From a virus: a stretch of 64,000 bases of DNA. The position numbers and the translations under genes are program-made. The notes beneath the pieces are model-generated. The model ran no database searches, was not told where the DNA came from, and worked only from the letters and a program-made list of their open reading frames with translations. The stretch is from positions 23,751 through 87,750 of the IMG/VR virus record IMGVR_UViG_3300022743_000002. One strand, given 5' to 3'. Position 1 is the first letter of the stretch. Every line of letters starts with the position of its first letter. Shown one piece after another: positions 1 to 64,000 of this stretch.

Positions 1-3000
1 ACAGGTAGGTGTGGATGCGGACGGCTTCCTTGTTGTTGCCCTGGCGCAGGCCGCGGCCGTTGCGCTGCTGCAGCGTCGCCGGATCCCATGGCACGTCCAT
101 GTGGTGAATGTCCGTCGTGGTCTTTTGCATATTCAGGCCTTCGGCCATGGTGCAGTTGCCAATCACCACCTTAAATATGCCCGCATTCAGCTTGTCTGCA
201 ATGTTTTGCCGCTTGACTGACGACTTGGCCACATCGGCGTTGATGATGCCAATTTCCGACTTCTTGAAGCCAGCATCCACCAGTGCCGCGACGATCTTGT
301 CATGGCTCTCAATCAGTTCACTGAAAACGATCTGACCGCCTTCTTTTGCGCCTTCCAGGCACTGCTTTGCCAGTTCTTTGTACTTGGGGCTTTCCGCACC
401 AGCGTACCGCACCGGGTCCAAAATCGACAGGTCAAGCGCAGCCTTGTGCATCTTGTCCATGATCGAAAAAATATGGGAGTCGCCGGTGGCGTCCTTCTTG
501 CCAGATGACTCCTCGGCGAGCTCGCGCAGTTCAGCGTATGCGTCTTGCTGGGCGCGGGTCATATCGACCAGGTGCATGCGATCGTCGCGACTCGGGAGTT
601 TCAGCCCAACCTCGGCTGCAGTGCGCCGATCGATGTAGCGCGACATGATTTCGCGCAGCTCGTCCATGTTCTTGAACCCAGCCACCACAGTGGCGTCCTC
701 AATGTCACCCTTCGTTGATAGCACCTTGTCGGGCACAAATTCACAGAATCGGTCAAGGAATTCCTCGCTATTGCGGATGCCAATGCGCTCGAACGCCTCG
801 GGTGCGATGTGCGACAACATCGAATAGACCTCAAGCGGACTATTCTTTGTCGGCGTTGCCGTCAGTCCGTGGACGTTCTTTCCGCCATTGGTCTCGCGGA
901 TCCAACGTGCTTTCATGTTGAAGTCCAAGGCTCGGTTACTCAGACCCTGGCCACCCAAGAACTTCGGCTGGTCGCCAAATCGTGCGCGCGCCGAATACAG
1001 GTTCTTTTGGTGGTGCATCTCGTCGGCAATGAGCATGTCAATACCAAGGTCTTCAAAATACACGGCGTTGGTGCGCTCACTGAATTCCCGCTGCGCTACG
1101 GACTGCTCAAAATTTTCTTTGATGGCCTTGCGCCGTTTGTCTCCGACGTTGTCCAGTTTGTCGCCGCGCTGTACCCAGAAGTCCTCGGAGTAGTATTGTT
1201 CCTTGCGCTCGGGCGTGATATCGATTTCCTCGAATGACGGCTCGCTGATGATGACGAAGTCGTAATCGTTCTGCGTCATGTCGTGGTACTTGCGCTTGCG
1301 CTCGTCGGCGGTGTCATCGACGCCAACCAGCATGCCGTCCTTGTCCTTCGCGAAGTTTGCGCCGATCGTAAGGACCTTGGATCCTGGGAACCAATCCTGA
1401 GTTTCGCTATACCAGTTGGCCAGCACAGACTTTGGCGCGACGATGACCGGTCGCTTTGTAGTGCCCTGCACCTTGGCCATGCGAGCCAACAACAACCCGC
1501 CAAGGGTTTTACCCAGTCCAACGTCGTCAGCGATGATACCTTTGCCGGTCGCCAGGGAGCGGCGCAGGCTCGACCAGCGCCAGTCGCGCACGGACTTGTT
1601 GGGGTTCAGTCCTGGCACCTCGATGGGCTCATTTGAATACTCGGGCGCCACAAAGCCGCGGAATGACCGATTGTATTTTTCCTCAATCGCGTCCCGGTGG
1701 GCGCTGGCGCACAGCCAGTCCTTGAATTCTACGTTCAGCGCATCGATGACAGGACGGTACTCCTTCATCATCTTCGCGTCTTTGGTACCTCGATTCAGGT
1801 AGGCGTTGAGCGCCTTGTACTCCGTGCTGTACGAGTTTCCGCCAGTAATGAAGTACACACCGGAGTCAAATTTGACATCAATCGCTCGCTCCTTCTTGGT
1901 CCAGTCGTTTGCGTCTGGTCCATCGTGCAGCTTCCAGGTCATGAACTCCGACAGGATGTGAGTCGGTATGAATGCAGAATTCACCTGAATGTCGACGTCA
2001 TCGAGCGACTTCGGGTCAATCGTCTTTTCCAGCCGCTCAATCTGCAGGCGCAGTTTGTCGGCGAGCTCAGGGTGAGCGTTTGTTTCCAGTTCCTTCTTTG
2101 CTGCATCCAAGCGTAGCCACAGGTCGCCGGTGAGGTAAGCGTCCATGGTGGTCCATCCGCCAACGGCAAAGGCGTAACGTTGGTCGGCTGCCAGCTGGTC
2201 CTCGACCTCGTCCACGGTCTTACCAAGGCGATCGGCTAGCTCAGCGGCATCGAATGTGTCGCCGTTGTGCTGGAGCGCCAGGGCCTGAGCGGTGGCATCG
2301 AATCCGCTTTCTGTCTTGCGCACGGTGCCGGTCACCAGGTCCGACAATTCACCCTTGCGGTTCACCGCGCCCAGCAGGTTGAATATGATCTTGTTGACGT
2401 TGGCAGCCGTTTTCACGTCCACACTGTCATTTGGGTTGCCGTGCTTTTCCACGTATGCGCGCACACGGTCCGCCAGGCCGTCACGCACGACGCCGCGCTT
2501 TGCCATCTCTATTTCAACGCCCAAAGCCTCGGCGTCGCTAATAGCTGCGGTTTGCATATACTCATCGACGCTATGCCAGCGCGGCGGGTCGCCCTGCAGC
2601 ACGTAGGTGACGCCGTCCACGACCTTGGTGTCGCCCACCTTGGCGATGTTGGCGTATGGGCGCCGGAATGCCGCGGACAACGCGCGATCCTTGGCTTTCT
2701 GGTCGTCACCCAGGGCTCCGAGAATATGGTGCATGGTCACGCTGATGGCCGGTGCGCTCTCGCTTTCTGGCGTGAAATCGGCAATGGCGTCGGCGACCCC
2801 ATCCATGGAGCCCTCGACAGTAATGTCGTTGCCCATACCAGCCTTCGCGCGCCAGCCTTCGGTCATGGTGCCGAGAACGTTGCTGGCGCCGCGCCCGGTG
2901 AAATACTCACCGGAAATGAACTCAGCATCCCAGACGCCCAGCTTTTGCAGTGTGGCTTGGTCGACCGTGCCAAGAGCTCCAGCGACGTCGTCGGGGCGCT

Positions 3001-4798
3001 TGCGCAGGTAAATGACGTCGGTAGTCACCTCGGTATGGCTGTGCTCGAATGCCGTGTTTGGCATGCGTTGCGCGCCAAGGAATTCCCCCTTGGTTAGCAG
3101 ACGCTCACGCAGGCTACGATTGGTCTTGCTGTCCATGATGCCGGTTGGCACCACCAGGGCGACAATGCCGCCGGGCTTGCACTTATCCAGCGCGGTATCG
3201 GTGAAGTAGGCCTCAGCCGTGCTGATATCTTTCTTGTCGTCCTTAGCCAGGAAGCCGCGCGGACCATAGGGCGGGTTTCCAATGACAACGTCGAACTGGC
3301 GATCGTCGGACGTTGCGAAGCGCTCCAGGCTGGCTGTATGGATTTCGTGGCGGTCGCCGTGCAGGGCCGTGGCTGCGGCCGCGCTGGTGGGATCGAGCTC
3401 CACGCCGGTGACCTTGAAGCCAGCCGGCGCAGTGTGCAGGAAAACGCCGGTAGCGCAGCTCGGCTCCAGGGCGGTACCGCCGGTGACGCCCAGAGCGGCG
3501 ATTGCCGTCCACATGCCGCGCGCCACTTCGGGATCCGTGTAGAACTCATTCAAGCTGTCGCCGCAGCCACCATTGCCGCTGTACTGGCGGAACAGAGCGC
3601 GGTCGGCGTCGCTGTACGGGCCACCGTCGGCCAAGCGCTTCACCACATCGGAATTGATGGCGAGGCGCTTTTTCTTGCTGGTGCCGGCCGGTACGCCGAA
3701 TGGCGCTGTGGGGTCGTGGGGCACTACGAGGACGGGCGCGGGCTTATTTTCGACTTCGGCAGGTTTTGCCGGCTGTGTTTGCACTTTTTCTGCAGAAACA
3801 GTCTTTATTTTCCCCGCCTTCGCATCACGCTTATCTCGCCGGCGCTTGAGCTCAGCGTCGATTGCGTCGACGTCAACTTGCATTGAGTTGATCAGCGCAG
3901 TATTGACGGATCCGCCATCCCAGCCCTTGCGTTTTTCGGCTGCGATCTTTTGCGCGCCATAGTTGGATGCGCGCTCCAGGTCTTTGGTGCCTTCGCGCAC
4001 CAGATCGGCAGCCGACAGATTGACAATGCGGTCGTAGTGTTCCCGCCACTCGCGGTGCGACCTATCCTGATCGGACTCATCAACCTCGCGGGCTGGCTTG
4101 ACCTCAGCCTTTGGCGGCTTGACCGGCTCGGGCTTTGCCGGCGCGCGATGCTTCAGCGTCATATCAGACGCCATGCGCCTCACCGTTGCGCCAACCTTGA
4201 AAGCCGTGCGAGGTGGAACCTCAAGCACTGAAGTGGTCACAAGGTCGTCGTATCTGTGCTCGCTCACGAGCGCCGTGATTTCTTTCCCGACCCTGTCCTT
4301 GAAGGTAACCACATCGCCAGGCTGGAACTTCGCCCTGGACGGTTTCGACTCCTGCACTGGCGCCTTGTCCGCAAACAGATCCGGCGTCTCGCCCTTCTCC
4401 GGCTCCTTTTCCGCCACGGCATCGAACATGGCCGACACTTCAGCGGGAGTTTTTCCGGCCAGCTTCGCCATTTCAGCGAATAGAGCCTGCTGCTGTCCTT
4501 CGGAAAGACCGGCGATTGTGGAACCAAGCAAGCGCAGGCCGCCATGGCGGGCGATGAATGCGTCCAGCTTGGAGCGCTTTACTGCCGGCGCTGGAGCATT
4601 GTGCTCGGCAAACATATCCAGCGTAGCGTGGTGCGCCGGCGCCGGTGCGCGCTTTACCGACACTTTCTGGATGCGCACATGGGCATCGACTAACGCGCCA
4701 TCTTTGCGGACATGGGCCGCAACGTGGACGGGCGCGTCAAACAGATTGAATTGGGATTTGGTAAAAAAGATGAGCATGTGACAGCCTTCTGGGAGCAT
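1..4798 (-). CDS. DarB-like N6-adenine methyltransferase / SNF2 helicase (3' end outside window)
   Basis: About 1599 codons are visible and the frame stays open to base 1. The N-terminal ~400 residues are low-complexity linkers. A methyltransferase domain follows, with NPPYGP near base 3270 (the N6-adenine catalytic NPPY motif). A SNF2-type helicase follows, with DVGLGKT (Walker A, near 1520), DEMHH (near 1010), LTATPT (near 870) and a motif VI-like RNGRGLRQGN near base 60. This order matches phage P1 DarB, an internal virion protein that protects injected DNA from restriction. I place the start at the ATG at 4798. It is in frame with the ATG at 4777 that has an AGAAGG ribosome site, and it lies exactly 6 nt after a late promoter -10. 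The N terminus after the second Met, MLIFFTKSQ, belongs to the junction peptide family shared with neighbouring head-associated proteins. Function is family inference. Confidence 0.9.
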   Translation of the reverse strand, partial: MLPEGCHMLIFFTKSQFNLFDAPVHVAAHVRKDGALVDAHVRIQKVSVKRAPAPAHHATLDMFAEHNAPAPAVKRSKLDAFIARHGGLRLLGSTIAGLSEGQQQALFAEMAKLAGKTPAEVSAMFDAVAEKEPEKGETPDLFADKAPVQESKPSRAKFQPGDVVTFKDRVGKEITALVSEHRYDDLVTTSVLEVPPRTAFKVGATVRRMASDMTLKHRAPAKPEPVKPPKAEVKPAREVDESDQDRSHREWREHYDRIVNLSAADLVREGTKDLERASNYGAQKIAAEKRKGWDGGSVNTALINSMQVDVDAIDAELKRRRDKRDAKAGKIKTVSAEKVQTQPAKPAEVENKPAPVLVVPHDPTAPFGVPAGTSKKKRLAINSDVVKRLADGGPYSDADRALFRQYSGNGGCGDSLNEFYTDPEVARGMWTAIAALGVTGGTALEPSCATGVFLHTAPAGFKVTGVELDPTSAAAATALHGDRHEIHTASLERFATSDDRQFDVVIGNPPYGPRGFLAKDDKKDISTAEAYFTDTALDKCKPGGIVALVVPTGIMDSKTNRSLRERLLTKGEFLGAQRMPNTAFEHSHTEVTTDVIYLRKRPDDVAGALGTVDQATLQKLGVWDAEFISGEYFTGRGASNVLGTMTEGWRAKAGMGNDITVEGSMDGVADAIADFTPESESAPAISVTMHHILGALGDDQKAKDRALSAAFRRPYANIAKVGDTKVVDGVTYVLQGDPPRWHSVDEYMQTAAISDAEALGVEIEMAKRGVVRDGLADRVRAYVEKHGNPNDSVDVKTAANVNKIIFNLLGAVNRKGELSDLVTGTVRKTESGFDATAQALALQHNGDTFDAAELADRLGKTVDEVEDQLAADQRYAFAVGGWTTMDAYLTGDLWLRLDAAKKELETNAHPELADKLRLQIERLEKTIDPKSLDDVDIQVNSAFIPTHILSEFMTWKLHDGPDANDWTKKERAIDVKFDSGVYFITGGNSYSTEYKALNAYLNRGTKDAKMMKEYRPVIDALNVEFKDWLCASAHRDAIEEKYNRSFRGFVAPEYSNEPIEVPGLNPNKSVRDWRWSSLRRSLATGKGIIADDVGLGKTLGGLLLARMAKVQGTTKRPVIVAPKSVLANWYSETQDWFPGSKVLTIGANFAKDKDGMLVGVDDTADERKRKYHDMTQNDYDFVIISEPSFEEIDITPERKEQYYSEDFWVQRGDKLDNVGDKRRKAIKENFEQSVAQREFSERTNAVYFEDLGIDMLIADEMHHQKNLYSARARFGDQPKFLGGQGLSNRALDFNMKARWIRETNGGKNVHGLTATPTKNSPLEVYSMLSHIAPEAFERIGIRNSEEFLDRFCEFVPDKVLSTKGDIEDATVVAGFKNMDELREIMSRYIDRRTAAEVGLKLPSRDDRMHLVDMTRAQQDAYAELRELAEESSGKKDATGDSHIFSIMDKMHKAALDLSILDPVRYAGAESPKYKELAKQCLEGAKEGGQIVFSELIESHDKIVAALVDAGFKKSEIGIINADVAKSSVKRQNIADKLNAGIFKVVIGNCTMAEGLNMQKTTTDIHHMDVPWDPATLQQRNGRGLRQGNNKEAVRIHTYL

Positions 4799-4804
4799 CC
4801 CCAG

Positions 4805-4819
4805 AGGGTAGCGTCACGA
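4805..4819 (-). promoter_or_regulatory. late promoter box (copy 1)
   Basis: On the minus strand this reads TCGTGACGCTACCCT, with TACCCT as the proposed -10. Six bases separate it from the ATG at 4798, so the predicted transcript begins at the start codon of the methyltransferase-helicase. It lies in the short gap after the polyvalent-protein stop. Confidence 0.7.
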
Positions 4820-4822
4820 TGC

Positions 4823-7153
4823 TCAGCGCGGCGCCAGGAATACTACAGGCATAGACTTTGTAATGTCTGGATTAGAGCCATCGAACTCGCCATTGTTGCC
4901 GATAGCCGATTTGATCTGCGTCGGATCAAAAACGACGTACTCAGCGGGGTAGTCACCGTTCTGGATGTGCCCGTAGCTCAAAATTACACCGTCGTGGCCC
5001 TTGGCGGCCAGTTCCTGCGTCCACTTCGCGGCAGCTTCATTGTCACCGCGGCGCTCGGCGAGCATCAGCCGCTGCTTGTCTTCCAGTGTGGCCTGATACG
5101 GGTTCTTTAGGCTCAGGTAGACAGGCATCACGTTGGGTGACGCGCCAGCCTTGAGGTTGGTGTAGCTGTTGGAGATTTCGGTGTCGTTGGTGAAGTAGAA
5201 GCCCTGACCGAGCCAGCCGTTGTCTTTTTTGTTGGCGTGGCCGTGCTTGAACTCAGCGAAGTCATCAGCGGTTCCGTGATAAACGATCAACGGCTTACCA
5301 TTCCCGTCAACCACTTTACTGCCTCGAAACCAGGTCTTGAACTTCGCGGTTTCGGTTGGATGCTGGAGCGCGGCCGGCTTCGGGGCCAGTCCAGCAGCCA
5401 CAGCCTGCAACGCCTTCCTGGGGTCTACAAACTCCAATTTGGTGCCCATGTCGGTGTGACCGACGCGGATCAGGCTCTTGATGTGCGGGCGCACGGCGTG
5501 TGACGTGATGCCGAACACCTCGGCGGCCGCTGGAATGAACCACTTGAGCCCAGATGAGCCAGCTTTCAGGCCTAGCCGATTTAGGTCCATATCCGTGACT
5601 TCGCCGCCGGCCATCAACCGATCGCGCATGGCGGCCAGCGCGGTGGCGCGATCGGCCTTGTTTTTGGCGGAACTCTCGCGGTTCGATAGCCACTGCTTGC
5701 CCTGCGCCGCAGCATCCTCCGGCTTCGCGTGGTACGCGCTCAAAATATCTTTGCCCGGGAGCTCGACCGCGTAGTGGCCAGCGATTAGCCCTTTGCCGCG
5801 CGACCAGGTTGTGCCCTCGGGGAAATCGGACAGCAGGTGGTCGTGCTCGTGCTCGCCCGCGGGCTCGGTGTGCTGGAGCTCGTCGGCGAACATATCTGGC
5901 GTGTGAGTTACCGCGTCCTTGCCGTTCAGCGGGCTCGGCCCCATCGGTTTGCCGCTCATGGGGCCGCCAAATAGGCTCATTTGCCCGGGCGTAGCATGCG
6001 GGCGCGCAGATCGACCCTGATACCCAGCGACGTTCACCAGACGACCGCCACGCAGGTACGGGCCAACATGGGATTTGAAGAACAAGACCATGCTCTTGGC
6101 GATGGTGGCGCCGCCGGCCGTACCTCGGCTTTCCACGCCGTTGTCGTCGTTGAACTTCTTGGCGACCTTGATCAACTCCATCGCCGGCATGCCGATCTTG
6201 ATGATGGGTAGCTGCTTGCCTTCGAGCGCAGCGACGGCCCAGCGGTGGTGACCGTCGAGCACGCGATTGTCGGACGACACCAGAATGCGGGTTTTGGCGT
6301 CGTACCGGCCCGCCCGCGTCTCGTCCGTCAGGTAGTCCATATTGGCGGCGTTGTAGGTGCCCTGGGTCGGCTTCAGTTCGGACGGGTTCACCGTGGCCTC
6401 GGTCACGGAAACACCTGACTCACGCAGCCCGTTCAAGAACTTTTCTTTCACGCCGCTCGGAACCTGGGGCATGTCATCCCGGCGGATGCCAAGCGACGGC
6501 TTGAACATTTCCGCGTACTGCTGGTGCCGCTGGCGCTTGTCTTCGTGGGCCTGCACCACAGTTCCATCGGAGCGGGTGTAGGTATCGACGTGGGCCTTCA
6601 GCAGCAGCGCCTTGATCATGGCAGGCTTGTCGATCGTGGCGCGCACCTTGGAAACGAACTCGGCCACCGGCATGGCGGTGATGGGGCCCAGGAAACGCGG
6701 GTCGGTGTAGTTGGCCAGAAATGCCTGCTTGGCGTCTTCCTCGCTATCGAACCCGGCCATGGCCTTGTCTTCATCGTAGCGGGTCCAGTCGCCATAGGTG
6801 TTCTGGTGCACCACGTAGACCATGGGCGCGTCCGGGTTCGGGCCCATGTAGATATCGACCGGGTCACCATCCACGCCCATGGATCCGACCACCTCGCCGT
6901 AGTCGTAGGACATGCGGATTTCCCAGGCCTCGCCGGACCGGTTCACGCCGCGGCGCACGGATCCCGCCGGATTCTCAATTGCCAGCGTCAGTCCCTGCCA
7001 TTCGATGCGTGGCTTCTTGTAGGCGCCCTCGCCGGCCTGGGCGGCACTGGGCTCGCCGGGGTTTCGGCGAACTTCGCCTTCCCCCAGGTCGGCAGGCTTG
7101 GCGGCGCCGCTCATTGCCTGTGTGACGGGGTGGGATTTGAGGAAAACGATCAC
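4823..7153 (-). CDS. polyvalent protein: pyrophosphatase-like + ParB-like + ADP-ribosyltransferase-like
   Basis: 776 codons, GTG start overlapping the upstream stop (GTGA). Residues about 40-170 look like the phage inorganic-pyrophosphatase-like domain (RMSYDYGEVVG, DGDPVDIYMG). Residues about 215-345 carry a ParB/Srx-like fold signature (SSDNRVLDGHHRWAVAAL). Residues about 600-770 resemble an ART-PolyVal ADP-ribosyltransferase (VYHGTADDFAEF, GQGFYFTND, ending with AEYVVFDPTQIKS). Such fusions are known as polyvalent proteins of phages and conjugative elements, thought to be delivered with the DNA. Module boundaries carry KSH/KSM junction peptides: MIVFLKSH at the start, KALLLKAH near 185, IAKSMVLFFKSH near 355 and ITKSMPVVFL at the end. 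Catalytic activity of any module is untested. Confidence 0.85.
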   Translation of the reverse strand: MIVFLKSHPVTQAMSGAAKPADLGEGEVRRNPGEPSAAQAGEGAYKKPRIEWQGLTLAIENPAGSVRRGVNRSGEAWEIRMSYDYGEVVGSMGVDGDPVDIYMGPNPDAPMVYVVHQNTYGDWTRYDEDKAMAGFDSEEDAKQAFLANYTDPRFLGPITAMPVAEFVSKVRATIDKPAMIKALLLKAHVDTYTRSDGTVVQAHEDKRQRHQQYAEMFKPSLGIRRDDMPQVPSGVKEKFLNGLRESGVSVTEATVNPSELKPTQGTYNAANMDYLTDETRAGRYDAKTRILVSSDNRVLDGHHRWAVAALEGKQLPIIKIGMPAMELIKVAKKFNDDNGVESRGTAGGATIAKSMVLFFKSHVGPYLRGGRLVNVAGYQGRSARPHATPGQMSLFGGPMSGKPMGPSPLNGKDAVTHTPDMFADELQHTEPAGEHEHDHLLSDFPEGTTWSRGKGLIAGHYAVELPGKDILSAYHAKPEDAAAQGKQWLSNRESSAKNKADRATALAAMRDRLMAGGEVTDMDLNRLGLKAGSSGLKWFIPAAAEVFGITSHAVRPHIKSLIRVGHTDMGTKLEFVDPRKALQAVAAGLAPKPAALQHPTETAKFKTWFRGSKVVDGNGKPLIVYHGTADDFAEFKHGHANKKDNGWLGQGFYFTNDTEISNSYTNLKAGASPNVMPVYLSLKNPYQATLEDKQRLMLAERRGDNEAAAKWTQELAAKGHDGVILSYGHIQNGDYPAEYVVFDPTQIKSAIGNNGEFDGSNPDITKSMPVVFLAPR

Positions 7154-8310
7154 TTTGGTTCCTTGCGCGGCATGGCCGCCAGCTTGTCACGCATCCATTG
7201 CCCGAACTCCACATCGTCACCTGGCCGGTCCTGAATCGTCGGAACCCAGCGCCCACGGCAATGCGGGTGCACCAGGCCGACTGGCACCTGCCACATCTCC
7301 TCGGGCTCGCGCTCCTTGAACACGGACCCCACGCGCTTGCGTGGGCTGGCGCTTCGCCCAACGTTGGTTTTGCCCGGCCAAATCATGGTCTCCGGGTCCT
7401 TGTCCTCGCGGGCGGCGTCCACGACTTCCATGACGCGGCCGTCGATTTTGCGACAGAACGCACAGGCGTTTTTGTACTGCTCGACACGCTTGACCTTGGT
7501 GCCCATGGGTAGAGACGACACGTAGCCGGCGGTCTGTGCTTCGCCGGCCTCGGTCACGGCGATCCGCCGCCAGTCGCGGTTCAGCGTGCCGAACTGGTCG
7601 AGGAGCTTGGTCTCCAGACTCGACGACGGTGCCGGCAGTCCGAGCTCGCGCTCCGTGACGTGCTCGGCAATGACGCCACGCATGCGGTGCCGGACGTCAT
7701 TGGCGATGTTGCGGACATTCTCGGCACAGCGGGTTTCAGCGTGAGCCATGGTAGCGCGCTGTGCGACGGTGCCGCCAAACGCCGCAATGGCCTCAGCGGC
7801 CGTGCTCGGCATGGCCGCCAGCAGCACGTCGGCCTGCTTGGCGTCGGCGGCCTCCATGTTGGCCTGCACGCGCCCCATGAGGCTGGCACGTGTCGACAAC
7901 CAGTCGGCCTCGGTGCGCATGTCGTCTGCAGGCAGGTAGCGCTGCACCGTCGCGTCGACGGCAAGCATGTGGTCTTCCAGCGTCCAATCGGACGGCGGGA
8001 GGTGTTCGAGGTAGATATGGACCAGAGAGAGCTCGCTTTGCGTCCATCGCTCCATCATGCCGCCAGGGCGAATGATGCGCTCGCCGGGCTTGTGTCGGAC
8101 GCCGGCGGTCCAGGCCTGAATCTCGGTGCGCACGGCGTCAAGGCGATCGAGACCGCGCTGCGTGAAAAGCTCGACCAGGCGACGCAGCAACGGGCTATCC
8201 ATTGGCGCCCAGATGCCGTCGTCGTGGTCATGCGTGGACTTGCACAGGAACTCCAGAGCGTCGTTTGTGACGCGCTCACCAAGTTCAATTAAATCGACGA
8301 ACAAAGACAT
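7150..8310 (-). CDS. Mu gpF-like head morphogenesis protein
   Basis: 386 residues. The C-terminal half matches the Mu F / SPP1 gp7 minor-head family: RIAVTEAGEAQTAGYV near 265, a Cys pair in ACAFCRKIDG near 295, and the diagnostic VHPHCRGRW near 355. The N-terminal half is helical. These proteins sit at or near the portal and are needed for head assembly. The start ATG lies exactly 6 nt after a late promoter -10 and has no Shine-Dalgarno. The stop overlaps the GTG of the polyvalent gene, so the two form one unit. Confidence 0.88.
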   Translation of the reverse strand: MSLFVDLIELGERVTNDALEFLCKSTHDHDDGIWAPMDSPLLRRLVELFTQRGLDRLDAVRTEIQAWTAGVRHKPGERIIRPGGMMERWTQSELSLVHIYLEHLPPSDWTLEDHMLAVDATVQRYLPADDMRTEADWLSTRASLMGRVQANMEAADAKQADVLLAAMPSTAAEAIAAFGGTVAQRATMAHAETRCAENVRNIANDVRHRMRGVIAEHVTERELGLPAPSSSLETKLLDQFGTLNRDWRRIAVTEAGEAQTAGYVSSLPMGTKVKRVEQYKNACAFCRKIDGRVMEVVDAAREDKDPETMIWPGKTNVGRSASPRKRVGSVFKEREPEEMWQVPVGLVHPHCRGRWVPTIQDRPGDDVEFGQWMRDKLAAMPRKEPK

Positions 8311-8316
8311 GCTGGC

Positions 8317-8331
8317 AGTATGCGATCACGA
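8317..8331 (-). promoter_or_regulatory. late promoter box (copy 2)
   Basis: Minus-strand TCGTGATCGCATACT, with CATACT as -10. Six bases (GCCAGC) precede the ATG at 8310, which predicts a leaderless mRNA for the head morphogenesis gene. Confidence 0.72.
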
Positions 8332-8508
8332 CGAAAAGCCGGAGCGGTTTCCAGCCCCGGCGATCCGGCGCGACCCTGGCACGGCGCGTAAACGCCGGAA
8401 AGGAACCGACCTCCAACCCTCAATGGACGTCGGCGCCATGTCGCGCTGCGGCCTTTATATCCCGAATGAACCGCAAACGGTCACGCTCAAGCCAACACTA
8501 ACAATGGC
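8332..8508 (-). other. short segment between two late promoters, possible small RNA or 37-aa ORF
   Basis: About 175 bases lie between late promoter copies 3 and 2. The only ATG-started frame I find is 37 codons (8439 down to 8326, rich in Arg and Ser), and it ends inside promoter copy 2. No codon at the predicted transcription start (about 8502) is a start codon, unlike the other exact-spacing copies. The segment may give a small RNA, a tiny protein, or merely a leader that reads into the head gene. Confidence 0.3.
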
Positions 8509-8523
8509 AGTGTGCAGTCACGA
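8509..8523 (-). promoter_or_regulatory. late promoter box (copy 3)
   Basis: Minus-strand TCGTGACTGCACACT, with CACACT as -10. It begins immediately after the U-tract of the terminator at 8523-8550, a back-to-back terminator/promoter joint. No start codon lies 6 nt downstream. Confidence 0.6.
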
Positions 8524-8724
8524 CAAAAAAACCCGGCACAAGGCCGGGTTAAAAGCTCCGACCCAGGGAGGAAAGGCCGGCCACTTGCGTGGGGGTTGAT
8601 GGCGGCCGAAGGTGATCACCCTGCTATCGACCGGGAACCCCCAGCCGTTCGGCATCTTCGCCATCAAGAATGAGACCTTACCACTGGCTGCATCCGCGTT
8701 TAAGTAGATACACCATAATCTCAT
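8518..8724 (-). CDS. doubtful 68-aa ORF
   Basis: ATG at 8724, directly downstream of a strong hairpin. The last dozen codons are the terminator stem and T-run, and the stop lies in late promoter copy 3. I recognise no homologue. Overlap of its 3' end with two transcription signals argues against a protein, although a shorter product from an internal ATG is possible. Confidence 0.2.
   Translation of the reverse strand: MRLWCIYLNADAASGKVSFLMAKMPNGWGFPVDSRVITFGRHQPPRKWPAFPPWVGAFNPALCRVFLS
8523..8550 (-). terminator. rho-independent terminator of the portal-to-HD unit
   Basis: On the minus strand an 8-bp stem (AACCCGGC with GCCGGGTT, 5-nt loop) is followed by seven T. It closes the transcript that starts at the portal promoter. 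Confidence 0.85.
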
Positions 8725-8842
8725 ACTTGATGACCCTGCAAGCAGGCATCAAGGGCACCTAACGGGTACCAGTCGACGTGATTAAGTGCCGTCGCACGGA
8801 GTTGTCTACTCAGGTCCGAAAACTAATTCTAATCACAAATAA
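8705..8842 (-). other. non-coding stretch with three consecutive hairpins
   Basis: Between the HD gene stop and the doubtful ORF there are three inverted repeats: GTGCGACGGCAC near 8793; GGTACC/GGTGCC near 8756-8772; and a 12-bp stem, CTTGATG-CCTGC with GCAGG-CATCAAG, at 8728-8755, with a 2-nt bulge and 2-nt loop. None is followed by a T-run, so they are not simple terminators. This could be the 3' UTR structure of the late transcript or a processed small RNA. Confidence 0.4.
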
Positions 8843-9439
8843 CTATATTTGTGCAATGCCGCGCAAATATATTTCATCAAAAATAGCATCGAGTACGGGG
8901 TGACGCTGGCTCATGGCCGTTACCACCTGGCGCGCATCGCTGTAATACTTGCGCTTTCTGTCTGCGCCCCAAGCCGGTGGCATAACCAGCAGGTCCCGCA
9001 AGTTAGCAGTCTTGTCTGCCACCTTCACGGCGGCCGCCCTGGGGCTCATGGTTTGCGCGTGGGCTACCTGCATCGCCAGCTTGTCTTCGGGCTTCACGTC
9101 TTCGTTCGTGAGCTCCGCCACGGCGTCGGCAACGTCATGACCAAATTCAGCCACCAGGTTTTCGTGGCTGACGCCGCAGTCCTCAATGGTGTCGTGCAGC
9201 AGAGCCGTGATCAGCGTGGCGTCATCGGTGACGCCAGCCTCATCGTGCAGGATTCGGGCGACTGCGCGCGGGTGTTCGATGTAGGGAACCTTGGGCGCGC
9301 CAGGCTGGCCCTTGCGGTACTGGCCGGTGTGGGCCCGCTCCGCGAACTTGTCGGCGCGCCTGACGTGAGGGGAAACGTAAACGCCATTGCGGCGGGTATG
9401 GCCCGCCACATGAACCGTTGATTTGAACAAGAGGATCAC
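8843..9439 (-). CDS. HD-domain (p)ppGpp-hydrolase-like protein (small alarmone hydrolase type)
   Basis: 198 residues. The HD fold of the SpoT/MESH1 hydrolase family is intact: H56 (YIEHP), H82-D83 and E86-D87 (LLHDTIED), and D142 (KVADKTANL), the metal- and substrate-contacting positions known for these enzymes. The N terminus MILLFKST followed by RRNGVYVSPHVRR is the junction/leader module shared with other head-proximal proteins, suggesting the same destination. The start overlaps the stop of the 70-aa gene. Two genes upstream lies a RelA/SpoT synthetase-like protein, so the pair looks like split synthetase and hydrolase activities. Alternative: a general nucleotide pyrophosphohydrolase. 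Confidence 0.85.
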   Translation of the reverse strand: MILLFKSTVHVAGHTRRNGVYVSPHVRRADKFAERAHTGQYRKGQPGAPKVPYIEHPRAVARILHDEAGVTDDATLITALLHDTIEDCGVSHENLVAEFGHDVADAVAELTNEDVKPEDKLAMQVAHAQTMSPRAAAVKVADKTANLRDLLVMPPAWGADRKRKYYSDARQVVTAMSQRHPVLDAIFDEIYLRGIAQI

Positions 9440-9648
9440 GCCTGATCCCTGGTCTCGGCCTTTTGTTCACCCATGTAGGGCTTCACTTCGTCGAGGGTCA
9501 TGGGGTTGCTCAGCCTACGTACCCTGTCGACGTCGCCTTCGTAGGGCTTCCATTGGCCGGTCCGCTCTAGGTAGACCTCCATCTTGCCGCCGGCATCCCG
9601 GAAAACAGCCCCCTCGACCTCAAAATACTGCTCAGTTCCCATTTTCAC
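9436..9648 (-). CDS. hypothetical protein (70 aa)
   Basis: Acidic/basic mixed, soluble, no recognisable domain. It overlaps the end of the synthetase-like gene by 17 bases and the start of the HD gene by 4, so it is translationally coupled within the portal operon. It contains two Met-rich short segments (EQYFEVEGAVFRD, MTLDEVKPYMG). Its place between an alarmone synthetase-like and hydrolase-like gene makes a regulatory or adaptor role possible but unproven. Confidence 0.7.
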   Translation of the reverse strand: MKMGTEQYFEVEGAVFRDAGGKMEVYLERTGQWKPYEGDVDRVRRLSNPMTLDEVKPYMGEQKAETRDQA

Positions 9649-11230
9649 GCCCCTTCAAATTCCACAAGATCATTCTAGGCGTTGGCATAGATTTAGTCAA
9701 ATTTGATGATTCATTCTGTTGTTGTTTCTCACCAGCCTTAGCTTTCTCCCAGGCATCACCGTAGAGAGACTCCTGCTCTTTCATGGCGGCGGCGTGCGTC
9801 TCACGGTCCTTGGCGTCCCATTTGCTTGTATCTGAGCCAACGCCATTCTCGCGATATTTACCTTCTATTGATCGCGTTGTCTCGTATGGCTTGTGGCCTT
9901 TTTCCTTGGCCAGCGTCATTGGCTTCACGTGCACCTGCATCTCGGCGAGCATGCCGTTGGGTAGCCGCATGATCATGTTGATATCGCGGTAGCCGCCCGG
10001 CAATGGCTTGACCAGGTTGTTCTTGGGCTTCTGCGCCAGCTCGATGCCGGCCGCCTTGAGCTCGGCGAGCACCTTCGGGATTTGGGTGACGCCAGGCACT
10101 GCGATTGTGGCGCGCACCATGTCGCGCAGCTGCGACCAGTCGCCGTCGTAGTCCTGGGCGACCTTCTCCTTGGCGCGCTTCTCGCCCTTGAGCGGGCCCA
10201 TGAACAGGTAGCCGCGATCGTCGTCCCAGTGCTCGGGCAGCATGTAGTCGGTGTCGGACAGGTCGGCCGGATTGCGGCCTTCCTTCTCGGCGTTGATCTT
10301 CTCCTCGTGCTGGGCGTGGTCCAGCGACTGCGGGCGCTTGCCGGTCACCAGACCAAGATTCTGCGCGACCTTGCTGAGCATATCGCTGTACTGCTTCAGG
10401 CCTTCCTCGCCCTTGGACTTCAGTTCATCCCATGACTGGACAGGCTGATTGACCTTGGTCGGCAGCTTATCGAGCTCTGAGGTATCGAATAGCGCGCGAG
10501 CGATCCCCTCGGCGCCGTCGGGGGCCGGCTTTGGCGTTCCCGGCGCGTCTACCTGGTTGGGTTGCGTCTCCTGGTGCGGACTCGCGTCCGGCTTACCTTC
10601 GCCGCCCCAGTGGTGGGTAATTTTGTCATGCGTTACAAGGTGTTGGCCACCGGCGCTGTCCCGGACACGCACGCCGTCCTTGCCGGATGCCGTTACCTCG
10701 CCGTGCCCCTTGTGCTCGCCATTGGCAAAGCCGACGTGCTGGCCGCGCTGGGCCGGCGGGCTACCCTGGTCAGTGCTGACCCACTTGGTAGTTTGAACGC
10801 CATTCTTATCAGTGATTACCTTCTTTTGCAGACCGGGTGCACCAGCGTAGGTTCCCGGCGCTGACGCCTTCATAAATAGCATGACGGGCCGCGTGTGCCC
10901 CATTGATTTAGCGACCATTGGGTCTTCCTTGGATTCGTTTGGTATTGCCACAAATCGACGCCGGCCGGACTTGTCCTCGACCAGCATGCCATCCTCTCCT
11001 TGATCGACGACGGCGTATTTTTGCAGGGCCCGGGTCTTGTGACCAAGGACCTTGTCCCATCGGACCGGGTGATGGCCGCCGTCAATCTCGACGGTTACGC
11101 CGTGCTTTCCGTGCGCCTTGACCAAGCCGGTGCGCGGTTGTCCGCGGTGGTGCACATACAGATGGTCGCCCACCTCGACGTCGTGGCGCGGCTCCGGCTC
11201 CGGGCGCGGCTTAGGCTTCTGGTAGGTCAT
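9632..11230 (-). CDS. RelA/SpoT synthetase-like domain protein of the head region
   Basis: 532 residues. Residues 15-60 look like a KOW/SH3-like barrel (VGDHLYVHHRGQPRTGLV). Residues about 185-240 are a Gly/Pro-rich linker. Residues about 340-470 match the RelA/SpoT nucleotidyltransferase pattern: LKGEKRAKEK, then LRDMVRATI (the Asp used for metal), PGGYRDIN (compare GYRSLH) and LAEMQVHVKPM (compare ExQIRT). The canonical His after GYR is Asn-like here. KSM junctions occur near residue 108 (VAKSMGHTRPVMLFMKAS) and at the C terminus (LTKSMPTPRMILW). Start ATG overlaps the portal stop. Whether it makes (p)ppGpp, another pyrophosphorylated nucleotide or modifies RNA cannot be told from sequence. 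Confidence 0.75.
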   Translation of the reverse strand: MTYQKPKPRPEPEPRHDVEVGDHLYVHHRGQPRTGLVKAHGKHGVTVEIDGGHHPVRWDKVLGHKTRALQKYAVVDQGEDGMLVEDKSGRRRFVAIPNESKEDPMVAKSMGHTRPVMLFMKASAPGTYAGAPGLQKKVITDKNGVQTTKWVSTDQGSPPAQRGQHVGFANGEHKGHGEVTASGKDGVRVRDSAGGQHLVTHDKITHHWGGEGKPDASPHQETQPNQVDAPGTPKPAPDGAEGIARALFDTSELDKLPTKVNQPVQSWDELKSKGEEGLKQYSDMLSKVAQNLGLVTGKRPQSLDHAQHEEKINAEKEGRNPADLSDTDYMLPEHWDDDRGYLFMGPLKGEKRAKEKVAQDYDGDWSQLRDMVRATIAVPGVTQIPKVLAELKAAGIELAQKPKNNLVKPLPGGYRDINMIMRLPNGMLAEMQVHVKPMTLAKEKGHKPYETTRSIEGKYRENGVGSDTSKWDAKDRETHAAAMKEQESLYGDAWEKAKAGEKQQQNESSNLTKSMPTPRMILWNLKGRENGN

Positions 11231-12972
11231 GATTGAATTCTGAACACCGGCAGGCCAAACGACTTGGCTATGTCCTGCTGATCATCTCCGGGCCTCTCCG
11301 TAGCCCCAGCATCATCGGGCGCCCCGAAGTCTTGCCCGCCCTGATCGTCACCAAAATCCTGATCGCCGCCGCCGTCATCGCCGTCATCGGTCGACTGCCC
11401 AGGCTCAGCGCCAGGCTGGCCGTAGTCCTCTTGCTGCGGCATTGCCTCTTGTTGCCAGGCGCCAACCAGCGAGGGATTCAATGGAGCGTCACCCCACTTA
11501 CCGTCGGCCTTGTCGACGCCGTCCTCGGCTCGGATCTCGTTGACGGTGCGCGTCATTTTTTTGCGCTCCCAGATCGTCTTTTCGTCTTCCTCGTCCAGGC
11601 CGGTGAACTGGAATTCGTACTTGTCACTGAACTCGCCAATGACGTACTCGCTCAGCGTGGACTCGAAATAGCTCAGCAGGGGGCGCAGGCCCTTGTCTTT
11701 GCTGTTGACGATCTTCTCCTCGGTGTCGTCTCCGCTCAGCGATGACGTTCCGGACGTGAAGCTCTCAAAATTGATTTCCTCGGGCGCAATGCCGTAGATC
11801 GCGCAGATGATGGATGACAAGAACGTCATCCACTTGGCGAACATGATTTCGTTGGCGGCGTTACCGAATTCCGTGAAGTCGGCTTTCGACTCCTGATCCT
11901 TGGACACCATGACGGGCAGCGTCCAGGCGTTATTGACGCCCTTGACCATGCCGTTCCAGTAGCGCTTAAAGGCGGCAACATCCTCGTCGCTGTAGTTTCC
12001 GTACAGGTTCAGCATGCCCTTGGGTATGGCGTTGCTGTCGAAAAATTTGGTGTTGTAGGTGAAGGCGTTCAGAAAGCCCGTCACCACGCGGATAAGCAGT
12101 TCCGTCTCGGACAGTCCGTAGCCGCCAGCAAGCACGTCGGTGCGTGGGTTGCGCGGCACATACACCAGGTCGTCATAGGTGTAGGCGCTGCGGATCTGGC
12201 CTTGCACGACCTGGAGGGCGAAAATCTCGTCTTCGCCTTGGTAGCCGTCTTCGCTGCACAACCGAATGGTGGCTCCGTCGACGGCGTACATGCCGTCCAG
12301 GCCGAGCGACTTGTCGCGCTTCCACTCGGTCTCAATCGGTGCGCTGTCCATGGTGAGGCTGTCGCGCACCAGCTTCATCATGAAGTTTTGGAAGTTGTCG
12401 CGCTTCAGGCGCAGGCGCTGGCGGGGCTTGGTCTCCCAGCCGCTGTTGGTCACGAATGACTCCAGCAGCTTAATGGTGGCCTTTTCGTTTTCGTCGATGT
12501 TCTCCAGCTTTTCCTTGCTGGCGATCCTGAAACCCGACCCCTTGCCACCCTTCTGCGGCCGGCAAAACCTGGCCACCTGGCGCTGGCGCGTCATTATGAC
12601 GGCGTTCAAAATCGGCGTTTGGTCCACCATGGCGCGCATGGCATCAAACGTGAATTGGCCGGGTCGCTCGAACCAGTCGCCGTTGATGTTGATCTGCAGG
12701 TCGTCCAGCCAGACCGACTGCATGCCGGGCTTCTTGTCTTTGATGGCATTCGACGGGAACGGGATGACGTTCTGCTTTTGCAGCGACTTCGCCATGGCCT
12801 GATCGTCCAGGTCACGGTTGATGTAGTCAATGATGGGCTGAATGTTCGCCGCCGGTATCAGGTCCGACAACGCCTTGGGCATGCTGGATTTTTGAAGCTC
12901 CGCCATGGCTTCAGTCCGCTCGTCGGCGGGCGCACGTGGATCAGCGAGTATGGCGCGGGCAGCATCAGTCAT
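11227..12972 (-). CDS. phage portal protein
   Basis: 581 residues, usual size for portals. Portal-family features include SVWLDDLQININGDWFERPG near 85, ILNAVIMTRQRQVARF near 120, and a clip/wing region with FTGLDEEDEKTIWERKKMTR near 475. The tail is a disordered Gly/Asp/Gln-rich segment (about 515-565) that ends in DIAKSFGLPVFRIQS, a variant of the KSM junction seen in the neighbouring proteins. Its role is the dodecameric DNA gate of the head. First gene of the portal to HD operon. The start ATG is 6 nt from a late promoter -10 and lacks a clear ribosome site. Confidence 0.92.
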   Translation of the reverse strand: MTDAARAILADPRAPADERTEAMAELQKSSMPKALSDLIPAANIQPIIDYINRDLDDQAMAKSLQKQNVIPFPSNAIKDKKPGMQSVWLDDLQININGDWFERPGQFTFDAMRAMVDQTPILNAVIMTRQRQVARFCRPQKGGKGSGFRIASKEKLENIDENEKATIKLLESFVTNSGWETKPRQRLRLKRDNFQNFMMKLVRDSLTMDSAPIETEWKRDKSLGLDGMYAVDGATIRLCSEDGYQGEDEIFALQVVQGQIRSAYTYDDLVYVPRNPRTDVLAGGYGLSETELLIRVVTGFLNAFTYNTKFFDSNAIPKGMLNLYGNYSDEDVAAFKRYWNGMVKGVNNAWTLPVMVSKDQESKADFTEFGNAANEIMFAKWMTFLSSIICAIYGIAPEEINFESFTSGTSSLSGDDTEEKIVNSKDKGLRPLLSYFESTLSEYVIGEFSDKYEFQFTGLDEEDEKTIWERKKMTRTVNEIRAEDGVDKADGKWGDAPLNPSLVGAWQQEAMPQQEDYGQPGAEPGQSTDDGDDGGGDQDFGDDQGGQDFGAPDDAGATERPGDDQQDIAKSFGLPVFRIQS

Positions 12973-12978
12973 GCCTGA

Positions 12979-12993
12979 AGGGTAACGTCACGA
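12979..12993 (-). promoter_or_regulatory. late promoter box (copy 4)
   Basis: Minus-strand TCGTGACGTTACCCT, with TACCCT as -10 and six bases (TCAGGC) before the portal ATG. It is back to back with the plus-strand promoter at 13013-13042. Confidence 0.75.
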
Positions 12994-13012
12994 CATTTTT
13001 TATCCCGGAGTG

Positions 13013-13042
13013 TTGCTTATTTTTGAGTAATGGCATTAGAAT
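13013..13042 (+). promoter_or_regulatory. sigma70-like promoter for the rdgC block
   Basis: TTGCTT (13013-13018) and TAGAAT (13037-13042) with an 18-bp spacer. The spacer holds TTTGAGTA (13022-13029), a motif seen upstream of other plus-strand early units, so repression by a phage regulator is plausible. Confidence 0.6.
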
Positions 13043-13066
13043 TCGTCAACATTCACAAGGAGTTTT

Positions 13067-13309
13067 ATGCACACACCCGAACAAGCCAAAGGCCTTTGGT
13101 GCCCAATGGTGCGTATTGCGCGCCGCGAAGACCCGGACCCGAATGCCCGCACCACCGTCGTCGCAGGCTGCAACACCGACGCCCTTGGCAAGGTCCGCGT
13201 ACCCGCGTCCTGCCGCTGCATCGCCAACGAGTGCGCGATGTGGCGCTGGGCGGATGGTCCGGACGGCCTGGGGTACTGCGGGCTGGCTCCGCTACCCAAA
13301 ACTGATTAG
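13067..13309 (+). CDS. small Cys-rich protein (80 aa)
   Basis: Strong AAGGAG ribosome site 4 bases before the ATG. Cys residues occur as C-x10-C-x8-C-x6-C-x3-C-x9-C-like spacing, with NECAMWRW and GYCG in the C-terminal half. This resembles small conserved phage proteins of unknown role and could bind a metal. It leads the plus-strand block. Confidence 0.75.
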   Translation: MHTPEQAKGLWCPMVRIARREDPDPNARTTVVAGCNTDALGKVRVPASCRCIANECAMWRWADGPDGLGYCGLAPLPKTD

Positions 13310-13396
13310 CAAGCTGTTTTTATTTTGTATTTCCCCAGTGAAACTCTGGAGACGCCAATATCCCGGGCGCGAGTCGGGCGCAAATTACCTACCATC

Positions 13397-14308
13397 ATGT
13401 TTAAGAACGCAAGTGTTTTCAAAATCAAACTAACCCAGCACGCGCTGACGCAGACACTGAACGACGCCGCTGGCCGCGCACTTTTCCTGCCATGCTACCC
13501 AACTCAGGAGCGCTCAGTCGGCTGGGTTTCACCACGCGGCCATGAGCACGGCCCGCTGGTGGAGAACATTGGCGGGCACCTGATCATGCGCTTGATGATC
13601 GAAACCAAGACGGTGCCAACCCAGGCCATCGATGACGCCGTGGCTGCCAAGGTCAAGAAGATCGAGGAGACCACCGGACGCAAGCCCGGCAAGAAGGAAA
13701 TGAGCGAGCTCAAGTCAGACGCGCGCCTGGCTTTGCTGCCAAACGCATTCGCGCAGCGCGCTGCCGTCTTTGTTTGGATTGACCGGGAAAACGGTCGGCT
13801 GGTGCTGGACGCCGCCGGCCAGAACCGCGTCGACGAGGTCGCCACGCAGCTAATCAAGCTGGTGGACGGCGTCGTCATCGGGTTCCTGACTACCCAGACG
13901 TCGCCGGCTGCCGCCATGACGATGTGGCTCAATGACCACGACGCACTCGCCAGAGACTTCAGCATTGGCCGGTCCGCCACGCTCAAGGCTACCGACGAGA
14001 GCAAGGCGGTCGTGCGTTACACACGCCACGGGCTGGACACCGACGAGGTCCGCCAGCATATCGCCCAGGGCAAGATAGCGACCAAGCTGGCGCTGACGTA
14101 TCGCGATCGCGTGGCTTTCACGCTGACTGACGGCGGAGTGCTGACTGGGCTCGAATTCCTTGACTCCGTATTCGAGGAGCGCGCCGACACGGCCGCCGAC
14201 AGCTTTGACGCCGACGTCGCCATTCTCACCGGGGAGTTGTCCAGGCTGATCCCTGACCTGGTCGAGGAAATGGGCGGGGAGTTCGATGAAGAAGGCGGCG
14301 CAGCATGA
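13397..14308 (+). CDS. rdgC: recombination-associated protein RdgC
   Basis: With the ATG at 13397 the product is 303 residues, the same length as the Escherichia coli protein. Typical features are the start MFKNASVFKI, the KIEETTGRKPGKKEMSELK segment near 100-120 and LLPNAFAQRAAVFVWID near 130. RdgC forms a ring that encircles duplex DNA and limits RecA filament activity. The frame is open upstream to 13325 but has no family match there. The stop overlaps the next start (ATGA). Carriage by a phage beside an HU-like gene is uncommon; a role in controlling phage recombination is inference. Confidence 0.92.
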   Translation: MFKNASVFKIKLTQHALTQTLNDAAGRALFLPCYPTQERSVGWVSPRGHEHGPLVENIGGHLIMRLMIETKTVPTQAIDDAVAAKVKKIEETTGRKPGKKEMSELKSDARLALLPNAFAQRAAVFVWIDRENGRLVLDAAGQNRVDEVATQLIKLVDGVVIGFLTTQTSPAAAMTMWLNDHDALARDFSIGRSATLKATDESKAVVRYTRHGLDTDEVRQHIAQGKIATKLALTYRDRVAFTLTDGGVLTGLEFLDSVFEERADTAADSFDADVAILTGELSRLIPDLVEEMGGEFDEEGGAA

Positions 14309-14520
14309 GTGAATCGGAGATTGAATCGCTTCGCTCTCGCGTGAGGGAATTATGCAACCTCGTCCGAAAGGTGCACAAAGCCAAGGGCCGATACCACACC
14401 CAGCTGGCGATGTGCGACCTGTTTGACTCCGTGGGTCTGCCTAGTGAGCGCCCAGAGAAGGATGGCGCGAGCGCGCGCGAACACAATCGCCCCGACGACA
14501 CTGAGGGCGGGAAAATATGA
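14305..14520 (+). CDS. hypothetical protein (71 aa), coiled-coil N terminus
   Basis: Start overlaps the rdgC stop and the stop overlaps the next start (both ATGA). Residues 3-30 form a heptad-like helix (EIESLRSRVRELCNLVRKV); the rest is polar. No family recognised. Confidence 0.7.
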   Translation: MSESEIESLRSRVRELCNLVRKVHKAKGRYHTQLAMCDLFDSVGLPSERPEKDGASAREHNRPDDTEGGKI

Positions 14521-15041
14521 TCACCTACAAGACCCAACCAGGAACCATACCCCATCGAGCGGTCGCGTATCTGCGAACTTTGCCACCGGGAACGCAAAAA
14601 AGTACCGCAGAGCTGGCGCACGCCATTGACGCGGACCCGGAAACCATTGTGTTCACCATGCGCCCAGCGCGAGATGCCGGGATGGTCAATGCCGAATACG
14701 TGCCTGGCGACAAACGACGACTGTACTGGAGTCTTGGCAATGGATTGCAGCAGCCAACACCGGCCGAACAACCCGATAAGCAGCCCGCGCCTACACGCGA
14801 GGCGGCCAAACCAAAAGCGAAAAAAGAACCAAAAGCCGCGCCACCGGAAAGCTCCGAATTAGACGCCAACCCGCCGACGGCAGTAAAAACAAAGAGGACG
14901 CGAACCCCGAGGCTTCGCCGCAATTTCCGCGTTGGGTGGTTCACCGATGGCACGGCACATATTGAGATAGGGCAACATAAATTCGTCCTGGACAGCGTCG
15001 AGACGGCGGCCATCGCGGACATTTTCAAGAGGTTGAAATGA
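14517..15041 (+). CDS. winged-helix-like DNA-binding protein (174 aa)
   Basis: Residues 10-65 read as a helix-turn-helix/winged-helix (TQKSTAELAHAIDADPETI, then a Tyr/Trp wing ending YWSLGN). A Pro/Ala/Lys linker occupies about 78-120 and a compact basic C-terminal domain 128-174 includes FRVGWFTDGTAHIEIGQHKF. Similar two-part proteins are common small phage regulators. Coupled to both neighbours by 4-base overlaps. Confidence 0.72.
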   Translation: MITYKTQPGTIPHRAVAYLRTLPPGTQKSTAELAHAIDADPETIVFTMRPARDAGMVNAEYVPGDKRRLYWSLGNGLQQPTPAEQPDKQPAPTREAAKPKAKKEPKAAPPESSELDANPPTAVKTKRTRTPRLRRNFRVGWFTDGTAHIEIGQHKFVLDSVETAAIADIFKRLK

Positions 15042-15322
15042 TTGAACCAATCAAGGCCGGCGACATGGCCGAAGTCGTTGGTGGCCTGGGCAGGGCCAAA
15101 AGCCCGAACCTTGGGCTGATCGTTACCGTCGTGTCATTCCAGGGCGAGCATAGCCAGCATGGCCGGATATGGCGCTGCAAGTCGCCGCACCTTCAGCAAC
15201 TTGGCGATGCCGGGCAGTATGTAATCGCCGGATGGGCTGACCTGGCTCAATCATGGCTTCGCAAGATTGAGCCGCCAAAGTTCAAAACCGCCACGTCGGC
15301 GAAGCTCGAAGCCAGTCATTAA
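15038..15322 (+). CDS. conserved phage hypothetical protein (94 aa)
   Basis: Compact beta-rich protein with KSPNLGLIVTVVSF and HGRIWRC, resembling a KOW/SH3-like fold found in small proteobacterial phage proteins. No catalytic residues apparent. Start overlaps the previous stop. Confidence 0.7.
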   Translation: MIEPIKAGDMAEVVGGLGRAKSPNLGLIVTVVSFQGEHSQHGRIWRCKSPHLQQLGDAGQYVIAGWADLAQSWLRKIEPPKFKTATSAKLEASH

Positions 15323-15331
15323 ATTACGCCG

Positions 15332-15354
15332 CCGGGTGCGTTACCCGGATTTTC
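15332..15354 (+). terminator. weak terminator or attenuator ahead of the HU-like gene
   Basis: CCGGGT/ACCCGG stem with a 5-nt loop followed by ATTTTC, which then runs into the AGGAG ribosome site of the HU-like gene. It could reduce readthrough from the rdgC block. Confidence 0.45.
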
Positions 15355-15366
15355 TAGGAGACTCCA

Positions 15367-15642
15367 ATGAATAAGACACAACTGATTGCAGCCGTCGCAT
15401 CAGACACAAACCTGAGCACCGAAGATGCTCGCAAAGCCGTCGATGCTGTAATTTCCAACCTATCGTCCGGCATGAGGAACGGGGACACCGTTACCATTCA
15501 TGGCTTTGGCTCGTTCAGCGCAGCAGACAAAGCCGCACGCATGGGTCGCAACCCAAACACCGGACAGGCGACAGAGATTGCCGCCCGCAAGGCGCCGCGA
15601 TTCAAACCAAGCGCAGCGCTCAAGGCTGCTCTAAACGCCTGA
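15367..15642 (+). CDS. HU/IHF-family nucleoid protein
   Basis: 91 residues, the usual HU length. MNKTQLIAAVA start, IHGFGSFS and the DNA-binding arm with RMGRNPNTGQ are textbook HU features. AGGAG ribosome site 6 bases upstream. It would bend and compact DNA; in phages HU-like proteins aid packaging, integration or replication. Preceded by a possible attenuator and followed by the hairpin that covers the AraC ribosome site. Confidence 0.95.
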   Translation: MNKTQLIAAVASDTNLSTEDARKAVDAVISNLSSGMRNGDTVTIHGFGSFSAADKAARMGRNPNTGQATEIAARKAPRFKPSAALKAALNA

Positions 15643-15699
15643 TTTCGCACCCTCCCACATCAAATTTACATGCCTGGCTTGCAAAAAGCTCAAGACCGG

Positions 15700-15733
15700 T
15701 ATATTCGCCCTCCCCGAAGCGACGCGGGGAGGG
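15700..15733 (+). promoter_or_regulatory. hairpin hiding the ribosome site of the AraC-type gene, with overlapping -10
   Basis: CCCTCCCCG (15708-15716) pairs perfectly with CGGGGAGGG (15725-15733) across an 8-nt loop. The right arm contains the ribosome site of the gene starting at 15737. A TATATT (15700-15705) with TTGCAA 15 bp upstream would start RNA near 15712, which removes most of the left arm. Readthrough RNA from the HU gene would fold shut, while RNA from the local promoter would be open. Confidence 0.55.
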
Positions 15734-15736
15734 GAA

Positions 15737-16582
15737 ATGGGCTCGTCAATTCAATACAAACCAGGCACAAAGAGACGCGACGCCAGGCTTGGTGATGTTC
15801 ATGTGCACGTATTTGAAGACGCCATCGGAATAGATTCAATCGTCGTACCAGAGCACTCCATTTTTATTCTGGCTCGCGGCGTTTCGATGGTCGACATTTT
15901 AGAATCCGGTGAGCTACCAAGGCACACATACGGAGCTGGGTCCATCAGGTTTCTCCCGGCTGGCACACACCTATCGTCGGTCGATGTTTCTGCGCCCTAC
16001 ACAGAGACGATGATCCGCGTTCCGGAAAGCGCGTTCCGCCAGGCCGCCCGCGACAAAATTTGCTACAACTCACTGCAGTGGAGCTTTGTGAGGGCGCCAG
16101 CTGAGAAGACGTTCGGCGTCGCCCAAACGCTAGCCAATGTAGCCATGGCTGAGAATCCATCCCCGCTGTTTGTAGACGCCGTAATCAATGCGCTTTGCAT
16201 TGGCGTCATGTGCACCAACATGGACCGGACCTATGAGGCCACGCGCCAAGTTCCGGGCGGGCTGTCGCCAGAGCGGCAGCGTCGCGTCGTCGAATTCATT
16301 GAGAAAAACCTATCGGAGACAATCACGCTATCCGACGTGGCTCATGTCGCCGCGCTGAGCCCGTTCCATTTCAACCGGGCATTCCGCGCATCGATGGGCA
16401 CAACGCCATCGAGGTATGTCATGTCCATGCGGGCGTTAAGAGCCAAGCGGATGCTGTGCGACCGCACAATGCAAATCGCCTGCGTAGCGATGGAGTGCGG
16501 ATTCAGCAACCAAAGCCATTTCACCACGGCCTTTAAGAAGGCAACCGGGATGACGCCGGCAGAGTGGCGCCGCAATAACTGA
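15737..16582 (+). CDS. AraC-family transcriptional regulator
   Basis: 281 residues. The N-terminal ~160 residues are a cupin-like sensor region (HSIFILARGVSMVDIL, IRFLPAGTHLS). The C-terminal ~100 residues carry two helix-turn-helix units: LSDVAHVAALSPFHFNRAF and CVAMECGFSNQSHFTTAFKK, ending TGMTPAEWRR, as in the family. This is a free-standing activator type that is unusual in phages. It lies alone between HU and convergent late genes, with a structured leader. Target unknown; a cargo gene altering host expression or a late-gene activator are both possible. Confidence 0.93.
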   Translation: MGSSIQYKPGTKRRDARLGDVHVHVFEDAIGIDSIVVPEHSIFILARGVSMVDILESGELPRHTYGAGSIRFLPAGTHLSSVDVSAPYTETMIRVPESAFRQAARDKICYNSLQWSFVRAPAEKTFGVAQTLANVAMAENPSPLFVDAVINALCIGVMCTNMDRTYEATRQVPGGLSPERQRRVVEFIEKNLSETITLSDVAHVAALSPFHFNRAFRASMGTTPSRYVMSMRALRAKRMLCDRTMQIACVAMECGFSNQSHFTTAFKKATGMTPAEWRRNN

Positions 16583-16670
16583 GTCACAAGCTGTTTTATA
16601 TGTGACGCCAAGTTCGCGCCACCATTAGCTTTTCGCGTGTTTTCCGTTTTCTCGTGTGATAGCCGGGCGC
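16583..16670. other. convergent intergenic gap
   Basis: 88 bases between the AraC stop and the convergent 122-aa gene. It holds a GTGATAGC copy (16656-16663) and a weak GGCGC/GCGCC hairpin near 16667-16683; no clear terminator. Confidence 0.4.
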
Positions 16671-17039
16671 TTATCGGGCGCCAGTTACGCGCTTTTCACC
16701 GTCGTATTTTGCCTTTGCGTCCTTCAGCGGCTGCTGGCGCTTCTTTAGCTCCATGTGCGCATAGTGCACCTCGTCGATGTACTGTCCGCCCTTTTTGTCG
16801 TTGCCCATTGCGTAGGCGTGCTTGGCCGCCTCTTTGGCATCCTTGATCACGTAATGGAGCTGGTCTTCGCTGTAGGTCGCAAATTTGCCCTGGGTCCGGC
16901 TGTGCCAGTTTTCCTCGTCGCGCCAGTCTTTTTTTGGTTTGGCGGCCTGCCGCTTGTCGTCATGCGCACCCACAACGGAGCCGTCCTTGCGCGTGAACGT
17001 ATCAATGTGCGACTTGAAAAATAGGGCGAGTGCTTTCAT
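16671..17039 (-). CDS. 122-aa protein with KSH/DG-AH-DKR leader module
   Basis: Starts MKALALFFKSH followed by TFTRKDGSVVGAHDDKRQ, nearly the same as the internal module near residue 185 of the polyvalent protein (TYTRSDGTVVQAHEDKRQ). The remainder is Lys/His-rich and helical, with no recognised domain. It has its own late promoter 6 nt from the ATG and sits between terminase and the rdgC block. The shared leader suggests it is another member of the head-associated set. Confidence 0.8.
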   Translation of the reverse strand: MKALALFFKSHIDTFTRKDGSVVGAHDDKRQAAKPKKDWRDEENWHSRTQGKFATYSEDQLHYVIKDAKEAAKHAYAMGNDKKGGQYIDEVHYAHMELKKRQQPLKDAKAKYDGEKRVTGAR

Positions 17040-17045
17040 TCCCGC

Positions 17046-17060
17046 ATTTTGCGATCACGA
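17046..17060 (-). promoter_or_regulatory. late promoter box (copy 5)
   Basis: Minus-strand TCGTGATCGCAAAAT, with CAAAAT as -10 and six bases (GCGGGA) before the ATG at 17039. It overlaps the last codons of the large terminase gene. Confidence 0.72.
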
Positions 17061-19175
17061 CCTACGCGCCACAAAAAGCACGCAGCTGACGTCGCGCACG
17101 CCCACCTGAAGCTGGCGGTCCTCGCACATGCCGGTATCAGCATTGCGTGCCGTGCACCGCCCGCATACGCCATCCGGCAGGGTTTCCAGCATGGTTGTGA
17201 CCGCCGTCGGCAGTCCGTGCATGTTCATGCTGGCCGCTTTGTCTTTGAGCTCTTGCTGCGCGCTACCCCCGTCCGGAATAATGAAGGTCGCGGTTCCGTG
17301 CGACCGGGACCAGGCGACGTCGCAAAGCATGTTGGCATAGCTAAAGTGCGGGTCGATCCCGACCTTCTTCACGCTGCGCTTGTACTGGTTCGTCTCGTCG
17401 TCCTTCTCAGCCACCAACGCCGTTTTGGTGAAGTGGTGAAATGCCCGCGGCAACACCGCCATGGTCTGGGTCTTGCCCTTCTCGATCACGTCCTGCACCA
17501 GGCCTTGCGGATCCGGGAACAGGCACAGCTGGCCAGTCAGGCGCGCCATACTGACCTGCATGCACTTGTACTGGTCCATGCGCAGCGTGTAGCGGTCGCG
17601 CTCATTTTCATCGGTCCGGCGATCGCTTACGTCTAACCTGGGTGCGTCGCCCCACAGGACCATACCCTCCTTGACCTGACCGAAGCTGTCGCAAATAAAC
17701 ACCCGACCCTTGTGGCGATTTGCGAAGCGCTTGGCGTCGTTGTAGTTCGGGTTGATTTCGACAACGCACACCGCGACGCCAAAAGCGTCCATGAGCTCGT
17801 CGCAGCGTCCAAACGGGTCAGCGTCGTAGATTTCCTCTACGTGCACCACAGCCTGGCGCCCGTCCGGCAGTCGCTCCTTGATAACGGCGACGTTGAAGTT
17901 GCCCATTTGGTCGATACCCATGAAGCAACTGCGACCGCGGGTCTTCCACTGCACCCCGGCGGCCTTGCCGGCCTCCACGCACGCCGCCAAGTGCTCCAGG
18001 GTGACTGGCACCTGACTGGGGTCGACATAGGGCTTGCCGCGCTTGCGATTGAAAAAGTTCTTCATATCGCTGGCGGTCTGGTACGCCGTGATGATTTCAT
18101 CGGCGCTGATCGTTGGGCTCAGGTACTGCGGGAAGTGGATCGACCGGATCCGCAGCCGGCGCTCCTTGAGTGGCACGCCCACCTCGGGCCCGCGATCACG
18201 TTCCGGGTGCTCGGCTCGCCACTCGCCGGCCTGGGTGTCGTCAATCCAGTGACCGTTGGGGCAGACGTAGCGGTATATTTCCCGCTGCTTGTCCCACTTA
18301 ATGCAGTCCGGGAAATAGTCGTCCAGGGGCTTGCTGGTGCCGCACGTCGGGCATGTCGTGTGAAACTGGTGCTTGGTGCCCTTCTTGTACCAAAAGTCGA
18401 TATCGGCGTCGGGCCAGTTTGCGGTAGACCCCATGAGCATGAAGCGGACCGTGCTGGCGCTGACGCGCTCGTAGGTCTTCTCGATTTGCTCCAGCGTCAT
18501 CTCCTGCACCTCGTCGAAGCTCAGGACGTCCATGGGAATGGACTCCGTCGTCGCGCGGCCGCTGGTCCAGCTGAAGATGAAAAGCGCCTGGTCGATGCGG
18601 CGCCGGTTGACGTTGCCCTCGCCCTGCTTGCGGCCGCTGCCGTCTGGTGCGTCCTGGGTCATGAGCTCGTGCACGCTGGGCACGCTGCGCACGATCGGCA
18701 TGAAGCGCTCGCTCGATTTCAGGCCGGCCAGATTCATGTCGGGCAGGAACATGCCGACGATGCAGGGACCGAACTTTATGCCGAGGTAGATCGTCGCCAG
18801 CATCTCCATGACGGTGAAGCCAACCTGGGCGCACTTCATGAGCACCAGGACGTACCGGTAGGCTTCCTCGCGCGTGCTTGGTATCTGGTCGTAGATCCAC
18901 GCCATAGCCGGGCGGTCGTCGAGGGTGAAGCGCTTGCCGTCCACCTTGAGGCCGTCGCTGCCGTCGGGCTTTGTGCCGCGGCCCAAGTGCTCGCACCACT
19001 CGCGGAATGACTGGCCGTCCGGGATGACTTCCTTTTCGTTGATGCGAAACCCGGTCTTGGCTTCCAGCTGGGCAATCGCTTGCGCCAGCCCACCATTGAA
19101 GTCGGGCATGCGGCGACGGTTGCCGCTCCCGGCGCCGGTAGGCTTGTAGGCGCGGCCGTTAGCTGCGAAGGCCAT
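17055..19175 (-). CDS. terminase large subunit, lambda GpA-like
   Basis: 706 residues. N-terminal ATPase: KCAQVGFT (114-121, a GpA-type deviant Walker A) and VLSFDEVQEM (Walker B, D221-E222). A zinc-ribbon-like insert follows (CPTCG ... CPNGH, about 275-315). The nuclease part begins around CFMGIDQMGNF (about 430), with a DxxD-like metal site further on. The role is DNA cutting and packaging into the procapsid. It follows the small subunit with a 3-base gap. Confidence 0.93.
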   Translation of the reverse strand: MAFAANGRAYKPTGAGSGNRRRMPDFNGGLAQAIAQLEAKTGFRINEKEVIPDGQSFREWCEHLGRGTKPDGSDGLKVDGKRFTLDDRPAMAWIYDQIPSTREEAYRYVLVLMKCAQVGFTVMEMLATIYLGIKFGPCIVGMFLPDMNLAGLKSSERFMPIVRSVPSVHELMTQDAPDGSGRKQGEGNVNRRRIDQALFIFSWTSGRATTESIPMDVLSFDEVQEMTLEQIEKTYERVSASTVRFMLMGSTANWPDADIDFWYKKGTKHQFHTTCPTCGTSKPLDDYFPDCIKWDKQREIYRYVCPNGHWIDDTQAGEWRAEHPERDRGPEVGVPLKERRLRIRSIHFPQYLSPTISADEIITAYQTASDMKNFFNRKRGKPYVDPSQVPVTLEHLAACVEAGKAAGVQWKTRGRSCFMGIDQMGNFNVAVIKERLPDGRQAVVHVEEIYDADPFGRCDELMDAFGVAVCVVEINPNYNDAKRFANRHKGRVFICDSFGQVKEGMVLWGDAPRLDVSDRRTDENERDRYTLRMDQYKCMQVSMARLTGQLCLFPDPQGLVQDVIEKGKTQTMAVLPRAFHHFTKTALVAEKDDETNQYKRSVKKVGIDPHFSYANMLCDVAWSRSHGTATFIIPDGGSAQQELKDKAASMNMHGLPTAVTTMLETLPDGVCGRCTARNADTGMCEDRQLQVGVRDVSCVLFVARRS

Positions 19176-19178
19176 GCG

Positions 19179-19856
19179 TTAGAGCCTCATGGACATGGTC
19201 ATGCCGGTGCGACTGTTGAGCTCAGCCAGGCGCGTCATGATGCGCCGCTGGCACTCCGGCGACTCCTGGCCAATCTCCTCGATGATGGTCTCGTAGAAGT
19301 TTTGCATGGTGCGCAGGTCCCACACCTCCTGAACAGCCTTGATGGCGGTCTCCAGCAGGTCGGCGCGCCGCACGATCGACTTGTCGAAGGCGGCCGGGTT
19401 TTTGATCCGCTCGCCAGTGATCACGCCGTCGCTGTCCGTCACCTGGGTAATAGCGAAGGCTCGCAGCATACTTGCGTCGCGGTACAGGCTGTGAATTTCG
19501 GCCACAAAGTCCAGCGTTGCCAAGCCGGTCTCTCCGTTTTTGGCAATGTAGGCCGGACTGGGTGCCGCCGGCAGGTGTTTGGTAATGCTCTCGGTGCCGT
19601 TCTCCTCGGACTCCAGCGCGCGATCGTCCTTGCGGATTTTCTTGACCTTTTGCACCAGCTTCGCCTTGGCGTTGATCAGCTGTGGCTTGGGTACGTCGGC
19701 GGCTTTGGCCTCACGGATTAGGCGCCACTTGGTGGCAATGCCAATCTCCGGATGCGTTTCCAGGATCGGCGTCCAATTGGTGGATCCGACGGTAGCCAGG
19801 TGCCTTGCCACGGCTTCCGTGAACGATGCTTTGATGCGGGGGTCGAGTGCAGCCAT
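19179..19856 (-). CDS. terminase small subunit (by position)
   Basis: 225 residues. The N-terminal ~55 residues could be a helix-turn-helix (GIATKWRLIREAKAA); the rest is helical with a polar linker. I recognise no specific family, but it directly precedes the large terminase and leads the packaging unit. Start ATG is 6 nt from a late promoter -10 and has no ribosome site. Confidence 0.7.
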   Translation of the reverse strand: MAALDPRIKASFTEAVARHLATVGSTNWTPILETHPEIGIATKWRLIREAKAADVPKPQLINAKAKLVQKVKKIRKDDRALESEENGTESITKHLPAAPSPAYIAKNGETGLATLDFVAEIHSLYRDASMLRAFAITQVTDSDGVITGERIKNPAAFDKSIVRRADLLETAIKAVQEVWDLRTMQNFYETIIEEIGQESPECQRRIMTRLAELNSRTGMTMSMRL

Positions 19857-19862
19857 GATCGA

Positions 19863-19877
19863 ATGATAGCGTCACGA
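19863..19877 (-). promoter_or_regulatory. late promoter box (copy 6)
   Basis: Minus-strand TCGTGACGCTATCAT, with TATCAT (closest to the sigma70 consensus) as -10 and six bases (TCGATC) before the small-terminase ATG. Confidence 0.75.
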
Positions 19878-19925
19878 TGATAGTGTGATAGCGCGCCACG
19901 CGATCCAGACTAACCGACGCGAGCC

Positions 19926-19943
19926 GCGCCCGAGCCGCGCCCG
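19926..19943. repeat. GCGCCCG pair repeat (terminase copy)
   Basis: GCGCCCGAGCCGCGCCCG differs at two positions from the 18-mer found at 23406-23423 and 43469-43486. It lies between the small terminase promoter and a terminator. Confidence 0.5.
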
Positions 19944-19950
19944 ACAGGGC

Positions 19951-19984
19951 AAAAAAATACCCGCAACCCAATGTGGGCGCGGGT
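19951..19984 (-). terminator. rho-independent terminator of the accessory operon
   Basis: Minus-strand stem ACCCGC/GCGGGT extended by CCCA/TGGG with internal mismatches, followed by ATTTTTTT. It ends the 22790-to-20013 unit ahead of the terminase promoter. Confidence 0.8.
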
Positions 19985-20012
19985 CTCAGGCCGGGAGGAA
20001 ACAGCTTACAGA

Positions 20013-20222
20013 TCAGTTTTCACGCGCCAGGCGCCACCTACGCCAGACCCAGCTCACGCCGTTGATGGCGAAGTCCAAAGCAATGATGGTGGCGATGGCC
20101 GCGGAAATGATGACAGGACTCAGCACCAGGAACCTGAAGACAGATCCGCCGACGATCAACACATAAGCAAACGCCGACAGCCAGATAGTTGCAGCATACA
20201 GCCCGGCAATCAATACGTGCAT
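20013..20222 (-). CDS. small membrane protein (69 aa)
   Basis: With the start at 20222 (GGGAG ribosome site) the protein has two hydrophobic segments, about residues 3-22 and 27-50, ending in a basic WRRWRLAREN tail. No family recognised; could be a holin-like or accessory membrane protein. Last gene before the terminator. Confidence 0.65.
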   Translation of the reverse strand: MHVLIAGLYAATIWLSAFAYVLIVGGSVFRFLVLSPVIISAAIATIIALDFAINGVSWVWRRWRLAREN

Positions 20223-20307
20223 GAAGTTCTCCCGGTCAAATCCAACCGGGTCAAAGTACACGCGGCGCCAGGGATGCGCGCCATGGCAAGGCGTGAATTG
20301 CGGTGAA

Positions 20308-20559
20308 CTACTCAGAACAACCCTGATCCGAGTAGCAGGACGACCGTAGCATCATGGGGCGATTCAGAGCCGGAACGTCTTGGTATCGGGGTTTCGTCAA
20401 AACATTGGAAAGCTCACGCTGCGCCGGATCGGTCACCGGCGGCGTTTGGTTGTACTCAGGGTACATGGTGACGGTCTCCCGAACATCCCCCTTTGTGGCA
20501 ACGTATGGGATAGCGAACGCCAGGGCAGCGGCGGCTACAAGAATTTCGGTTTTGGTCAT
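20308..20559 (-). CDS. secreted or membrane-anchored hypothetical protein (83 aa)
   Basis: N-terminal hydrophobic stretch (ILVAAAALAFAIPYVA) after MTKTE, then a polar Pro-rich body with two Cys near the C terminus (SSCYSDQGCSE). Looks periplasmic or anchored. Its start overlaps the upstream stop. Confidence 0.6.
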   Translation of the reverse strand: MTKTEILVAAAALAFAIPYVATKGDVRETVTMYPEYNQTPPVTDPAQRELSNVLTKPRYQDVPALNRPMMLRSSCYSDQGCSE

Positions 20560-20996
20560 GGAACCCCCACCATTTTGTTGATTGTCACGGCGGCGTGAAC
20601 GATGGCGTTGACGCTAGCGGACTCAATAATCGAGGTCGCACGCTGGGACGCTGCGCCGAACGCCCGGGCGTCGGCAATACTAACCCGGGATCCGGCCGCC
20701 TTGCATTGCTCGGCCGCGCTTATGGCACCGCGAATGATGCGCAGGTCAGGCGAGTCGGACCGCATCGTGTCGTACACGTGAGCGAATCCGGCGATTGCCA
20801 GCATGGTGACAATGCCGTCAATCACACCGGTGTCCGCCTCGCCTATCTCCATCCACGCGCGCGTCTGGTCGACCATTAGGGCATTGAGCCACTTCTTGCG
20901 GGTTACCTCAGCGGCTTCATTGATGCGGGCCTGGGCGCGATCGTTGTCGCTTGGCGCATGCGTTGAACCACGACGAAGGAACGCGAGCAGATTCAT
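20556..20996 (-). CDS. hypothetical helical protein (146 aa)
   Basis: Start set at 20996 because GGAGG lies 8 bases upstream. The frame is open further upstream but that part is antisense-like to the previous gene. Mostly alpha-helical with Ala-rich stretches; no domain recognised. Confidence 0.65.
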   Translation of the reverse strand: MNLLAFLRRGSTHAPSDNDRAQARINEAAEVTRKKWLNALMVDQTRAWMEIGEADTGVIDGIVTMLAIAGFAHVYDTMRSDSPDLRIIRGAISAAEQCKAAGSRVSIADARAFGAASQRATSIIESASVNAIVHAAVTINKMVGVP

Positions 20997-21175
20997 TGCG
21001 CTCCCTCCGCTGGGCAGCCAGGGCGATCGTCCATGCAGGTGCGCGGCGGTACGCCTCGAACCGTGATGCCGCATGTCGGGCAGGTCCAGCACGTGACGAT
21101 CAGCGGCTCACCAGCTGGCAGGACCTTGGCCAAGAGCTCGGGCTCCTGGGCTTGGGGGCGGTCGGGGTCGATCAT
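20993..21175 (-). CDS. zinc-ribbon-like small protein (60 aa)
   Basis: CWTCPTCGITVRG gives a CxxCxxC arrangement, with further Cys in CMDDRPGC. Start at 21175 overlaps the previous stop, and its stop overlaps the next start. Probably a structural zinc site; partner unknown. Confidence 0.65.
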   Translation of the reverse strand: MIDPDRPQAQEPELLAKVLPAGEPLIVTCWTCPTCGITVRGVPPRTCMDDRPGCPAEGAQ

Positions 21176-21483
21176 GGGGTGATGGGGGTCATGGCTGCGA
21201 GAGCGGGGTGAACGTCTGCAGTCTTGGCGGCCTGGCCAATCTGGTATGGCGTCCACTCAGCGTATGGTGCGAACGGCTTATAGCCCTCGTCACCCTGCAG
21301 CAGCGTGATATTGCTCAGGCTGATCTGCTTGCCGATGTGGTCGACGATAGATAGGTTGACGCAGTGGTCATTGTGGACATAGGCGATGGTCGCCGCCATG
21401 GGCTGGGTGTCGTCGTCGCTATAAACACCTTTGTAGCCGTTGGACCAGAACCACACCACGCGCCCGACTGTTGGTTTGATCAT
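21172..21483 (-). CDS. conserved phage hypothetical protein (103 aa)
   Basis: Beta-rich N terminus (TVGRVVWFWSNGYKG), then a hydrophobic ITLLQGDEGY segment and an Ala/Pro tail. The pattern is typical of small uncharacterised phage proteins. Start at 21483 overlaps the stop of the Gp49-like gene (TGATG). Confidence 0.65.
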   Translation of the reverse strand: MIKPTVGRVVWFWSNGYKGVYSDDDTQPMAATIAYVHNDHCVNLSIVDHIGKQISLSNITLLQGDEGYKPFAPYAEWTPYQIGQAAKTADVHPALAAMTPITP

Positions 21484-22121
21484 GCTGCACCGCCTTCCTT
21501 CGCCAGGCGCTCGCGCAGCGCGTAGCCCATCAGCGGCCAGACCTTTTGCACGGCATTGGCGCGCGCGATTTTGCGGCCCAGCTCGGCATCGAAGTTCTCG
21601 GGGCTGGCGCAGGCCGACTCGCCGGTGACGGTGAAGCCGTTGCGCAGTACCAGGACGCAAAAAGTCAACAGAGAGAGCGGGTGATCGACTTCGCGGATTG
21701 GGTTGTAACTGATGCAGTCAACACCGTTTTGGGCGGTGAAGTAGTATTCACTGGCGATGTTCGCCTCAATATCCGCAGGCGTCACACGCGGCGCCGTCAG
21801 GCCCTTGGCTTTGATTTCGGCTTCGATGGGGTCTGCACTCAGATGCTCAGTCTGTGCGTCTGGCTTTGTTTCCACTGGGGCGGACGTGTCAGCGACGGTC
21901 GTCGGGCGCGTATCGGGCGCGGTGCCACCCAGCACGTGCTCCAGCATGGCGCGAGCTTGGACGGCATTTAGCAGATTGGTGCCGATTGGCACGGCGTTGT
22001 TTTTCGCAGCGCTGATACGGTCGAACGTGATGTAGCAGTCAGGCGCGAAGTCCGCCGGCAGATTCCAACTCAAAAAGCGGGACACCATGTCGTCGGTGAC
22101 GACGGTGGCGGGGTTGGTCAT
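21480..22121 (-). CDS. N4 Gp49 / Sf6 Gp66 family protein
   Basis: 213 residues. The C-terminal ~100 residues match the family (YYFTAQNGVDCI, FTVTGESACASPENFD, AVQKVWPLMGYALRERLA). The N-terminal ~55 residues (MVSRFLSWNLPADFAPD) are a common phage module. Function of the family is not established. Expression is coupled to two micro-ORFs upstream. Confidence 0.85.
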   Translation of the reverse strand: MTNPATVVTDDMVSRFLSWNLPADFAPDCYITFDRISAAKNNAVPIGTNLLNAVQARAMLEHVLGGTAPDTRPTTVADTSAPVETKPDAQTEHLSADPIEAEIKAKGLTAPRVTPADIEANIASEYYFTAQNGVDCISYNPIREVDHPLSLLTFCVLVLRNGFTVTGESACASPENFDAELGRKIARANAVQKVWPLMGYALRERLAKEGGAA

Positions 22122-22186
22122 AGGGTCTCCAGTAGTCGCCGGGATCCGCCCGGCTCGGTTTCTGAATTGTACTCTTTTTTGATCAT
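22118..22186 (-). CDS. possible micro-ORF (22 aa)
   Basis: Reads MIKKEYNSETEPGG and continues to a stop that overlaps the Gp49-like start (ATGA). Its start overlaps the stop of the preceding 27-codon ORF. Two exact 4-base overlaps suggest translational coupling rather than chance. No homologue recognised. Confidence 0.4.
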   Translation of the reverse strand: MIKKEYNSETEPGGSRRLLETL

Positions 22187-22266
22187 TCCGAATCGTCGGG
22201 CAGTTCGGGCCAGCTGGCGCGCCACATCACGGCACAAAACATCCACAGGGCGAGCGGTGGCCACAT
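22183..22266 (-). CDS. possible micro-ORF (27 aa), membrane-like
   Basis: Starts in the TAATG overlap with the metallopeptidase stop. The first 18 residues are hydrophobic with four Trp in the peptide as a whole (MWPPLALWMFCAVMW), then an acidic tail. It could be a single-span membrane peptide. Confidence 0.4.
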   Translation of the reverse strand: MWPPLALWMFCAVMWRASWPELPDDSE

Positions 22267-22790
22267 TAGGCGGCCCTCCCGGCAGCAAGGAATGAGGCGA
22301 TGGTGTTGTCCCATGCGCCGTAGCGCTGCACCTCGGCATTGAACGCGGCGACGTCGTGCTCCACCAGGCGCCATACCGGGTAGCCGTCCTTGTCGAACTT
22401 CATCGCCCCGTACTCGTCGGTGGCTTGCCGGACGTGACAGAGCTCGTGATAGACCAGCGCCTCGCGCTCGATCGCCGACGCTTCCGCCCACCATGTCGCA
22501 TCGATTACGATGACGTAGTCAGGCAGCCCGCGGAGTAGCCGCGTCAGCATCATCGCGAACAGGTCTTTGAACGCTCCCTGGCACATGGTCTTGACGGCGT
22601 GCACGGATCCAAGCTCGACCTTGCCACCCTTCTCTTTGGGTGTCGCCCGCATGAGGTAGCCAAAGCGCACCTCATGCTCTGCAAGCGGGAAATGCTCGGG
22701 CAGCCGCATCAGGCGCTCGGCAATGGTCGCCGGGTGCGTAGCCTCGTCTGGCAGCATGAATGGGTCGAATTCGTCGTTGGTGTCGTTCAT
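22266..22790 (-). CDS. phage putative metallopeptidase
   Basis: 174 residues. The zinc-peptidase signature HELCH lies in REALVYHELCHVRQA near residue 118, preceded by YVIVIDATWW. This fits the phage metallopeptidase family of unknown substrate. Starts 6 nt from a late promoter variant, so it is probably expressed late; a role in virion protein processing would fit but is not shown. Confidence 0.85.
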   Translation of the reverse strand: MNDTNDEFDPFMLPDEATHPATIAERLMRLPEHFPLAEHEVRFGYLMRATPKEKGGKVELGSVHAVKTMCQGAFKDLFAMMLTRLLRGLPDYVIVIDATWWAEASAIEREALVYHELCHVRQATDEYGAMKFDKDGYPVWRLVEHDVAAFNAEVQRYGAWDNTIASFLAAGRAA

Positions 22791-22796
22791 GGCTGT

Positions 22797-22811
22797 AGTG
22801 TGGTGTCACGC
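22797..22811 (-). promoter_or_regulatory. late promoter box (copy 7, variant)
   Basis: Minus-strand GCGTGACACCACACT: first base G instead of T, CACACT as -10, six bases (ACAGCC) before the metallopeptidase ATG. Confidence 0.6.
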
Positions 22812-23198
22812 CGCCCCAAACAGAGCAGCCGTCAGCGGGTCTCGCCTGGGCGCCTTATCTCGCCAGTAGGCCGCGCGCCGCCTCGCCAGGACGTCGTCCC
22901 AGTCGCCATTTTTTCGGCGCGTCTCGCGGCTTCGTCGGTCTCGATCCTTTTGTGTGGACCGCTTGAGCCGGCACCGGACGTCGGCACCGGGCCCCGGGTG
23001 ATAGATGGCTACGGAAATGCCGGGGCACTTCTCCGAGCGCTTCCAGTCTCCGATGTGGGCTTGCCGGTTGTCGCGCAGATACGCCAGCCAGCGGGTGACG
23101 GCCGCAAGGCTAACACCAGTGGCTGCGTGGATTTCGGCATGCGTGCCTGGCAGCGCCGCCAGCACAGCCTCACGGGCGGGGCTTTTGCGTTGCTTCAT
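22806..23198 (-). CDS. HTH DNA-binding protein (130 aa)
   Basis: Residues 8-55 form a winged-helix-type unit (LPGTHAEIHAATGVSLAAVTRWLAYL). The C-terminal half is very Arg-rich (KDRDRRSRETRRK), suited to nucleic acid binding. Start overlaps the previous stop (ATGA). Might regulate the adjacent early/late boundary. Confidence 0.72.
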   Translation of the reverse strand: MKQRKSPAREAVLAALPGTHAEIHAATGVSLAAVTRWLAYLRDNRQAHIGDWKRSEKCPGISVAIYHPGPGADVRCRLKRSTQKDRDRRSRETRRKNGDWDDVLARRRAAYWRDKAPRRDPLTAALFGAA

Positions 23199-23389
23199 GT
23201 GAACAGATCAATGGTCAAATGGTCCCGCGTCACAGCTTCAGCCGCCAGGCTCCTTGGCGCCAGCAGGCCGGCCTTGAGAGCGCACACCGGCCCGACCGGG
23301 TAGCCACCCTGCAGCGCAGCAGCTTTCAGCATAGGGCGATGGCACAAGGCGCAAACCATACGGACGCGCGGATAAGGTTTTTTGGTCAT
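23195..23389 (-). CDS. small zinc-knuckle-like protein (64 aa)
   Basis: CALCHRPM gives one CxxC(H); a second Cys lies in GPVCALKAG. Resembles small phage zinc-binding proteins. Coupled to the HTH gene downstream. Confidence 0.65.
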   Translation of the reverse strand: MTKKPYPRVRMVCALCHRPMLKAAALQGGYPVGPVCALKAGLLAPRSLAAEAVTRDHLTIDLFT

Positions 23390-23405
23390 TTTCGATTACT
23401 TTGCA

Positions 23406-23423
23406 GCGCCCGACCTGCGCCCG
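23406..23423. repeat. GCGCCCG pair repeat (identical to attP copy)
   Basis: GCGCCCGACCTGCGCCCG is identical over 18 bases to 43469-43486 at attP. It sits in the ~100-base gap between two small zinc-protein genes. Confidence 0.6.
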
Positions 23424-23493
23424 AAAAGCGGAGCCAAACGGCTGAAAGCTAGTATCCATGCGGGTTTTCTGGGTTTCATAAACAGCTTGCGAG

Positions 23494-23784
23494 TCAGTTA
23501 TGCGTCGGCGCGCTTACCTGGACAGCGGTAACCCGTGCCGGGAATTCAGGCGTCGGACTGTCCTCGCGCTGGCAGCGTATGCCGGCGTCGACGCCAGTCT
23601 TGAGTTTGATGCCGCAGCAGCACACCGCGGCCTCGCTGGATCCTTGCGCCTCGGCTTCACACCCAGAGCAGCGGTACGTCCGCCGCCGATCGAAGGCCTC
23701 GTGCATCAGCACGCGCGAAAAGCACACTCTGCAAATGTGGTCAGTGATGACCCAGCCCTGCACCGGCTCGCGCATTGACTTCAC
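23494..23784 (-). CDS. multi-Cys zinc-binding protein (96 aa)
   Basis: GTG start in a GTGA overlap with the upstream gene; an ATG at 23775 is an alternative. Cys pairs ICRVC and YRCSGC frame a likely zinc ribbon, and a CCCG cluster follows. Size and pattern recall small phage transcription factors of the Ogr/Delta sort, but the exact spacing differs. Confidence 0.68.
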   Translation of the reverse strand: MKSMREPVQGWVITDHICRVCFSRVLMHEAFDRRRTYRCSGCEAEAQGSSEAAVCCCGIKLKTGVDAGIRCQREDSPTPEFPARVTAVQVSAPTHN

Positions 23785-24305
23785 CACAGCCGCGCCTGCC
23801 TGATTGCCGCCGGCGGCGTTGAGTTGAACGCGAACACCACGGACTGTTTGGAGTCGCGCAGCACGGCCACCACCAACTCATCGGTGTCCACGCTGTGCCG
23901 CAGCTTGAGCGTGCACAGCTCGGAGCCATGCCGGTACCGGATCCGCCTGGCATCTAGCGCGCACAGCTTGACGGGCGCCGTGCCCTTGGCATTGCGGCCC
24001 TTGACCAGCTCATATTCGCGATTTTTGCACGACACACACACCATGCCGCCAATCAGCCGGCCAGCAGAGCGGTGGCACCTGGCGCACGTCAGCGTGCCCT
24101 TGAGCGGCGACATTGAGGCCGCAACCTCACCAGCATGGACGGCGCCAATCGGGCACAGCCTGCAGTTGGAGTGACTCCCGTCGTTGAGCTCATCGGCGCG
24201 CCGCCACGAATCCCGGCATGCCGCAGTGGACAGCGTCGCCCGCATGCGTTCACAGCGGAAATACAGCTTCCCAGGTACGTTTTCGTAGGTGAAATAATCA
24301 ACCAT
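23781..24305 (-). CDS. Cys-rich phage protein with two zinc-ribbon-like sites (174 aa)
   Basis: Start at 24305 chosen for GGGG 6 bases upstream; an in-frame ATG at 24317 lacks a ribosome site. CRLCPIG (about 53) and CARCHRSAG ... CVSCKNRE (about 75-100) look like treble-clef or zinc-ribbon motifs. The N-terminal YFRCERMRATLS with AACRDSW adds two further Cys. Conserved in beta/gammaproteobacterial phages as far as I can judge; function unknown. Confidence 0.7.
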   Translation of the reverse strand: MVDYFTYENVPGKLYFRCERMRATLSTAACRDSWRRADELNDGSHSNCRLCPIGAVHAGEVAASMSPLKGTLTCARCHRSAGRLIGGMVCVSCKNREYELVKGRNAKGTAPVKLCALDARRIRYRHGSELCTLKLRHSVDTDELVVAVLRDSKQSVVFAFNSTPPAAIRQARLW

Positions 24306-24351
24306 GCGCGGCCCCATTTAATCGTATTTGTGCAATTCTACACCTTGAATT

Positions 24352-24433
24352 CCAAATTTGAGCAAGTGTTTTACAGTGATTTTGCGTGAAGCCCAAGCAT
24401 TTATGTATTGCTTTATCAATTTATTATTATAAT
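24352..24433 (+). promoter_or_regulatory. operator-like CCAAATTTGAGCA and -10 TATAAT
   Basis: CCAAATTTGAGCA (24352-24364) is identical over 13 bases to 38094-38106. TATAAT lies at 24428-24433 ahead of the gene at 24462; the -35 is poor (TTGCTT at 14 bp, or TATTGC at 16 bp), so activation or a different spacing may apply. The region is the divergent control point between minus and plus early units. Confidence 0.5.
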
Positions 24434-24461
24434 TTCCCCGCCCACAACCAAGGAGTGAACG

Positions 24462-24722
24462 ATGACTGATTCCACACAGGCAAAGCGCCCATTGATCGAC
24501 ATGAGCGCATTCAAGGCAAAGCTGATCCAGAAGAACGGCAGAGGCCGACGCGGTAAGTACCCCTGGGATTCGATGAAGATCGACGACTGCTTTTTTGTCG
24601 ACAACGATCAATCCCGAATTTCCAGCGTGCGCAGCATGGCCAGCGCAAAGGGGCGCGATCTGGGTAAGAAGTTCTCAGTGACCATCGGGGCCGGTGGAAG
24701 CTGGGTTACAAGGGAGAAGTAA
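24462..24722 (+). CDS. small phage protein, single copy of the PWDxMKIDD...GKKF domain (86 aa)
   Basis: AAGGAG ribosome site. Residues 30-86 form one domain (PWDSMKIDDCFFVD, ISSVRSMASAKGRDLGKKF, then a beta strand ending VTRE), a small fold common in phages and plasmids with no known role. The next gene has three diverged copies of the same unit. Confidence 0.75.
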   Translation: MTDSTQAKRPLIDMSAFKAKLIQKNGRGRRGKYPWDSMKIDDCFFVDNDQSRISSVRSMASAKGRDLGKKFSVTIGAGGSWVTREK

Positions 24723-24992
24723 CTAGGTATCAGGTCGGTATCGGCCGAAGGGCTTTGACTTTCAAGGCTTTTTCGGCGAAATACCGCCTATAAATAAATA
24801 AAATTCTTTTTAGAGATAGTAGAGTAGAGAGAGGTATGGGAATGAATGAAATTTTTTGTTTCTCTTTATATTTCTTCTTCTGTCTTTGTGTCTGGGTGAT
24901 CCGGCGGTAGGTGCGGTAGCAAATCTCCGAAAAACCGATAATTTTCTTATAAATCAACCACTTGCGCGTAACCGCGCGATACCGAGGAAGCC
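24723..24992. other. AT-rich gene-free region with flanking inverted repeat, possible replication origin
   Basis: Markedly AT-rich against a GC-rich background. An imperfect inverted repeat, TTTTTCGGCGAAATACCGCC (24769-24788) against 24903-24934, encloses a purine-rich run (about 24812-24851) followed by a pyrimidine-rich run (about 24851-24890). Such strand-asymmetric AT-rich DNA near early genes is typical of melting regions. No full DnaA box was identified. Confidence 0.45.
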
Positions 24993-25631
24993 ATGAAAAT
25001 CGATAATGTGCTCAAAATCCGCCGATCCATCTTGGCATTGGAGCCCGGTGCGTCGGCGACGATCAATCTACAAGGCGAGGACTTGAACGACGTTCTTGCC
25101 GAAGCAAAGAACTTTGTTAAAAGCCGAAAACTGCTGTGCGCCTTTGAAATGGACGGTCGCGGATTGCGCGTCACCCGCGTCGCCGGCGGGTCAGGCTCAA
25201 ACCTTTACCCTGAAATAGATGCCCTAGAAGTTGGGGGGTCGAAGCTCTTTGAGCTGCCGCCAGCCCTTCACCAGCGGATACGGCTGGCCGCCAGCAACAG
25301 ATCAAGGTCGACGGGGGTACGATTGTCCTGCACCCGCGACGGCGACTTCATTCGTGTCACCCGACTGCCTGTAACGGACGACGACGAGGCGGCATGTGGG
25401 GCAATCCAGCTCCCTGCCAGGGCTACGAAATACGACATGGAGCGCCTTGCAAATGGCGAGCGCCTGACGTTCAGCTTGGAGCGACGTGACCACCACAAGC
25501 TGCGCCTGGCCGCCCACCGCCACGCCGTCAAAACCGGCTGGACTATCAGGTGCAGGATCCAGGACGACGGAACTATGCTGGTTTATCGCGCTGATCTGCC
25601 GACGACCGTGATAGCGACCCCAAACCCCTAG
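24993..25631 (+). CDS. protein with three tandem diverged copies of a small phage domain (212 aa)
   Basis: Repeat units at about 18-63, 72-128 and 140-200 each read: short strand, helix of the type LAASNRSRSTG or LAAHRHAVKTG, then strands ending RVTRV, RVTRL or VYRA. The second unit (ALEVGGSKLFELP) also matches the 86-aa neighbour. A degenerate internal triplication, perhaps a pseudo-trimeric version of a protein that normally oligomerises. Function unknown. Confidence 0.78.
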   Translation: MKIDNVLKIRRSILALEPGASATINLQGEDLNDVLAEAKNFVKSRKLLCAFEMDGRGLRVTRVAGGSGSNLYPEIDALEVGGSKLFELPPALHQRIRLAASNRSRSTGVRLSCTRDGDFIRVTRLPVTDDDEAACGAIQLPARATKYDMERLANGERLTFSLERRDHHKLRLAAHRHAVKTGWTIRCRIQDDGTMLVYRADLPTTVIATPNP

Positions 25632-25756
25632 TCAAATCAATGGTATTTCACGATAGTGCTATCACAACTATCAGAGTGACGCCGTGATAGCGCTACGTAA
25701 TAACTAATCAAATTTGCGTAAATACAACACACGACTTACTCAAAATTGATTACACT
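25608..25756 (+). promoter_or_regulatory. regulatory gap with GTGATAGC repeats and early-operator half sites
   Basis: GTGATAGCG at 25608-25616 and 25684-25692 and its complement at 25657-25665 lie within 85 bases. CAAATTTG (25709-25716) and TACTCAAA (25737-25744) follow, then a possible -10 TACACT (25751-25756). It serves the 73-aa gene and its followers. Confidence 0.4.
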
Positions 25757-25789
25757 GATGGCATGGAATTAAACAAAAAGGAGTTTGAG

Positions 25790-26011
25790 ATGACAGCTAT
25801 CAGCATCGCAGGAGCCGCAGTAATCGTGCCCGCCGCCAGCCTGGTGGCCTACAAGCAGCTCGATGACGAGACCATCGCAACTGTGTCCGGCAACCGCGTG
25901 GCGATCTGGAACATTGAAGGCGATGACGCAATCCAGCTCGGCAACCTGGCCGCTGGCACCTCTGGGCTGTCGATCGACCAGATGATCAGCAAACTCTGGG
26001 CCAAGGCCTGA
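25790..26011 (+). CDS. hypothetical protein (73 aa)
   Basis: AAGGAG 6 bases before the ATG at 25790; the frame starts earlier at 25763 but without a ribosome site. Hydrophobic Ala/Val N terminus and acidic middle. No domain recognised. Confidence 0.7.
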   Translation: MTAISIAGAAVIVPAASLVAYKQLDDETIATVSGNRVAIWNIEGDDAIQLGNLAAGTSGLSIDQMISKLWAKA

Positions 26012-26049
26012 TTCCACCGCCCCCTGATTTTCTTTACTGCCTAACTACC

Positions 26050-26250
26050 ATGTTCAAATCCCTCAAAAACCTTTTCTTCCCGCCATTGCCAACCGCCATG
26101 GAGCTGGCCGTCCGTGAACTCGCTGCCGCAGAGCGCGAAAAGCTGATCGCCGAGACTGATCGCGAACGCGCCACCGCATGCGTGACCTTCCGCGACGCCC
26201 AGATCAAGCGCCTGCGCGCCTACCTGGCGGCCAATGGGGCGCAGTCGTGA
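26050..26250 (+). CDS. hypothetical helical protein (66 aa)
   Basis: Short amphipathic N terminus (FKSLKNLFFPPLP), then a charged coiled-coil-like helix from residue 17 to 60. Its stop overlaps the next GTG start. Function unknown. Confidence 0.65.
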   Translation: MFKSLKNLFFPPLPTAMELAVRELAAAEREKLIAETDRERATACVTFRDAQIKRLRAYLAANGAQS

Positions 26251-26522
26251 AGTCGCAGGAAAAGCGCGCCGACTGCTGCGACGACTCGGGTCAATGCACT
26301 CATGGTTACGGGTGCCCGCTGCGCGTGACCATGCAGCCGGATCACTGCGAAACGACCATCAATGCGGCGTGGTTTCTCATTGACCTGGCCTGGGGCTTTT
26401 TGGCCGCCCTGGGCCTCGTATCCGTCGCCGCGCTCGTCGGGCTTTACCTGGCTGGGTTCTTTCACTGGCTGTCCACCAAATACCCCGGCAACGCGGTCCT
26501 GCAATTATTGTTCGGGACCTGA
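26247..26522 (+). CDS. Cys-rich small membrane protein (91 aa)
   Basis: GTG start inside a GTGA overlap. The first 30 residues contain five Cys (CCDDSGQC, GYGC, HC). Residues 43-75 form a long hydrophobic segment, probably one or two membrane spans, then a FHWLSTKYPG tail. Not recognised. Confidence 0.65.
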   Translation: MKSQEKRADCCDDSGQCTHGYGCPLRVTMQPDHCETTINAAWFLIDLAWGFLAALGLVSVAALVGLYLAGFFHWLSTKYPGNAVLQLLFGT

Positions 26523-26523
26523 T

Positions 26524-26811
26524 ATGACAACCAACTACGCCAACATCATTAAAAACCTTGAGGCAACGTGCAGCTGCACGATGGCAGGCCGCGAGGGTGC
26601 GGCCGCAATGCGCCAGCTGTTGGAGCGCGTGGCCGAGTTGGAGTCGCGGCAAATTGTTGGCAACCCGGACGCCTACACCGTTGGCCTGCAGCATCCGCAC
26701 TGGCATGAGGTGCAACTGACAATGGGCGATCTGAGCAAGCACTGGGGGCGTCATATCGACGGCGGCGACGTCAGGGTGTACGCCATCTACGCGATCGTGG
26801 TGAAGCCATGA
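26524..26811 (+). CDS. hypothetical protein (95 aa)
   Basis: Starts one base after the upstream stop. Two Cys in ATCSCTM near residue 13, then a helix (AMRQLLERVAELESR) and a beta-rich end (DVRVYAIYAIVV). Last gene of the plus unit, followed by terminators. Confidence 0.65.
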   Translation: MTTNYANIIKNLEATCSCTMAGREGAAAMRQLLERVAELESRQIVGNPDAYTVGLQHPHWHEVQLTMGDLSKHWGRHIDGGDVRVYAIYAIVVKP

Positions 26812-26832
26812 CAGGCGCCGCCAAGACAAACC

Positions 26833-26856
26833 AGCCCGCCTAGTGCGGGCTTTTTG
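26833..26856 (+). terminator. rho-independent terminator
   Basis: AGCCCGC/GCGGGCT stem, 5-nt loop, then TTTT. Ends the early plus unit before the convergent primase gene. Confidence 0.85.
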
Positions 26857-26904
26857 CTATGCTCGGGGCTTCGACACGGACGAGCATTTTGTGCAAGTTC
26901 ACTC

Positions 26905-26940
26905 AGGGGGTCGCCTTCACAGGTTGACCCCTTGTTTTAT
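26905..26940 (+). terminator. second terminator
   Basis: GGGGTC (26907-26912) pairs with GACCCC (26926-26931), extended by CC/GG inside, followed by a T-rich tail (TTGTTTTAT). It abuts the primase stop and may act on plus-strand readthrough. Confidence 0.6.
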
Positions 26941-29718
26941 TTAGAACGCTGGCTCTGTACGGTCGGCTGACACGATGGGCCCCAGCGGGATCCGGATGCA
27001 CTTGTTCTGCATGCCGTTGAACCGCTCTGGCTTGTTGTCGTTCTTGTCGGCACCCTCAACCCGAAGCAGGACGCCGCGCAGGTCCGCCTCGAACGTGGTG
27101 CCCTGCATGAGCCGCTTGAGCTCATTGGAGTTATTTGACAACACCAACCACCCGCCCTTCACCTTCATGCCATGGCGCTGCAGCAGAGCATCGGCTGTGA
27201 CGTCGTTAATTTCAGTCATGCCGGTGGAGTCGCTGCTTGCGGCCTTCAGCAGCTCGTAGACCGTTAGTTCCGTCCCGCTCTTTACCCGGATGTGAGCCTC
27301 CATCAACGATGACAGGGCGCGGTGAGACTCGTCGCTGTCGGCGTTGTCTCTCAGCTCTTGCCAATTGTGGCTATCGAATATCACCCTGGCTTGATCTGTT
27401 GTGGCGACCGACGACGATATAAGCGACCATGCGCCAGCCAGGAGCGCGCCATACTGATCGCCATCGCGCTGACTTCCAAACACGTCGGCACCAACGGAAC
27501 TAAAGACCTCGATATTCTTCAACGTGACTGGAAGTAGCTCAATGCTACGACGCAGTAGGCGACCGCGCATCGGAGAGTCCTCGCGCCCGCAAAACTCGTA
27601 CATGGCGTCTCGCATGCGCGACCAATCGCGGCCGGAGTTACTGTCGGACTCTTTGCCTGACTTGAGGGTAAGCACAGTAAGGCGGTCAATGTCGGCTTTG
27701 TGCTTGAGCGCGACCTGGATCGACGCCAGGCAGAACATTGAGCGGATGTGATAGGTCATGCCGCTACCGTCAGTCGTACCCTTGAGCGTTTCCGCGTCGG
27801 ACTCGGTGGACGCCTGGCGTATCAGGCCAAGGATGGACTGCACGCGCCTTGCGTCGCCCTCCTCGTTAGACTCAGACTCGTCCATGATCACCGGCCTGGC
27901 GTCGGCGCGCAGCCGCTGGCGGATACCCGCCTCGGAGCTATTGCCCTGCGCAAACACGTCGGTGCCCTTGAGTAGACTGTGACCGAACTTAGCTAGGCTG
28001 GACTTGCCGGATCCGGCGCCACCGGTCATCCAAATGTGCGGGCGCCACGGAATGGCACCACAGATAGGCGCCAGCGCGATCCAGCCGGCGAAAAGCAGAG
28101 CGCTGCCGTCCACCGTCCACCGAAACATTTTGATTATGTCGACCAGCTTCTGCCCGTCCTCGTCGGTCATCATCTCGTCGGCCGGTAACTGCATGGACTT
28201 CGCCATTTCGTACACGAACTTCGATGTGATCTGGGTGACGTCCATAGGCTCACCGTCGACCGACAGGTGGCTACCGTGGTGATAGACCACGCGGCCATCA
28301 TCCAGCCAGGCGCCGCGGCCACGGATCTTCTCGGTGTCGAATATCCCGCGTTGCTCTGCGGTCCGGATGATGAATTGCGCGGCCGCCTTGGTATCGATCG
28401 CCGATCGCGCGCCGGGAAAGTGCATCTCCCACCAGTTGATATCGGCGAGCTCGATCAATCCGACTTCGCTGAAATCGCCCTTGCTTCGCTCGGTGATCTG
28501 CCGCTTGCCGTGCTGGAAAATGTAGTACGTCTCGCGGTTGTAGCCCAGGATCGTGAAGTGACCATTGCGAGCAGGCACATCGCCACCGACGTCGGCAGTA
28601 GGTAGGACGGTCACGGAACCATCGAACGGCGCAGGCTCTGGTGGGCCGTCCTCCCAGGGCTGAGGGTCATGGACGTCGTCCTCGGGAAGCGACTCTGGCG
28701 GGTTGATAGCCTCGGCAATGGCATCGCGCACCGCGTCGGCACCGCATGCCACGAACAGGTCATTGAAGTCGGTCGGCTTGCCGTCGGCATCCTCGGGGAA
28801 GTGGGGAATGGCAACGACGCCACCAACGGCCGCCGCAGCTTTGCTGGCATGGTGCACGCCGGGGTTTTCGATCGGCTGGAGCGTGAACCGGTCATTGTCG
28901 GCGAGGAACACCAGCAGGGCCTCGGGGAAGCGCTTGCGCAGCACCTGGCCCACTGCCAGCAGGTTGCCGGCGTCGAATGCCACAATCGCCGCGTGGCCCG
29001 TGACCTCGTGAGCCGTCGCCATGGTGGCATAGCCTTCGCCGATTGCGATCACCTGGCGCTGGACGCCTGCGACCTCCATCGTCACCGGCTTGCCGAAGCT
29101 GTAGAACAGACCGGACTTGGCGCCCCCAGACAGGAAATCCTTGTCGCGGTCGCCGACCTTGCCCGTGAATATGGCCTGCAGGCTGTGAATCTTCTTGCCG
29201 GCATCGCGAATTGGGATCAGCAGCGCCTGCTTGCTGATGACGCGCACCTCGCCGGTTTCCGGGTCCTTCTTCTCCCATGCGCCAACCCGTAGGCCGTGGG
29301 ATTTGACTTGCTTGCGAGTCAGGTACGGGTGATCGGTGCACTCGGCGGCCGCATCCCAGCAGGACACAGCACGCGCCGCGGCCTCGGCCCTGGTGGCGGC
29401 CTCAGCGGCCTCGCGCTCGACCTTCTGGCGCTCGATGCGCTCGCGATAGGCGCGGCGCTCCTCGGGCGTCAGTGGTTTGGTCTTTTCCTTGCTGGTCCAG
29501 GTGAATTTGGCTGTGTTGCCGTAGCGCTTATTACAACCAAAGGCTCCCGAAGGCTTGCCGTCTAAATGTAGAACGTACCACCCAGTGCGGGTTAGCTTGC
29601 GGTCGCCGTCGACGTGGATACGATGAAATTTGCCATCAGCAATGATTTCGTCGCTGACTGGAATGTCTTGCTCGCGCATTGCGGCGCGGAACTGGTCAAT
29701 TATTTGAGATTCATTCAT
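26941..29718 (-). CDS. primase-helicase (TOPRIM + DUF927/SF3-like ATPase)
   Basis: 925 residues with start ATG at 29718 (GGAG 5 bases upstream). Residues 1-80 are a small DNA-binding/primase N domain (GKFHRIHVDGD, then FGCNKRYG). A TOPRIM domain spans about 225-310 (IAIGEGYATMATA, LVFLADNDRF). The C-terminal ATPase has GGAGSGKSSLAKF near 570 and a Walker B-type VIMDESESNE near 612. Architecture matches phage and plasmid replicative primase-helicases. It anchors the minus-strand replication operon. Confidence 0.9.
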   Translation of the reverse strand: MNESQIIDQFRAAMREQDIPVSDEIIADGKFHRIHVDGDRKLTRTGWYVLHLDGKPSGAFGCNKRYGNTAKFTWTSKEKTKPLTPEERRAYRERIERQKVEREAAEAATRAEAAARAVSCWDAAAECTDHPYLTRKQVKSHGLRVGAWEKKDPETGEVRVISKQALLIPIRDAGKKIHSLQAIFTGKVGDRDKDFLSGGAKSGLFYSFGKPVTMEVAGVQRQVIAIGEGYATMATAHEVTGHAAIVAFDAGNLLAVGQVLRKRFPEALLVFLADNDRFTLQPIENPGVHHASKAAAAVGGVVAIPHFPEDADGKPTDFNDLFVACGADAVRDAIAEAINPPESLPEDDVHDPQPWEDGPPEPAPFDGSVTVLPTADVGGDVPARNGHFTILGYNRETYYIFQHGKRQITERSKGDFSEVGLIELADINWWEMHFPGARSAIDTKAAAQFIIRTAEQRGIFDTEKIRGRGAWLDDGRVVYHHGSHLSVDGEPMDVTQITSKFVYEMAKSMQLPADEMMTDEDGQKLVDIIKMFRWTVDGSALLFAGWIALAPICGAIPWRPHIWMTGGAGSGKSSLAKFGHSLLKGTDVFAQGNSSEAGIRQRLRADARPVIMDESESNEEGDARRVQSILGLIRQASTESDAETLKGTTDGSGMTYHIRSMFCLASIQVALKHKADIDRLTVLTLKSGKESDSNSGRDWSRMRDAMYEFCGREDSPMRGRLLRRSIELLPVTLKNIEVFSSVGADVFGSQRDGDQYGALLAGAWSLISSSVATTDQARVIFDSHNWQELRDNADSDESHRALSSLMEAHIRVKSGTELTVYELLKAASSDSTGMTEINDVTADALLQRHGMKVKGGWLVLSNNSNELKRLMQGTTFEADLRGVLLRVEGADKNDNKPERFNGMQNKCIRIPLGPIVSADRTEPAF

Positions 29719-29763
29719 ACGCACTCCATGATGCGCATGTATTATTTTTACTCATTCCGGCTG

Positions 29764-29904
29764 CTATCCAGAGTTGTCGCTGAGGGTAAATGCTCGGGCC
29801 AGGCGCCAGCAGTAGCGCTTTTCGGTAGCTAACCTATGCCTTCGCAAAACATGTTGTCTCACGCCGCCATGATTCAGCCCCAAAGGCTTCGCGTGACGAC
29901 GCAT
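29764..29904 (-). CDS. small basic ORF (46 aa)
   Basis: Lies in the 200-base gap between the VRR-NUC gene and the primase, same strand. Very rich in Arg and His (MRRHAKPLGLNHGGVRQHV). It has the look of a small homing-type HTH or nucleic-acid-binding peptide, but no ribosome site is obvious. Real or not is uncertain. Confidence 0.35.
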   Translation of the reverse strand: MRRHAKPLGLNHGGVRQHVLRRHRLATEKRYCWRLARAFTLSDNSG

Positions 29905-29924
29905 GAAAGCTGGTGATTATGCCT

Positions 29925-30374
29925 CTATTTTGATGCGCTCCGAGGAACCGGTCGCCATTCTTGAATAATCTTTTTTGCGGCATCCGGACTATTGGCGACG
30001 CCAGCTATGCCGCCGGCCTTGTGCACCTGGGCGATAAAGTTGAACTGGTCGTCGCTGGTGCGGCCGCCTTTGGACTTCTTGGTCTCAATAGCCGTGAACA
30101 CAGCGCAGGTTGCGCCAACCATGTCCTCGGTAATCAACACCGGCGTCCACCCAATAAGGTCGCTGGTACCATTCACTGGATCGCCATTCGTGCGGGAGAA
30201 CCCAAGCGCGATAGGTCTGGCCGCCAGCAGGTGAGCGCTACCGTCAGTGAGTTTGCGCACGCCAGCCGGGCCCATGCCAGACAACCAGGCGCGCCCGGTG
30301 TTCACACGGAACAGGATCGTGGTCGACGCCACGGCCGCCCACACCAATCGCTGGACGCTGGACTCAGCCGCCAT
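29925..30374 (-). CDS. VRR-NUC family nuclease
   Basis: 149 residues with start at 30374 (another in-frame ATG at 30386). The VRR-NUC pattern is clear: FRVNTGRAWLSG near 20, FTAIETKKSKGGRTSDDQ near 98 (E-x-K catalytic pair) and HKAGGIAGVANSPDAA near 122. Such single-domain nucleases cut structured DNA such as Holliday junctions or flaps. Overlaps the upstream gene; part of the replication operon. Confidence 0.88.
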   Translation of the reverse strand: MAAESSVQRLVWAAVASTTILFRVNTGRAWLSGMGPAGVRKLTDGSAHLLAARPIALGFSRTNGDPVNGTSDLIGWTPVLITEDMVGATCAVFTAIETKKSKGGRTSDDQFNFIAQVHKAGGIAGVANSPDAAKKIIQEWRPVPRSASK

Positions 30375-30861
30375 GCTGAGTCCCATCAAGCGGGCTAAAT
30401 GTCTCGTCGTTGGAGTCAATGCTGAGCCCGGCTCTCGCCTGCAGCATCGACACCTCGGTATAGTGCCGTGGCGCCTTATCAGCGTGACGATCAAGTATCT
30501 CGCCAGCCTTCGCATTCAGATGGGCATAAAACTCCCGTGAGCGCGGAGGCCGGTCGTCGGTGATCATGCCCTGGATCATTGCGTCACGCAGTACCACCAA
30601 AGACGCGATGGCCTTGGTGATGTGGTGCAAGCCAGAATCAGGATCAATGTCGACCCCCTCCCACCAGTCCATGAGGTGGCGCATGGTGGCGTCGTAGTAG
30701 ACGGACGATTGGACGCCCACAACTCGGTAGTTGTGGCGACCGTATTTTGCCGCTCCCTCCAACATCGCCACACCGACCTCCGCAAGTACAGCGGCCGACA
30801 CGGTAGACATAGGGGCTTTGCGGATACCTATGGAATCCTTTGGGTTTGATGGCTTAATCAT
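30364..30861 (-). CDS. dATP/dGTP diphosphohydrolase-like protein
   Basis: 165 residues from ATG 30861. Family marks: SNPKDSIGIRKAP, GAAKYGRHNYRVVGV, YYDATMRHLMDWWEGVDID and DSGLHHITKAIASLVVL. This all-alpha family hydrolyses purine deoxynucleotides and is frequent in phage replication regions. Near SSB and primase, so dNTP pool adjustment is likely. Confidence 0.85.
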   Translation of the reverse strand: MIKPSNPKDSIGIRKAPMSTVSAAVLAEVGVAMLEGAAKYGRHNYRVVGVQSSVYYDATMRHLMDWWEGVDIDPDSGLHHITKAIASLVVLRDAMIQGMITDDRPPRSREFYAHLNAKAGEILDRHADKAPRHYTEVSMLQARAGLSIDSNDETFSPLDGTQHGG

Positions 30862-30870
30862 TTCAATCAA

Positions 30871-31326
30871 TCAGAACGGTATCTCGTCGTCTTCGGGTAC
30901 ATTGCGCTGTGCGGGTGCCTGGCGCTGTGCCGGCGCCTGTTGGCGTTGCTGTGCCGGTGCCCCCGCCTGCCGCTGGGCTTGCCCATCCCCGGCGCTGCCA
31001 AGCAGCTGCATGCGGTCGCCCTTGATTTCTGTGATTTGCTTCTCGTTGCCGTCCTTGTCGGTGTACTTGCGAACCGAAAATTCGCCGGTAATCTGCAGCT
31101 GGCTTCCCTTTCGGCAATACTCGCCGACGATTTCAGCGGTCTTCCCAAAGAACGACACCGGCACCCAGGTAGTCACTTCTTTTTTCTCGCCGCTGTTCTT
31201 GTCCTTCCAGCTTTTTCCGACGGCGATGCTGATGTTCACGGCGGCGTCACCGTTGGGCAGGTAACGCAACTCGGGGTCCCGCCCCAGGCGCCCAATGAAG
31301 ACGCACATATTCAAATCATTTGCCAC
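30871..31326 (-). CDS. ssb: single-stranded DNA-binding protein
   Basis: 151 residues, GTG start with AAAGG upstream. OB fold (NMCVFIGRLGRDPELRYLP, TTWVPVSFFGKTAEIV), Gln/Ala/Pro linker, and the acidic tip DDEIPF that recruits replication partners, as in bacterial SSB. Confidence 0.96.
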   Translation of the reverse strand: MANDLNMCVFIGRLGRDPELRYLPNGDAAVNISIAVGKSWKDKNSGEKKEVTTWVPVSFFGKTAEIVGEYCRKGSQLQITGEFSVRKYTDKDGNEKQITEIKGDRMQLLGSAGDGQAQRQAGAPAQQRQQAPAQRQAPAQRNVPEDDEIPF

Positions 31327-31338
31327 GATGGGCCTTTC

Positions 31339-33012
31339 TTAAAACGCGGCCTCTTGGCCGCCGGTTGGTGGAAATAGATCACCGCGCATAGGTTCGATGC
31401 GGCCATCGGTGTATGCCTGGCGGTGCTGGTCGAACCGCTCTCGCAGCTCCTTCAGCGCCTTTGGCTTGTATTGCTTGAGGTCGCTCAGGTAGACGCCGAA
31501 CGTCACCACGGGATCCTGGCCGGTCTTCCGTCGCCAGTCCTGCAGGTCGAATATCAGGCTGGTGCGAAGCTCTGCCTTTTCCTCGCGCGCCCTTACGATC
31601 GCCTCAGCACGGGTGCGGCTGTAGCCAAGCTGGCGCATCATGTCGTCGACGGACTTTGCTGCCGACTGGGCGCTGCGCTGCTGCTGACGCAGTTTGGCTT
31701 GCATGTCCTCGGTGACCTGGTGGAGCTCGCCGTCGATGTGCTCGATGCTGCGGGCGCCAGTTATCGGGTACTCAAACCCGCAGGACGGGCACACCGGCGC
31801 CGGCATGTGGGCGACGAAGCACTGCGGGCACTGCTTAATTTCAATCGTCTCCTCGTCGACCTCCTTGGGCCCCTTCTTCTTCTTTTTGCGGCCGTCGAGC
31901 GTCCACTCGCGGACCTCGTTGGGTAGCCCATGCTTGCGCTTGAAGCCGCCGTCTATCAGTGCGCCCACGTTGCCAACATGGTCCAGCAGATAACAGGTGG
32001 TCTTGCCCTGACTGGGCCGCATGACGCGCCCGGCCTGCTGCAGGAATAGTGCCTCGCTGGCCGTTGGCCGCAGCATGATGCAGCACTCCAGATCAGGCAG
32101 GTCGTAGCCCTCGCTGACCAGATCGACCGTGCAGGCGCCATGCAGCAGGCCATTGCGCAGCTTTTTGTTGACCGCCGTGCGCTCGGCATCGCTCATCTCT
32201 GGCGCGCCCACCAGCAGATCGAACAGGTACCCGGCAGCATTGAATTCTGCGCACACGTGGCGAGCGTGTTCGATGCTGGAGCAGAACACGATGGCGCGAA
32301 CGCCAGGGCATATCTTGGTGTACTGAGCCACCGCGGATCCAGTGATCTTGGGCTTGTCGACGGCGGCCGCCAACTGCTTTGCGTTGTAGTCGCCGGCGGC
32401 GTCGCGCTTGACGCCCTTGAGATCCGGCACCTCCAGGCTGGTGTAGACAATCGGGTTGAGTAGCATTCCGCGCTCGATGAGCTCAGCCACGGATGGGCCC
32501 AGCACCATCGCCTTGAACACGCCGCCGGCATGCTCACCCAGGCCTTTGCCGTCGGTGCGCACCGGTGTTGCGGTGACGCCAAGCATGGGCGGCTTGCCGA
32601 GTAGATCGTAGGCGCGGCCCCACTTGTTGCCGTCGACCACGTGGTGGGCCTCGTCAAAGATGAGTAGGTCAAACTCATAGCTTCGGGTCTTCAGACGAGA
32701 CAGCAGCGTGTCCACGCTTGCGACCTGCACCAGGGCGCGCGGGTTCGGTGTGAAGTGCGGGCTAATGAGGCCATGTTCGATGCCAAGTGCCTGCAACGAG
32801 GCGGATGCCTGCAGTAGCAACTCCTTGCGGTGCACGATGATGCACACCGAGCGGCCCTTGTCGGCCGCATTGGACGCGATGTAGCTGAAGGTGTAGGTCT
32901 TTCCGCCGCCAGTCGGGAGCACAAAAAGCACTGGGCTATTCTTGGCGCGGAATTCGGCACGGACCTCGGTGACGGCGACCTGCTGGTAGTCGCGAAGACT
33001 GATTTTGCTCAC
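31339..33012 (-). CDS. SF2 DEAD/DEAH-box helicase
   Basis: 557 residues, GTG start in overlap with the methyltransferase stop. Motifs: LPTGGGKTYTF (about 30), LIFDEAHHV (about 115), GVTATPVRT (about 145), QQAGRVMRPSQGK (about 328). A Lys-rich segment and a CPQC ... CPSCG zinc ribbon (about 395-415) follow. Similar phage helicases accompany replication genes. I see no nuclease domain, so it is not a restriction subunit. Confidence 0.92.
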   Translation of the reverse strand: MSKISLRDYQQVAVTEVRAEFRAKNSPVLFVLPTGGGKTYTFSYIASNAADKGRSVCIIVHRKELLLQASASLQALGIEHGLISPHFTPNPRALVQVASVDTLLSRLKTRSYEFDLLIFDEAHHVVDGNKWGRAYDLLGKPPMLGVTATPVRTDGKGLGEHAGGVFKAMVLGPSVAELIERGMLLNPIVYTSLEVPDLKGVKRDAAGDYNAKQLAAAVDKPKITGSAVAQYTKICPGVRAIVFCSSIEHARHVCAEFNAAGYLFDLLVGAPEMSDAERTAVNKKLRNGLLHGACTVDLVSEGYDLPDLECCIMLRPTASEALFLQQAGRVMRPSQGKTTCYLLDHVGNVGALIDGGFKRKHGLPNEVREWTLDGRKKKKKGPKEVDEETIEIKQCPQCFVAHMPAPVCPSCGFEYPITGARSIEHIDGELHQVTEDMQAKLRQQQRSAQSAAKSVDDMMRQLGYSRTRAEAIVRAREEKAELRTSLIFDLQDWRRKTGQDPVVTFGVYLSDLKQYKPKALKELRERFDQHRQAYTDGRIEPMRGDLFPPTGGQEAAF

Positions 33013-34802
33013 AGTGCCGCCAGTCTACGCAGCTCGGCGTCAATACGGCAGCCAATCCAGCGCACGTTTGGCACGGCCCAGCTGTTGCCCAAGGCCTTGT
33101 AGCGGGGACCGTCCGGGCAATCCTGTGTGGTTGGTTCGCGCAAACCCCGACCGGTGGTTTCAATCAACCACTCCTCAAAGCTTTTGCCGCCGCTCATGGC
33201 GCCTTTGCGCTTTGCGTAGACTTGGTACGCTTTCCACGGGATAGCTGTGTAGTTGTCAGGAAACCCCTGCAGTCGCTCGCACTCGACGGGCGTGAGGCGG
33301 CGGACTTGCATGCCCACCAGTGCACCGTTGTGCCGTCGCGGCCCGTTGTTGGCATCGAGCGTCGCGTGGGTGTCACCAACGCGGACGCCCGACTGGCTGG
33401 ACTGAAACGCAACCGCCGTCGGGTTCTTCGCCCCCATGCTCGGAGCAATATCCTCCGCGCTGGCGCATTGAGTGCCGGAGAGGTTTGCCGGGAATGCAAT
33501 CGCAGGCGAATGCGCCCCAGCCGCAAGCGGGTGGCATGGGTCACCGGGTTGTGGGTTGCTGCGATTTTGTGGGCTTGTCACCTGCGTAGTGTCGAAGACG
33601 ATAGCTGGTGGCGGGCTGTTTGCATCCAGACTGGCGGTGTAGTTTTCGTAGAACTTCCCGGCTTGGTTGCTCTGGGTGTTGTGCAGTTTAGTGGAATAGG
33701 CCACCGGCACCGCAATCGCATGAACGTCATGGCCGTGCATCGCGTTCAAAGTGAAGGACGGGCCATCAGCCTGGGCGACGGCGTTGCCTTTGCTGCCCTG
33801 CATGTTGACCATGGCCACCGGCACCAGCGGCGTCCCCCGCCCCGTGCCGTCCTCGCTGACGTCAAAGCCTTCGCCGCGCAAGGAGTGACTCACCGGCTGC
33901 ACCAGGAAGGTCTCACTCTCAAAGTCCATCCTGCCGCTGGCGCTGGCGCATGCGTTTCTGGCAGTCGCTACGTCGATGGGGCCGGCTGTGTTGTTGCCGC
34001 CGTAGGCCATCACCGCTACCGCAAGTTGGTTTCTGATCGGCCCATCCTTGGCTCGCGTGTCCAGTGTCGGGCTTAGATCTGTGAAGCGACCGCCTCCAGG
34101 GCCAATTTCAACGCCTCCGGCAACGCCTTGCCGCGCTTGTCGGCTCGGCGCAGTATCCCGGCGCACGCCGTCGAACTCAAAAAGAACCTTGACGGGATCG
34201 AACCCGTCTCTAGCACTTGCGACAACGAACACACGGCGGCGTCGTTGGGCCACTCCGAAGTATTGGGCGTCGAGTACCCGCCACGCGACTGTTCGCGCGG
34301 GTCCATGCACAGTACCCGCGTTTGTCCACCTGCCCCCTGGCGGGACCAGCGGATCATCTTCGCCGGCAAGTCCTGCCAGAAAGCATCCAAAGGCGTTGTC
34401 TTTAGTGCTGAGGACTCCGGGTACGTTTTCCCAGAAGATGGTGGCGGGCTGCTCTCCGCGAACAAGTCGTGCTGCATCAATTTCATTGGCAATCTCGCAA
34501 AAAATGAGTGAAAGATTTCCGCGCGCGTCATCCAGGGACTTGCGCAGACCCGCTACCGAAAACGCTTGGCACGGCGTGCCACCGCAAAACACATCAGGCG
34601 CCACGACTTCGCCGGAGCGAATACGCTCTGGCAGCTTGGTCATATCGCCCAGGTTAGGAACGTCAGGGTAGTGGTGCGCCAGGACGGCGCAGGGAAACGG
34701 CTCAATCTCAGAAAGCCAAGCTGCGCGCCATCCCAAAGGATGCCAAGCAACCGATGCGGCCTCAATGCCACTACATACAGACCCGAAGGTAATTTGGTTC
34801 AT
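33009..34802 (-). CDS. DNA (cytosine-5) methyltransferase
   Basis: 597 residues from ATG 34802. Motif I FGSVCSGIEAAS, motif IV GGTPCQAFSVAGL (catalytic C78), motif VI IFWENVPGVL (about 130), motif VIII-like FGVAQRRRRVFV (about 188), then a long variable middle and C-terminal LTPVECERLQGFPDNY with YKALGNSW. Complete and likely active; protects phage DNA from restriction or marks it. Target sequence unknown. Confidence 0.94.
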   Translation of the reverse strand: MNQITFGSVCSGIEAASVAWHPLGWRAAWLSEIEPFPCAVLAHHYPDVPNLGDMTKLPERIRSGEVVAPDVFCGGTPCQAFSVAGLRKSLDDARGNLSLIFCEIANEIDAARLVRGEQPATIFWENVPGVLSTKDNAFGCFLAGLAGEDDPLVPPGGRWTNAGTVHGPARTVAWRVLDAQYFGVAQRRRRVFVVASARDGFDPVKVLFEFDGVRRDTAPSRQARQGVAGGVEIGPGGGRFTDLSPTLDTRAKDGPIRNQLAVAVMAYGGNNTAGPIDVATARNACASASGRMDFESETFLVQPVSHSLRGEGFDVSEDGTGRGTPLVPVAMVNMQGSKGNAVAQADGPSFTLNAMHGHDVHAIAVPVAYSTKLHNTQSNQAGKFYENYTASLDANSPPPAIVFDTTQVTSPQNRSNPQPGDPCHPLAAGAHSPAIAFPANLSGTQCASAEDIAPSMGAKNPTAVAFQSSQSGVRVGDTHATLDANNGPRRHNGALVGMQVRRLTPVECERLQGFPDNYTAIPWKAYQVYAKRKGAMSGGKSFEEWLIETTGRGLREPTTQDCPDGPRYKALGNSWAVPNVRWIGCRIDAELRRLAAL

Positions 34803-34847
34803 AAAAAACACGCCTCAAGTAATCACGGCGCGCCTCAAAAATTAGAT

Positions 34848-35069
34848 TCAACGTGTGACGGGCGGCTGCGCTTCACGCTGCGCAACGATTTCCTCCATCC
34901 TGGTGACGATGGCGATCGTCTTGGGTGTGCTCTTTTTCCAGCGGTCTGGAGTTGCGCGCGAAATGCCAGCTTCCTTGCAGATGCTGGTGAAATTCAACCC
35001 GGCGGCCTTAGCGCGCGCCTCAATGTCGGCGATCCGGCGCTTAAAGGTGTCGGTGAAAGTTGTGATCAT
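34848..35069 (-). CDS. small HTH regulator, Cro/XRE-like (73 aa)
   Basis: Start at 35069 (AGGG ribosome site). RIADIEARAKAAGLNFTSI followed by CKEAGISRATPDRWKK is a canonical HTH, then a short dimerisation helix. It heads the minus-strand replication operon and faces the plus-strand recombination operon across a 217-base control gap, the usual place for a phage switch protein. Confidence 0.8.
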   Translation of the reverse strand: MITTFTDTFKRRIADIEARAKAAGLNFTSICKEAGISRATPDRWKKSTPKTIAIVTRMEEIVAQREAQPPVTR

Positions 35070-35286
35070 GATGGCCCTAATCAAAAAAGTAATTTCGCGA
35101 AGTGTACCGTATTTAATCAATGTCGCCAACGTTTTGTGATGACTTGCGGAGACGATCCGTGACTTCTTGCGCCAAAACCATGAACAACGCAGTATTGCAG
35201 GGACTTTTTGTGCTCATGTTGTTGTCGATTGATCAAATTTGATTCATAATTCGACTGCGTAATCATTTTTAACCACGAAAGACCCT
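35070..35286. promoter_or_regulatory. divergent control region with perfect palindrome
   Basis: ATCAAATTTGAT (35231-35242) is a perfect 12-base palindrome. CATAAT follows at 35244-35249 as a likely -10 for the plus operon. The minus side has TTTGATTA just ahead of the regulator. The palindrome is the best operator candidate for the 73-aa HTH protein. Confidence 0.55.
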
Positions 35287-36162
35287 ATGAACTCAGCTGC
35301 TCACTTATTGACGCCCGACGCAGACGGCGTACTGGCGCCGCCACACCCCCTGGGGCTGGTGGAATGCACCAATGCCCAGTACCACAGCGGCCCAGGCGTA
35401 TCTAAATCGCACCTTGATGCCATCGCGAACGTCAGTCCGCTGCACTACTACGCCAAGTATCTGGATCCAAACCGCGTGCGTGCCGAGCCCACGGCCGCCA
35501 TGATCATGGGTAGCGCCGTGCATAGCGCCGTGCTGGAGCCCGACTTGTTTCCATCCGAATACGTCATGGCGCCCCAAGGCATCAATCGCCGAACTAACGC
35601 CGGCAAGGAGGAGTACGCGGCTTTCGAGAAGGCCAACGCCAACAAGACCGTGCTGGACCCGGAAGACTTCGCAACTTGCTTGGCCATCCGCGACGCCGTG
35701 TATCGCCACCCCGTTGCAGGCGGCCTGCTAACTGGCGGCCGGGCCGAGCAGTCGTTCTATGCGATCGACAAGGAAACAGGCGAGCTCATGAAGTGCCGAA
35801 CCGACTACATGCACGACAGTGGCGCAATGATTGTGGACTTGAAGACAACGGACGACGCCAGCCCGGACGGATTCGGCAAGTCGGCCGCCAATTTCCGCTA
35901 CCCAGTTCAAACTGCCTGGTACAACGGCGTGCTGGACGCAGCTTTCGGCGAGCATCCTGCTGACTGGGTTTTCCTGGCTGTTGAGAAGAAGCCGCCCTAC
36001 GCCGTCGGGATTTACTTCATGGAGCCTGACGTCGTGGCTCGCGCAAATATCGCGGCGCGCCGCGACTTCATGCGGATCGTTGAGGCCAAGCGCAGCGGGC
36101 ATTGGCCGGACTACGGCGTTACCCCCCTGCCGCTGGCCTTGCCGGCCTGGAGCAAGCTGTGA
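35287..36162 (+). CDS. RecE-like exonuclease (PD-(D/E)XK, DUF3799 type)
   Basis: 291 residues. GVSKSHLDAIANVSPLHYY, AMIMGSAVHSAVLEPDLF and CRTDYMHDSGAMIVDLKTT (core D...DLK catalytic pattern near 188) match the exonuclease VIII-type family, followed by NFRYPVQTAWYNG. It digests duplex DNA 5' to 3' to feed a partner annealing protein, probably the gene at 38979. Confidence 0.92.
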   Translation: MNSAAHLLTPDADGVLAPPHPLGLVECTNAQYHSGPGVSKSHLDAIANVSPLHYYAKYLDPNRVRAEPTAAMIMGSAVHSAVLEPDLFPSEYVMAPQGINRRTNAGKEEYAAFEKANANKTVLDPEDFATCLAIRDAVYRHPVAGGLLTGGRAEQSFYAIDKETGELMKCRTDYMHDSGAMIVDLKTTDDASPDGFGKSAANFRYPVQTAWYNGVLDAAFGEHPADWVFLAVEKKPPYAVGIYFMEPDVVARANIAARRDFMRIVEAKRSGHWPDYGVTPLPLALPAWSKL

Positions 36163-36797
36163 GCGCCGTCGTGTCCATGATGGTGGGCGGCCACGAGCGC
36201 GTCGCCTACACCGTCGAGCATCGTGGTAACTGCGTGCTGATCCACGGCGACGTGCCGGCAAGCGCGTTTGCTGTCCTGTCGCAACTTGCCTCACCGGAGG
36301 CAGTGATGGACCCTGACGTCGCCCGTATGTACGGCGTTACATTTGCAATGGGGATGCCGGACGACCTCGAAGCACTGCGATCTGCCGGCGTGCCTGCTGC
36401 AGAGCAACACATACGCGCCAGCGCTCCAGGCCTGAGCGAGGATGCCGTGCACTGGCTTGCCGGTGGCGAGCGCGGCATGAGCAGCGAGGCCATATTCACC
36501 TTCCTGACGGGCATCGACTGCACCGGCAGGATCCGCCTTCACGATCTTCCGCGCAGCTACGACCACCCTTACGACCCCGGGGATTTCAGGCGCTGCCGAC
36601 TGCTGCTTGAGCAGGTTCCTGAACTGGTACCGCTATTCCCAAGGATGGCCGGTGCGTCACCCCAGTGGTCTGCGCTGGTGCACGCATGGCCCGCGATTTG
36701 CGCCACCATGGATGCCGAGTGTCCAAGCTGGCGCGGCGCCAGCGAACAGTACGCACACCAAACATACGAACTCATCAAGAAGGCCATTGGCCGCTAA
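36159..36797 (+). CDS. hypothetical protein of the recombination module (212 aa)
   Basis: GTG at 36159 with GGAG upstream overlaps the nuclease stop (GTGA); ATG at 36178 is possible. N-terminal beta-rich part (HRGNCVLIHGDVPASAF), then helical with HDLPRSYDHPYDPGDFRRC. Similar proteins accompany RecE-like nucleases in phages, but I know no activity. Confidence 0.7.
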   Translation: MSAVVSMMVGGHERVAYTVEHRGNCVLIHGDVPASAFAVLSQLASPEAVMDPDVARMYGVTFAMGMPDDLEALRSAGVPAAEQHIRASAPGLSEDAVHWLAGGERGMSSEAIFTFLTGIDCTGRIRLHDLPRSYDHPYDPGDFRRCRLLLEQVPELVPLFPRMAGASPQWSALVHAWPAICATMDAECPSWRGASEQYAHQTYELIKKAIGR

Positions 36798-36800
36798 GTC

Positions 36801-38093
36801 ATGAAAATCAACCATATTTCCATTTCCAACATCCTCGGCATCACTGAGCTGGAATTCAGCCCCGAAGGTTTCACCCAGATCAGCGGCCCCAACGGCACCG
36901 GCAAGACGTCCGTTCTGGAGGCTATCAAGTCCGTCCTGCAGTCCGGCCACGACGCCACCTTGCTGCGCAAAGGCGCCGAAAAGGGCGAAGTTGTGCTGGT
37001 CCTGGACGACGGCATGGAGCTCTCAAAGTCCGTGACGGGCTCCGGCAGCACCACCAGTGTGCGCCGCGACGGCAAGAAGCTGACGCGCCCCGCTGAAGCC
37101 ATCAAGGCGCTGACAGATAGCCTCAGCGTCAACCCGGTGGACTTCCTGCTGGCGCCCAAAAAAGACCGCGTGAAGGCCTTGCTGGAAGCAATGCCGCTGG
37201 AAGCCGACACCGCGCACCTGGCCGAGATTGCCGGGTTCCCGGTGAAGGCTCAGCCCGGCCTGCACGCCCTGCACGTAATCAGCATGGTGCACCAGCAGGT
37301 GTACGACGAGCGCACCGGAACCAACCGTGCCGTGAAGGAGAAGACCGCCACCATCAACCAGCTGGAGGCAGCGGTACCGCCGGCGCCCCAGGGCGTGGAG
37401 GGAAGCGAGTCCGATCTGATGGCAGCAGTCACCGCCGCCGAGACAGCGCGCACCACCACACTAACCAAGATCCAGACCAAGTTGGACGGCCTGCGCACCG
37501 ACGCACAGGCCAAGATCGATGCCATCAAGGCCCAAGCCCAAGCGGATATTGATGCCGTGCGCGCCGAGTTGTCGGAGAGCGAGGGCAAAGCCCAGGCCGC
37601 ACGCGACAAAGCTGTCACCGCATGCACCAGCGCCACTCAGCCACTGCACTCCCAGCTCCAGGTCATCCGCAACGACCGCGAGGCCAGCGGCCGGCGCCAG
37701 CAGACGTTGGACACCATCGCCACGCTGCGCACCGAGCTGGAGACACTGACGGCGGACGCGGCCGCGCAGACCCAGGCACTCGACGCCATCGATGCCTACA
37801 AGTCCGAACTACTGTCGAGCCTGCCAATTCCTGGCCTGGAGGTGCGCGACGGCGAGATATTCCGCAACGACGTGCCGTTCGATCGCCTAAATACAAGCCA
37901 GCAGGTCGAGGTAGCCGTGGAGATAGCTAAACTTCGCGCCGCGGATCTGGGAGTGATTTGCGTCGATCGGATCGAGTGTCTCGACAGCGCAAGCCTTGAA
38001 GCCTTCAAAGCCGCTGCGATCGCAAGCGACCTGCAGTTGTTTGTAACCCGCGTCGCCGACGACGGATTCTCAATCGAAACAACAAATAAATAG
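36801..38093 (+). CDS. RecF/SMC-like ABC ATPase
   Basis: 430 residues. Walker A GPNGTGKTSVL (about 30), Ala/Gln-rich coiled coil (about 175-330), signature-like LNTSQQVEVAVEIAKL (about 365) and Walker B LGVICVDRIECLD (about 388), where Asp-Arg replaces the usual Asp-Glu. Compact versions of Rad50/RecF ATPases occur beside phage exonucleases and probably clamp DNA ends. The Walker B change may slow hydrolysis. Confidence 0.88.
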   Translation: MKINHISISNILGITELEFSPEGFTQISGPNGTGKTSVLEAIKSVLQSGHDATLLRKGAEKGEVVLVLDDGMELSKSVTGSGSTTSVRRDGKKLTRPAEAIKALTDSLSVNPVDFLLAPKKDRVKALLEAMPLEADTAHLAEIAGFPVKAQPGLHALHVISMVHQQVYDERTGTNRAVKEKTATINQLEAAVPPAPQGVEGSESDLMAAVTAAETARTTTLTKIQTKLDGLRTDAQAKIDAIKAQAQADIDAVRAELSESEGKAQAARDKAVTACTSATQPLHSQLQVIRNDREASGRRQQTLDTIATLRTELETLTADAAAQTQALDAIDAYKSELLSSLPIPGLEVRDGEIFRNDVPFDRLNTSQQVEVAVEIAKLRAADLGVICVDRIECLDSASLEAFKAAAIASDLQLFVTRVADDGFSIETTNK

Positions 38094-38131
38094 CCAAATT
38101 TGAGCACGGTCAACAAATACTCAAATATAAT
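38094..38131 (+). promoter_or_regulatory. internal early promoter with operator dyad
   Basis: Perfect -10 TATAAT (38126-38131), and TTTGAGCA (38099-38106) facing TACTCAAA (38118-38125) form an inverted repeat that overlaps the promoter. The best -35, TTGAGC, sits 20 bp upstream, longer than usual. Drives the 180-aa gene and followers. Confidence 0.55.
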
Positions 38132-38153
38132 CAAGTCTCATTTTGGAGAACCC

Positions 38154-38696
38154 ATGAAAACCTTCATTCAAATCGCGATACCGTCCGGGCACGTCTACGA
38201 AATCCCGGTGGCGGCGGTCGCAAACAACCGTGCCGCGTACTACCACGCATCTCACTCCGACGAGTTCCCGACGCTGGAGTCTGCAATGGAGGACACCATC
38301 GAGGTATTCAAAGATGACCTCTACAACATCAAAGACTGGGCATCAGGCAATATGAATTGGGAGGACCTGGAGCCCCACGCCCGCCTGATCCGCTTCACGC
38401 CAGCCGATACGCCATGGCACGAAGGCGAGTGGACCTATCACGACCACCGGGCGATGGTCGGAGAGCTGGATGGCGCGATGATCATGCAGTCGCCCGTGGA
38501 ATTCGTCGCGCAAACGATGATGGAGTCGCACCAGCTCTGCAACGTTACCGTACTGAATACCCAAGACGGTAGTCCGTTTGGCGCGGTGGTTGTGATCATG
38601 GGGACCTCACAGGTTGTCGACGCCTTCATTGCCACAATCAAATACACCGCCGAGCAGATCACCGGAGGATATTTGCCTCCAGAAGCAACTCACTAA
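38154..38696 (+). CDS. hypothetical phage protein (180 aa)
   Basis: GGAG ribosome site 6 bases before ATG 38154. Two halves: residues 1-110 acidic (SHSDEFPTLESAMEDTIEVF, SGNMNWEDLEPHARLI) and 115-180 with an Ile/Val-rich end. Similar proteins of unknown role are frequent in phage recombination regions. Confidence 0.72.
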   Translation: MKTFIQIAIPSGHVYEIPVAAVANNRAAYYHASHSDEFPTLESAMEDTIEVFKDDLYNIKDWASGNMNWEDLEPHARLIRFTPADTPWHEGEWTYHDHRAMVGELDGAMIMQSPVEFVAQTMMESHQLCNVTVLNTQDGSPFGAVVVIMGTSQVVDAFIATIKYTAEQITGGYLPPEATH

Positions 38697-38712
38697 CCCT
38701 CAACTCTGAAAG
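38694..38712 (+). repeat. 19-bp direct repeat, left copy
   Basis: TAACCCTCAACTCTGAAAG here and at 38954-38972. Each copy supplies the stop of the gene before it (here the TAA itself) and the GAAAG ribosome site of the gene after it, so the 83-aa gene is flanked by direct repeats 260 bp apart. Confidence 0.85.
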
Positions 38713-38717
38713 TAACT

Positions 38718-38969
38718 ATGCAACGATCACAACCATTCGCCCGTGCTAGCGCAATGATGACACTTGTCGCAGCATCTATGTCGCTGAGCAGCGAGGGCCT
38801 GCGACAGGCCGCGCTGGCTGAAATCCCGCCCTACGAGTCCCGCGGCAAGGGCAAGGCGGAAACCGTAGTGCAGCCGGTGCGCAGATGGCTGGAATCCGTG
38901 CGGCTCGCAAGTCCCGCAACGTGCGTCGCCACCGCGCGGCATGCCGCGGCTAATAACCCTCAACTCTGA
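38718..38969 (+). CDS. small hypothetical protein within direct repeats (83 aa)
   Basis: Ribosome site GAAAG in the left repeat. Sequence begins MQRSQPFARASAMMTL, then Ala/Ser/Arg-rich with a helix (QPVRRWLESVRLAS). Its stop lies in the right repeat. No homologue recognised; likely a recent or removable insertion. Confidence 0.55.
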   Translation: MQRSQPFARASAMMTLVAASMSLSSEGLRQAALAEIPPYESRGKGKAETVVQPVRRWLESVRLASPATCVATARHAAANNPQL

Positions 38970-38972
38970 AAG
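38954..38972 (+). repeat. 19-bp direct repeat, right copy
   Basis: Second copy of TAACCCTCAACTCTGAAAG. It ends the 83-aa gene in a different frame from the left copy and provides the ribosome site for the gene at 38979. Confidence 0.85.
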
Positions 38973-38978
38973 ACTGAC

Positions 38979-40040
38979 ATGAGTGAAAACCTACCCGCAA
39001 CCCAAGAGCAGCAACACCAACCCGCGCCGTTCCAACGACATAGCCTGCCAGGTCACGGCATGAACGCCGGCGCCGTTGCGATTGAGTCCGAACGCGCCAT
39101 TGCTGAAGCCCAAGGCCAGCTCACGCTCGCCAAGCGCTTCCCGCGCAGCGTGACGGCATCAATCAGCGACTTCCTGGAGGCCTGCAACAGCCCGGCATTT
39201 GCGCAGACCGCCTTCTATAGCGTGCCCAACCGCGGCAGCGGACCCAGCATCCGCCTAGCTGAGGAGGCGGCGCGTTGCTACGGCAATTTTGTGTACGGCC
39301 ACCGAGAGCTGTCGCGAAGCGAAGGCAAGTCCGAGATTGAGGTCTATGCCTGGGATATGGAGAAAAACAACCGCTCCAGCCGCCAAATCACGGTTATGCA
39401 CGTCGTGGACACGAAGAACGGCCCCAAGAAGCTGGTCGACCAATCCGACATTGACAACAAGATCGCAAACGTCGCCAGCAAGCAGATGCGCGGCCGCATC
39501 CTGGCTCTTATGCCAAAACACATGATTGCCGCCGGCATTGAGGCTTGCAAACTGACGATTGCCGGAGGTGGCGAAAAGCCGATCAGCGAGCGCATCCTGG
39601 CAATGTCAAAGGCGTTCAGCAAGTTTGGCGTCAACTCGGCGCACCTCACTGCGCATCTCGGTCACGATCTTGACGACACTACCGTCGATGAGCTGGCCGA
39701 CCTGATGGGTATTTACAACGCCATCAAGGAAGGCGCCAAGGCGAGCGAGTATTTCAAACCGAATACCGACGGCGATGACGCCACAGCCAACACAGCGGCG
39801 TCCATATTGCAGCGCTCAAAGGTTTCAGCCGCGGCACGCATAAAGTCGCCGGATCAAACCACGACCACGACGCCTAAAAAAGAGACGGCGGCCGCCTTAC
39901 AAAAAAGCAATCCACCGGAACCCGATCGCAAGGCGGAGAAAGAGGAGGTTACCGAATCTCAACATAAGCAGCCCCCGAAAGATGCGACTCCACAGCGCGA
40001 GCAGGCATCAAGCGCAGCCGATGAAGACGACGTATTTTGA
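38979..40040 (+). CDS. putative single-strand annealing protein
   Basis: 353 residues. Ordered core about 30-250: IAEAQGQLTLAKRFPR, FYSVPNRGSGPSIRLAEEA and RCYGNF, KQMRGRILALMPKHMIAAG, LGHDLDDTTVDELADLMGIY. The tail from 270 is disordered and polar, ending in an acidic ADEDDVF tip like that of SSB-type recruiters. Size, conserved VPNRG-GPSIRLAE motif and position near a RecE-like nuclease suggest an annealing recombinase, but I cannot assign it to RecT, Erf or Rad52 types. Confidence 0.7.
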   Translation: MSENLPATQEQQHQPAPFQRHSLPGHGMNAGAVAIESERAIAEAQGQLTLAKRFPRSVTASISDFLEACNSPAFAQTAFYSVPNRGSGPSIRLAEEAARCYGNFVYGHRELSRSEGKSEIEVYAWDMEKNNRSSRQITVMHVVDTKNGPKKLVDQSDIDNKIANVASKQMRGRILALMPKHMIAAGIEACKLTIAGGGEKPISERILAMSKAFSKFGVNSAHLTAHLGHDLDDTTVDELADLMGIYNAIKEGAKASEYFKPNTDGDDATANTAASILQRSKVSAAARIKSPDQTTTTTPKKETAAALQKSNPPEPDRKAEKEEVTESQHKQPPKDATPQREQASSAADEDDVF

Positions 40041-40061
40041 TGACAGATATAGGAGAGGGCG

Positions 40062-40265
40062 CTGACTAGGAAATATCTGACGCCAGCCGAGGTATCGGAC
40101 AGGTATAGCGGATCGGTATCCGTGCGCACTTTAGCCAATTGGCGTTGGGCTGGGAACGGACCGAAATTTACAAGAGTCGGCGGACGAATACTCTACGACT
40201 TGAATGAGTTGGTTAAGTGGGAAGACAAGCGCACTGTCGAGCACACCAGTGAGTACAGAAAATGA
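40062..40265 (+). CDS. excisionase/MerR-like HTH protein with non-ATG start (about 67 aa)
   Basis: A clear HTH_17-type domain: KYLTPAEVSDRYSGSVSV, then TLANWRWAGNGPKFTRVGG and RILYDLNELVKWEDKR. The frame is open only from 40053 (stop TAG at 40050) and holds no ATG, GTG or TTG before the domain. A CTG at 40062 sits 3 bases after AGGAGAGG-like sequence. Either CTG is used or a short upstream ATG ORF (40040) shifts frame. Likely Xis or a small regulator. Confidence 0.72.
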   Translation: MTRKYLTPAEVSDRYSGSVSVRTLANWRWAGNGPKFTRVGGRILYDLNELVKWEDKRTVEHTSEYRK

Positions 40266-40268
40266 AAC

Positions 40269-40571
40269 ATGGGCGGCGGGTTTACTCGCCGCCTAATTCT
40301 CAAGGGGATTATTTTGGGGCAGACTAAATTGGGCTCACTCATTGAGACCTGTATCGGCACAGCAATTGGATTTGTGCTTTCTATCGTCGCCAGCATTATT
40401 GTTTACCCGTTGTTCGGCGCCTACTTTACGATGGCGCAGAACTTCTGGATTACTGTCATTTTTACCATACTGAGCATTGCCAGAGGTTACGCGGTCCGGC
40501 GCTGGTTCAATGCTCGCATCCATGCCGCCGCAGAGCGAATCGCAGAGGCCGCACTCGATGCGCGCCAGTGA
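40269..40571 (+). CDS. small phage membrane protein (100 aa)
   Basis: TKLGSLIETCIGTAIGF and VLSIVASIIVYPLFGAYF give one hydrophobic span, a second is WITVIFTILSIARGYAV, then an RRWFNARIH tail. This is a recognisable widespread phage family of unknown role (two spans and a conserved RRWFN). The true start could be internal, near the TKLGSL motif. Confidence 0.78.
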   Translation: MGGGFTRRLILKGIILGQTKLGSLIETCIGTAIGFVLSIVASIIVYPLFGAYFTMAQNFWITVIFTILSIARGYAVRRWFNARIHAAAERIAEAALDARQ

Positions 40572-40603
40572 CTCCAGCCAAGCGTGACAACAAGAAAGAT
40601 TTT

Positions 40604-41725
40604 ATGGAATGGTCACCACAGCAAGCAGACGCACTGCTGAGAATTAAGCGCTGGGCACGCAATAAGAGCGCCCCACAGGTCATGCGGGTATTCGGGTTCG
40701 CCGGATCCGGCAAGACAACCATGGCCAAGGAAGTCGCCAACGACGTGACCGGCCAGGTGCTCTACATGACCTTCACAGGCAAGGCCGCGCTGGTGCTGCG
40801 CAAGAAGGGCTGCATCGGCGCCAGCACGATCCACAGCGCGATCTACAAGCCGGCAGAGGATCCAATCACCGGCCTGACGGAGTTCAAACTGAACCCCGAC
40901 AGCGACGTCCGAAACGCCGCACTTGTCATCGTCGACGAGGTGTCGATGGTTGGCGAAGATATCGGCATGGACCTGCTGAGCTACGGCACCAAGGTGCTGG
41001 TGCTTGGCGATCCGTTCCAGTTGCCACCCATCAAGGGCGAGGGATTTTTCACCGACGTTCAACCTGACGTCATGCTGACGGAAATTCACCGGCAGGCGGC
41101 AGACAACCCAATAATTCGCCTTTCGATGGACGTGCGCGAAGGCCGCGGACTGGTGCCGGGCGTGTATGGCGAAAGCGAGGTCTTGCGTCGTGGCGAAGTC
41201 GATAGGGAAGTCATGGCGGAAATGGTCATGGCTGCGGACCAGCTTCTGTGCGGCATGAACAAAACCCGCCAGACGTTCAATAAGCGGGCGCGTGAAATCA
41301 AGGGCATATCGGGTGGCCCTGGATTCGAGTGGCTGCCAGTCGCTGGCGATCGCCTGGTTTGCCTCAAGAACAACCGCATTAAGGGTCTGCTGAATGGCGG
41401 ACTCTGGGAGGCGCAGGAGGTGCGTAGCACCAGCAAGAAGATCGAAATGCGCGTCAAGTCACTAGACGAGGATGGCGCCGCCCAAGTGCTGGTGGAAACG
41501 CCGTTCGAGTTCTTTCTTGGGACAGAAAAGGACATGGATTGGCGCGAGCGCAAGAAGGCCGACGAGTTCCAGTTTGGCTACGCGCTGACGGTTCACAAGT
41601 CGCAAGGCAGTCAGTGGGACGACGTCCTGCTGTTCGATGAATCTCACGTGTTCCGCGAGACCGCCGCCCGCCACCTCTACACCGGCATCACCCGTGCCGC
41701 CGAGACTGTGACGGTGGTCGTATGA
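40604..41725 (+). CDS. RecD/Dda-like SF1 helicase
   Basis: 373 residues from ATG 40604 (AAGAAAG upstream); GTG at 40568 overlapping the previous stop would add 12. Motifs: FGFAGSGKTTMAKEV (Walker A), TFTGKAALVLRKKG, VIVDEVSMVG (Walker B), GDPFQLPPI (motif III) and ALTVHKSQGSQWDDV with YTGITRA at the end. 5'-3' helicase of phage replication or recombination. Confidence 0.92.
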   Translation: MEWSPQQADALLRIKRWARNKSAPQVMRVFGFAGSGKTTMAKEVANDVTGQVLYMTFTGKAALVLRKKGCIGASTIHSAIYKPAEDPITGLTEFKLNPDSDVRNAALVIVDEVSMVGEDIGMDLLSYGTKVLVLGDPFQLPPIKGEGFFTDVQPDVMLTEIHRQAADNPIIRLSMDVREGRGLVPGVYGESEVLRRGEVDREVMAEMVMAADQLLCGMNKTRQTFNKRAREIKGISGGPGFEWLPVAGDRLVCLKNNRIKGLLNGGLWEAQEVRSTSKKIEMRVKSLDEDGAAQVLVETPFEFFLGTEKDMDWRERKKADEFQFGYALTVHKSQGSQWDDVLLFDESHVFRETAARHLYTGITRAAETVTVVV

Positions 41726-41910
41726 GCCAGCAAGTCTATGAGCTCGATTACGACTTTGGCGACCTGCTGGACGAAGCCAAAGACAACGCCAGCGGGAGCT
41801 GGGAAGAAAACTTTGTCGACGACCTTCGCGACAAGTTCGAAGCGTACGGCGACCGCATGTACCTGTCCGAGAAGCAGGAGGAAATACTCCAGAGGATTGC
41901 GAAATGGTGA
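41722..41910 (+). CDS. hypothetical acidic protein (62 aa)
   Basis: ATGA overlap with the helicase stop. Strongly acidic (YELDYDFGDLLDEAKDN, EENFVDDLRDKF). Possibly a DNA-mimic-like or partner protein; no evidence beyond charge. Confidence 0.68.
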   Translation: MSQQVYELDYDFGDLLDEAKDNASGSWEENFVDDLRDKFEAYGDRMYLSEKQEEILQRIAKW

Positions 41911-42131
41911 CCGGCGTGCATATCCACGCGCCAGCCGGCTACTACCTGGGGCAGGTCCGTCGCCGTGGCGCGCAGCGCTGGCGCACCGTTACCGGCAAAT
42001 GCAAGACCGATACCGCAGCAATGGCTCGCGCCGTTCTTGCAATGAACTCAGACGACAAGCGAGCCCGCGTTATCTGGTGCACTTACGACGGCTGGTACGG
42101 GCCAAGCCTGTCCATGCAGTGTGCGCGCTGA
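41904..42131 (+). CDS. hypothetical protein (75 aa)
   Basis: Overlaps both neighbours. Compact beta-rich start (HIHAPAGYYLGQVRRRG), a RWRTVTGKCKTDTAAMARAV segment, and a WCTYDGWYGPS end. Common uncharacterised phage family. Confidence 0.7.
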   Translation: MVTGVHIHAPAGYYLGQVRRRGAQRWRTVTGKCKTDTAAMARAVLAMNSDDKRARVIWCTYDGWYGPSLSMQCAR

Positions 42132-42442
42132 TGCCAACAGCCTACAGTCACTTGGCTGGCGCCGACGTCGACACCGCCGGCGAAGCGTGGCGACACGAGT
42201 GCGAATGCCGCTGGCTACTCGCCGAGAAGCCAACACGCAGCATGAAGCATCTGCACCTATATGGCGTGGTGGACCGCCAGCAGTTGATGGAGTTCAACCC
42301 GAAGACCGGTCGCCAGACGCTGGCATCCGACCACGCCAACCGGTGGACTGCAAAAAACCCTATGATGAAATATCGCGGCCTGGCTGGCGCCGATCACGTG
42401 CTGGCAGAGGCCAAGCGCCTGCACGACCTAACGACAAAATGA
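42131..42442 (+). CDS. hypothetical phage protein (103 aa)
   Basis: TGATG overlap start. HECECRWLLAEKPTR near 24, then VDRQQLMEFNPKTGRQTL and a C-terminal helix. Resembles a conserved phage protein of unknown function. Confidence 0.7.
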   Translation: MPTAYSHLAGADVDTAGEAWRHECECRWLLAEKPTRSMKHLHLYGVVDRQQLMEFNPKTGRQTLASDHANRWTAKNPMMKYRGLAGADHVLAEAKRLHDLTTK

Positions 42443-42669
42443 CCAACGACAAACCAACTACAGTCTACGCGACCGAGCTGTACGACCCCATGATCAAGCC
42501 GCCCCCCAGGGGAGAGCCACTGCTGGTCATTCAGGAAGGCGGATGCCTGATCAAGTCGCACTGGTACGACGGCGCCCTTGCATGGGGCTACCTGCCCAAG
42601 ATCCCTCAGTCGGTCAAAGACCGAATGTCACCAACGCGCGCGAGCGCACAACCACAAAGGAAACCATGA
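42439..42669 (+). CDS. hypothetical phage protein (76 aa)
   Basis: ATGA overlap start. PPRGEPLLVIQEGGCLIKSHW and YDGALAWGYLPKIP recall small DUF551-like phage domains. Basic tail overlaps the dUTPase start. Confidence 0.68.
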   Translation: MTNDKPTTVYATELYDPMIKPPPRGEPLLVIQEGGCLIKSHWYDGALAWGYLPKIPQSVKDRMSPTRASAQPQRKP

Positions 42670-43118
42670 AACTCAAAGTCAAAAAGCTGCACACTGCAGC
42701 CGTTATCCCCCGCTACGCCACGACTGGCGCCGCGTGCTTCGACCTTCATGCTGTGCTGGAGGATGACGTCCACCTGCAGCATGGCCTTGTCGTCTACCCG
42801 GGCACACGCGAGGTGATCCGCACCGGTCTTAGCTTCGAGGTGCCGGAAGGCCACGTCATGCTGATCTATAGCCGCAGCGGCCACGGCTTCAAAAGCGGCG
42901 TGCGCCTGAGCAATGCCACTGGCGTGCTGGACTCAGACTACCGCGGCGAGTGCCAGGTGGCCCTGCACAACGACGGCAAAGCTAAATTCGTGATCAAAGA
43001 CGGCGACCGCATCGCCCAGGCCATGCTGCTGCCCGTGCCTGCGGTCGAACTGATGGAGGTCGGCGAGCTCAGCGCCACCGAGCGCGGCACCGGCGGATTT
43101 GGGAGCACTGGCAAGTGA
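42666..43118 (+). CDS. dut: dUTP diphosphatase
   Basis: 150 residues. Five dUTPase motifs: ATTGAACFDLHA (I), LIYSRSGHGFKSGV (II), NATGVLDSDYRGEC (III), GDRIAQAMLLPV (IV), TERGTGGFGSTG (V). Converts dUTP to dUMP, limiting uracil in phage DNA. ATGA overlap with previous gene. Confidence 0.96.
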   Translation: MKLKVKKLHTAAVIPRYATTGAACFDLHAVLEDDVHLQHGLVVYPGTREVIRTGLSFEVPEGHVMLIYSRSGHGFKSGVRLSNATGVLDSDYRGECQVALHNDGKAKFVIKDGDRIAQAMLLPVPAVELMEVGELSATERGTGGFGSTGK

Positions 43119-43243
43119 GACTATTCCACATCCACCGCTGGGCGGAGTGGTCCAGCGTCCAGGTCCACCCTGGTAACGGTCGCTTTTACCAAATGCGCTG
43201 GTGCGACAAGTGCGGCGCCGCCGATACGAGGTGGGTGTCATGA
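43115..43243 (+). CDS. zinc-knuckle mini-protein (42 aa)
   Basis: GTG start in a GTGA overlap with dut. Reads LFHIHRWAEWSS, then MRWCDKCGAADTRWVS; the HxH ... CxxC arrangement is a recurrent tiny phage/prophage motif, probably binding zinc. Its stop overlaps the next start. Confidence 0.7.
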   Translation: MRLFHIHRWAEWSSVQVHPGNGRFYQMRWCDKCGAADTRWVS

Positions 43244-43425
43244 CCCACCCCGCCGACGTTACCGACATACTCCGACAGGCCGCAATCCTGGTCGGAAAAG
43301 CGGAAGCGCTGGGGGTCACCCTGCGCATCACCGTGGAGCCGCTGCAGCCGCTCGCCATGGGCCACCATCACCACGTTATCGAAGCGTGGCCGGCGCGGCG
43401 TCCGGCGCAAAAATCACCCCAGTAG
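43240..43425 (+). CDS. hypothetical phage protein (61 aa)
   Basis: ATGA overlap start. Helix with ILRQAAILVGKAEALGV, then TLRITVEPLQPLAMGHHHH, a pattern seen in small phage proteins. Last gene before attP. Confidence 0.7.
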   Translation: MTHPADVTDILRQAAILVGKAEALGVTLRITVEPLQPLAMGHHHHVIEAWPARRPAQKSPQ

Positions 43426-43449
43426 CCGCCAAAATCCCCCAATGTTCAC

Positions 43450-43505
43450 AAGGCATCACTGGTGCCTTGCGCCCGACCTGCGCCCGGGCTAAAAATCCCG
43501 GGCGC
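43450..43505. other. two hairpins upstream of attP
   Basis: AAGGCA/TGCCTT (about 43450-43468) and GCGCCCGGG/CCCGGGCGC (43480-43488 with 43497-43505, loop CTAAAAAT). No T-run follows on the plus strand. The second overlaps an arm-type repeat. They may stop readthrough toward the integrase or organise the attP complex. Confidence 0.5.
43468..43485 (+). repeat. attP left arm-type repeat pair
   Basis: TGCGCCC-GACC-TGCGCCC, two 7-mers with a 4-base spacer, about 130 bases left of the att core. The same 7-N4-7 layout occurs on the right side of the core. Probable integrase arm-binding sites. Confidence 0.55.
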
Positions 43506-43586
43506 GGCGTTCGGGCTTGACCCTCCCGAGCGATCTATGTAAGCCTCTGAGTTGCAAGTGAAATTCAGGAGTTTGGTTCAAAGCGC

Positions 43587-43627
43587 GCGGGCGTAGTTCA
43601 GTGGTAGAACGACAGCTTCCCAAGCTG
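43587..43627 (+). other. attP core: 5' 41 nt of a tRNA-Gly(CCC) gene
   Basis: GCGGGCGTAGTTCAGTGGTA and onward through the anticodon arm CTTCCCAAGCTG match tRNA-Gly with anticodon CCC. Similarity stops there; no variable loop, T arm or acceptor 3' strand follows, so this is not a functional tRNA. Position immediately upstream of the integrase identifies it as the shared core with attB. It copies the 5' half of the tRNA, so on integration the phage would supply the 5' half and promoter of the rebuilt tRNA. Confidence 0.85.
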
Positions 43628-43648
43628 GTCAGTCAGTATTCACTGGAC

Positions 43649-43678
43649 TTCACACATGATCATTTTTGATCATATAAT
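43649..43678 (+). promoter_or_regulatory. integrase promoter
   Basis: TTCACA (43649-43654) and TATAAT (43673-43678) with an 18-bp spacer. The spacer contains a TGATCA-rich direct repeat that a regulator or integrase could bind. Confidence 0.65.
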
Positions 43679-43743
43679 CAGTGTGTTAGCTGCCTAAACT
43701 GTTTTGAACACAACACTTAATTTCACTGCCCGTCACGATACGT

Positions 43744-43761
43744 TGCGCCCTAAATGCGCCC
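43744..43761 (+). repeat. attP right arm-type repeat pair
   Basis: TGCGCCC-TAAA-TGCGCCC, same unit and spacing as the left arm pair, about 140 bases right of the core centre and 40 bases before the integrase start. Confidence 0.55.
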
Positions 43762-43801
43762 GGATTGTTGGCGGTCACCAGTGCCATATTGCGAGACCAC
43801 C

Positions 43802-45070
43802 ATGCCAAAACTGACCAAGACAATCATTGACAACGCGCCAACCCCGGTCAGCGGTGATGCCTGGATCTGGGATGCCGATTTGGAGGGTTTTGGCATCCGA
43901 ATACAGGCCAGCGGACGCAAGACCTACGTGGTGCGCTACAGGACCAAAGACGCATCAAGGACGCAGCGCAAACTGACGCTCTGCCGGTGCGGCGACGCGC
44001 CGCCAGACAAGGCTCGCCAGATGGCGCGTGACGTTTTCATGCAGGTCGCCACGGGCACCGACGTCGTCGCCGAGCGCAAGCCCAACCGAGACAGCGCCAT
44101 TACTGTCCAGGCCATGTTCGAGGCCCGCATCGCCGCCATGCGGACCCGAGAACGTGCCAACGCCGACGAGGTCGAGCGCGTGCTGCTCAAGGCCAAGAAC
44201 AACGCCGCCGACTCGCTGGGGCGCGCCACGCCACCCGGACAAGTCACACCAGCCGACGTCGTCAAGTTTGTGTCTACGTTCTACGCCAAGGGTCACCGTG
44301 GCGCCGCAGACAAGGCAAGGGGTTACCTGGCGGCCGCCTTCGCCTGGGCTATCACATCGGCCAACGATTACACCGTGCAGGGTCGCCAGGACTGGGGCGT
44401 CACAATCAACCCAGCCGCCGCAGTAGCGAAGGACCAGGGCGCCATCAAGGTGCGCGACCGTAACCTGGATGGCGCCGAGCTGCGCGTCGTCTGGGAGGCA
44501 TGCAGCGATGGAAACGCTGGATTCACGGAGGGCGTCGAAGCCTGCCTAAAGGTCATGATTGCCTGTGGCCAGCGCGTGCAAGAGACGCTGCGCATGGACG
44601 GCAACGAGGTGGACCTGGACGCGATGGTTTGGCGCATGCCAGCCCACAAGACCAAAGGACGCAAGCGCCCCCACACTATCCCCCTGCCTCGCATCATCTT
44701 GCCGACGCTGATCGCCCTCAAAGACCAGTACGGCGACGGGCCCCTGTTCCCGGCTCGCAGCGGAACCAATGAACGACTTGGGATACTGAGCATCAGTCAG
44801 GCGGTGCGCCGGTGGCTGGATACCGATGGCAACACCATGGAGGCATTCCAGCCGCGTGACCTGCGCAGGACGTGGAAGTCGCGGACGCATGATGCCGGCG
44901 TTGACCGGTTCACGCGGGACCTGATCCAGCAACACGCCAAGTCCGACACCGGATCAAAAAACTACGACCGCGCAGACTATTTTGCGCAGATGCGCGACGC
45001 CATGGACAATTGGAACACGTGGCTCAACAGCGCGCTGTTTGATCGGCCCGAGCTGGTGCTGGTGGCGTAG
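43802..45070 (+). CDS. int: tyrosine integrase (P4-like)
   Basis: 422 residues from MPKLTKTIID; the frame opens earlier at 43754 inside the arm site. N-terminal DUF4102 arm-binding domain (DADLEGFGIRIQASGRKTY), core-binding domain about 100-200, catalytic domain with Arg in IACGQRVQETLRM (about 265), Lys in HKTKGRKRPHTIPL, RDLRRTW where the usual His is Arg, QQHA, and the nucleophile region NYDRADYFAQMRDAM. Integrates at the tRNA-Gly site. Confidence 0.95.
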   Translation: MPKLTKTIIDNAPTPVSGDAWIWDADLEGFGIRIQASGRKTYVVRYRTKDASRTQRKLTLCRCGDAPPDKARQMARDVFMQVATGTDVVAERKPNRDSAITVQAMFEARIAAMRTRERANADEVERVLLKAKNNAADSLGRATPPGQVTPADVVKFVSTFYAKGHRGAADKARGYLAAAFAWAITSANDYTVQGRQDWGVTINPAAAVAKDQGAIKVRDRNLDGAELRVVWEACSDGNAGFTEGVEACLKVMIACGQRVQETLRMDGNEVDLDAMVWRMPAHKTKGRKRPHTIPLPRIILPTLIALKDQYGDGPLFPARSGTNERLGILSISQAVRRWLDTDGNTMEAFQPRDLRRTWKSRTHDAGVDRFTRDLIQQHAKSDTGSKNYDRADYFAQMRDAMDNWNTWLNSALFDRPELVLVA

Positions 45071-45091
45071 TCGGGACGCGAGAATTCAAAC

Positions 45092-45122
45092 ACCGGGCCA
45101 AATCAGGCCCGGTTCATTTTTT
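45092..45122 (+). terminator. terminator after integrase
   Basis: ACCGGGCC/GGCCCGGT 8-bp stem with 6-nt loop, then TCATTTTTT. Ends int transcription. Confidence 0.88.
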
Positions 45123-45134
45123 CCAGAGGACACC

Positions 45135-45359
45135 GTGTCATTAGAAGATGTAGCGCAAGACCACGAAATTCGCATGTGGGAACAAGTGAACGCACCACGA
45201 CCAGATCGCCCAGTGTATGAGCCAGGCAAGCCCGGCTACGGCCCTGAATGCTGCGTAGAGTGTGATGACGGTATGCCAGAACTCCGGCGCCGAGACGGTC
45301 GCCAGCTGTGCACGGCCTGCCAGTCAGCGGTTGAGCTCGCCGCTACCAGGAGGCGGTGA
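45135..45359 (+). CDS. TraR/DksA-family zinc-finger protein
   Basis: 74 residues, close to the 73 of F-plasmid TraR. GTG start with AGAGGA upstream. An acidic helical N terminus (LEDVAQDHEIRMWEQ) is followed by the C4 zinc finger CCVECDDGMPELRRRDGR with LCTACQ, aligning with the TraR finger. TraR binds RNA polymerase in the secondary channel and imitates DksA with ppGpp. Its 3' end overlaps the convergent spanin gene by 36 bases. Confidence 0.8.
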   Translation: MSLEDVAQDHEIRMWEQVNAPRPDRPVYEPGKPGYGPECCVECDDGMPELRRRDGRQLCTACQSAVELAATRRR

Positions 45360-45833
45360 TTTTGGCCATGCGTCAATCAAGGTTTTGACGTCGCTGGCAT
45401 GCCGCTCAGCTTTTTCCGCCATGCCTTGATATCGTCTTGAGCAGTCAGCGAGTACGGCTGAGACGGCATCGCTTCGCTCAACGATGGCATCTCTGGATAA
45501 CTGATCGATATGTTGGCGAGCGGCGGACAAGTCGTCCCGCAAGCCGTCAGACTCAGTAGCAGCGGCAGCAGCAGCGCTGCGGAGTATTGCTTCGCGGTTT
45601 TTTGCTTCATTTTGGGCCTTTACAACGGCTTGAGATAATGTTGCCGCCTGGGTGGCTGCCTTTGCATTCGCGTCAGAAATCTCGACGCGCAGACTGGCGA
45701 CCTCAGACTGCGCATTGGCGGCATCGAGCTTTGCGATAAGGAGACCAGAAGTCAGGTACCCGCAAAGCACAGACATGGCGACGAGGGCGGCAACCAGGAC
45801 CCATCGCGGCACCAGATCCAGTAGCGCGATCAC
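45324..45833 (-). CDS. inner-membrane spanin (Rz-like)
   Basis: 169 residues, GTG start overlapping the endolysin stop. One N-terminal span (VLVAALVAMSVLCGYL), then a long periplasmic coiled coil about 35-140. Forms the spanin complex that fuses inner and outer membranes in lysis. The o-spanin is nested inside in another frame. Confidence 0.85.
   Translation of the reverse strand: MIALLDLVPRWVLVAALVAMSVLCGYLTSGLLIAKLDAANAQSEVASLRVEISDANAKAATQAATLSQAVVKAQNEAKNREAILRSAAAAAATESDGLRDDLSAARQHIDQLSRDAIVERSDAVSAVLADCSRRYQGMAEKAERHASDVKTLIDAWPKSPPPGSGELNR
45377..45610 (-). CDS. outer-membrane spanin lipoprotein (Rz1-like), nested
   Basis: 77 residues wholly inside the Rz-like gene. Signal peptide with lipobox LSLTACGTTCPP, so mature Cys at about 24, then a short Pro/Ser-rich body. 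Nested Rz/Rz1 is a hallmark of Gram-negative phages. Confidence 0.9.
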   Translation of the reverse strand: MKQKTAKQYSAALLLPLLLSLTACGTTCPPLANISISYPEMPSLSEAMPSQPYSLTAQDDIKAWRKKLSGMPATSKP

Positions 45834-46447
45834 CCCAGCACCTCGCGAGCCGCATCGGTGATGGCCTGTCGATCGTCTAGCCCAATAGAGCCACCATTCA
45901 CGCGCCTGGTGACCTTTGCGACGTCACCAAGAATGCCGTCGGGTATGTGCCCTTCCCACCAAGCAACGCAGACACGCAAGGCATCGGCCGTTGGTCGGCG
46001 TAGTAGGTCCGGGTTGTCGTAGACGGGTATCCCGGTTACGGCCTGGACGGCACGCAGGTTATCGGCTCCAGTGATCTGGATGAGGCCGGATCCACGGTTG
46101 CGCCAGCCGTCGCCCGGCTTTGTGTTGCCCATACGGCCGCCATAAACCTTATTGGCCAATGCCTCTGGGTTGCGAGCGTATGGCGCCGCAGCGGACACTG
46201 ACGGGAACCTGGATGGCCACACCTGGCATAATCGCTCGGCACTGTAGCTTAGACTCTCCTCAAGGTGTTCCAGGTGCCCACTTTCGTGCAGCACCTGCCC
46301 AAGGAAGTCCTCCAGGTCTTTGTCGCCAGCACTGAACACGCCATCGACAATCACCTCAGAAAACGCCGGCGCCCAGGCTGTTGCTGTGGCGGGTTTCACG
46401 CCAAGCTGAATCAGAATCTCGAACCATTCGTCAAAAGTGCGCGTCAT
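45830..46447 (-). CDS. GH19 chitinase-like endolysin
   Basis: 205 residues from ATG 46447 (GGATTT upstream). Catalytic region GQVLHESGHLEHLEESLSYS (two Glu) and NRGSGLIQITGADN are GH19 landmarks. No signal peptide, so release depends on a holin among the upstream membrane proteins. Cleaves peptidoglycan glycan strands. Confidence 0.92.
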   Translation of the reverse strand: MTRTFDEWFEILIQLGVKPATATAWAPAFSEVIVDGVFSAGDKDLEDFLGQVLHESGHLEHLEESLSYSAERLCQVWPSRFPSVSAAAPYARNPEALANKVYGGRMGNTKPGDGWRNRGSGLIQITGADNLRAVQAVTGIPVYDNPDLLRRPTADALRVCVAWWEGHIPDGILGDVAKVTRRVNGGSIGLDDRQAITDAAREVLG

Positions 46448-46457
46448 AGGAAATCCT

Positions 46458-46793
46458 CTATTGAGGCGGAGGAACAATTTTCACGTCTTTGATCACACTC
46501 AGGCCGCTGCTAACAGCTCGACCAAGAACAAAAAGGCCACCAAATAGACCCGCATACCATTCAGTGATTTTGTCGTGAAGTACAAGCGTAACAAATCCCC
46601 ACGACATTAAAGATAGCGCCGTCATGTACCCAATTTTCTCGACGCTTATTTTTCCGGTGACGCTATCCAGCAGGCACTGCTGCAGGTTAAATGAGTTATC
46701 TGACAGGTGCCAGTACCAGACGACCGCAATCACCAAGATGACCAGCACAAGTAGCGAAATTGACGATGGGTCGATTGACTTTAGTAATTCCAT
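46458..46793 (-). CDS. holin candidate A (111 aa, 3 membrane spans)
   Basis: Hydrophobic spans about 14-32, 60-78 and 85-103, with a basic/Pro C-terminal tail (KDVKIVPPPQ). Directly precedes the endolysin, the usual holin place. No family recognised. Confidence 0.65.
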   Translation of the reverse strand: MELLKSIDPSSISLLVLVILVIAVVWYWHLSDNSFNLQQCLLDSVTGKISVEKIGYMTALSLMSWGFVTLVLHDKITEWYAGLFGGLFVLGRAVSSGLSVIKDVKIVPPPQ

Positions 46794-46796
46794 AAA

Positions 46797-47102
46797 TCAG
46801 GTCTGTGACTTTAACGGGCAGTCATTACACTGGCCGGGCTTGGCTCTTAAAGCATCCATCTGGTCATAAGTCGCAGCCATCTTATCTCTGAGACTTGATA
46901 GGTCATCGGCAAGCTGCTTATTCTGGCCCATCAAACTTTTGAGGTGGTCCTGCTGAAGACGGCTCATTGAGGTCGTTGATTCAACATCGACCTTTTTCCA
47001 ATGGATATAGATGGCAAAAACAACCGATAACCCACCCAAAACACTTGCAATGCCAGCGGATCCGTTGTTGGAGAGTAATTTGAGTAAATCAATCACCTCC
47101 AT
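46797..47102 (-). CDS. single-span coiled-coil membrane protein (101 aa)
   Basis: Span about 15-35 (IASVLGGLSVVFAIYI), then a coiled coil 45-88 and CNDCPLKSQ at the end. Ordinary features of a phage antiholin or holin partner (similar to small lysis accessory proteins). Overlaps the upstream gene by 10 bases. Confidence 0.62.
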   Translation of the reverse strand: MEVIDLLKLLSNNGSAGIASVLGGLSVVFAIYIHWKKVDVESTTSMSRLQQDHLKSLMGQNKQLADDLSSLRDKMAATYDQMDALRAKPGQCNDCPLKSQT

Positions 47103-47470
47103 ATCGGTTCCCGGCGAAGCATATTGATGTTGATGACAAACCCGTACAGGTTCCCGATACCCAATGTGAAGGTGGCAAAATCAGATGGCGACGGGCTGCC
47201 GTCAGCGCATGATAGCCAGACCCAAAAAATCCCGGAAACCCAGGCGAGAATACACCTCAAAACCTCAGCGGAGGGATGGATAACCAGGCTCCAGAATTGC
47301 AGCATCCCGATCAGCGCCAGACACGTCACCCAGAACGGGAGATTGTGGGCGGTCATTAGGGTGTCGACGTTGACAATATGGCCGCCGATACCCGCGCTCA
47401 TCATCATCATCGCCCAGGCTGAGGCTATCTCAACCGTTCGCGAATCCTGGGGGAGCATGTTGCTGATCAT
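47093..47470 (-). CDS. polytopic membrane protein of the lysis region (125 aa)
   Basis: About four spans (WAMMMMSAGIGGHIV, WVTCLALIGMLQFWSLV, ILAWVSGIFWVWL, GIGNLYGFVINI). Resembles uncharacterised phage membrane proteins near lysis genes; alternative holin candidate. Confidence 0.62.
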   Translation of the reverse strand: MISNMLPQDSRTVEIASAWAMMMMSAGIGGHIVNVDTLMTAHNLPFWVTCLALIGMLQFWSLVIHPSAEVLRCILAWVSGIFWVWLSCADGSPSPSDFATFTLGIGNLYGFVININMLRREPIWR

Positions 47471-47742
47471 TTGCGGCCAATCGCATGAATCAGGAAAGCG
47501 CCCATCACAGTCGCGTTAAACGCAGTCCATAGATTATTGACCCATTCCGGATCATCCGTGCCGCCGCCGGTCAGCGTCGAATACCAGCTCGTCTGAGCAA
47601 CGATCAGCATGATCGCCGACAACGTTGCCAGCACAAGCAAGATCCGGTCGTGAAGTCTGCGGGCTTTGGTGTACGCGGTCGACGAAAATATGGCGACCGC
47701 AAAGGCCATCGCAACCGGTAATAGCTCAAAAAGTGTTTTCAT
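47467..47742 (-). CDS. membrane protein (91 aa, 3 spans)
   Basis: Spans about 6-24, 33-51 and 70-88. Start of a four-gene membrane set that ends with the endolysin and spanins. A late promoter box lies 32 bases upstream. Overlaps the next start by 4. Confidence 0.62.
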   Translation of the reverse strand: MKTLFELLPVAMAFAVAIFSSTAYTKARRLHDRILLVLATLSAIMLIVAQTSWYSTLTGGGTDDPEWVNNLWTAFNATVMGAFLIHAIGRK

Positions 47743-47774
47743 TTGGGTTGTAACTCTAGCCGCGAAGCTGACTC

Positions 47775-47789
47775 ATTATTCCGTCACGA
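47775..47789 (-). promoter_or_regulatory. late promoter box (copy 8) for lysis genes
   Basis: Minus-strand TCGTGACGGAATAAT, with AATAAT as -10. Predicted start near 47768 leaves a ~26-base leader before ATG 47742, unlike the leaderless copies. Confidence 0.65.
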
Positions 47790-47798
47790 CAACCAAGA

Positions 47799-48356
47799 TC
47801 ATGTCTTGATAATGTGGTTGAGAACCAGCGTCGGCTGGGTGATCGGGTGCGCCGACCCTCCGCCAGTGTTGGCGTTGGTGTTCATTGTTACGCCACCCGA
47901 TGAGTCGGCAATCGTCTCGCTGCCGCCTGCCGTTGTGTTTCGGCTACCAAGGGCAACGATTGAGTGCGTGTGCGCCGGTATCTGCGCCGACGTGAGTGTG
48001 TGCGTCTGAGAACCACCAGCTGCACCAAGCGTCGCGCCGTCCACCCCTGAGCCTGCCGTGGTAAGCCGGCTAGCTGCCGTCCCGCCCATATCATCCTTGC
48101 CGCCAGGTACGCGGCCACGCATGTCCGGGAGGTTAAACGTCGTGCTGCCGTCTCCAGCGCCAAACGCGACCCCGATCGCGGTAAAAAGGTCGACATACGT
48201 GGTGCGACTTACCGCCTGCCCGTAGCACAGCAGCCACCCGCTTGGCGCGGTGGATCCAGCAAAAGGAAGGACGACACCGGCTGGTGCGCCGCCGAGAGAC
48301 GGGTCAACGGTAACGCCAGCCCCGAACAAAGATGAAATTTTTGAAGCAAGACTCAT
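47799..48356 (-). CDS. phage tail collar domain protein
   Basis: 185 residues. PFAGSTAPSGWLLCYGQAVS, TFNLPDMRGRVPGG and the end THTLTSAQIPAHTHSI with HPITQPTLVLNHIIKT are classic tail-collar motifs (His-rich trimer tip). Forms a distal fibre part or collar; last structural gene before lysis. Confidence 0.92.
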   Translation of the reverse strand: MSLASKISSLFGAGVTVDPSLGGAPAGVVLPFAGSTAPSGWLLCYGQAVSRTTYVDLFTAIGVAFGAGDGSTTFNLPDMRGRVPGGKDDMGGTAASRLTTAGSGVDGATLGAAGGSQTHTLTSAQIPAHTHSIVALGSRNTTAGGSETIADSSGGVTMNTNANTGGGSAHPITQPTLVLNHIIKT

Positions 48357-48367
48357 ACAACTCCAAT

Positions 48368-48721
48368 TTACTGGCAGTGACTGCCAAGAGGATCAAAAAC
48401 GTCGAGAAGATTGTTGCAGACGGCCCGGGCGAGCGATCGGCGCCAGCCATGACCATCTTTGATGTGGCGTGAGAGTCGGTGGGTCACCAGCTCAAGTGGC
48501 GCGCGCGGGATCTCCAGGAAAAACAGGCTTGCCAGCGTCCAATTCGACACAAGGTCGACAGCGTAACCGGTCACCAGCGCCGGCCCGGCAAGACACAGCG
48601 GGATACCCTTGAGGCGGCCCTGCAGGAAAGCGCGGTATAGCCCCATGACAAGAATGTATAGGTACCAAAAAACCAGCAGCCAAATGCACACCCAACCAAC
48701 AGAGACGAGCAAGGCGTCCAC
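48368..48721 (-). CDS. small membrane protein near tail fibres (117 aa)
   Basis: GTG start at 48721. Spans about 5-26 and 40-65, then an amphipathic tail (RSLARAVCNNLLDVFDPLG) that ends with HC. This ending recurs in phage proteins beside fibre genes. Role unknown. Confidence 0.65.
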   Translation of the reverse strand: MDALLVSVGWVCIWLLVFWYLYILVMGLYRAFLQGRLKGIPLCLAGPALVTGYAVDLVSNWTLASLFFLEIPRAPLELVTHRLSRHIKDGHGWRRSLARAVCNNLLDVFDPLGSHCQ

Positions 48722-48722
48722 C

Positions 48723-49289
48723 TCACATCCCCAACTCAGCACGCAAATCAGGCACGCTGTGCGGGATTGGGCCGAGACCAGCGAAGTCGTGGTCATCGAC
48801 GCTAGTGGCCGTCACCAAGGCCTTGCGCTGGTAGTAGGCGTCCCATACCGACGACGACCAGGCCGTCACGGCAAGCGCCTTGGGTTTACCCTGGATCACG
48901 CCAATGGTTAGCAGACCAACGGCAACTCCAGAAATAAATCCCGATGTATAGGCATCAGCGGCCCGCCAAAGAGCGTCCTGCTTTGCGGCCACGGCAGCGG
49001 CATCAGCGGCCAACCTGGTGGCACGCTGATCTGCCGTCAGCGCCACGATAGACCACTGCTGCTCCCATTGTTGCTTGGCTGCGTTGTACGCCGGCTGGGC
49101 CTCGATTACAGACTGCGTTAGCGGGTCATAAGCTGGCTGCCCTTTGACAACAACTATTGCCACGCCATAGGCGGCTAGGTCGCTTGGCGATAGTTGCGCC
49201 GGGAAGCTCGTATTGGGGTTCGCTTCTTTCAGGTCATTGATGGCATACGGGTACTGCTCCACCGCGCCGTTCTTGATAAGTGCGTACAT
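48723..49289 (-). CDS. tail fibre assembly/chaperone-like protein
   Basis: 188 residues. MYALIKNGAVEQYPYAINDL and NPNTSFP at the start are common in phage fibre-accessory proteins; a Gln/Trp/Ala helix and a hydrophobic segment about 115-135 follow. Lies between two fibre genes. Confidence 0.7.
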   Translation of the reverse strand: MYALIKNGAVEQYPYAINDLKEANPNTSFPAQLSPSDLAAYGVAIVVVKGQPAYDPLTQSVIEAQPAYNAAKQQWEQQWSIVALTADQRATRLAADAAAVAAKQDALWRAADAYTSGFISGVAVGLLTIGVIQGKPKALAVTAWSSSVWDAYYQRKALVTATSVDDHDFAGLGPIPHSVPDLRAELGM

Positions 49290-49298
49290 ATTGAGTCC

Positions 49299-49952
49299 TT
49301 ATGCGGGTTTGATGGTGAGCATGATGGCTGCGGTGTTGGCTGTACCGGCGGCGGTCCCACCCTTCGTGAACGACCTTGTTCCAGTCGCTCCAGATCCGAC
49401 GGTTTCATCAAAAATGGCGTATGACGGTGATGTACCATCGTTATCGGTGACTCGGTTTGTCATTGATCCTGGTGCTGTGTAGTTGGCGTTCGCTGATGCC
49501 ATCGCCGCAATGCCAATCAACTTTGAATTATTTGCTGACGCCGCCGGGCCGGTCGGCACTAGAGGATCTGCGGTGAGTGCAAATGCACCAATAGTGTCGT
49601 AAGCGGCGCCGCGATAAGTGAGGATCGATCCTGATAAACCGCCGCTGTTGGCGTTGGTGAATGTATAAGATGCGCCCTCTGATGAGCCGGCAACTTTATA
49701 GGCGATGCGCGTGCTCGGGCTATTGCTGCCCTGGTCGGCAATTTCAGTCCATCCTGTGTCACCCGTCCAGGTGGTGGCGCTATTGCCCGCCATAAACGCT
49801 ATCATCAAGTCGCCATTGATCGTCCCGGCGGGCTTATTGATGACAAGCGTGGTTCCGTTGGTCCCATTCTGAGTGCTTGCTGCGGCAATGAATTGAGGCG
49901 GCGCGACACTTCCGCCAGCTGCAGCTATCAACGACTGCATCAACGCACTCAT
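49299..49952 (-). CDS. tail fibre-associated beta-sandwich protein
   Basis: 217 residues, Gly/Thr/Ala-rich with many short strands (TLVINKPAGTINGDLMIAFM, SILTYRGAAYDTIGAF, AAIMLTIKPA). Looks like a small fibre or adhesin domain. Overlaps the fibre gene upstream. Confidence 0.7.
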   Translation of the reverse strand: MSALMQSLIAAAGGSVAPPQFIAAASTQNGTNGTTLVINKPAGTINGDLMIAFMAGNSATTWTGDTGWTEIADQGSNSPSTRIAYKVAGSSEGASYTFTNANSGGLSGSILTYRGAAYDTIGAFALTADPLVPTGPAASANNSKLIGIAAMASANANYTAPGSMTNRVTDNDGTSPSYAIFDETVGSGATGTRSFTKGGTAAGTANTAAIMLTIKPA

Positions 49953-51418
49953 ACCAATTTCCCGTACAGAGTTGTGCCACCGTCGTCAGACCAGAAGACG
50001 CCAAAGTCAGTGCCGCTGACCTGGAGCGAAGACCGGCCGATCGCGGTTAGGTAAGTGGCGAACGTCGTTGTGAATCCACCAGCGGGCAGCTGCCAATTGA
50101 TCGTTGGCAGCGTCACGGTAGCGGCGCCCCAGTTGACCATCTTAATCATGACGGTTTCGACGCTCCCGGTCGCCGGCCAGTTACTGAAGGCTATCGTTAG
50201 CGCCCCAGACACCTGCAGCCGCTGGAACCCGCCAGATGAAGCGTCGAAGGTTACGGTTCCTGTTCCGACCGTGCCCTTGTCGATCATCGGCATTGCGGCG
50301 GCCGGAATGATTTGACGCGCAGCAGCTCGGGAGTAGGACACAAGCCGCACCACGCCGGCTGCGTATCCACGGAACACAGCGAAGTCGCCCGCGGCGGTCA
50401 CGATATTTCCGCCGCCAAGAAGCACCAGTGATGCGCCGTTTGTGAGTGTCAGAGCCCCCGTGAATCGCACGGTTCGCTCAGCACCATCAGCCAGCGTAAT
50501 TGCCGTAATCGCCGTTGAACCGGTGACGTCCACCAGGTTTCCTGTGGCCGTCGTCAGGTTGATTGTTCCGGCGCTGGCAATGTCGGTTCCGTGCGCTTCA
50601 TTCAGGGCGCCGGTCAGCGTGTCGCCGGACTTCTGCACCATGCCGGAGTTTGCCAACACAGCCCACTTGCGCAGCAGGATGGTGTCGGTGGTCTGGCACG
50701 GCGAAGTGGTGGTAAATGTTGTGCCGTTGGTGGCCGTGTAATCGTCACCGGCGCCATATAGCAGGACGCCGTTTTTATATATCTCGATCTGGTTTACCGT
50801 GTAACCGCCGGCGGGCGTGAATACAGTCTGGTTTGCCGTTGGCGTGATGGATAGCTCGGTAAAGCTGTTTGTGACACCGGACCCGGTTGCAGACAGCACG
50901 CCGGCGCCATCAATAGACAGGCCGGATCCTACCTTGACCTTGCCGGCCGTGCCGGCCGAAGCAGCCGGAATGGCATTCTGCGCACGTGTGTTCGTGAAAT
51001 ACAGATTGACCGACCCTTCCGTCAGGGAGTCGGTGGTGCCTGGCGATGGGCTGATTTCAACGTATGCGGAACCCGACCAGCGGTATGTTTTATTTGTGTC
51101 CAGGGCGACGTAGATGATGCCAGCCGAACCAGTGCCAGGGAATGCAGCAAGATTGGCGGCCTCGATGACGTCGTCAACGTAGGCTGGCAGCTGGGCTGAT
51201 GGGACCTTGCCACCTGAGTCGAGGCTAGCATATCCATTTGCGGCACCCCTTCCGGCTGCGTTTTCCGGCGTAAAACCCAACGTGGACTGCTTGCCAGCCA
51301 CGGCGGTATCAATAACCGTAAGTGCTGAGCGGAGACGGCTCACGTCGTCCGATAGCGCGTTATTTACGTTGGGCAGCGCCAGGCTTAGGTTCGACGTGCG
51401 GTCATCAATAATTGGCAT
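49949..51418 (-). CDS. tail fibre protein
   Basis: 489 residues. LGFTPENAAGRGAANGYASL and VPSAQLPAYVDDV near the start are fibre shaft motifs; repeated Gly/Thr/Ser strands follow, with a beta-rich tip. Receptor binding at its C terminus is likely. Confidence 0.87.
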   Translation of the reverse strand: MPIIDDRTSNLSLALPNVNNALSDDVSRLRSALTVIDTAVAGKQSTLGFTPENAAGRGAANGYASLDSGGKVPSAQLPAYVDDVIEAANLAAFPGTGSAGIIYVALDTNKTYRWSGSAYVEISPSPGTTDSLTEGSVNLYFTNTRAQNAIPAASAGTAGKVKVGSGLSIDGAGVLSATGSGVTNSFTELSITPTANQTVFTPAGGYTVNQIEIYKNGVLLYGAGDDYTATNGTTFTTTSPCQTTDTILLRKWAVLANSGMVQKSGDTLTGALNEAHGTDIASAGTINLTTATGNLVDVTGSTAITAITLADGAERTVRFTGALTLTNGASLVLLGGGNIVTAAGDFAVFRGYAAGVVRLVSYSRAAARQIIPAAAMPMIDKGTVGTGTVTFDASSGGFQRLQVSGALTIAFSNWPATGSVETVMIKMVNWGAATVTLPTINWQLPAGGFTTTFATYLTAIGRSSLQVSGTDFGVFWSDDGGTTLYGKLV

Positions 51419-51429
51419 GGTTTATGGCC

Positions 51430-54400
51430 TTACAAAACAATAACGCGCAGATCGCGCACACGCGGACGCGCAGCAGTAGTGCCGTTCAGCACCAGCTTAA
51501 TCTGGACGGTCAATTCGTTGATACCGGTCGCGGTGTGCTTGAACTCGGTAAATCCGTCGTCTGCAGGCGTGGTTACCGGCGATGTTATTGCGATCCAGGT
51601 GTCGCCTACGTCGGGACCCTTGTAATACACACCCACAGTTGCGCCACTCGGTACTACAGCCTCATAAATCACCTTGATCGTCACCGCGGACCCAGCCGGA
51701 ATAGCTCGACTCACGTAGTCGCCGCTCGTAGCAACCACGCCAGCCACAAGCTGTGACCCAGGGTGCAAGATTGGCGAAAAATCATTGGTGCCGTGCAGGT
51801 TAGCCGTCACCCCCACGTTTCCTGTAATGGCGGCGGCAAGCTGTACCGGCTGGCCGTCCGAAACCGTCACCACGGATGCGTCGGGAAGCGTAAGCGTGTA
51901 GTCAACACTGGTATCGCTCGCCGGGCGATCCGCGTATGACATTAGCAACAAATCAGTTACCCCGGTAACCGCCACGTTACCGAGATTAACCGCGTGACTT
52001 GTTTCCGTGTAGCTCGCGCTGAGTAAGCGGAAGGCCAGGTCCCGATCCTGGTGAGCCGTCCATGTACTTGCGTTGCTGCTGCTAAGGAGCACGCCGACCG
52101 TGTAGGGCTGGCTGGTGATCCATCGCTGAGCCACTGCATCGTACTTGCCAAGCTCAGCGACGGCCAGCGCTCCATCGGCGTCTAGGCAGAGCACAACGAT
52201 GGCGTACTCAACGCCACCAAGAAGCAGTACGGGCGCGCCAAATTGGACGCGGGTGTGGGTCCCGCCAACCAAGGCGGAGTTTGCGGCAATATGCGCCTCA
52301 GCAACAATTGTCTGATTTGGGATGCCGGCCGTGGTTTCGCGAATTTGAACGCTGGCCATGGTCGTTGGTGCCGTCGTAAACCACAAATCTACTGCCGATA
52401 TTTGAACATTTTGCTGAATTGAGAATGTCTGGGCAATAGGGTCGACCCTAACGTAAGGGTTAGTTGGCGGCGGCGGCGGCGGCGGCGAATTCCAGCGCGT
52501 TTCAGTGACAATGGTCTCTCGTTGCCATGTCTGGCGCTCCAGTGTCCCCTGGCCAGAGAATGTTGCCTCGCCTCGCCTCTGAAAGAGGACGTCTCTCGCA
52601 ATAACAGTTTTGGACCCGGATGGGATGCCCGCAGGGATCGTGAAGGATCCTGTGACGATGCCGCCAGCGGAAGCAACGGGCGCGGTTGGCGATATTGGCA
52701 CAACAATGCCATCGAACATTATGCTGTCCAATGTCTCGCCAGGCGCGAACCCGGAAATGGAGAAGTTGACTGCTATTGGACGCAATGTCTCAATTGCAGA
52801 AAAACTCGTCGATAGCAGAGCCTTTCGCTTTGCCAAGGATACTGACGATTGATTTCCGGATCCAACAATACGGAATCGACGTGTAATGGCGCTGGACCAG
52901 TTGGTCTCGACAACCGTCCAGCGGTCCACGGCTGGGGATAGCTTTATGTTCGCCGGGAGCGGAATAAACGCCATGTATGGGTTTATCTTCATGTTTCCCG
53001 TGCGCAGGCTTTGCTCCAGCGTGATTACGCCAGAGTAGCTGCACGACGTTGGCCCGGTGACGTCTGACGTCATCTGTTTGATGGTGGCCGAAATTGGCAG
53101 CAACAACTCACCAAGCACTATGGCTGCAGTCTGACTTGTGCCCGCATCCCGCTGAGTGTCGTCTAAGAATGGGTCGGTAAATAGCCCCTTTTTTGTCCCA
53201 CCTTCGCGGGTATGAATGTCTGACTCCAGTCGCTGCTGTGCAATCAGCTGCATAACCAGGTCAAACCGTCCATCGATACTAGCCAAAACAGGCATTGGAA
53301 CAACACGGACGCCGTCGTTTACAACCGAGCGGTTGGCGTCCCATGTTTGGTAGACGCTGGCGAGCGGCAACAGGTCGCCAGGTACGCTTGGTGACTGAGG
53401 ATTGAACTCGGAAGCCACACCAATCAGCCAAACAGTATCTCCGTCGGAGTCCAGGCACAGCCGATCGATGCGCGGCAGCATCTGGCTGTAGCTCGCCAAT
53501 ATCAGGGTTCCAACAACAGCCCCGGTCACAGTGAAACCACCGGAATCTACGGCGGTCGGAGTTACGGTAGTGATGTACTGGTACTTGACGGTGTAAGTAG
53601 ATCCCGGGGCGGGCTCAGCGCCAGCTGGGGACCAATTCACCTTACTTGAAGTCAGCAGGTAGTCGGTTGTTGCCGCATAGGTTGTTGCGCCCTGCTTGAC
53701 CTCCAGGATGGTCAAAACCGATGTGTCGGGAAGCGGGTCCTGTGCTCCGGTGGTAACTCCGTGGGTGAGCGTTACCGTCTTTTCCGCCGTAATAGTCACC
53801 GACGTGATGTTTGTTCCTGGCGCGCGATCAAAGTCAAATCGCTGCGCAGCGGTCGTGGCGCTCAGCTGAGGCTCGCTGGTGATCGCCTTCAGGTCAGGCG
53901 TCGCCGATAGAAATACTCGCCGCGAAGTTCGCAGCTCGATGCCATTACCATAAACGCGGGCACGCCCCTCAGAGATGGAGTAAACCTGGTCGCCGGTGTC
54001 ATCCGGCATCTGCTTCACATTCAGCCCCGACACCACATACGTGCCGCCAGCGCTATCTCGATCGTATCGCGCCAAGGCCTGAGACACGGCGTCCAGATTT
54101 GGCGGCGCCTCCTTGGCGCCAAGCACAGCATTGGTCACCGAATAGACGGGGAAAAACTCGCCTGCGCCGCCGTCGCCGCTCCAGCCCCACTGGGAATGAG
54201 TCTTCAACCGCTCGGCGCCGGTCTCGTTGTAATTCCTGGTGCCGGTTGCGGGGTCGCGCAACGCAGGATCCTCCACCGCAGTAACGACGCTATCAATCAA
54301 GCGCACACCGATCGAAACAACGCCCGTCGTTGGAATTGTGAACGCGGAAGGCTGCACGCCGCGCACAGCCCCGCGCAGATAGATCGCGCCGGACGCGCAC

Positions 54401-54621
54401 CGCACAGCACCGGACGCCTCGTCCACAATTACCGAGCAGTCGCGAATAATGTCGCCATCCTTGAACAGAGAGTCGGCGATACCCCGCAATCGATTTGCTG
54501 AGGTCTTCTGAATCTCGTTCAACTCGGAGGACTGAAGTCCGCGACCGGCAATGAATAGATGCTCCTCGTACTCTTTTGTGGAATCCGAGCGGTCGAAATA
54601 GTTTGCTGGCAATGCTGTCAT
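51430..54621 (-). CDS. large baseplate/tail protein, DUF4815 type
   Basis: 1063 residues. N-terminal NYFDRSDSTKEYEEHLF and GRGLQSSELNEIQ fit DUF4815. A Pro run (NSPPPPPPPTNPYV near 700) separates a C-terminal beta-sandwich part. Likely a baseplate wedge or fibre-anchoring protein. A late box sits 9 bases ahead of the start. Confidence 0.82.
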   Translation of the reverse strand: MTALPANYFDRSDSTKEYEEHLFIAGRGLQSSELNEIQKTSANRLRGIADSLFKDGDIIRDCSVIVDEASGAVRCASGAIYLRGAVRGVQPSAFTIPTTGVVSIGVRLIDSVVTAVEDPALRDPATGTRNYNETGAERLKTHSQWGWSGDGGAGEFFPVYSVTNAVLGAKEAPPNLDAVSQALARYDRDSAGGTYVVSGLNVKQMPDDTGDQVYSISEGRARVYGNGIELRTSRRVFLSATPDLKAITSEPQLSATTAAQRFDFDRAPGTNITSVTITAEKTVTLTHGVTTGAQDPLPDTSVLTILEVKQGATTYAATTDYLLTSSKVNWSPAGAEPAPGSTYTVKYQYITTVTPTAVDSGGFTVTGAVVGTLILASYSQMLPRIDRLCLDSDGDTVWLIGVASEFNPQSPSVPGDLLPLASVYQTWDANRSVVNDGVRVVPMPVLASIDGRFDLVMQLIAQQRLESDIHTREGGTKKGLFTDPFLDDTQRDAGTSQTAAIVLGELLLPISATIKQMTSDVTGPTSCSYSGVITLEQSLRTGNMKINPYMAFIPLPANIKLSPAVDRWTVVETNWSSAITRRFRIVGSGNQSSVSLAKRKALLSTSFSAIETLRPIAVNFSISGFAPGETLDSIMFDGIVVPISPTAPVASAGGIVTGSFTIPAGIPSGSKTVIARDVLFQRRGEATFSGQGTLERQTWQRETIVTETRWNSPPPPPPPTNPYVRVDPIAQTFSIQQNVQISAVDLWFTTAPTTMASVQIRETTAGIPNQTIVAEAHIAANSALVGGTHTRVQFGAPVLLLGGVEYAIVVLCLDADGALAVAELGKYDAVAQRWITSQPYTVGVLLSSSNASTWTAHQDRDLAFRLLSASYTETSHAVNLGNVAVTGVTDLLLMSYADRPASDTSVDYTLTLPDASVVTVSDGQPVQLAAAITGNVGVTANLHGTNDFSPILHPGSQLVAGVVATSGDYVSRAIPAGSAVTIKVIYEAVVPSGATVGVYYKGPDVGDTWIAITSPVTTPADDGFTEFKHTATGINELTVQIKLVLNGTTAARPRVRDLRVIVL

Positions 54622-54628
54622 TGTGGCC

Positions 54629-55114
54629 TCAGAATGTGATCACGACTTCAAAGCTCTCGCGAATGGCTGGGGAGCGATAAATCGGAGCAAGGTGTTCAAG
54701 GTGTAGTAGGCGACCCTGAGTAAGGACGTTACCCGGGACGAAATACTGCTGCCCACCTGGAAGTCCGGCGTTCATCGTGGAATTGGAAAAAATGGCAATC
54801 TCACGAATAACGGAACTACTGGCGTCAGCGAAGTCGAACGACGTGCGGACGTACAAATTGCTGGTTGGTGAAACCGAGCGCGAAAATGTTCCGGTCGGAA
54901 GGACAATGTCGCCGGATACGTTAGGGGTCACAAACGCCACCTCTGTGGCAGTGCGGCGCCCAATCTCAGCCAGCAGAGCCGTGGCGTTGACGTCTTCAGG
55001 GACTTCGGTGGGCGTCATCCAAGCGCCGTTGCCGGTACCCCACGCCAGATGCAGCGGGCGCGCTGCCACTGACTCAGCGATAACTACGCGGCCAGATTTT
55101 GTGAGGATGGGCAT
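54629..55114 (-). CDS. tail/baseplate protein (161 aa)
   Basis: Starts MPILTKSGRVVIAESVAARP, then SFDFADASSSVIREIAIF. This pattern is shared by small baseplate proteins next to gp25 and J genes. Strong AAGGAG ribosome site. Exact role unknown. Confidence 0.75.
   Translation of the reverse strand: MPILTKSGRVVIAESVAARPLHLAWGTGNGAWMTPTEVPEDVNATALLAEIGRRTATEVAFVTPNVSGDIVLPTGTFSRSVSPTSNLYVRTSFDFADASSSVIREIAIFSNSTMNAGLPGGQQYFVPGNVLTQGRLLHLEHLAPIYRSPAIRESFEVVITF
54631..54645 (-). promoter_or_regulatory. late promoter box (copy 9)
   Basis: Minus-strand TCGTGATCACATTCT, with CATTCT as -10, 9 bases from ATG 54621; it is embedded in the last codons of the preceding gene. Confidence 0.55.
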
Positions 55115-55135
55115 GCTCTAACTCCTTATGAGTGG

Positions 55136-55150
55136 ATTGTTGCATCACGA
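55136..55150 (-). promoter_or_regulatory. late promoter box (copy 10)
   Basis: Minus-strand TCGTGATGCAACAAT, with AACAAT as -10. Predicted start about 55129 gives a short leader that contains AAGGAG, so this copy is not leaderless. Confidence 0.65.
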
Positions 55151-55162
55151 CACGCCTGGATT

Positions 55163-56347
55163 TCAGGTGCGGCTATGCAGGGAATGAATACCGGGATTGA
55201 AGTCGGCCCAGGTTGAATCGGATGTGGCCCAGGTTCTTGTGCTTGACCAATCGCCGCCATATTTCAATGCGGTGTAGTAAACGCGGTAGTCACGGATATG
55301 GGAGCTGGAGACCAAATACTTTGCGTCCCAAGCGGCGCTAGACCAAGGCACGCCGACCCAGGTCTGCGACGGGACCTCCACATAACTAGAACGCAGGAAC
55401 TCGCGACGAAGACCGGCCGCGTAGTTCATGATCGAGACCTCCTCGATCGCGCTGTAGTCAAGCAGCGCTCGGTCCTCGTAGCGCAAGTGCGCGTAGTGCT
55501 GAACGTTGGTTCCGCCAGAAATTGACGGAGTGCCGGGATCAATGACTGCCCAATGGCGGACAATCGGCGGCAGCACCAGGACGCCGGCGGCGCGATTGCG
55601 CTCAATCACCGGCAGCACAGACGGCCAGTCGACGCTGCTGCGCGACCATGGCTGGATAAGGTGATAACCCGCCCGAGCACCATCATAGAACCTGTCTGGC
55701 CCTGAAAGACGGGACTGATCAAGGACGAATAGCTCCTTCCACGGCTCCTCGATGCGGACGTCCGCACCCGTGGCGTCGAGTATGGCTTGTTCGATACCGT
55801 GGGCGTTGACTCGGATCCGGAATGCCTCGACCGGCAGACGCGCCGCATAACTGGCGTCGGACTCGCCGTCGTAGCGCAGGAACCCGTAGATCGTGCCCCA
55901 GACGTCAACCCACTGACCGCTGGCCTGGGTCATGACCATCTGGCGCAGGGCTTCCTCTATCTGGCCGCGGGCCTCTCGGAGCTCGCTGGAGTAAGTTGTC
56001 AGCAACGCCCATAGAAGCGATGTGAAACCGAAAACATGGTCGCCATTGGATTCGTTTTGATCGCCACGCTCCTCGACAAGCACCAGGGCAGACAGCCCGG
56101 CAAGCGCCGGCGACAACGACGTCACCTCGAAGCCGTAGACGGTGAGCTGATCGGCGAGCTGAGCGACAGTCAGGCCGGCAAGGTCAAACGGGTACTCTGA
56201 GGAACCGTCACCGGCCGTTAGCACGCCTTCAGCAATCGACCATGTTGCGCCGTTGGGGTGGCGCAGCCGAAACGCCAACTCCGGCACCGGCGACTTGTCG
56301 AAGACAGCCGCGTGCGGATGACGTAGAAGGCGCTTGAGTGTCGTCAT
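55163..56347 (-). CDS. P2 gpI-like tail protein
   Basis: 394 residues. Helical N-terminal half with SELREARGQIEEALRQM and WVDVWGTIYGFLRYDGESD, typical of gpI/Mu gp48-like baseplate proteins, then VNAHGIEQAILDATGADVRI. It follows the J-like gene by overlap as in P2. Confidence 0.82.
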   Translation of the reverse strand: MTTLKRLLRHPHAAVFDKSPVPELAFRLRHPNGATWSIAEGVLTAGDGSSEYPFDLAGLTVAQLADQLTVYGFEVTSLSPALAGLSALVLVEERGDQNESNGDHVFGFTSLLWALLTTYSSELREARGQIEEALRQMVMTQASGQWVDVWGTIYGFLRYDGESDASYAARLPVEAFRIRVNAHGIEQAILDATGADVRIEEPWKELFVLDQSRLSGPDRFYDGARAGYHLIQPWSRSSVDWPSVLPVIERNRAAGVLVLPPIVRHWAVIDPGTPSISGGTNVQHYAHLRYEDRALLDYSAIEEVSIMNYAAGLRREFLRSSYVEVPSQTWVGVPWSSAAWDAKYLVSSSHIRDYRVYYTALKYGGDWSSTRTWATSDSTWADFNPGIHSLHSRT

Positions 56348-57438
56348 AGCGGAGTGACAGTGAGTGCGCCCGGGATAAGTGCCTCACCGACACCGCAGAC
56401 GATGTTGCTGCTGGTGACGGGCACGATGGCAGCAACACCGGGTACAGCCAGCAGGGCCTCGACAAGCGAACCGAGGTAGAGTGTTGTGTTTGGCTGCACA
56501 GCGACTATCTCTCCGGCGAATATGTCCCCCATCGCTTGTGTGACGCCGGCGCCTAGCGCGTACCCCGGAGCCATGGAAACCCGGATTGATAGCGGGACCG
56601 AGCGCTCAGACATTGCCAGCACATCCACCCGAACGCCGGCGGCTCGAAAGCCCGGTGTGATCGTCTGTGTGTTTTCGGCGTGACTGCCGTCAATCCTGGA
56701 CTGACCATCGGAAAGCAGACCCGCCGACGGCACACCCAGGTTTGAATAGAGGTAAATGCGGACGTGGCCGGCATCCTCGAAAATACTGGAGCGCGTCACG
56801 TACTCGGTAACGCCAGCAGACCCGCTCGAAACGATCGACTGCTTGGCCGCATACAGGCACGCCGCCACGGTGCCGCGGCTCAACGACTGGACAAATTCAG
56901 CGAAGCGTGCCTCTCGCTCTGCGGACGTCTCCGTATCCCTCCCGTTGGTTATGGCGGAATTTGAGACGGTGTATCCAGAACCAAAGGATGTTGAGTTGAC
57001 AACAACGCCGGCGGCGGCGTTTCCAATCAAGCCAGCGACGGTCGATCGGACTGGAATCTGAACAATGGATGTTCCAGTGTGCCAGACGACCGCCAATGTG
57101 GATGTGTATGTCCGGCCGTCGTTGGTTGTGAAGGCTGTGCCAAGTGGAATGGTTGTATCTGCCGTCCTGGCTGACGCAGCGGATATGCTGACGTAGCCAT
57201 TTGCGAATGTTGGCTGGAGAAGGTCAAAACCAAAGGACAGGAAAGTTGCCACCGGAATTGCATCGCGCAAGCCTAGAAACATTTGCATGTAGAGTTCTTC
57301 AATCTCTACAGCTGGAGCCTCCATGAGCGTGCGCGCAACGGAGCCAGGCGCAAAGTCGGTAATCTTCTCGGTGACGGAGCGGGCGTGATTGATTTCGCCG
57401 GCGACGATCGAAGCGAAGTCCTTGATCTGGAAACTCAT
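56344..57438 (-). CDS. baseplate J-like protein
   Basis: 364 residues. ITDFAPGSVARTLMEAPAVE at the N terminus, IPVRSTVAGLIGNAAAGV, the marker RDTETSAEREARFAEFVQSL and the C-terminal ALLAVPGVAAIV are J-family landmarks. Baseplate wedge of contractile tails. Confidence 0.94.
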   Translation of the reverse strand: MSFQIKDFASIVAGEINHARSVTEKITDFAPGSVARTLMEAPAVEIEELYMQMFLGLRDAIPVATFLSFGFDLLQPTFANGYVSISAASARTADTTIPLGTAFTTNDGRTYTSTLAVVWHTGTSIVQIPVRSTVAGLIGNAAAGVVVNSTSFGSGYTVSNSAITNGRDTETSAEREARFAEFVQSLSRGTVAACLYAAKQSIVSSGSAGVTEYVTRSSIFEDAGHVRIYLYSNLGVPSAGLLSDGQSRIDGSHAENTQTITPGFRAAGVRVDVLAMSERSVPLSIRVSMAPGYALGAGVTQAMGDIFAGEIVAVQPNTTLYLGSLVEALLAVPGVAAIVPVTSSNIVCGVGEALIPGALTVTPL

Positions 57439-58059
57439 TTAGCCGCCCTGAATAATGTCAACCACGTCACCCTCAATTGCGGTGGCGGTGGCTTGGATTC
57501 TAACGCTGTCACCCGTTACCTCGGCGACAGACCCGTCGACCGCCTTCACCCGGTAATCGGCTTTTAGTGCCGCCTTGATGTAGTCGGCCCCCAGGCGCGC
57601 GGCGGTCGGACCATTGACGCGGCCAAGCAGTCGATGGTGCATGCTGCCGTACTCCGGGTGACGCATGAGCTGGCCGCGAGGTGTCGATACGCGGTGGCTC
57701 AGCTGCTGGCGGAGATTGTCGGCGCCAGTGAGCACGTCGAAGTCACCACCTTCGGTGGCTTGCAGCTGCTTACCGACCAGATTGCAGTCGCGCTCATAGG
57801 CGTGCCCGCGGCCCGATGCGCCGTTTCCCTGCCATCCGCCAGGCGCAGGAACCTTGAGAAAGTCGCCGGACAGGACGACTCCGGCCGCAATGAGGCGCGG
57901 ATCGTCAGTGATGTACGGCGCCACCAAGCCGTTGACCCATACCAACTCAGGCCAGCGATTTGCGTCCCCGAGCTCGCGATCGGCGACCATCGCCAGCGTA
58001 TCGCCGCGATGTGTTGCCGCCAGGCGGAACGATGGCAGTTTGCGCTCGAACTGACTCAT
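57439..58059 (-). CDS. LysM-like + gpW/gp25 baseplate protein
   Basis: 206 residues. N-terminal LysM-like ATHRGDTLAMVADRELGDA (about 14-70), then a gp25 core: DFDVLTGADNLRQQLSHRVS, GQLMRHPEYGSM, and a beta end. Fusion of a tail-spike-binding LysM fold with the gp25 wedge. Confidence 0.86.
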   Translation of the reverse strand: MSQFERKLPSFRLAATHRGDTLAMVADRELGDANRWPELVWVNGLVAPYITDDPRLIAAGVVLSGDFLKVPAPGGWQGNGASGRGHAYERDCNLVGKQLQATEGGDFDVLTGADNLRQQLSHRVSTPRGQLMRHPEYGSMHHRLLGRVNGPTAARLGADYIKAALKADYRVKAVDGSVAEVTGDSVRIQATATAIEGDVVDIIQGG

Positions 58060-59228
58060 ATCGTGACCACCATTCCGCCCATGATGTTGTTGAGATGGCG
58101 GCCTATTTCAGCCGCCGGCATCGGGTTTAGGACGGAGTCCGATTTGATGATCGTCTCCGCGCTTCTTATGGCGGCCCCGCTCAAAGTGACGGGCTGGCTG
58201 TCCTGCGGGTTGATAAGAGCGAAGACGTTTTGATCACTGAAAGCGCTAGGCATGCGCCCGCCGGTCGTGCTGGAACAATTCGATGCGCCGTACAGCCCGG
58301 TGTAATCCTCGTAGATTGCACTCGGACGCAAAGCGTTGGAAAAGATGCAGACAACCTCATTGAACGCGGCACCAACGCTAACAAAGGCTGCTTTGGCAGC
58401 GGTCGCAATACCAACAATCGACGCAAACGTCCGGAACACCTCGCGCCCAACCTGCGCGATCGTCTTGGCGATGCCAACGACGTACCCAACAGCGCCGCCA
58501 ATGAACCCAGTGACGCCGTTCGCTACAGACTGAATCTGCCGTAGAAACTTGACCGCCATGTTCACGTAGCCCGTCACAACTCCAGCGATTGATCGCAGCG
58601 CAGACAAAATTCCGCCCTGAAGACCAACACTCACCACCTCCAGTCTACCCAGGGCCCTATCCAGGGCGTTTAGTCCGGCCGTCGCATTCCCCGTGTCCGG
58701 GAAAAACTGAGATAGGCCGCCATCAACAGACGTACTCACGGCCTGCATGACAATGTTGTAGCGAAACAGTAACGGGCTACTCTTGGATCGCCTTAGATTG
58801 AATTGCATAGGCACAACTTGCCACGCGATGCTGTCAAGCAAATCAACAAAAAGCAACTTCACGCCAGCCGGATCGTGTCCGTAGTCAATGGCTTGTTGAA
58901 TTTTTGCTGGGTAGTCGTGGACTACCAGCTGATTCAGAGCCTCAAACGACTGGAATCCATCAAGACCAAGTCCTGGCTTGTATCCCCAGCCGGTGTGCCC
59001 ACTGATTGTTACGGATGGCAACCCTTCGCCGAAGTGATCGACCCATCCCTGCGCATCGCGGCCGAGCGTTTGGTGCACAGCCGCCCGCTGAGGCTCTCCG
59101 CGCGTCAAATCTTCTGGCCGAATTGGAAGGTAAACCGGGGAGCTGAGCGCTCCACGATTGTCCAGCACAAAGCTGATCGGCCGAATATCCGCCTTTTGAC
59201 TTATGTGAGGTCCGTATCGGTCGTCCAT
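58056..59228 (-). CDS. baseplate hub-like / DUF4157-free tail protein (390 aa)
   Basis: N-terminal region about 10-170 is a mixed fold (VDHFGEGLPSVTISGHTGWG, YPAKIQQAIDYGHDPAGV), typical of tail proteins that bind the tube end. The Ala/Val-rich middle 200-300 is hydrophobic and resembles a membrane-interacting or tail-tip segment. The end includes ALINPQDSQPVTL. Position between gp25 and gpV suits a hub or adaptor. No firm family. Confidence 0.68.
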   Translation of the reverse strand: MDDRYGPHISQKADIRPISFVLDNRGALSSPVYLPIRPEDLTRGEPQRAAVHQTLGRDAQGWVDHFGEGLPSVTISGHTGWGYKPGLGLDGFQSFEALNQLVVHDYPAKIQQAIDYGHDPAGVKLLFVDLLDSIAWQVVPMQFNLRRSKSSPLLFRYNIVMQAVSTSVDGGLSQFFPDTGNATAGLNALDRALGRLEVVSVGLQGGILSALRSIAGVVTGYVNMAVKFLRQIQSVANGVTGFIGGAVGYVVGIAKTIAQVGREVFRTFASIVGIATAAKAAFVSVGAAFNEVVCIFSNALRPSAIYEDYTGLYGASNCSSTTGGRMPSAFSDQNVFALINPQDSQPVTLSGAAIRSAETIIKSDSVLNPMPAAEIGRHLNNIMGGMVVTI

Positions 59229-59234
59229 GCCGCC

Positions 59235-59249
59235 ATTCTGGCATCACGA
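59235..59249 (-). promoter_or_regulatory. late promoter box (copy 11)
   Basis: Minus-strand TCGTGATGCCAGAAT, with CAGAAT as -10 and six bases (GGCGGC) before ATG 59228, again predicting a leaderless start. Confidence 0.7.
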
Positions 59250-59251
59250 CA

Positions 59252-60007
59252 TTAAACCGGTGGGCCGCCGACGGATGGGCCGCCAGAGTCGGCGTGGACG
59301 TGCGTGCTGCTGATATTCTTACCGTTCGACGTGATTGCCTTCACCGTCGTGGATCCCTCAACGTGAAGGTCTCCTGTCAGCGTCGTCGTCGGCGTGTCCA
59401 GGGTTACGCTCGGAGCCTTCACCGTCACAGCCATGCCGGCATCGATCGATAGCCCCTGGTTCATGCGCAGGCTAACCGCTCCGTCCGGAGTCATAGTCAA
59501 CTCCAGTGCGCCGCCGGCCATGCCAATGTGGATATTCACCCGCTTTGACTGATTGCGGTCAGTGGCGCTGGTGTCGGCATGCTTCCCAGTCAGCGTGTCG
59601 GCGTCGATGGCTTCACCGATCCGTATGTAGGTGCCGCTTGGGTGCGTGACCTGCATATTACCGTCACCGTCGATCAGTGTTTCAGCGTCGGACTGGTGCC
59701 GGTACCGGCGCGCCCTGGGGTCAGTCAGCAGCATTTGATTGACCTGCGGGTACAACATGCCCACCACCACCGGGCTGCGGCCCACAAACGCCACAAGGGC
59801 CTGCATGTCCTGGCCATTGCGCTTGGTGATATCCCACTTGTCGCCGGAATTTGGTACGGCCGGCAGGTCCACCATACCGCTACGCGCGCTGCCGTTTGGC
59901 GTGCTGACCTGGACGCCGATATGGCGGGTGCCGTCGTCCAGCATCACTAGGTCGACGGAGTGGTCCTGGGGGTGGACTTCGACCACGATGGCTTGGCGGA
60001 GATTCAT
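59252..60007 (-). CDS. baseplate spike protein, gpV-like
   Basis: 251 residues. OB-like N terminus (IVVEVHPQDHSVDLVML, VDLPAVPNSGDKWDI), Gly/Asp repeats, then a beta-helix-like end (SVTLDTPTTTLTGDLHVEGS) and His/Gly tip STHVHADSGGPSVGGPPV. Punctures the outer membrane with the tail tip. Confidence 0.88.
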   Translation of the reverse strand: MNLRQAIVVEVHPQDHSVDLVMLDDGTRHIGVQVSTPNGSARSGMVDLPAVPNSGDKWDITKRNGQDMQALVAFVGRSPVVVGMLYPQVNQMLLTDPRARRYRHQSDAETLIDGDGNMQVTHPSGTYIRIGEAIDADTLTGKHADTSATDRNQSKRVNIHIGMAGGALELTMTPDGAVSLRMNQGLSIDAGMAVTVKAPSVTLDTPTTTLTGDLHVEGSTTVKAITSNGKNISSTHVHADSGGPSVGGPPV

Positions 60008-61512
60008 AGTCGGGTGGCCTGTTCAGTGAGCCACGGCGACTGGCTGTTTTCGTCCGTGGTGCGTTTTGCAAAACCCTCGCCGCGTTCAAACGACAGCGTG
60101 GTGGTGTAGCCCTGGTATGGCACGAATTCGTGGTCGATCTGCGTGACGTAGGCGTCCCAGGTGAAGCGGCCAACCTTGAAGCGAGCATAGTCGCCGGCCT
60201 TCATCAGCTCCACGCCGTCGCCCCGCATGGGGCCGCCCTTCACCCGGGCGCTCCCCTGCTCCAGCACGACGTTGTCGCGGTTGGTTTCAATCAGCTGCTT
60301 GCGGCGCTTTTCAACCCATGAGAGCTGCTTCTTGTCGCGGGCATCATTGGCGTCAGCCGGGGCGCCGGCGTTGTCGTTCGTGATCGTGTCCTCGCTGAGC
60401 TGGGTGTCGGCATACATAGGCCGCACGCCGTAATACTTGACGGCGGTGTTGGCGTAGTCCTGCGTGGATACGGTGTCGTCGCCCTGCTGCAGCGAGAACA
60501 AGCGGCGCGTCATGTCGTCAATTAGGTCGTAGCGCTGATTGTTCACCCAGAACCAGTTTGCGAGCCCAGAGTCAGATCGGCCAACACTGATGCTTTCAAT
60601 GTCGATATCCTGCACTTCGATGTAGACCGGGTCCGGCGCGTCATCGAACACCTTGCGCTCTTTGATATCCTTGCCGCTGAGCTTGAGCACAGGCCGCGCC
60701 CGGTAGACACAGTGCACGCCGTCCTCTCGGTCCTCGGTGTAGAGCTCGTTCCAGTGGCCGACGTCGGCATGCTGGCGCAGGATATCGTAGACGCTACCCT
60801 GCATGCCCTGGAAGTGAATACCCACGGTGCCGTGCTTGACCGAAATGGAATCACCGGTCTGAATCTTCTTGGGCACCGGCTTTGCCACCTCGGTGTCCGG
60901 CAGGAAGCCGGAAATGTAGGGGTTGATGATCTTCTCGACCATGGTGCGCACAAACTCACCGGCGGGCATGGCAGCAACGGCTTTGAAGTCGTAGAGCTCA
61001 GACAGCGCAAAGCTGGTCAGCAGCGACTTTCCCGCCGTGTAGGCAGGGAAGTGCAGCACCTGGAATGTCTGCCATGCCTTGCCATAATCCTGCCCCGACA
61101 CCACCACAGATCGGATGGGGCGGCCATCGCCAGACATACCCTGTGGCCGCTGCACCGAAGACACGAAGCCGCGCATGACGATTGGCCAATTGCCGGAAGC
61201 ACGGACGCCGACGCCTCCCCACATGCGTATCTCGATCACGTCCATGGGCTCCACAAGGCCATAGACAGTCTCCAGGCTGATGGAGCCCTGAGCCTTATCC
61301 ATGAAATTGATGGTAAAGCCGCCAGCGGGCTCCCGCACTGACTTGCTGGTGCGAACGCTGCCGCCGTCGCCAAGGAATGGCGTCAGGTCGATGTATTCCG
61401 ACTTCCCGGCGTATCGCGTAGAAACCGATGTGCTGCCATCAATCGTCTTGCGACTGATGGTTTTGTAGAGGTGCACCGACAGCTGCGGGCTGGCGACTTT
61501 GAATTGCGGCAT
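60004..61512 (-). CDS. baseplate hub protein (gpD / gp27-like)
   Basis: 502 residues. VREPAGGFTINFMDKAQGS, RGFVSSVQRPQGMSGDGRP, SVVVSGQDYGKAW and a C-terminal VTQIDHEFVPYQGYTTTLSF fit phage late-control/hub proteins that seat the spike. Overlaps the gpV start. Confidence 0.85.
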   Translation of the reverse strand: MPQFKVASPQLSVHLYKTISRKTIDGSTSVSTRYAGKSEYIDLTPFLGDGGSVRTSKSVREPAGGFTINFMDKAQGSISLETVYGLVEPMDVIEIRMWGGVGVRASGNWPIVMRGFVSSVQRPQGMSGDGRPIRSVVVSGQDYGKAWQTFQVLHFPAYTAGKSLLTSFALSELYDFKAVAAMPAGEFVRTMVEKIINPYISGFLPDTEVAKPVPKKIQTGDSISVKHGTVGIHFQGMQGSVYDILRQHADVGHWNELYTEDREDGVHCVYRARPVLKLSGKDIKERKVFDDAPDPVYIEVQDIDIESISVGRSDSGLANWFWVNNQRYDLIDDMTRRLFSLQQGDDTVSTQDYANTAVKYYGVRPMYADTQLSEDTITNDNAGAPADANDARDKKQLSWVEKRRKQLIETNRDNVVLEQGSARVKGGPMRGDGVELMKAGDYARFKVGRFTWDAYVTQIDHEFVPYQGYTTTLSFERGEGFAKRTTDENSQSPWLTEQATRL

Positions 61513-61515
61513 ATA

Positions 61516-64000
61516 TCAATACCCTTGCGACGAGCGCCAGTTGTTTTGTATGCGTGTCGTGGCGATCTGACGCGGCGCTATTTCCTGGCCCTTTTCATTT
61601 TTAATGACCACTTCGACCCGACCGATTTGCTCGGCAAGAGCTCCGCGGCTTGCTGCCTCGCTCTCCGTCGCGCCCGGTCGCTCGTAGTATCGGCTGACGA
61701 TATCCCCAGCCTCGCGACTTGTTTTGGCTCTGCGAAGCCGGTCGCCGGCACCGGACTCCTTCCCCTCTGTCAACTCGTACTGAGCGAACTGCAGCTGCTC
61801 CTGAAAGCTGGCGTCGCCGAGCCTCTTGCCGAACTGCTTCTGGAATGCGGCCTGGCGATCGGGGTGCCACTGTCCAATGCCAACGGCCTGGCCCCCGTCC
61901 CCGACCGCTTTCTCCCGCATCTTGCTTTCAGCCCAGAAATTGGCCACCAGCCCGGCGGCTTGCTCCTTGGTCCACCCCTGCTCCATGAAATAGCGCATGG
62001 CCTCATCTTTTTTCCCGGGATCCACCGGGCCGTAGTCCATGCGACGAAGATCAGCACCACTGCCTCGGCCGGGACCATATCCGCCGGCTCCAATGGGATG
62101 AAACCCGGGCGAAGAAACGCTACCCGTAGTCTCAATTTCACCCATGGCGCGCTTGGACGCCTCCTTTTCAATCTCGTCAAGCTCTCGCTTGCGTGCGGCA
62201 TTTTCTTTTTCCAGAAGCTCTGCCTTTTCCTTCTGGATATCCGTCAAGCGCTTCTCAATCTCATAAAGCTCGCCGCCTATTTCGGTCTGCTCTTTTTCTC
62301 GTCGCACGGCCTCGGCCGGGTTTTTCTCCCAAAGCCTGTAGTTCCCGGCCTTGATCTTGGCCTTTTTGGCATTCAGTTCAGACTCCTCGGTGGCAAACTG
62401 GCCAACGATCGCATCCTGGCGCCCCTTGGAATTGGCCTCGATGACGCTACGCATAATGTCATCGGTTGTTTTACCCTTTCCGACGCCAGCCAGGCTCATG
62501 ATGCCCATGCGAGCCTCATTCATGTACGGCACCAGCTTGTCGGCAATTGAAGTCTTGATGTTGTCCAGTGCGTTTTTACTGTCTCGAATGTCCTTGCCCT
62601 GCGTCTGCTCTTGATCGCGAGTCGCGACAATCTCTGCCAGGACACGCTTTTGCGCCTCGACGTCGCCGGAATCCATGGCCGACTTGACGCGGTTCTTCTC
62701 GTCAGACGTTACATCCGTGCGGCGCATGATGCTGTCAGCGACACCATGGCGGTCAGCGTCGCTACCATAGAGGACCTTGGACAGATTTCCGATGCCTGAT
62801 CCACTGAGAGAGGTCAGGTTGGCATACTTCGACATGCCCCCCATCTGGTTTGGCTTGACCGATAGGAGCGCCATAGCCTGGTTGATGCCGATGCCGAGAT
62901 GGTTTGCCGTGGCGTCGGCGAGCTCGTCCGTGCCGTCGCCGTATTGCTTGCGAAGGAGATCGATGGACTTCTCCATGAATGTCGCACTACCCTTGGGGCC
63001 TGCATGCCCCTTGTAGCGTGAGTACGCACTCCCATCCCCAAACATGCTGTCATTGGTGGCGAAGGCGCCGCCCTCTCGTAGCATTTTGGTCTGATAAGGG
63101 TTCAGACCCATACCCATGCCAACCATTCCGGTGAAATACTGACTTGCCTCACCCTTGGCGCCGCCAGCCGACAAGCTGGCGTTGATGCGGCCCAGCAGAG
63201 CGCCGGCGCCCGACGGGTCCAAACCCGGTATGCCGGAACCGACCAGCGCGGAGAATGCACCGGCATAGCCCGACACGTTGGCCGCACCCATATTGTTTCT
63301 GGTCTGACTTGTCGCGAAAGATCCGATGGCGCCAATCACCTCATCGGCTTTTGCGAAGGCGTCCGACTTCGCGATGGTCTCGCCAATCAGCAACGCGAAC
63401 CGCTTGCTGTCCTGAGTGTCTTTGGTGACGCCAACGCCACGCATTTGACCCATAACACCTATACCCTCGGAAGGGTCGAGGCCAAAAGACCGGGACAGGC
63501 CAACGCCAACCCCTAGCTCATCGTTGAGGCTGGTGTACTGGTCGGCCTTGAGGTTACCCAACTTCGCAAACTGTGTCGCCAGCTTGCCCGCCTCAGCGTA
63601 AGTAATTTTCAGGTTTTCGGCACCGCCCTGGACGACCGACTTCAGGCCCTCGAACGACACATTAACGTCGCCCAGCGTGCGCTTTAGCCTATCCAGTGCA
63701 ACGCTGTTGTCTTCGGCTTGCCCAACTTTCTCCATGGCGCCAGACACAATCTTTCCGACGCCAAGCGCCAGCATGCCACCAAGCAACCCCATGAGCCCGG
63801 CGCCAAAACCGGCCGACATTCCAGTGTTAAGCGAGCTAGCCGCAACGCCGCCCGCTGGACCCAGTGCACGTAGACCGGCTTGCGCTGCCGGCATGATGAT
63901 GCCTGGGCCGCCTCCACCGCCTCCTCCACCACCGCCGCCGGGGCGGGCTGGGTGGGGTTGAATTCCGGGTCCCGTCGGTACAGGTGTCGGTGCGGGCTGG
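61516..64000 (-). CDS. tape measure protein with C-terminal tail lysozyme (5' part outside window)
   Basis: At least 827 codons; an ATG exists at 63894, but the frame remains open to base 64000. The visible upstream part is a Pro-rich then poly-Gly stretch (11 Gly in a row), so the true start lies outside. Hydrophobic helices near the ATG are typical. Residues about 625-760 of the ATG-numbered part are a phage lysozyme (Phage_lysozyme2) type: GWTKEQAAGLVANFWAESK, GIGQWHPDRQAAFQKQFGK. It sets tail length and opens the cell wall. Confidence 0.9.
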   Translation of the reverse strand, partial: QPAPTPVPTGPGIQPHPARPGGGGGGGGGGGPGIIMPAAQAGLRALGPAGGVAASSLNTGMSAGFGAGLMGLLGGMLALGVGKIVSGAMEKVGQAEDNSVALDRLKRTLGDVNVSFEGLKSVVQGGAENLKITYAEAGKLATQFAKLGNLKADQYTSLNDELGVGVGLSRSFGLDPSEGIGVMGQMRGVGVTKDTQDSKRFALLIGETIAKSDAFAKADEVIGAIGSFATSQTRNNMGAANVSGYAGAFSALVGSGIPGLDPSGAGALLGRINASLSAGGAKGEASQYFTGMVGMGMGLNPYQTKMLREGGAFATNDSMFGDGSAYSRYKGHAGPKGSATFMEKSIDLLRKQYGDGTDELADATANHLGIGINQAMALLSVKPNQMGGMSKYANLTSLSGSGIGNLSKVLYGSDADRHGVADSIMRRTDVTSDEKNRVKSAMDSGDVEAQKRVLAEIVATRDQEQTQGKDIRDSKNALDNIKTSIADKLVPYMNEARMGIMSLAGVGKGKTTDDIMRSVIEANSKGRQDAIVGQFATEESELNAKKAKIKAGNYRLWEKNPAEAVRREKEQTEIGGELYEIEKRLTDIQKEKAELLEKENAARKRELDEIEKEASKRAMGEIETTGSVSSPGFHPIGAGGYGPGRGSGADLRRMDYGPVDPGKKDEAMRYFMEQGWTKEQAAGLVANFWAESKMREKAVGDGGQAVGIGQWHPDRQAAFQKQFGKRLGDASFQEQLQFAQYELTEGKESGAGDRLRRAKTSREAGDIVSRYYERPGATESEAASRGALAEQIGRVEVVIKNEKGQEIAPRQIATTRIQNNWRSSQGY

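Follow-up and report, generated by a model that had tools for sequence, protein, structure and literature searches.

Motif sites and genes in the window

The window, the whole 64,000-nucleotide stretch analysed (positions 23,751 to 87,750 of the viral record IMGVR_UViG_3300022743_000002), contained ten exact copies of TCGTGAYNNNANNMT, all on the minus strand (4805, 8317, 8509, 12979, 17046, 19863, 47775, 54631, 55136, and 59235), and an eleventh site at 22797, GCGTGACACCACACT, whose first base deviates from TCGTGAYNNNANNMT. These were the eleven sites listed by a previous sequence-only reading, and all seven that it had placed exactly 6 nt from an ATG showed this distance when counted from the last T. 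The sites, all on the minus strand, were as follows:

4805..4819, minus: predicted late promoter TCGTGACGCTACCCT; ATG 4798-4796 of a DarB-like SNF2/N6-methylase gene, with its A as the predicted +1
8317..8331, minus: predicted late promoter TCGTGATCGCATACT; ATG 8310-8308 of a 386-aa portal-cluster gene (7150..8310)
8509..8523, minus: exact motif copy without a near ATG
12979..12993, minus: predicted late promoter TCGTGACGTTACCCT; predicted leaderless ATG 12972 of the portal gene (11227..12972; Phage_portal)
17046..17060, minus: predicted late promoter TCGTGATCGCAAAAT; predicted leaderless ATG 17039 of a 122-aa gene (16671..17039)
19863..19877, minus: predicted late promoter TCGTGACGCTATCAT; predicted leaderless ATG 19856 of gene 19179..19856
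22797..22811, minus: predicted variant late promoter GCGTGACACCACACT; predicted leaderless ATG 22790 of the PhageMetallopep gene (22266..22790)
47775..47789, minus: predicted late promoter TCGTGACGGAATAAT, leadered; first ATG 47742
54631..54645, minus: predicted late promoter TCGTGATCACATTCT; ATG 54621 of gene 51430..54621 (DUF4815)
55136..55150, minus: predicted late promoter TCGTGATGCAACAAT, leadered, with an AAGGAG Shine-Dalgarno (SD) sequence; ATG 55114 of gene 54629..55114
59235..59249, minus: predicted late promoter TCGTGATGCCAGAAT; predicted leaderless ATG 59228 of the baseplate gene (58056..59228)

The gene that had been named a "helicase" was a DarB-like SNF2-helicase/N6-methylase polyprotein (about 2200 aa, extending past the window edge) and not a replicative helicase. 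Gene 19179..19856 was immediately followed by the large terminase gene (17055..19175), and the site at 47775 preceded a cluster of small and predicted lysis genes (47742 to 45830), in which 45830..46477 may be endolysin-like from its similarity to Dolphis endolysin gp37. Four of the 11 sites were off distance 6 (none near for 8509, and 32, 9, and 21 nt for 47775, 54631, and 55136, respectively), so that "leaderless" covers only a subset. The copy at 8509 is possibly a second, upstream promoter of the 7150..8310 operon, or that of a small RNA.

Dinucleotide shuffles of the window, a control that the sequence-only reading had proposed, gave a mean of 0.37 exact copies (maximum of 2) against the ten found. 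The scan was also extended, as proposed, to the whole 87,750-nt record, which contained 13 copies of TCGTGAYNNNANNMT on the minus strand, none on the plus strand, and none of the reversed control; the relaxed pattern CGTGAYNNNANNNT-N6-ATG occurred 10 times versus a shuffle mean of 0.08 (maximum of 1). Three ATG-6 sites were located beyond the window, at record positions 16455, 21587, and 4395, the last of which is on the plus strand and serves the sole inverted gene of the late cluster. In an unbiased hexamer enumeration, TCGTGA with a gap of 3 before ANNNT ranked first in the record genome and in four of seven others, and de novo hexamer enrichment gave TCGTGA at -21 from ATG as a top match in many genomes, each taken separately.

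Consensus, spacing, and conservation among related phages

Alignment of 92 sites gave a consensus with GTCGTGAC at -22 to -15, A-11, T-7, C-1, and A+1 as the A of ATG; among these positions A-11, T-7, and ATG were preset by the search pattern, and G-22, T-21, and C-1 were free. GTCGTGAC forms a short inverted repeat, GTC-GT-GAC, with three bases between its end and the hexamer, and A-11 and T-7 are the hallmark bases of a sigma70 -10 element. The claim that these sites fit no sigma70 -35 was confirmed: in the 92 sites no column between -45 and -26 exceeded 0.2 bits or rose above background, and a TTGACA-like hexamer at 16-18 bp was absent. The TG of an extended -10 was also absent from -15/-14 (-15, C 79% and T 21%; -14, G 66%).

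When 290 sites from about 20 phages were sorted by the distance to ATG, 98 were at 6 nt and 26 at 7 nt, with ~4 per other position. Sites without a near ATG (n=121) carried C at position 6 (45%) and A at position 7 (37%), and CA steps peaked there, an independent sign of the predicted -1/+1 start point. An SD-like word was found in 1 of 122 ATG-6 sites and, in the record genome, in 0 of 8 ATG-6 genes versus 34 of 69 other genes, a scarcity that is partly forced by the fixed promoter bases there. Transcripts at ATG-6 sites are predicted to start on the start codon, given the spacing to the -10, the peak in ATG distance, and the CA signal. The earlier claim of leaderless mRNAs is thus upheld, as far as sequence can test it, by the peak at 6-7 nt, the SD count, and the CA signal, but does not extend to all sites.

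The spaced pattern was present in all 23 relatives reached via the terminase (44-83% protein identity), with none of the reversed control in any of them, and in 23 of 27 records reached via the g40 gene described below; reversed controls across genomes numbered 0-1 each. Column statistics revealed flanking bases that vary freely from one genome to another around a constant box. The motif also recurred at the starts of orthologous genes: capsid protease (19/19), portal (19/19, of which 16 were leaderless by spacing), baseplate (18/18, every one leaderless by spacing), g5 (18/19), the DarB-like gene (13/13), the 386-aa gene (13/19), gene 19179..19856 (9/13), and gene 54629..55114 (4/4, none leaderless). 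The promoter role claimed by the sequence-only reading gains support from A-11/T-7, the location on the late-gene strand, and this recurrence at orthologous late genes.

Host genomes (~84 Mb) contained 25 strict matches, 23 of which fell within four clusters on prophage contigs, and the motif was found across alpha-, beta-, and gamma-proteobacterial hosts. The phages span those of Pseudomonas, Bordetella, Aeromonas, Yersinia, Enterobacter, and Morganella, together with alpha- and beta-proteobacterial prophages; some of the relatives are temperate, and an annotated integrase is carried by the Pseudomonas phages Jeremy and Dolphis. The boxes most likely serve as late promoters in a widespread family of myovirus-type phages of Proteobacteria, with genomes of roughly 85-98 kb. 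A literature search for the box sequence, mostly limited to openly readable papers, found nothing relevant, and an earlier description is possible; promoters go unmentioned in the Mecenats66 paper, the sole in-depth comparison of these phages found.

The g40/g40b cassette and other candidate readers

Two adjoining genes in the window were considered as candidates for the factor that would read GTCGTGAC:

23781..24305, minus: g40, candidate activator gene; 174 aa, two cysteine clusters, no known family
23494..23775, minus: g40b, candidate partner gene directly downstream of g40; 93 aa, zinc-ribbon type (HxCxxC ... CxxC ... CxCG ... C)

In g40, C18, C30, C48, C51, C74, C90, and C93 were invariant and C77 nearly so, and a block CVSCxNR..E...GxNAKGxxP was conserved. 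g40 was present in all near-complete relatives, including two (G004 and G014) without recognisable replication-module homologues, and g40b in these relatives too, save G006, where a cysteine-pattern scan detected none. They formed the only non-virion gene set throughout the near-complete relatives. In Dolphis, the g40 homologue occupies 66,689-67,210, and the g40b homologue is the next ORF downstream. No motif was found upstream of g40 in any of 18 genomes, as expected of a regulator that works earlier than the late genes. g40 and the motif persisted together despite a different or unrecognisable terminase in five genomes (G028, G034, G036, G040, and G044). In G032 and G041, g40 was present and the motif absent, even though the terminase of G032 is 53% identical, and a search for a replacement motif in these two gave nothing clear. 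Their g40 residues were HCG and NSRG (G032) and HNG and NRKG (G041); loss of the invariant HAG/NAKG was rejected as a marker of motif-less phages, since L258 (QHHT) retains motif copies. Morganella phage Mecenats66 contained g40 and no ATG-6 match. g40 homologues also occur in bacterial contigs, and several bacterial genomes with distant homologues, including Cupriavidus (48% identical), had no strict ATG-6 sites. Foldseek gave no significant PDB match for g40 or g40b; the best matches of g40b were Rpb9/C11 zinc ribbons, an assignment that was discarded at E values of 1-3, which are not evidence.

A phage sigma factor (Sigma70 region 2) was found in none of 17 phages, with positive control genomes, and a T7-like single-subunit RNA polymerase in none of the 17, with a control that was likewise matchless. 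Of the two sources suggested by the sequence-only reading, a phage activator and an altered polymerase, the former is favoured, since the motif hardly occurs in host chromosomes and crosses alpha, beta, and gamma hosts, while the latter was unsupported, no sigma factor having been found. An AraC-type gene (window 15737-16582), which adjoins the terminase in the record genome, was rejected as the box reader, being found in just 8 of 23 motif-bearing records, and g51, a gene for a small HTH protein, was found in only 11 of 18. A DksA/TraR domain, sought on account of the "TraR" annotation in Dolphis, was not found at threshold. No homologue of P1 Lpa was detected by phmmer against all ORFs of 19 phages up to E 10, and a PHROG 1704 (Lpa) search gave 0 of 17, with its control silent too.

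Proposed mechanism, known systems, and alternative explanations

We consider the following account probable as a whole: sigma70-type late promoters without a -35, a phage factor reading GTCGTGAC, and g40/g40b as its best candidate. Each box would comprise a host sigma70-type -10 (A-11, T-7), with GTCGTGAC at -22 to -15 standing in for the -35, and a phage-made factor reading GTCGTGAC would enable host RNA polymerase to open these promoters late in infection. Transcription is predicted to begin at a CA step 7 (sometimes 8) bases past T-7; at about two fifths of the promoters the +1 A would coincide with the A of the start ATG and produce a leaderless late mRNA, and the remainder would have a leader with or without an SD sequence. 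The g40/g40b zinc cassette most likely activates the host sigma70 polymerase, like P1 Lpa at its -22 boxes, a role that we infer from gene content only. It is conceivable, though we would not favour it at present, that g40/g40b represents a two-protein activator of a new class, which reads an element at -22 to -15, dispenses with a -35 for alpha, beta, and gamma sigma70 polymerases, and links the late regulon with leaderless translation, a second switch at the translational level.

The TCGTGA block had been described as unlike known elements. This calls for a qualification: phage P1, a myovirus with a genome of ~90 kb, has about ten late promoters with a comparable short inverted repeat by the -10 and no -35, which use one phage-coded factor (Lpa) and host SspA. 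P1 boxes in the GenBank features are mostly AAGTGACTT, 4 nt, and TANAAT, and both boxes include GTGAC or a near form. On the other hand, AAGTGACTT is centred at -21 and GTCGTGAC at -18.5, about 2.5 bp nearer the -10, P1 late mRNAs are leadered, and the P1 genome had no match to the ATG-6 pattern. In the middle promoters of T4 (MotA/AsiA), a phage element likewise takes the place of the -35 ahead of a sigma70 -10; the MotA box, however, is centred near -30, and the present element spans -22 to -15. Appropriation of sigma4 has been reviewed, and middle/late promoters of Thermus phage P23-45 are transcribed by the host polymerase independently of a -35 (PMC7403470). Late transcription by host polymerase without -35 dependence is thus shared with P23-45, but the latter uses an extended -10 (TG motif), whereas TGn is absent here (-15/-14 being C/T and mostly G), and its factor gp39 acts by preventing recognition of the -35, not by reading a new box. 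Among leaderless mRNAs, that of lambda cI is the textbook example. Phage transcripts are "often leaderless", the 5'-end AUG being the translation start (PMC5312081); the present case differs in that predicted leaderless starts are part of an entire late regulon and recur at the same structural genes family-wide.

The same promoters might be served by another activator (an AraC-type regulator, a small HTH protein that has diverged, or a factor of the host, e.g., SspA), with g40/g40b having a virion, nucleoid, or takeover role. The g40b homologue of Yersinia phage fHe-Yen8-01 is annotated as "particle associated protein", so g40b may be a virion component; moreover, the AraC-family gene beside the terminase here recurs there in 8 of 23 records, fast-diverging small HTH proteins may evade detection, and P1 requires host SspA alongside Lpa (PMC8201110). 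Nevertheless, AraC was absent from 15 of the 23 motif-bearing records, g51 was limited to the 11 of 18 mentioned above, and a host-only reader fails to explain why host chromosomes have next to no copies of the motif or why it is conserved over alpha, beta, and gamma hosts; we therefore regard another activator as rather unlikely. That the box is a phage repressor operator (stoperator-like), silencing late genes in the prophage, is improbable. Many directional operators are used by some phages, e.g., mycobacteriophage L5, GTCGTGAC contains a short dyad, and the temperate relatives and g40 homologues in bacterial contigs would suit such a role; however, the distance from the box to the -10 is fixed at every site, a placement of a promoter element, and repression alone needs no loss of the -35 at all late promoters. 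With the -35 missing, unaided host polymerase should be weak at these promoters.

An RNA-level translation signal ahead of start codons might be suspected from the 98 + 26 of 290 sites with the box just before ATG, but more than half of the sites have ATG farther away or none near, the invariant positions fit a DNA -10, and ATG-free sites keep CA at the predicted start, making this reading highly improbable. Related phages have sequence in common by descent, and chance or common ancestry of a few functionless sites was also considered; it is already refuted by the controls, hexamer enrichment, and ATG-distance counts, the box being constant amid varying flanks in phages whose terminases are 44-83% identical, with 0-1 reversed matches per genome.

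An unusual late promoter that places the first RNA letter exactly on the start codon thus appears to be shared by a large group of tailed phages infecting Proteobacteria. If this is right, about 10-20 late promoters per genome may be mapped from sequence alone, late gene control would gain a candidate mechanism in a phage family ranging from Pseudomonas to Morganella and its prophages, and a defined two-gene candidate for a new class of sigma70 activator would be available, for which cultured models exist. A phage regulon with leaderless starts kept at the same structural genes would also provide a natural system for leaderless mRNA competition late in infection. Gene starts would be corrected as well: the head protease in the record genome (at record 16457), for example, would gain 19 residues.

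The box and its spacing to the start codon

The sites listed by the sequence-only reading were recovered as 10 exact TCGTGAYNNNANNMT matches in the window, all on the minus strand (0.37 expected from dinucleotide shuffles), plus the 22797 variant. A distance of exactly 6 nt between the -10 T and an ATG (ATG-6 site) was confirmed at all seven positions for which it had been claimed: 4805, 8317, 12979, 17046, 19863, 22797, and 59235 (minus strand). The whole 87,750-base record, of which the window covers bases 23,751-87,750, contained 13 exact matches to this putative late-promoter box, all on the minus strand, and none to the reversed control. The proposed whole-genome scan for motif and ATG distance against a shuffled background also supported the claim: the relaxed core CGTGAYNNNANNNT occurred 17 times in the record, 10 copies having an ATG at exactly 6 nt vs 0.08 in shuffles. 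One of these ten was on the plus strand (record 4395), opposite a minus-strand copy at 4385; since it serves the sole inverted gene of the late cluster, the box tracks gene direction even there.

Relatives were gathered by the large terminase (window 17055-19175; 60 viral loci, 44-83% protein identity), and Pseudomonas phages Jeremy and Dolphis were retrieved by DNA comparison. In the scan of related phages, likewise proposed earlier, CGTGAYNNNANNNT-N6-ATG was present in each of the 23 larger records examined, at 2-10 copies apiece (about 125 in total, mostly on a single strand), with zero occurrences of the reversed pattern in the same records. When the ATG was not required, TCGTGAYNNNANNNT was found in 9-22 copies in each of 21 genomes (reversed controls, 0-1). 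Two motif-free approaches both recovered the box: TCGTGA at -21 was the top or near-top hexamer in most genomes when hexamers were counted at fixed distances from the start codon, and TCGTGA at gap 3 ranked first in this genome, Dolphis, and the related records G003, G010, and G004 when all hexamers and gaps ahead of ANNNT were scanned. The box was common to phages and prophages whose hosts are alpha-, beta-, or gamma-proteobacteria. The strict pattern matched 25 times in 13 host genomes (about 84 Mb), and 23 of these matches formed four tight clusters, each on one strand of a prophage-bearing contig (from Geminicoccus, Microvirga, Steroidobacter, and Mesorhizobium); the box is not a host signal.

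Consensus, start point, and known promoters

Of 290 different sites, 98 had the ATG at a distance of 6 nt and 26 at 7 nt, compared with about 4 for each other position and a small second peak at 26-29 nt. The consensus of 92 aligned ATG-6 sites was G-22 (84%), T-21 (85%), CGTGA, C-15 (79%), G-14 (66%), A-11, M-8, T-7, C-1 (71%), and A+1. The search pattern imposed CGTGA, A-11, T-7, and the ATG but left free G-22, T-21, the preference for C over T at -15, G-14, and C-1. The -35 region carried no information above background in these sites, in agreement with the earlier statement that none fits a sigma70 -35. In 121 sites without a near ATG, C was found at position 6 after the T in 45% and A at position 7 in 37%, and CA steps peaked at exactly those positions (18% and 12% vs about 7% elsewhere); these signals represent ATG-independent evidence for the start point. 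A Shine-Dalgarno-like word was present at only 1 of 122 ATG-6 sites, a scarcity partly caused by the promoter bases themselves. In Dolphis, the predicted starts of the portal (4551), protease (8005), and gp117 (84125) genes coincided with independently assigned GenBank starts, and the predicted starts of gp15 and gp25 were upstream of the GenBank ones. From its leaderless ATG (record 16457, minus), the head protease is predicted to have 303 aa, 19 more than the ORF caller's choice. It is highly probable that the box defines a late promoter class with leaderless starts, in which transcription would begin on the A of the ATG.

The closest known system is the late promoters of phage P1: mostly AAGTGACTT, 4 nt, and TANAAT, with no -35 and with the activator Lpa plus host SspA. 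The layout is similar, whereas the sequence and register of the box differ and no Lpa homologue is found here; the box would thus work like a P1 late promoter, yet falls outside that class by the features compared. The sites also fitted neither the extended -10 nor the sigma-factor type of promoter when tested for each. A literature search that covered only a minority of subscription papers found no prior description of this class.

A candidate activator cassette

The phages searched encoded no sigma-70 region 2 protein, DksA/TraR domain, or Lpa homologue; a T7-like polymerase search gave no match in phages, its control being likewise silent. The sole genes outside virion and morphogenesis functions in all near-complete relatives were the following two adjacent ORFs (the cassette):

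Window 23781-24305, minus strand: g40, 174 aa, eight conserved cysteines in two clusters
Window 23494-23775, minus strand: g40b, directly downstream of g40, 93 aa, classed as a zinc ribbon from weak matches to numerous domains of this type

Among the other non-virion genes, g57 was the most widespread, and the complete genome G004 lacked it; the cassette was retained in G004 and G014, both without recognisable primase-helicase and helicase homologues. A pattern scan detected no g40b in G006. No Pfam, NCBIfam, PHROG, or PDB family matched g40. The box was upstream of g40 in 0 of 18 genomes, with g40 on the late-gene strand in every case, an arrangement consistent with a regulator that would be made before the late genes.

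Searches with g40 yielded 80 viral and 23 bacterial loci, and ATG-6 sites were present in 23 of the 27 records reached in this way, including G040 and G044, both without a detectable terminase match; G028, G034, and G036 had ATG-6 sites and a C-terminal terminase match only. The cultured carriers of g40 included:

Bordetella phage PHB04
Pseudomonas phages Touem01, Dolphis, and Jeremy
Aeromonas phage ST4
Yersinia phage fHe-Yen8-01
Enterobacter phage phiT5282EW
Morganella phage Mecenats66

Four of the five cultured carriers checked last had ATG-6 sites; Mecenats66 and the P1 control had none.

Several observations count against the cassette. G032 (L285-L289), whose terminase is 53% and whose g40 is 36% identical, has no motif, nor does the g40-bearing G041 (L293-L295); a replacement box was looked for in both and not found, and they may display promoter-activator co-evolution. 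Distant g40 homologues also occurred in several genomes without strict sites. Furthermore, the g40b homologue of fHe-Yen8-01 (L303 1537-1881) is labelled "particle associated protein" and could have been detected in virions; a literature search found no paper behind this annotation. On balance, we lean toward g40/g40b as the activator of the box, and the combined reading, a late promoter class with leaderless starts and the cassette as the best candidate activator, appears likely. Most likely, GTCGTGAC, immediately upstream of the -10, is bound by g40, alone or with g40b, which would stabilise the host sigma70 polymerase at the late promoter and make contact with a -35 dispensable.

Genes behind the box and their leaders

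Box at orthologue starts
Head protease: 19/19, all leaderless
Baseplate gene g74: 18/18, all leaderless
Portal: 19/19, 16 leaderless
g5: 18/19
SNF2/methylase g20: 13/13, 4 leaderless
g18: 12/13
g70: 4/4, none leaderless

The box-bearing genes encode virion, packaging, predicted lysis, and injected proteins, functions that suggest late expression. Three late polyproteins, which probably enter the cell with the phage DNA, were observed across window 1-7153 (minus strand) and record 17033-21589:

DarB-like N6-methylase plus SNF2 helicase, ~2200 aa
Window 4823-7153, minus strand: polyvalent protein, inorganic pyrophosphatase plus ADP-ribosyltransferase
Helicase-domain protein, 1518 aa

At leadered sites in relatives, inverted repeats often started right after the -10 T and ended at the Shine-Dalgarno sequence, a T run, or the ATG (e.g., L296-L300 in G042, L014 at 28081, and L165-L169 in G010); stems of at least 6 bp were found in 20% of leadered sites vs 4.5% of shuffled ones. 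Late RNA initiated at +7 would lack the 5' arm, such that read-through RNA would fold and late RNA would not. The T4 lysozyme mRNA shows comparable folding of read-through but not late RNA. Alternatively, the leader repeat may be an upstream terminator.

The gene at 21480..22121 contains a ~160-bp stretch (window 21511-21674) with 80-84% identity to phages of Klebsiella, Pseudomonas, and Acidovorax, in two records of which the gene is termed an anti-CRISPR protein; the protein encoded here matches PHROG 322 (unknown).
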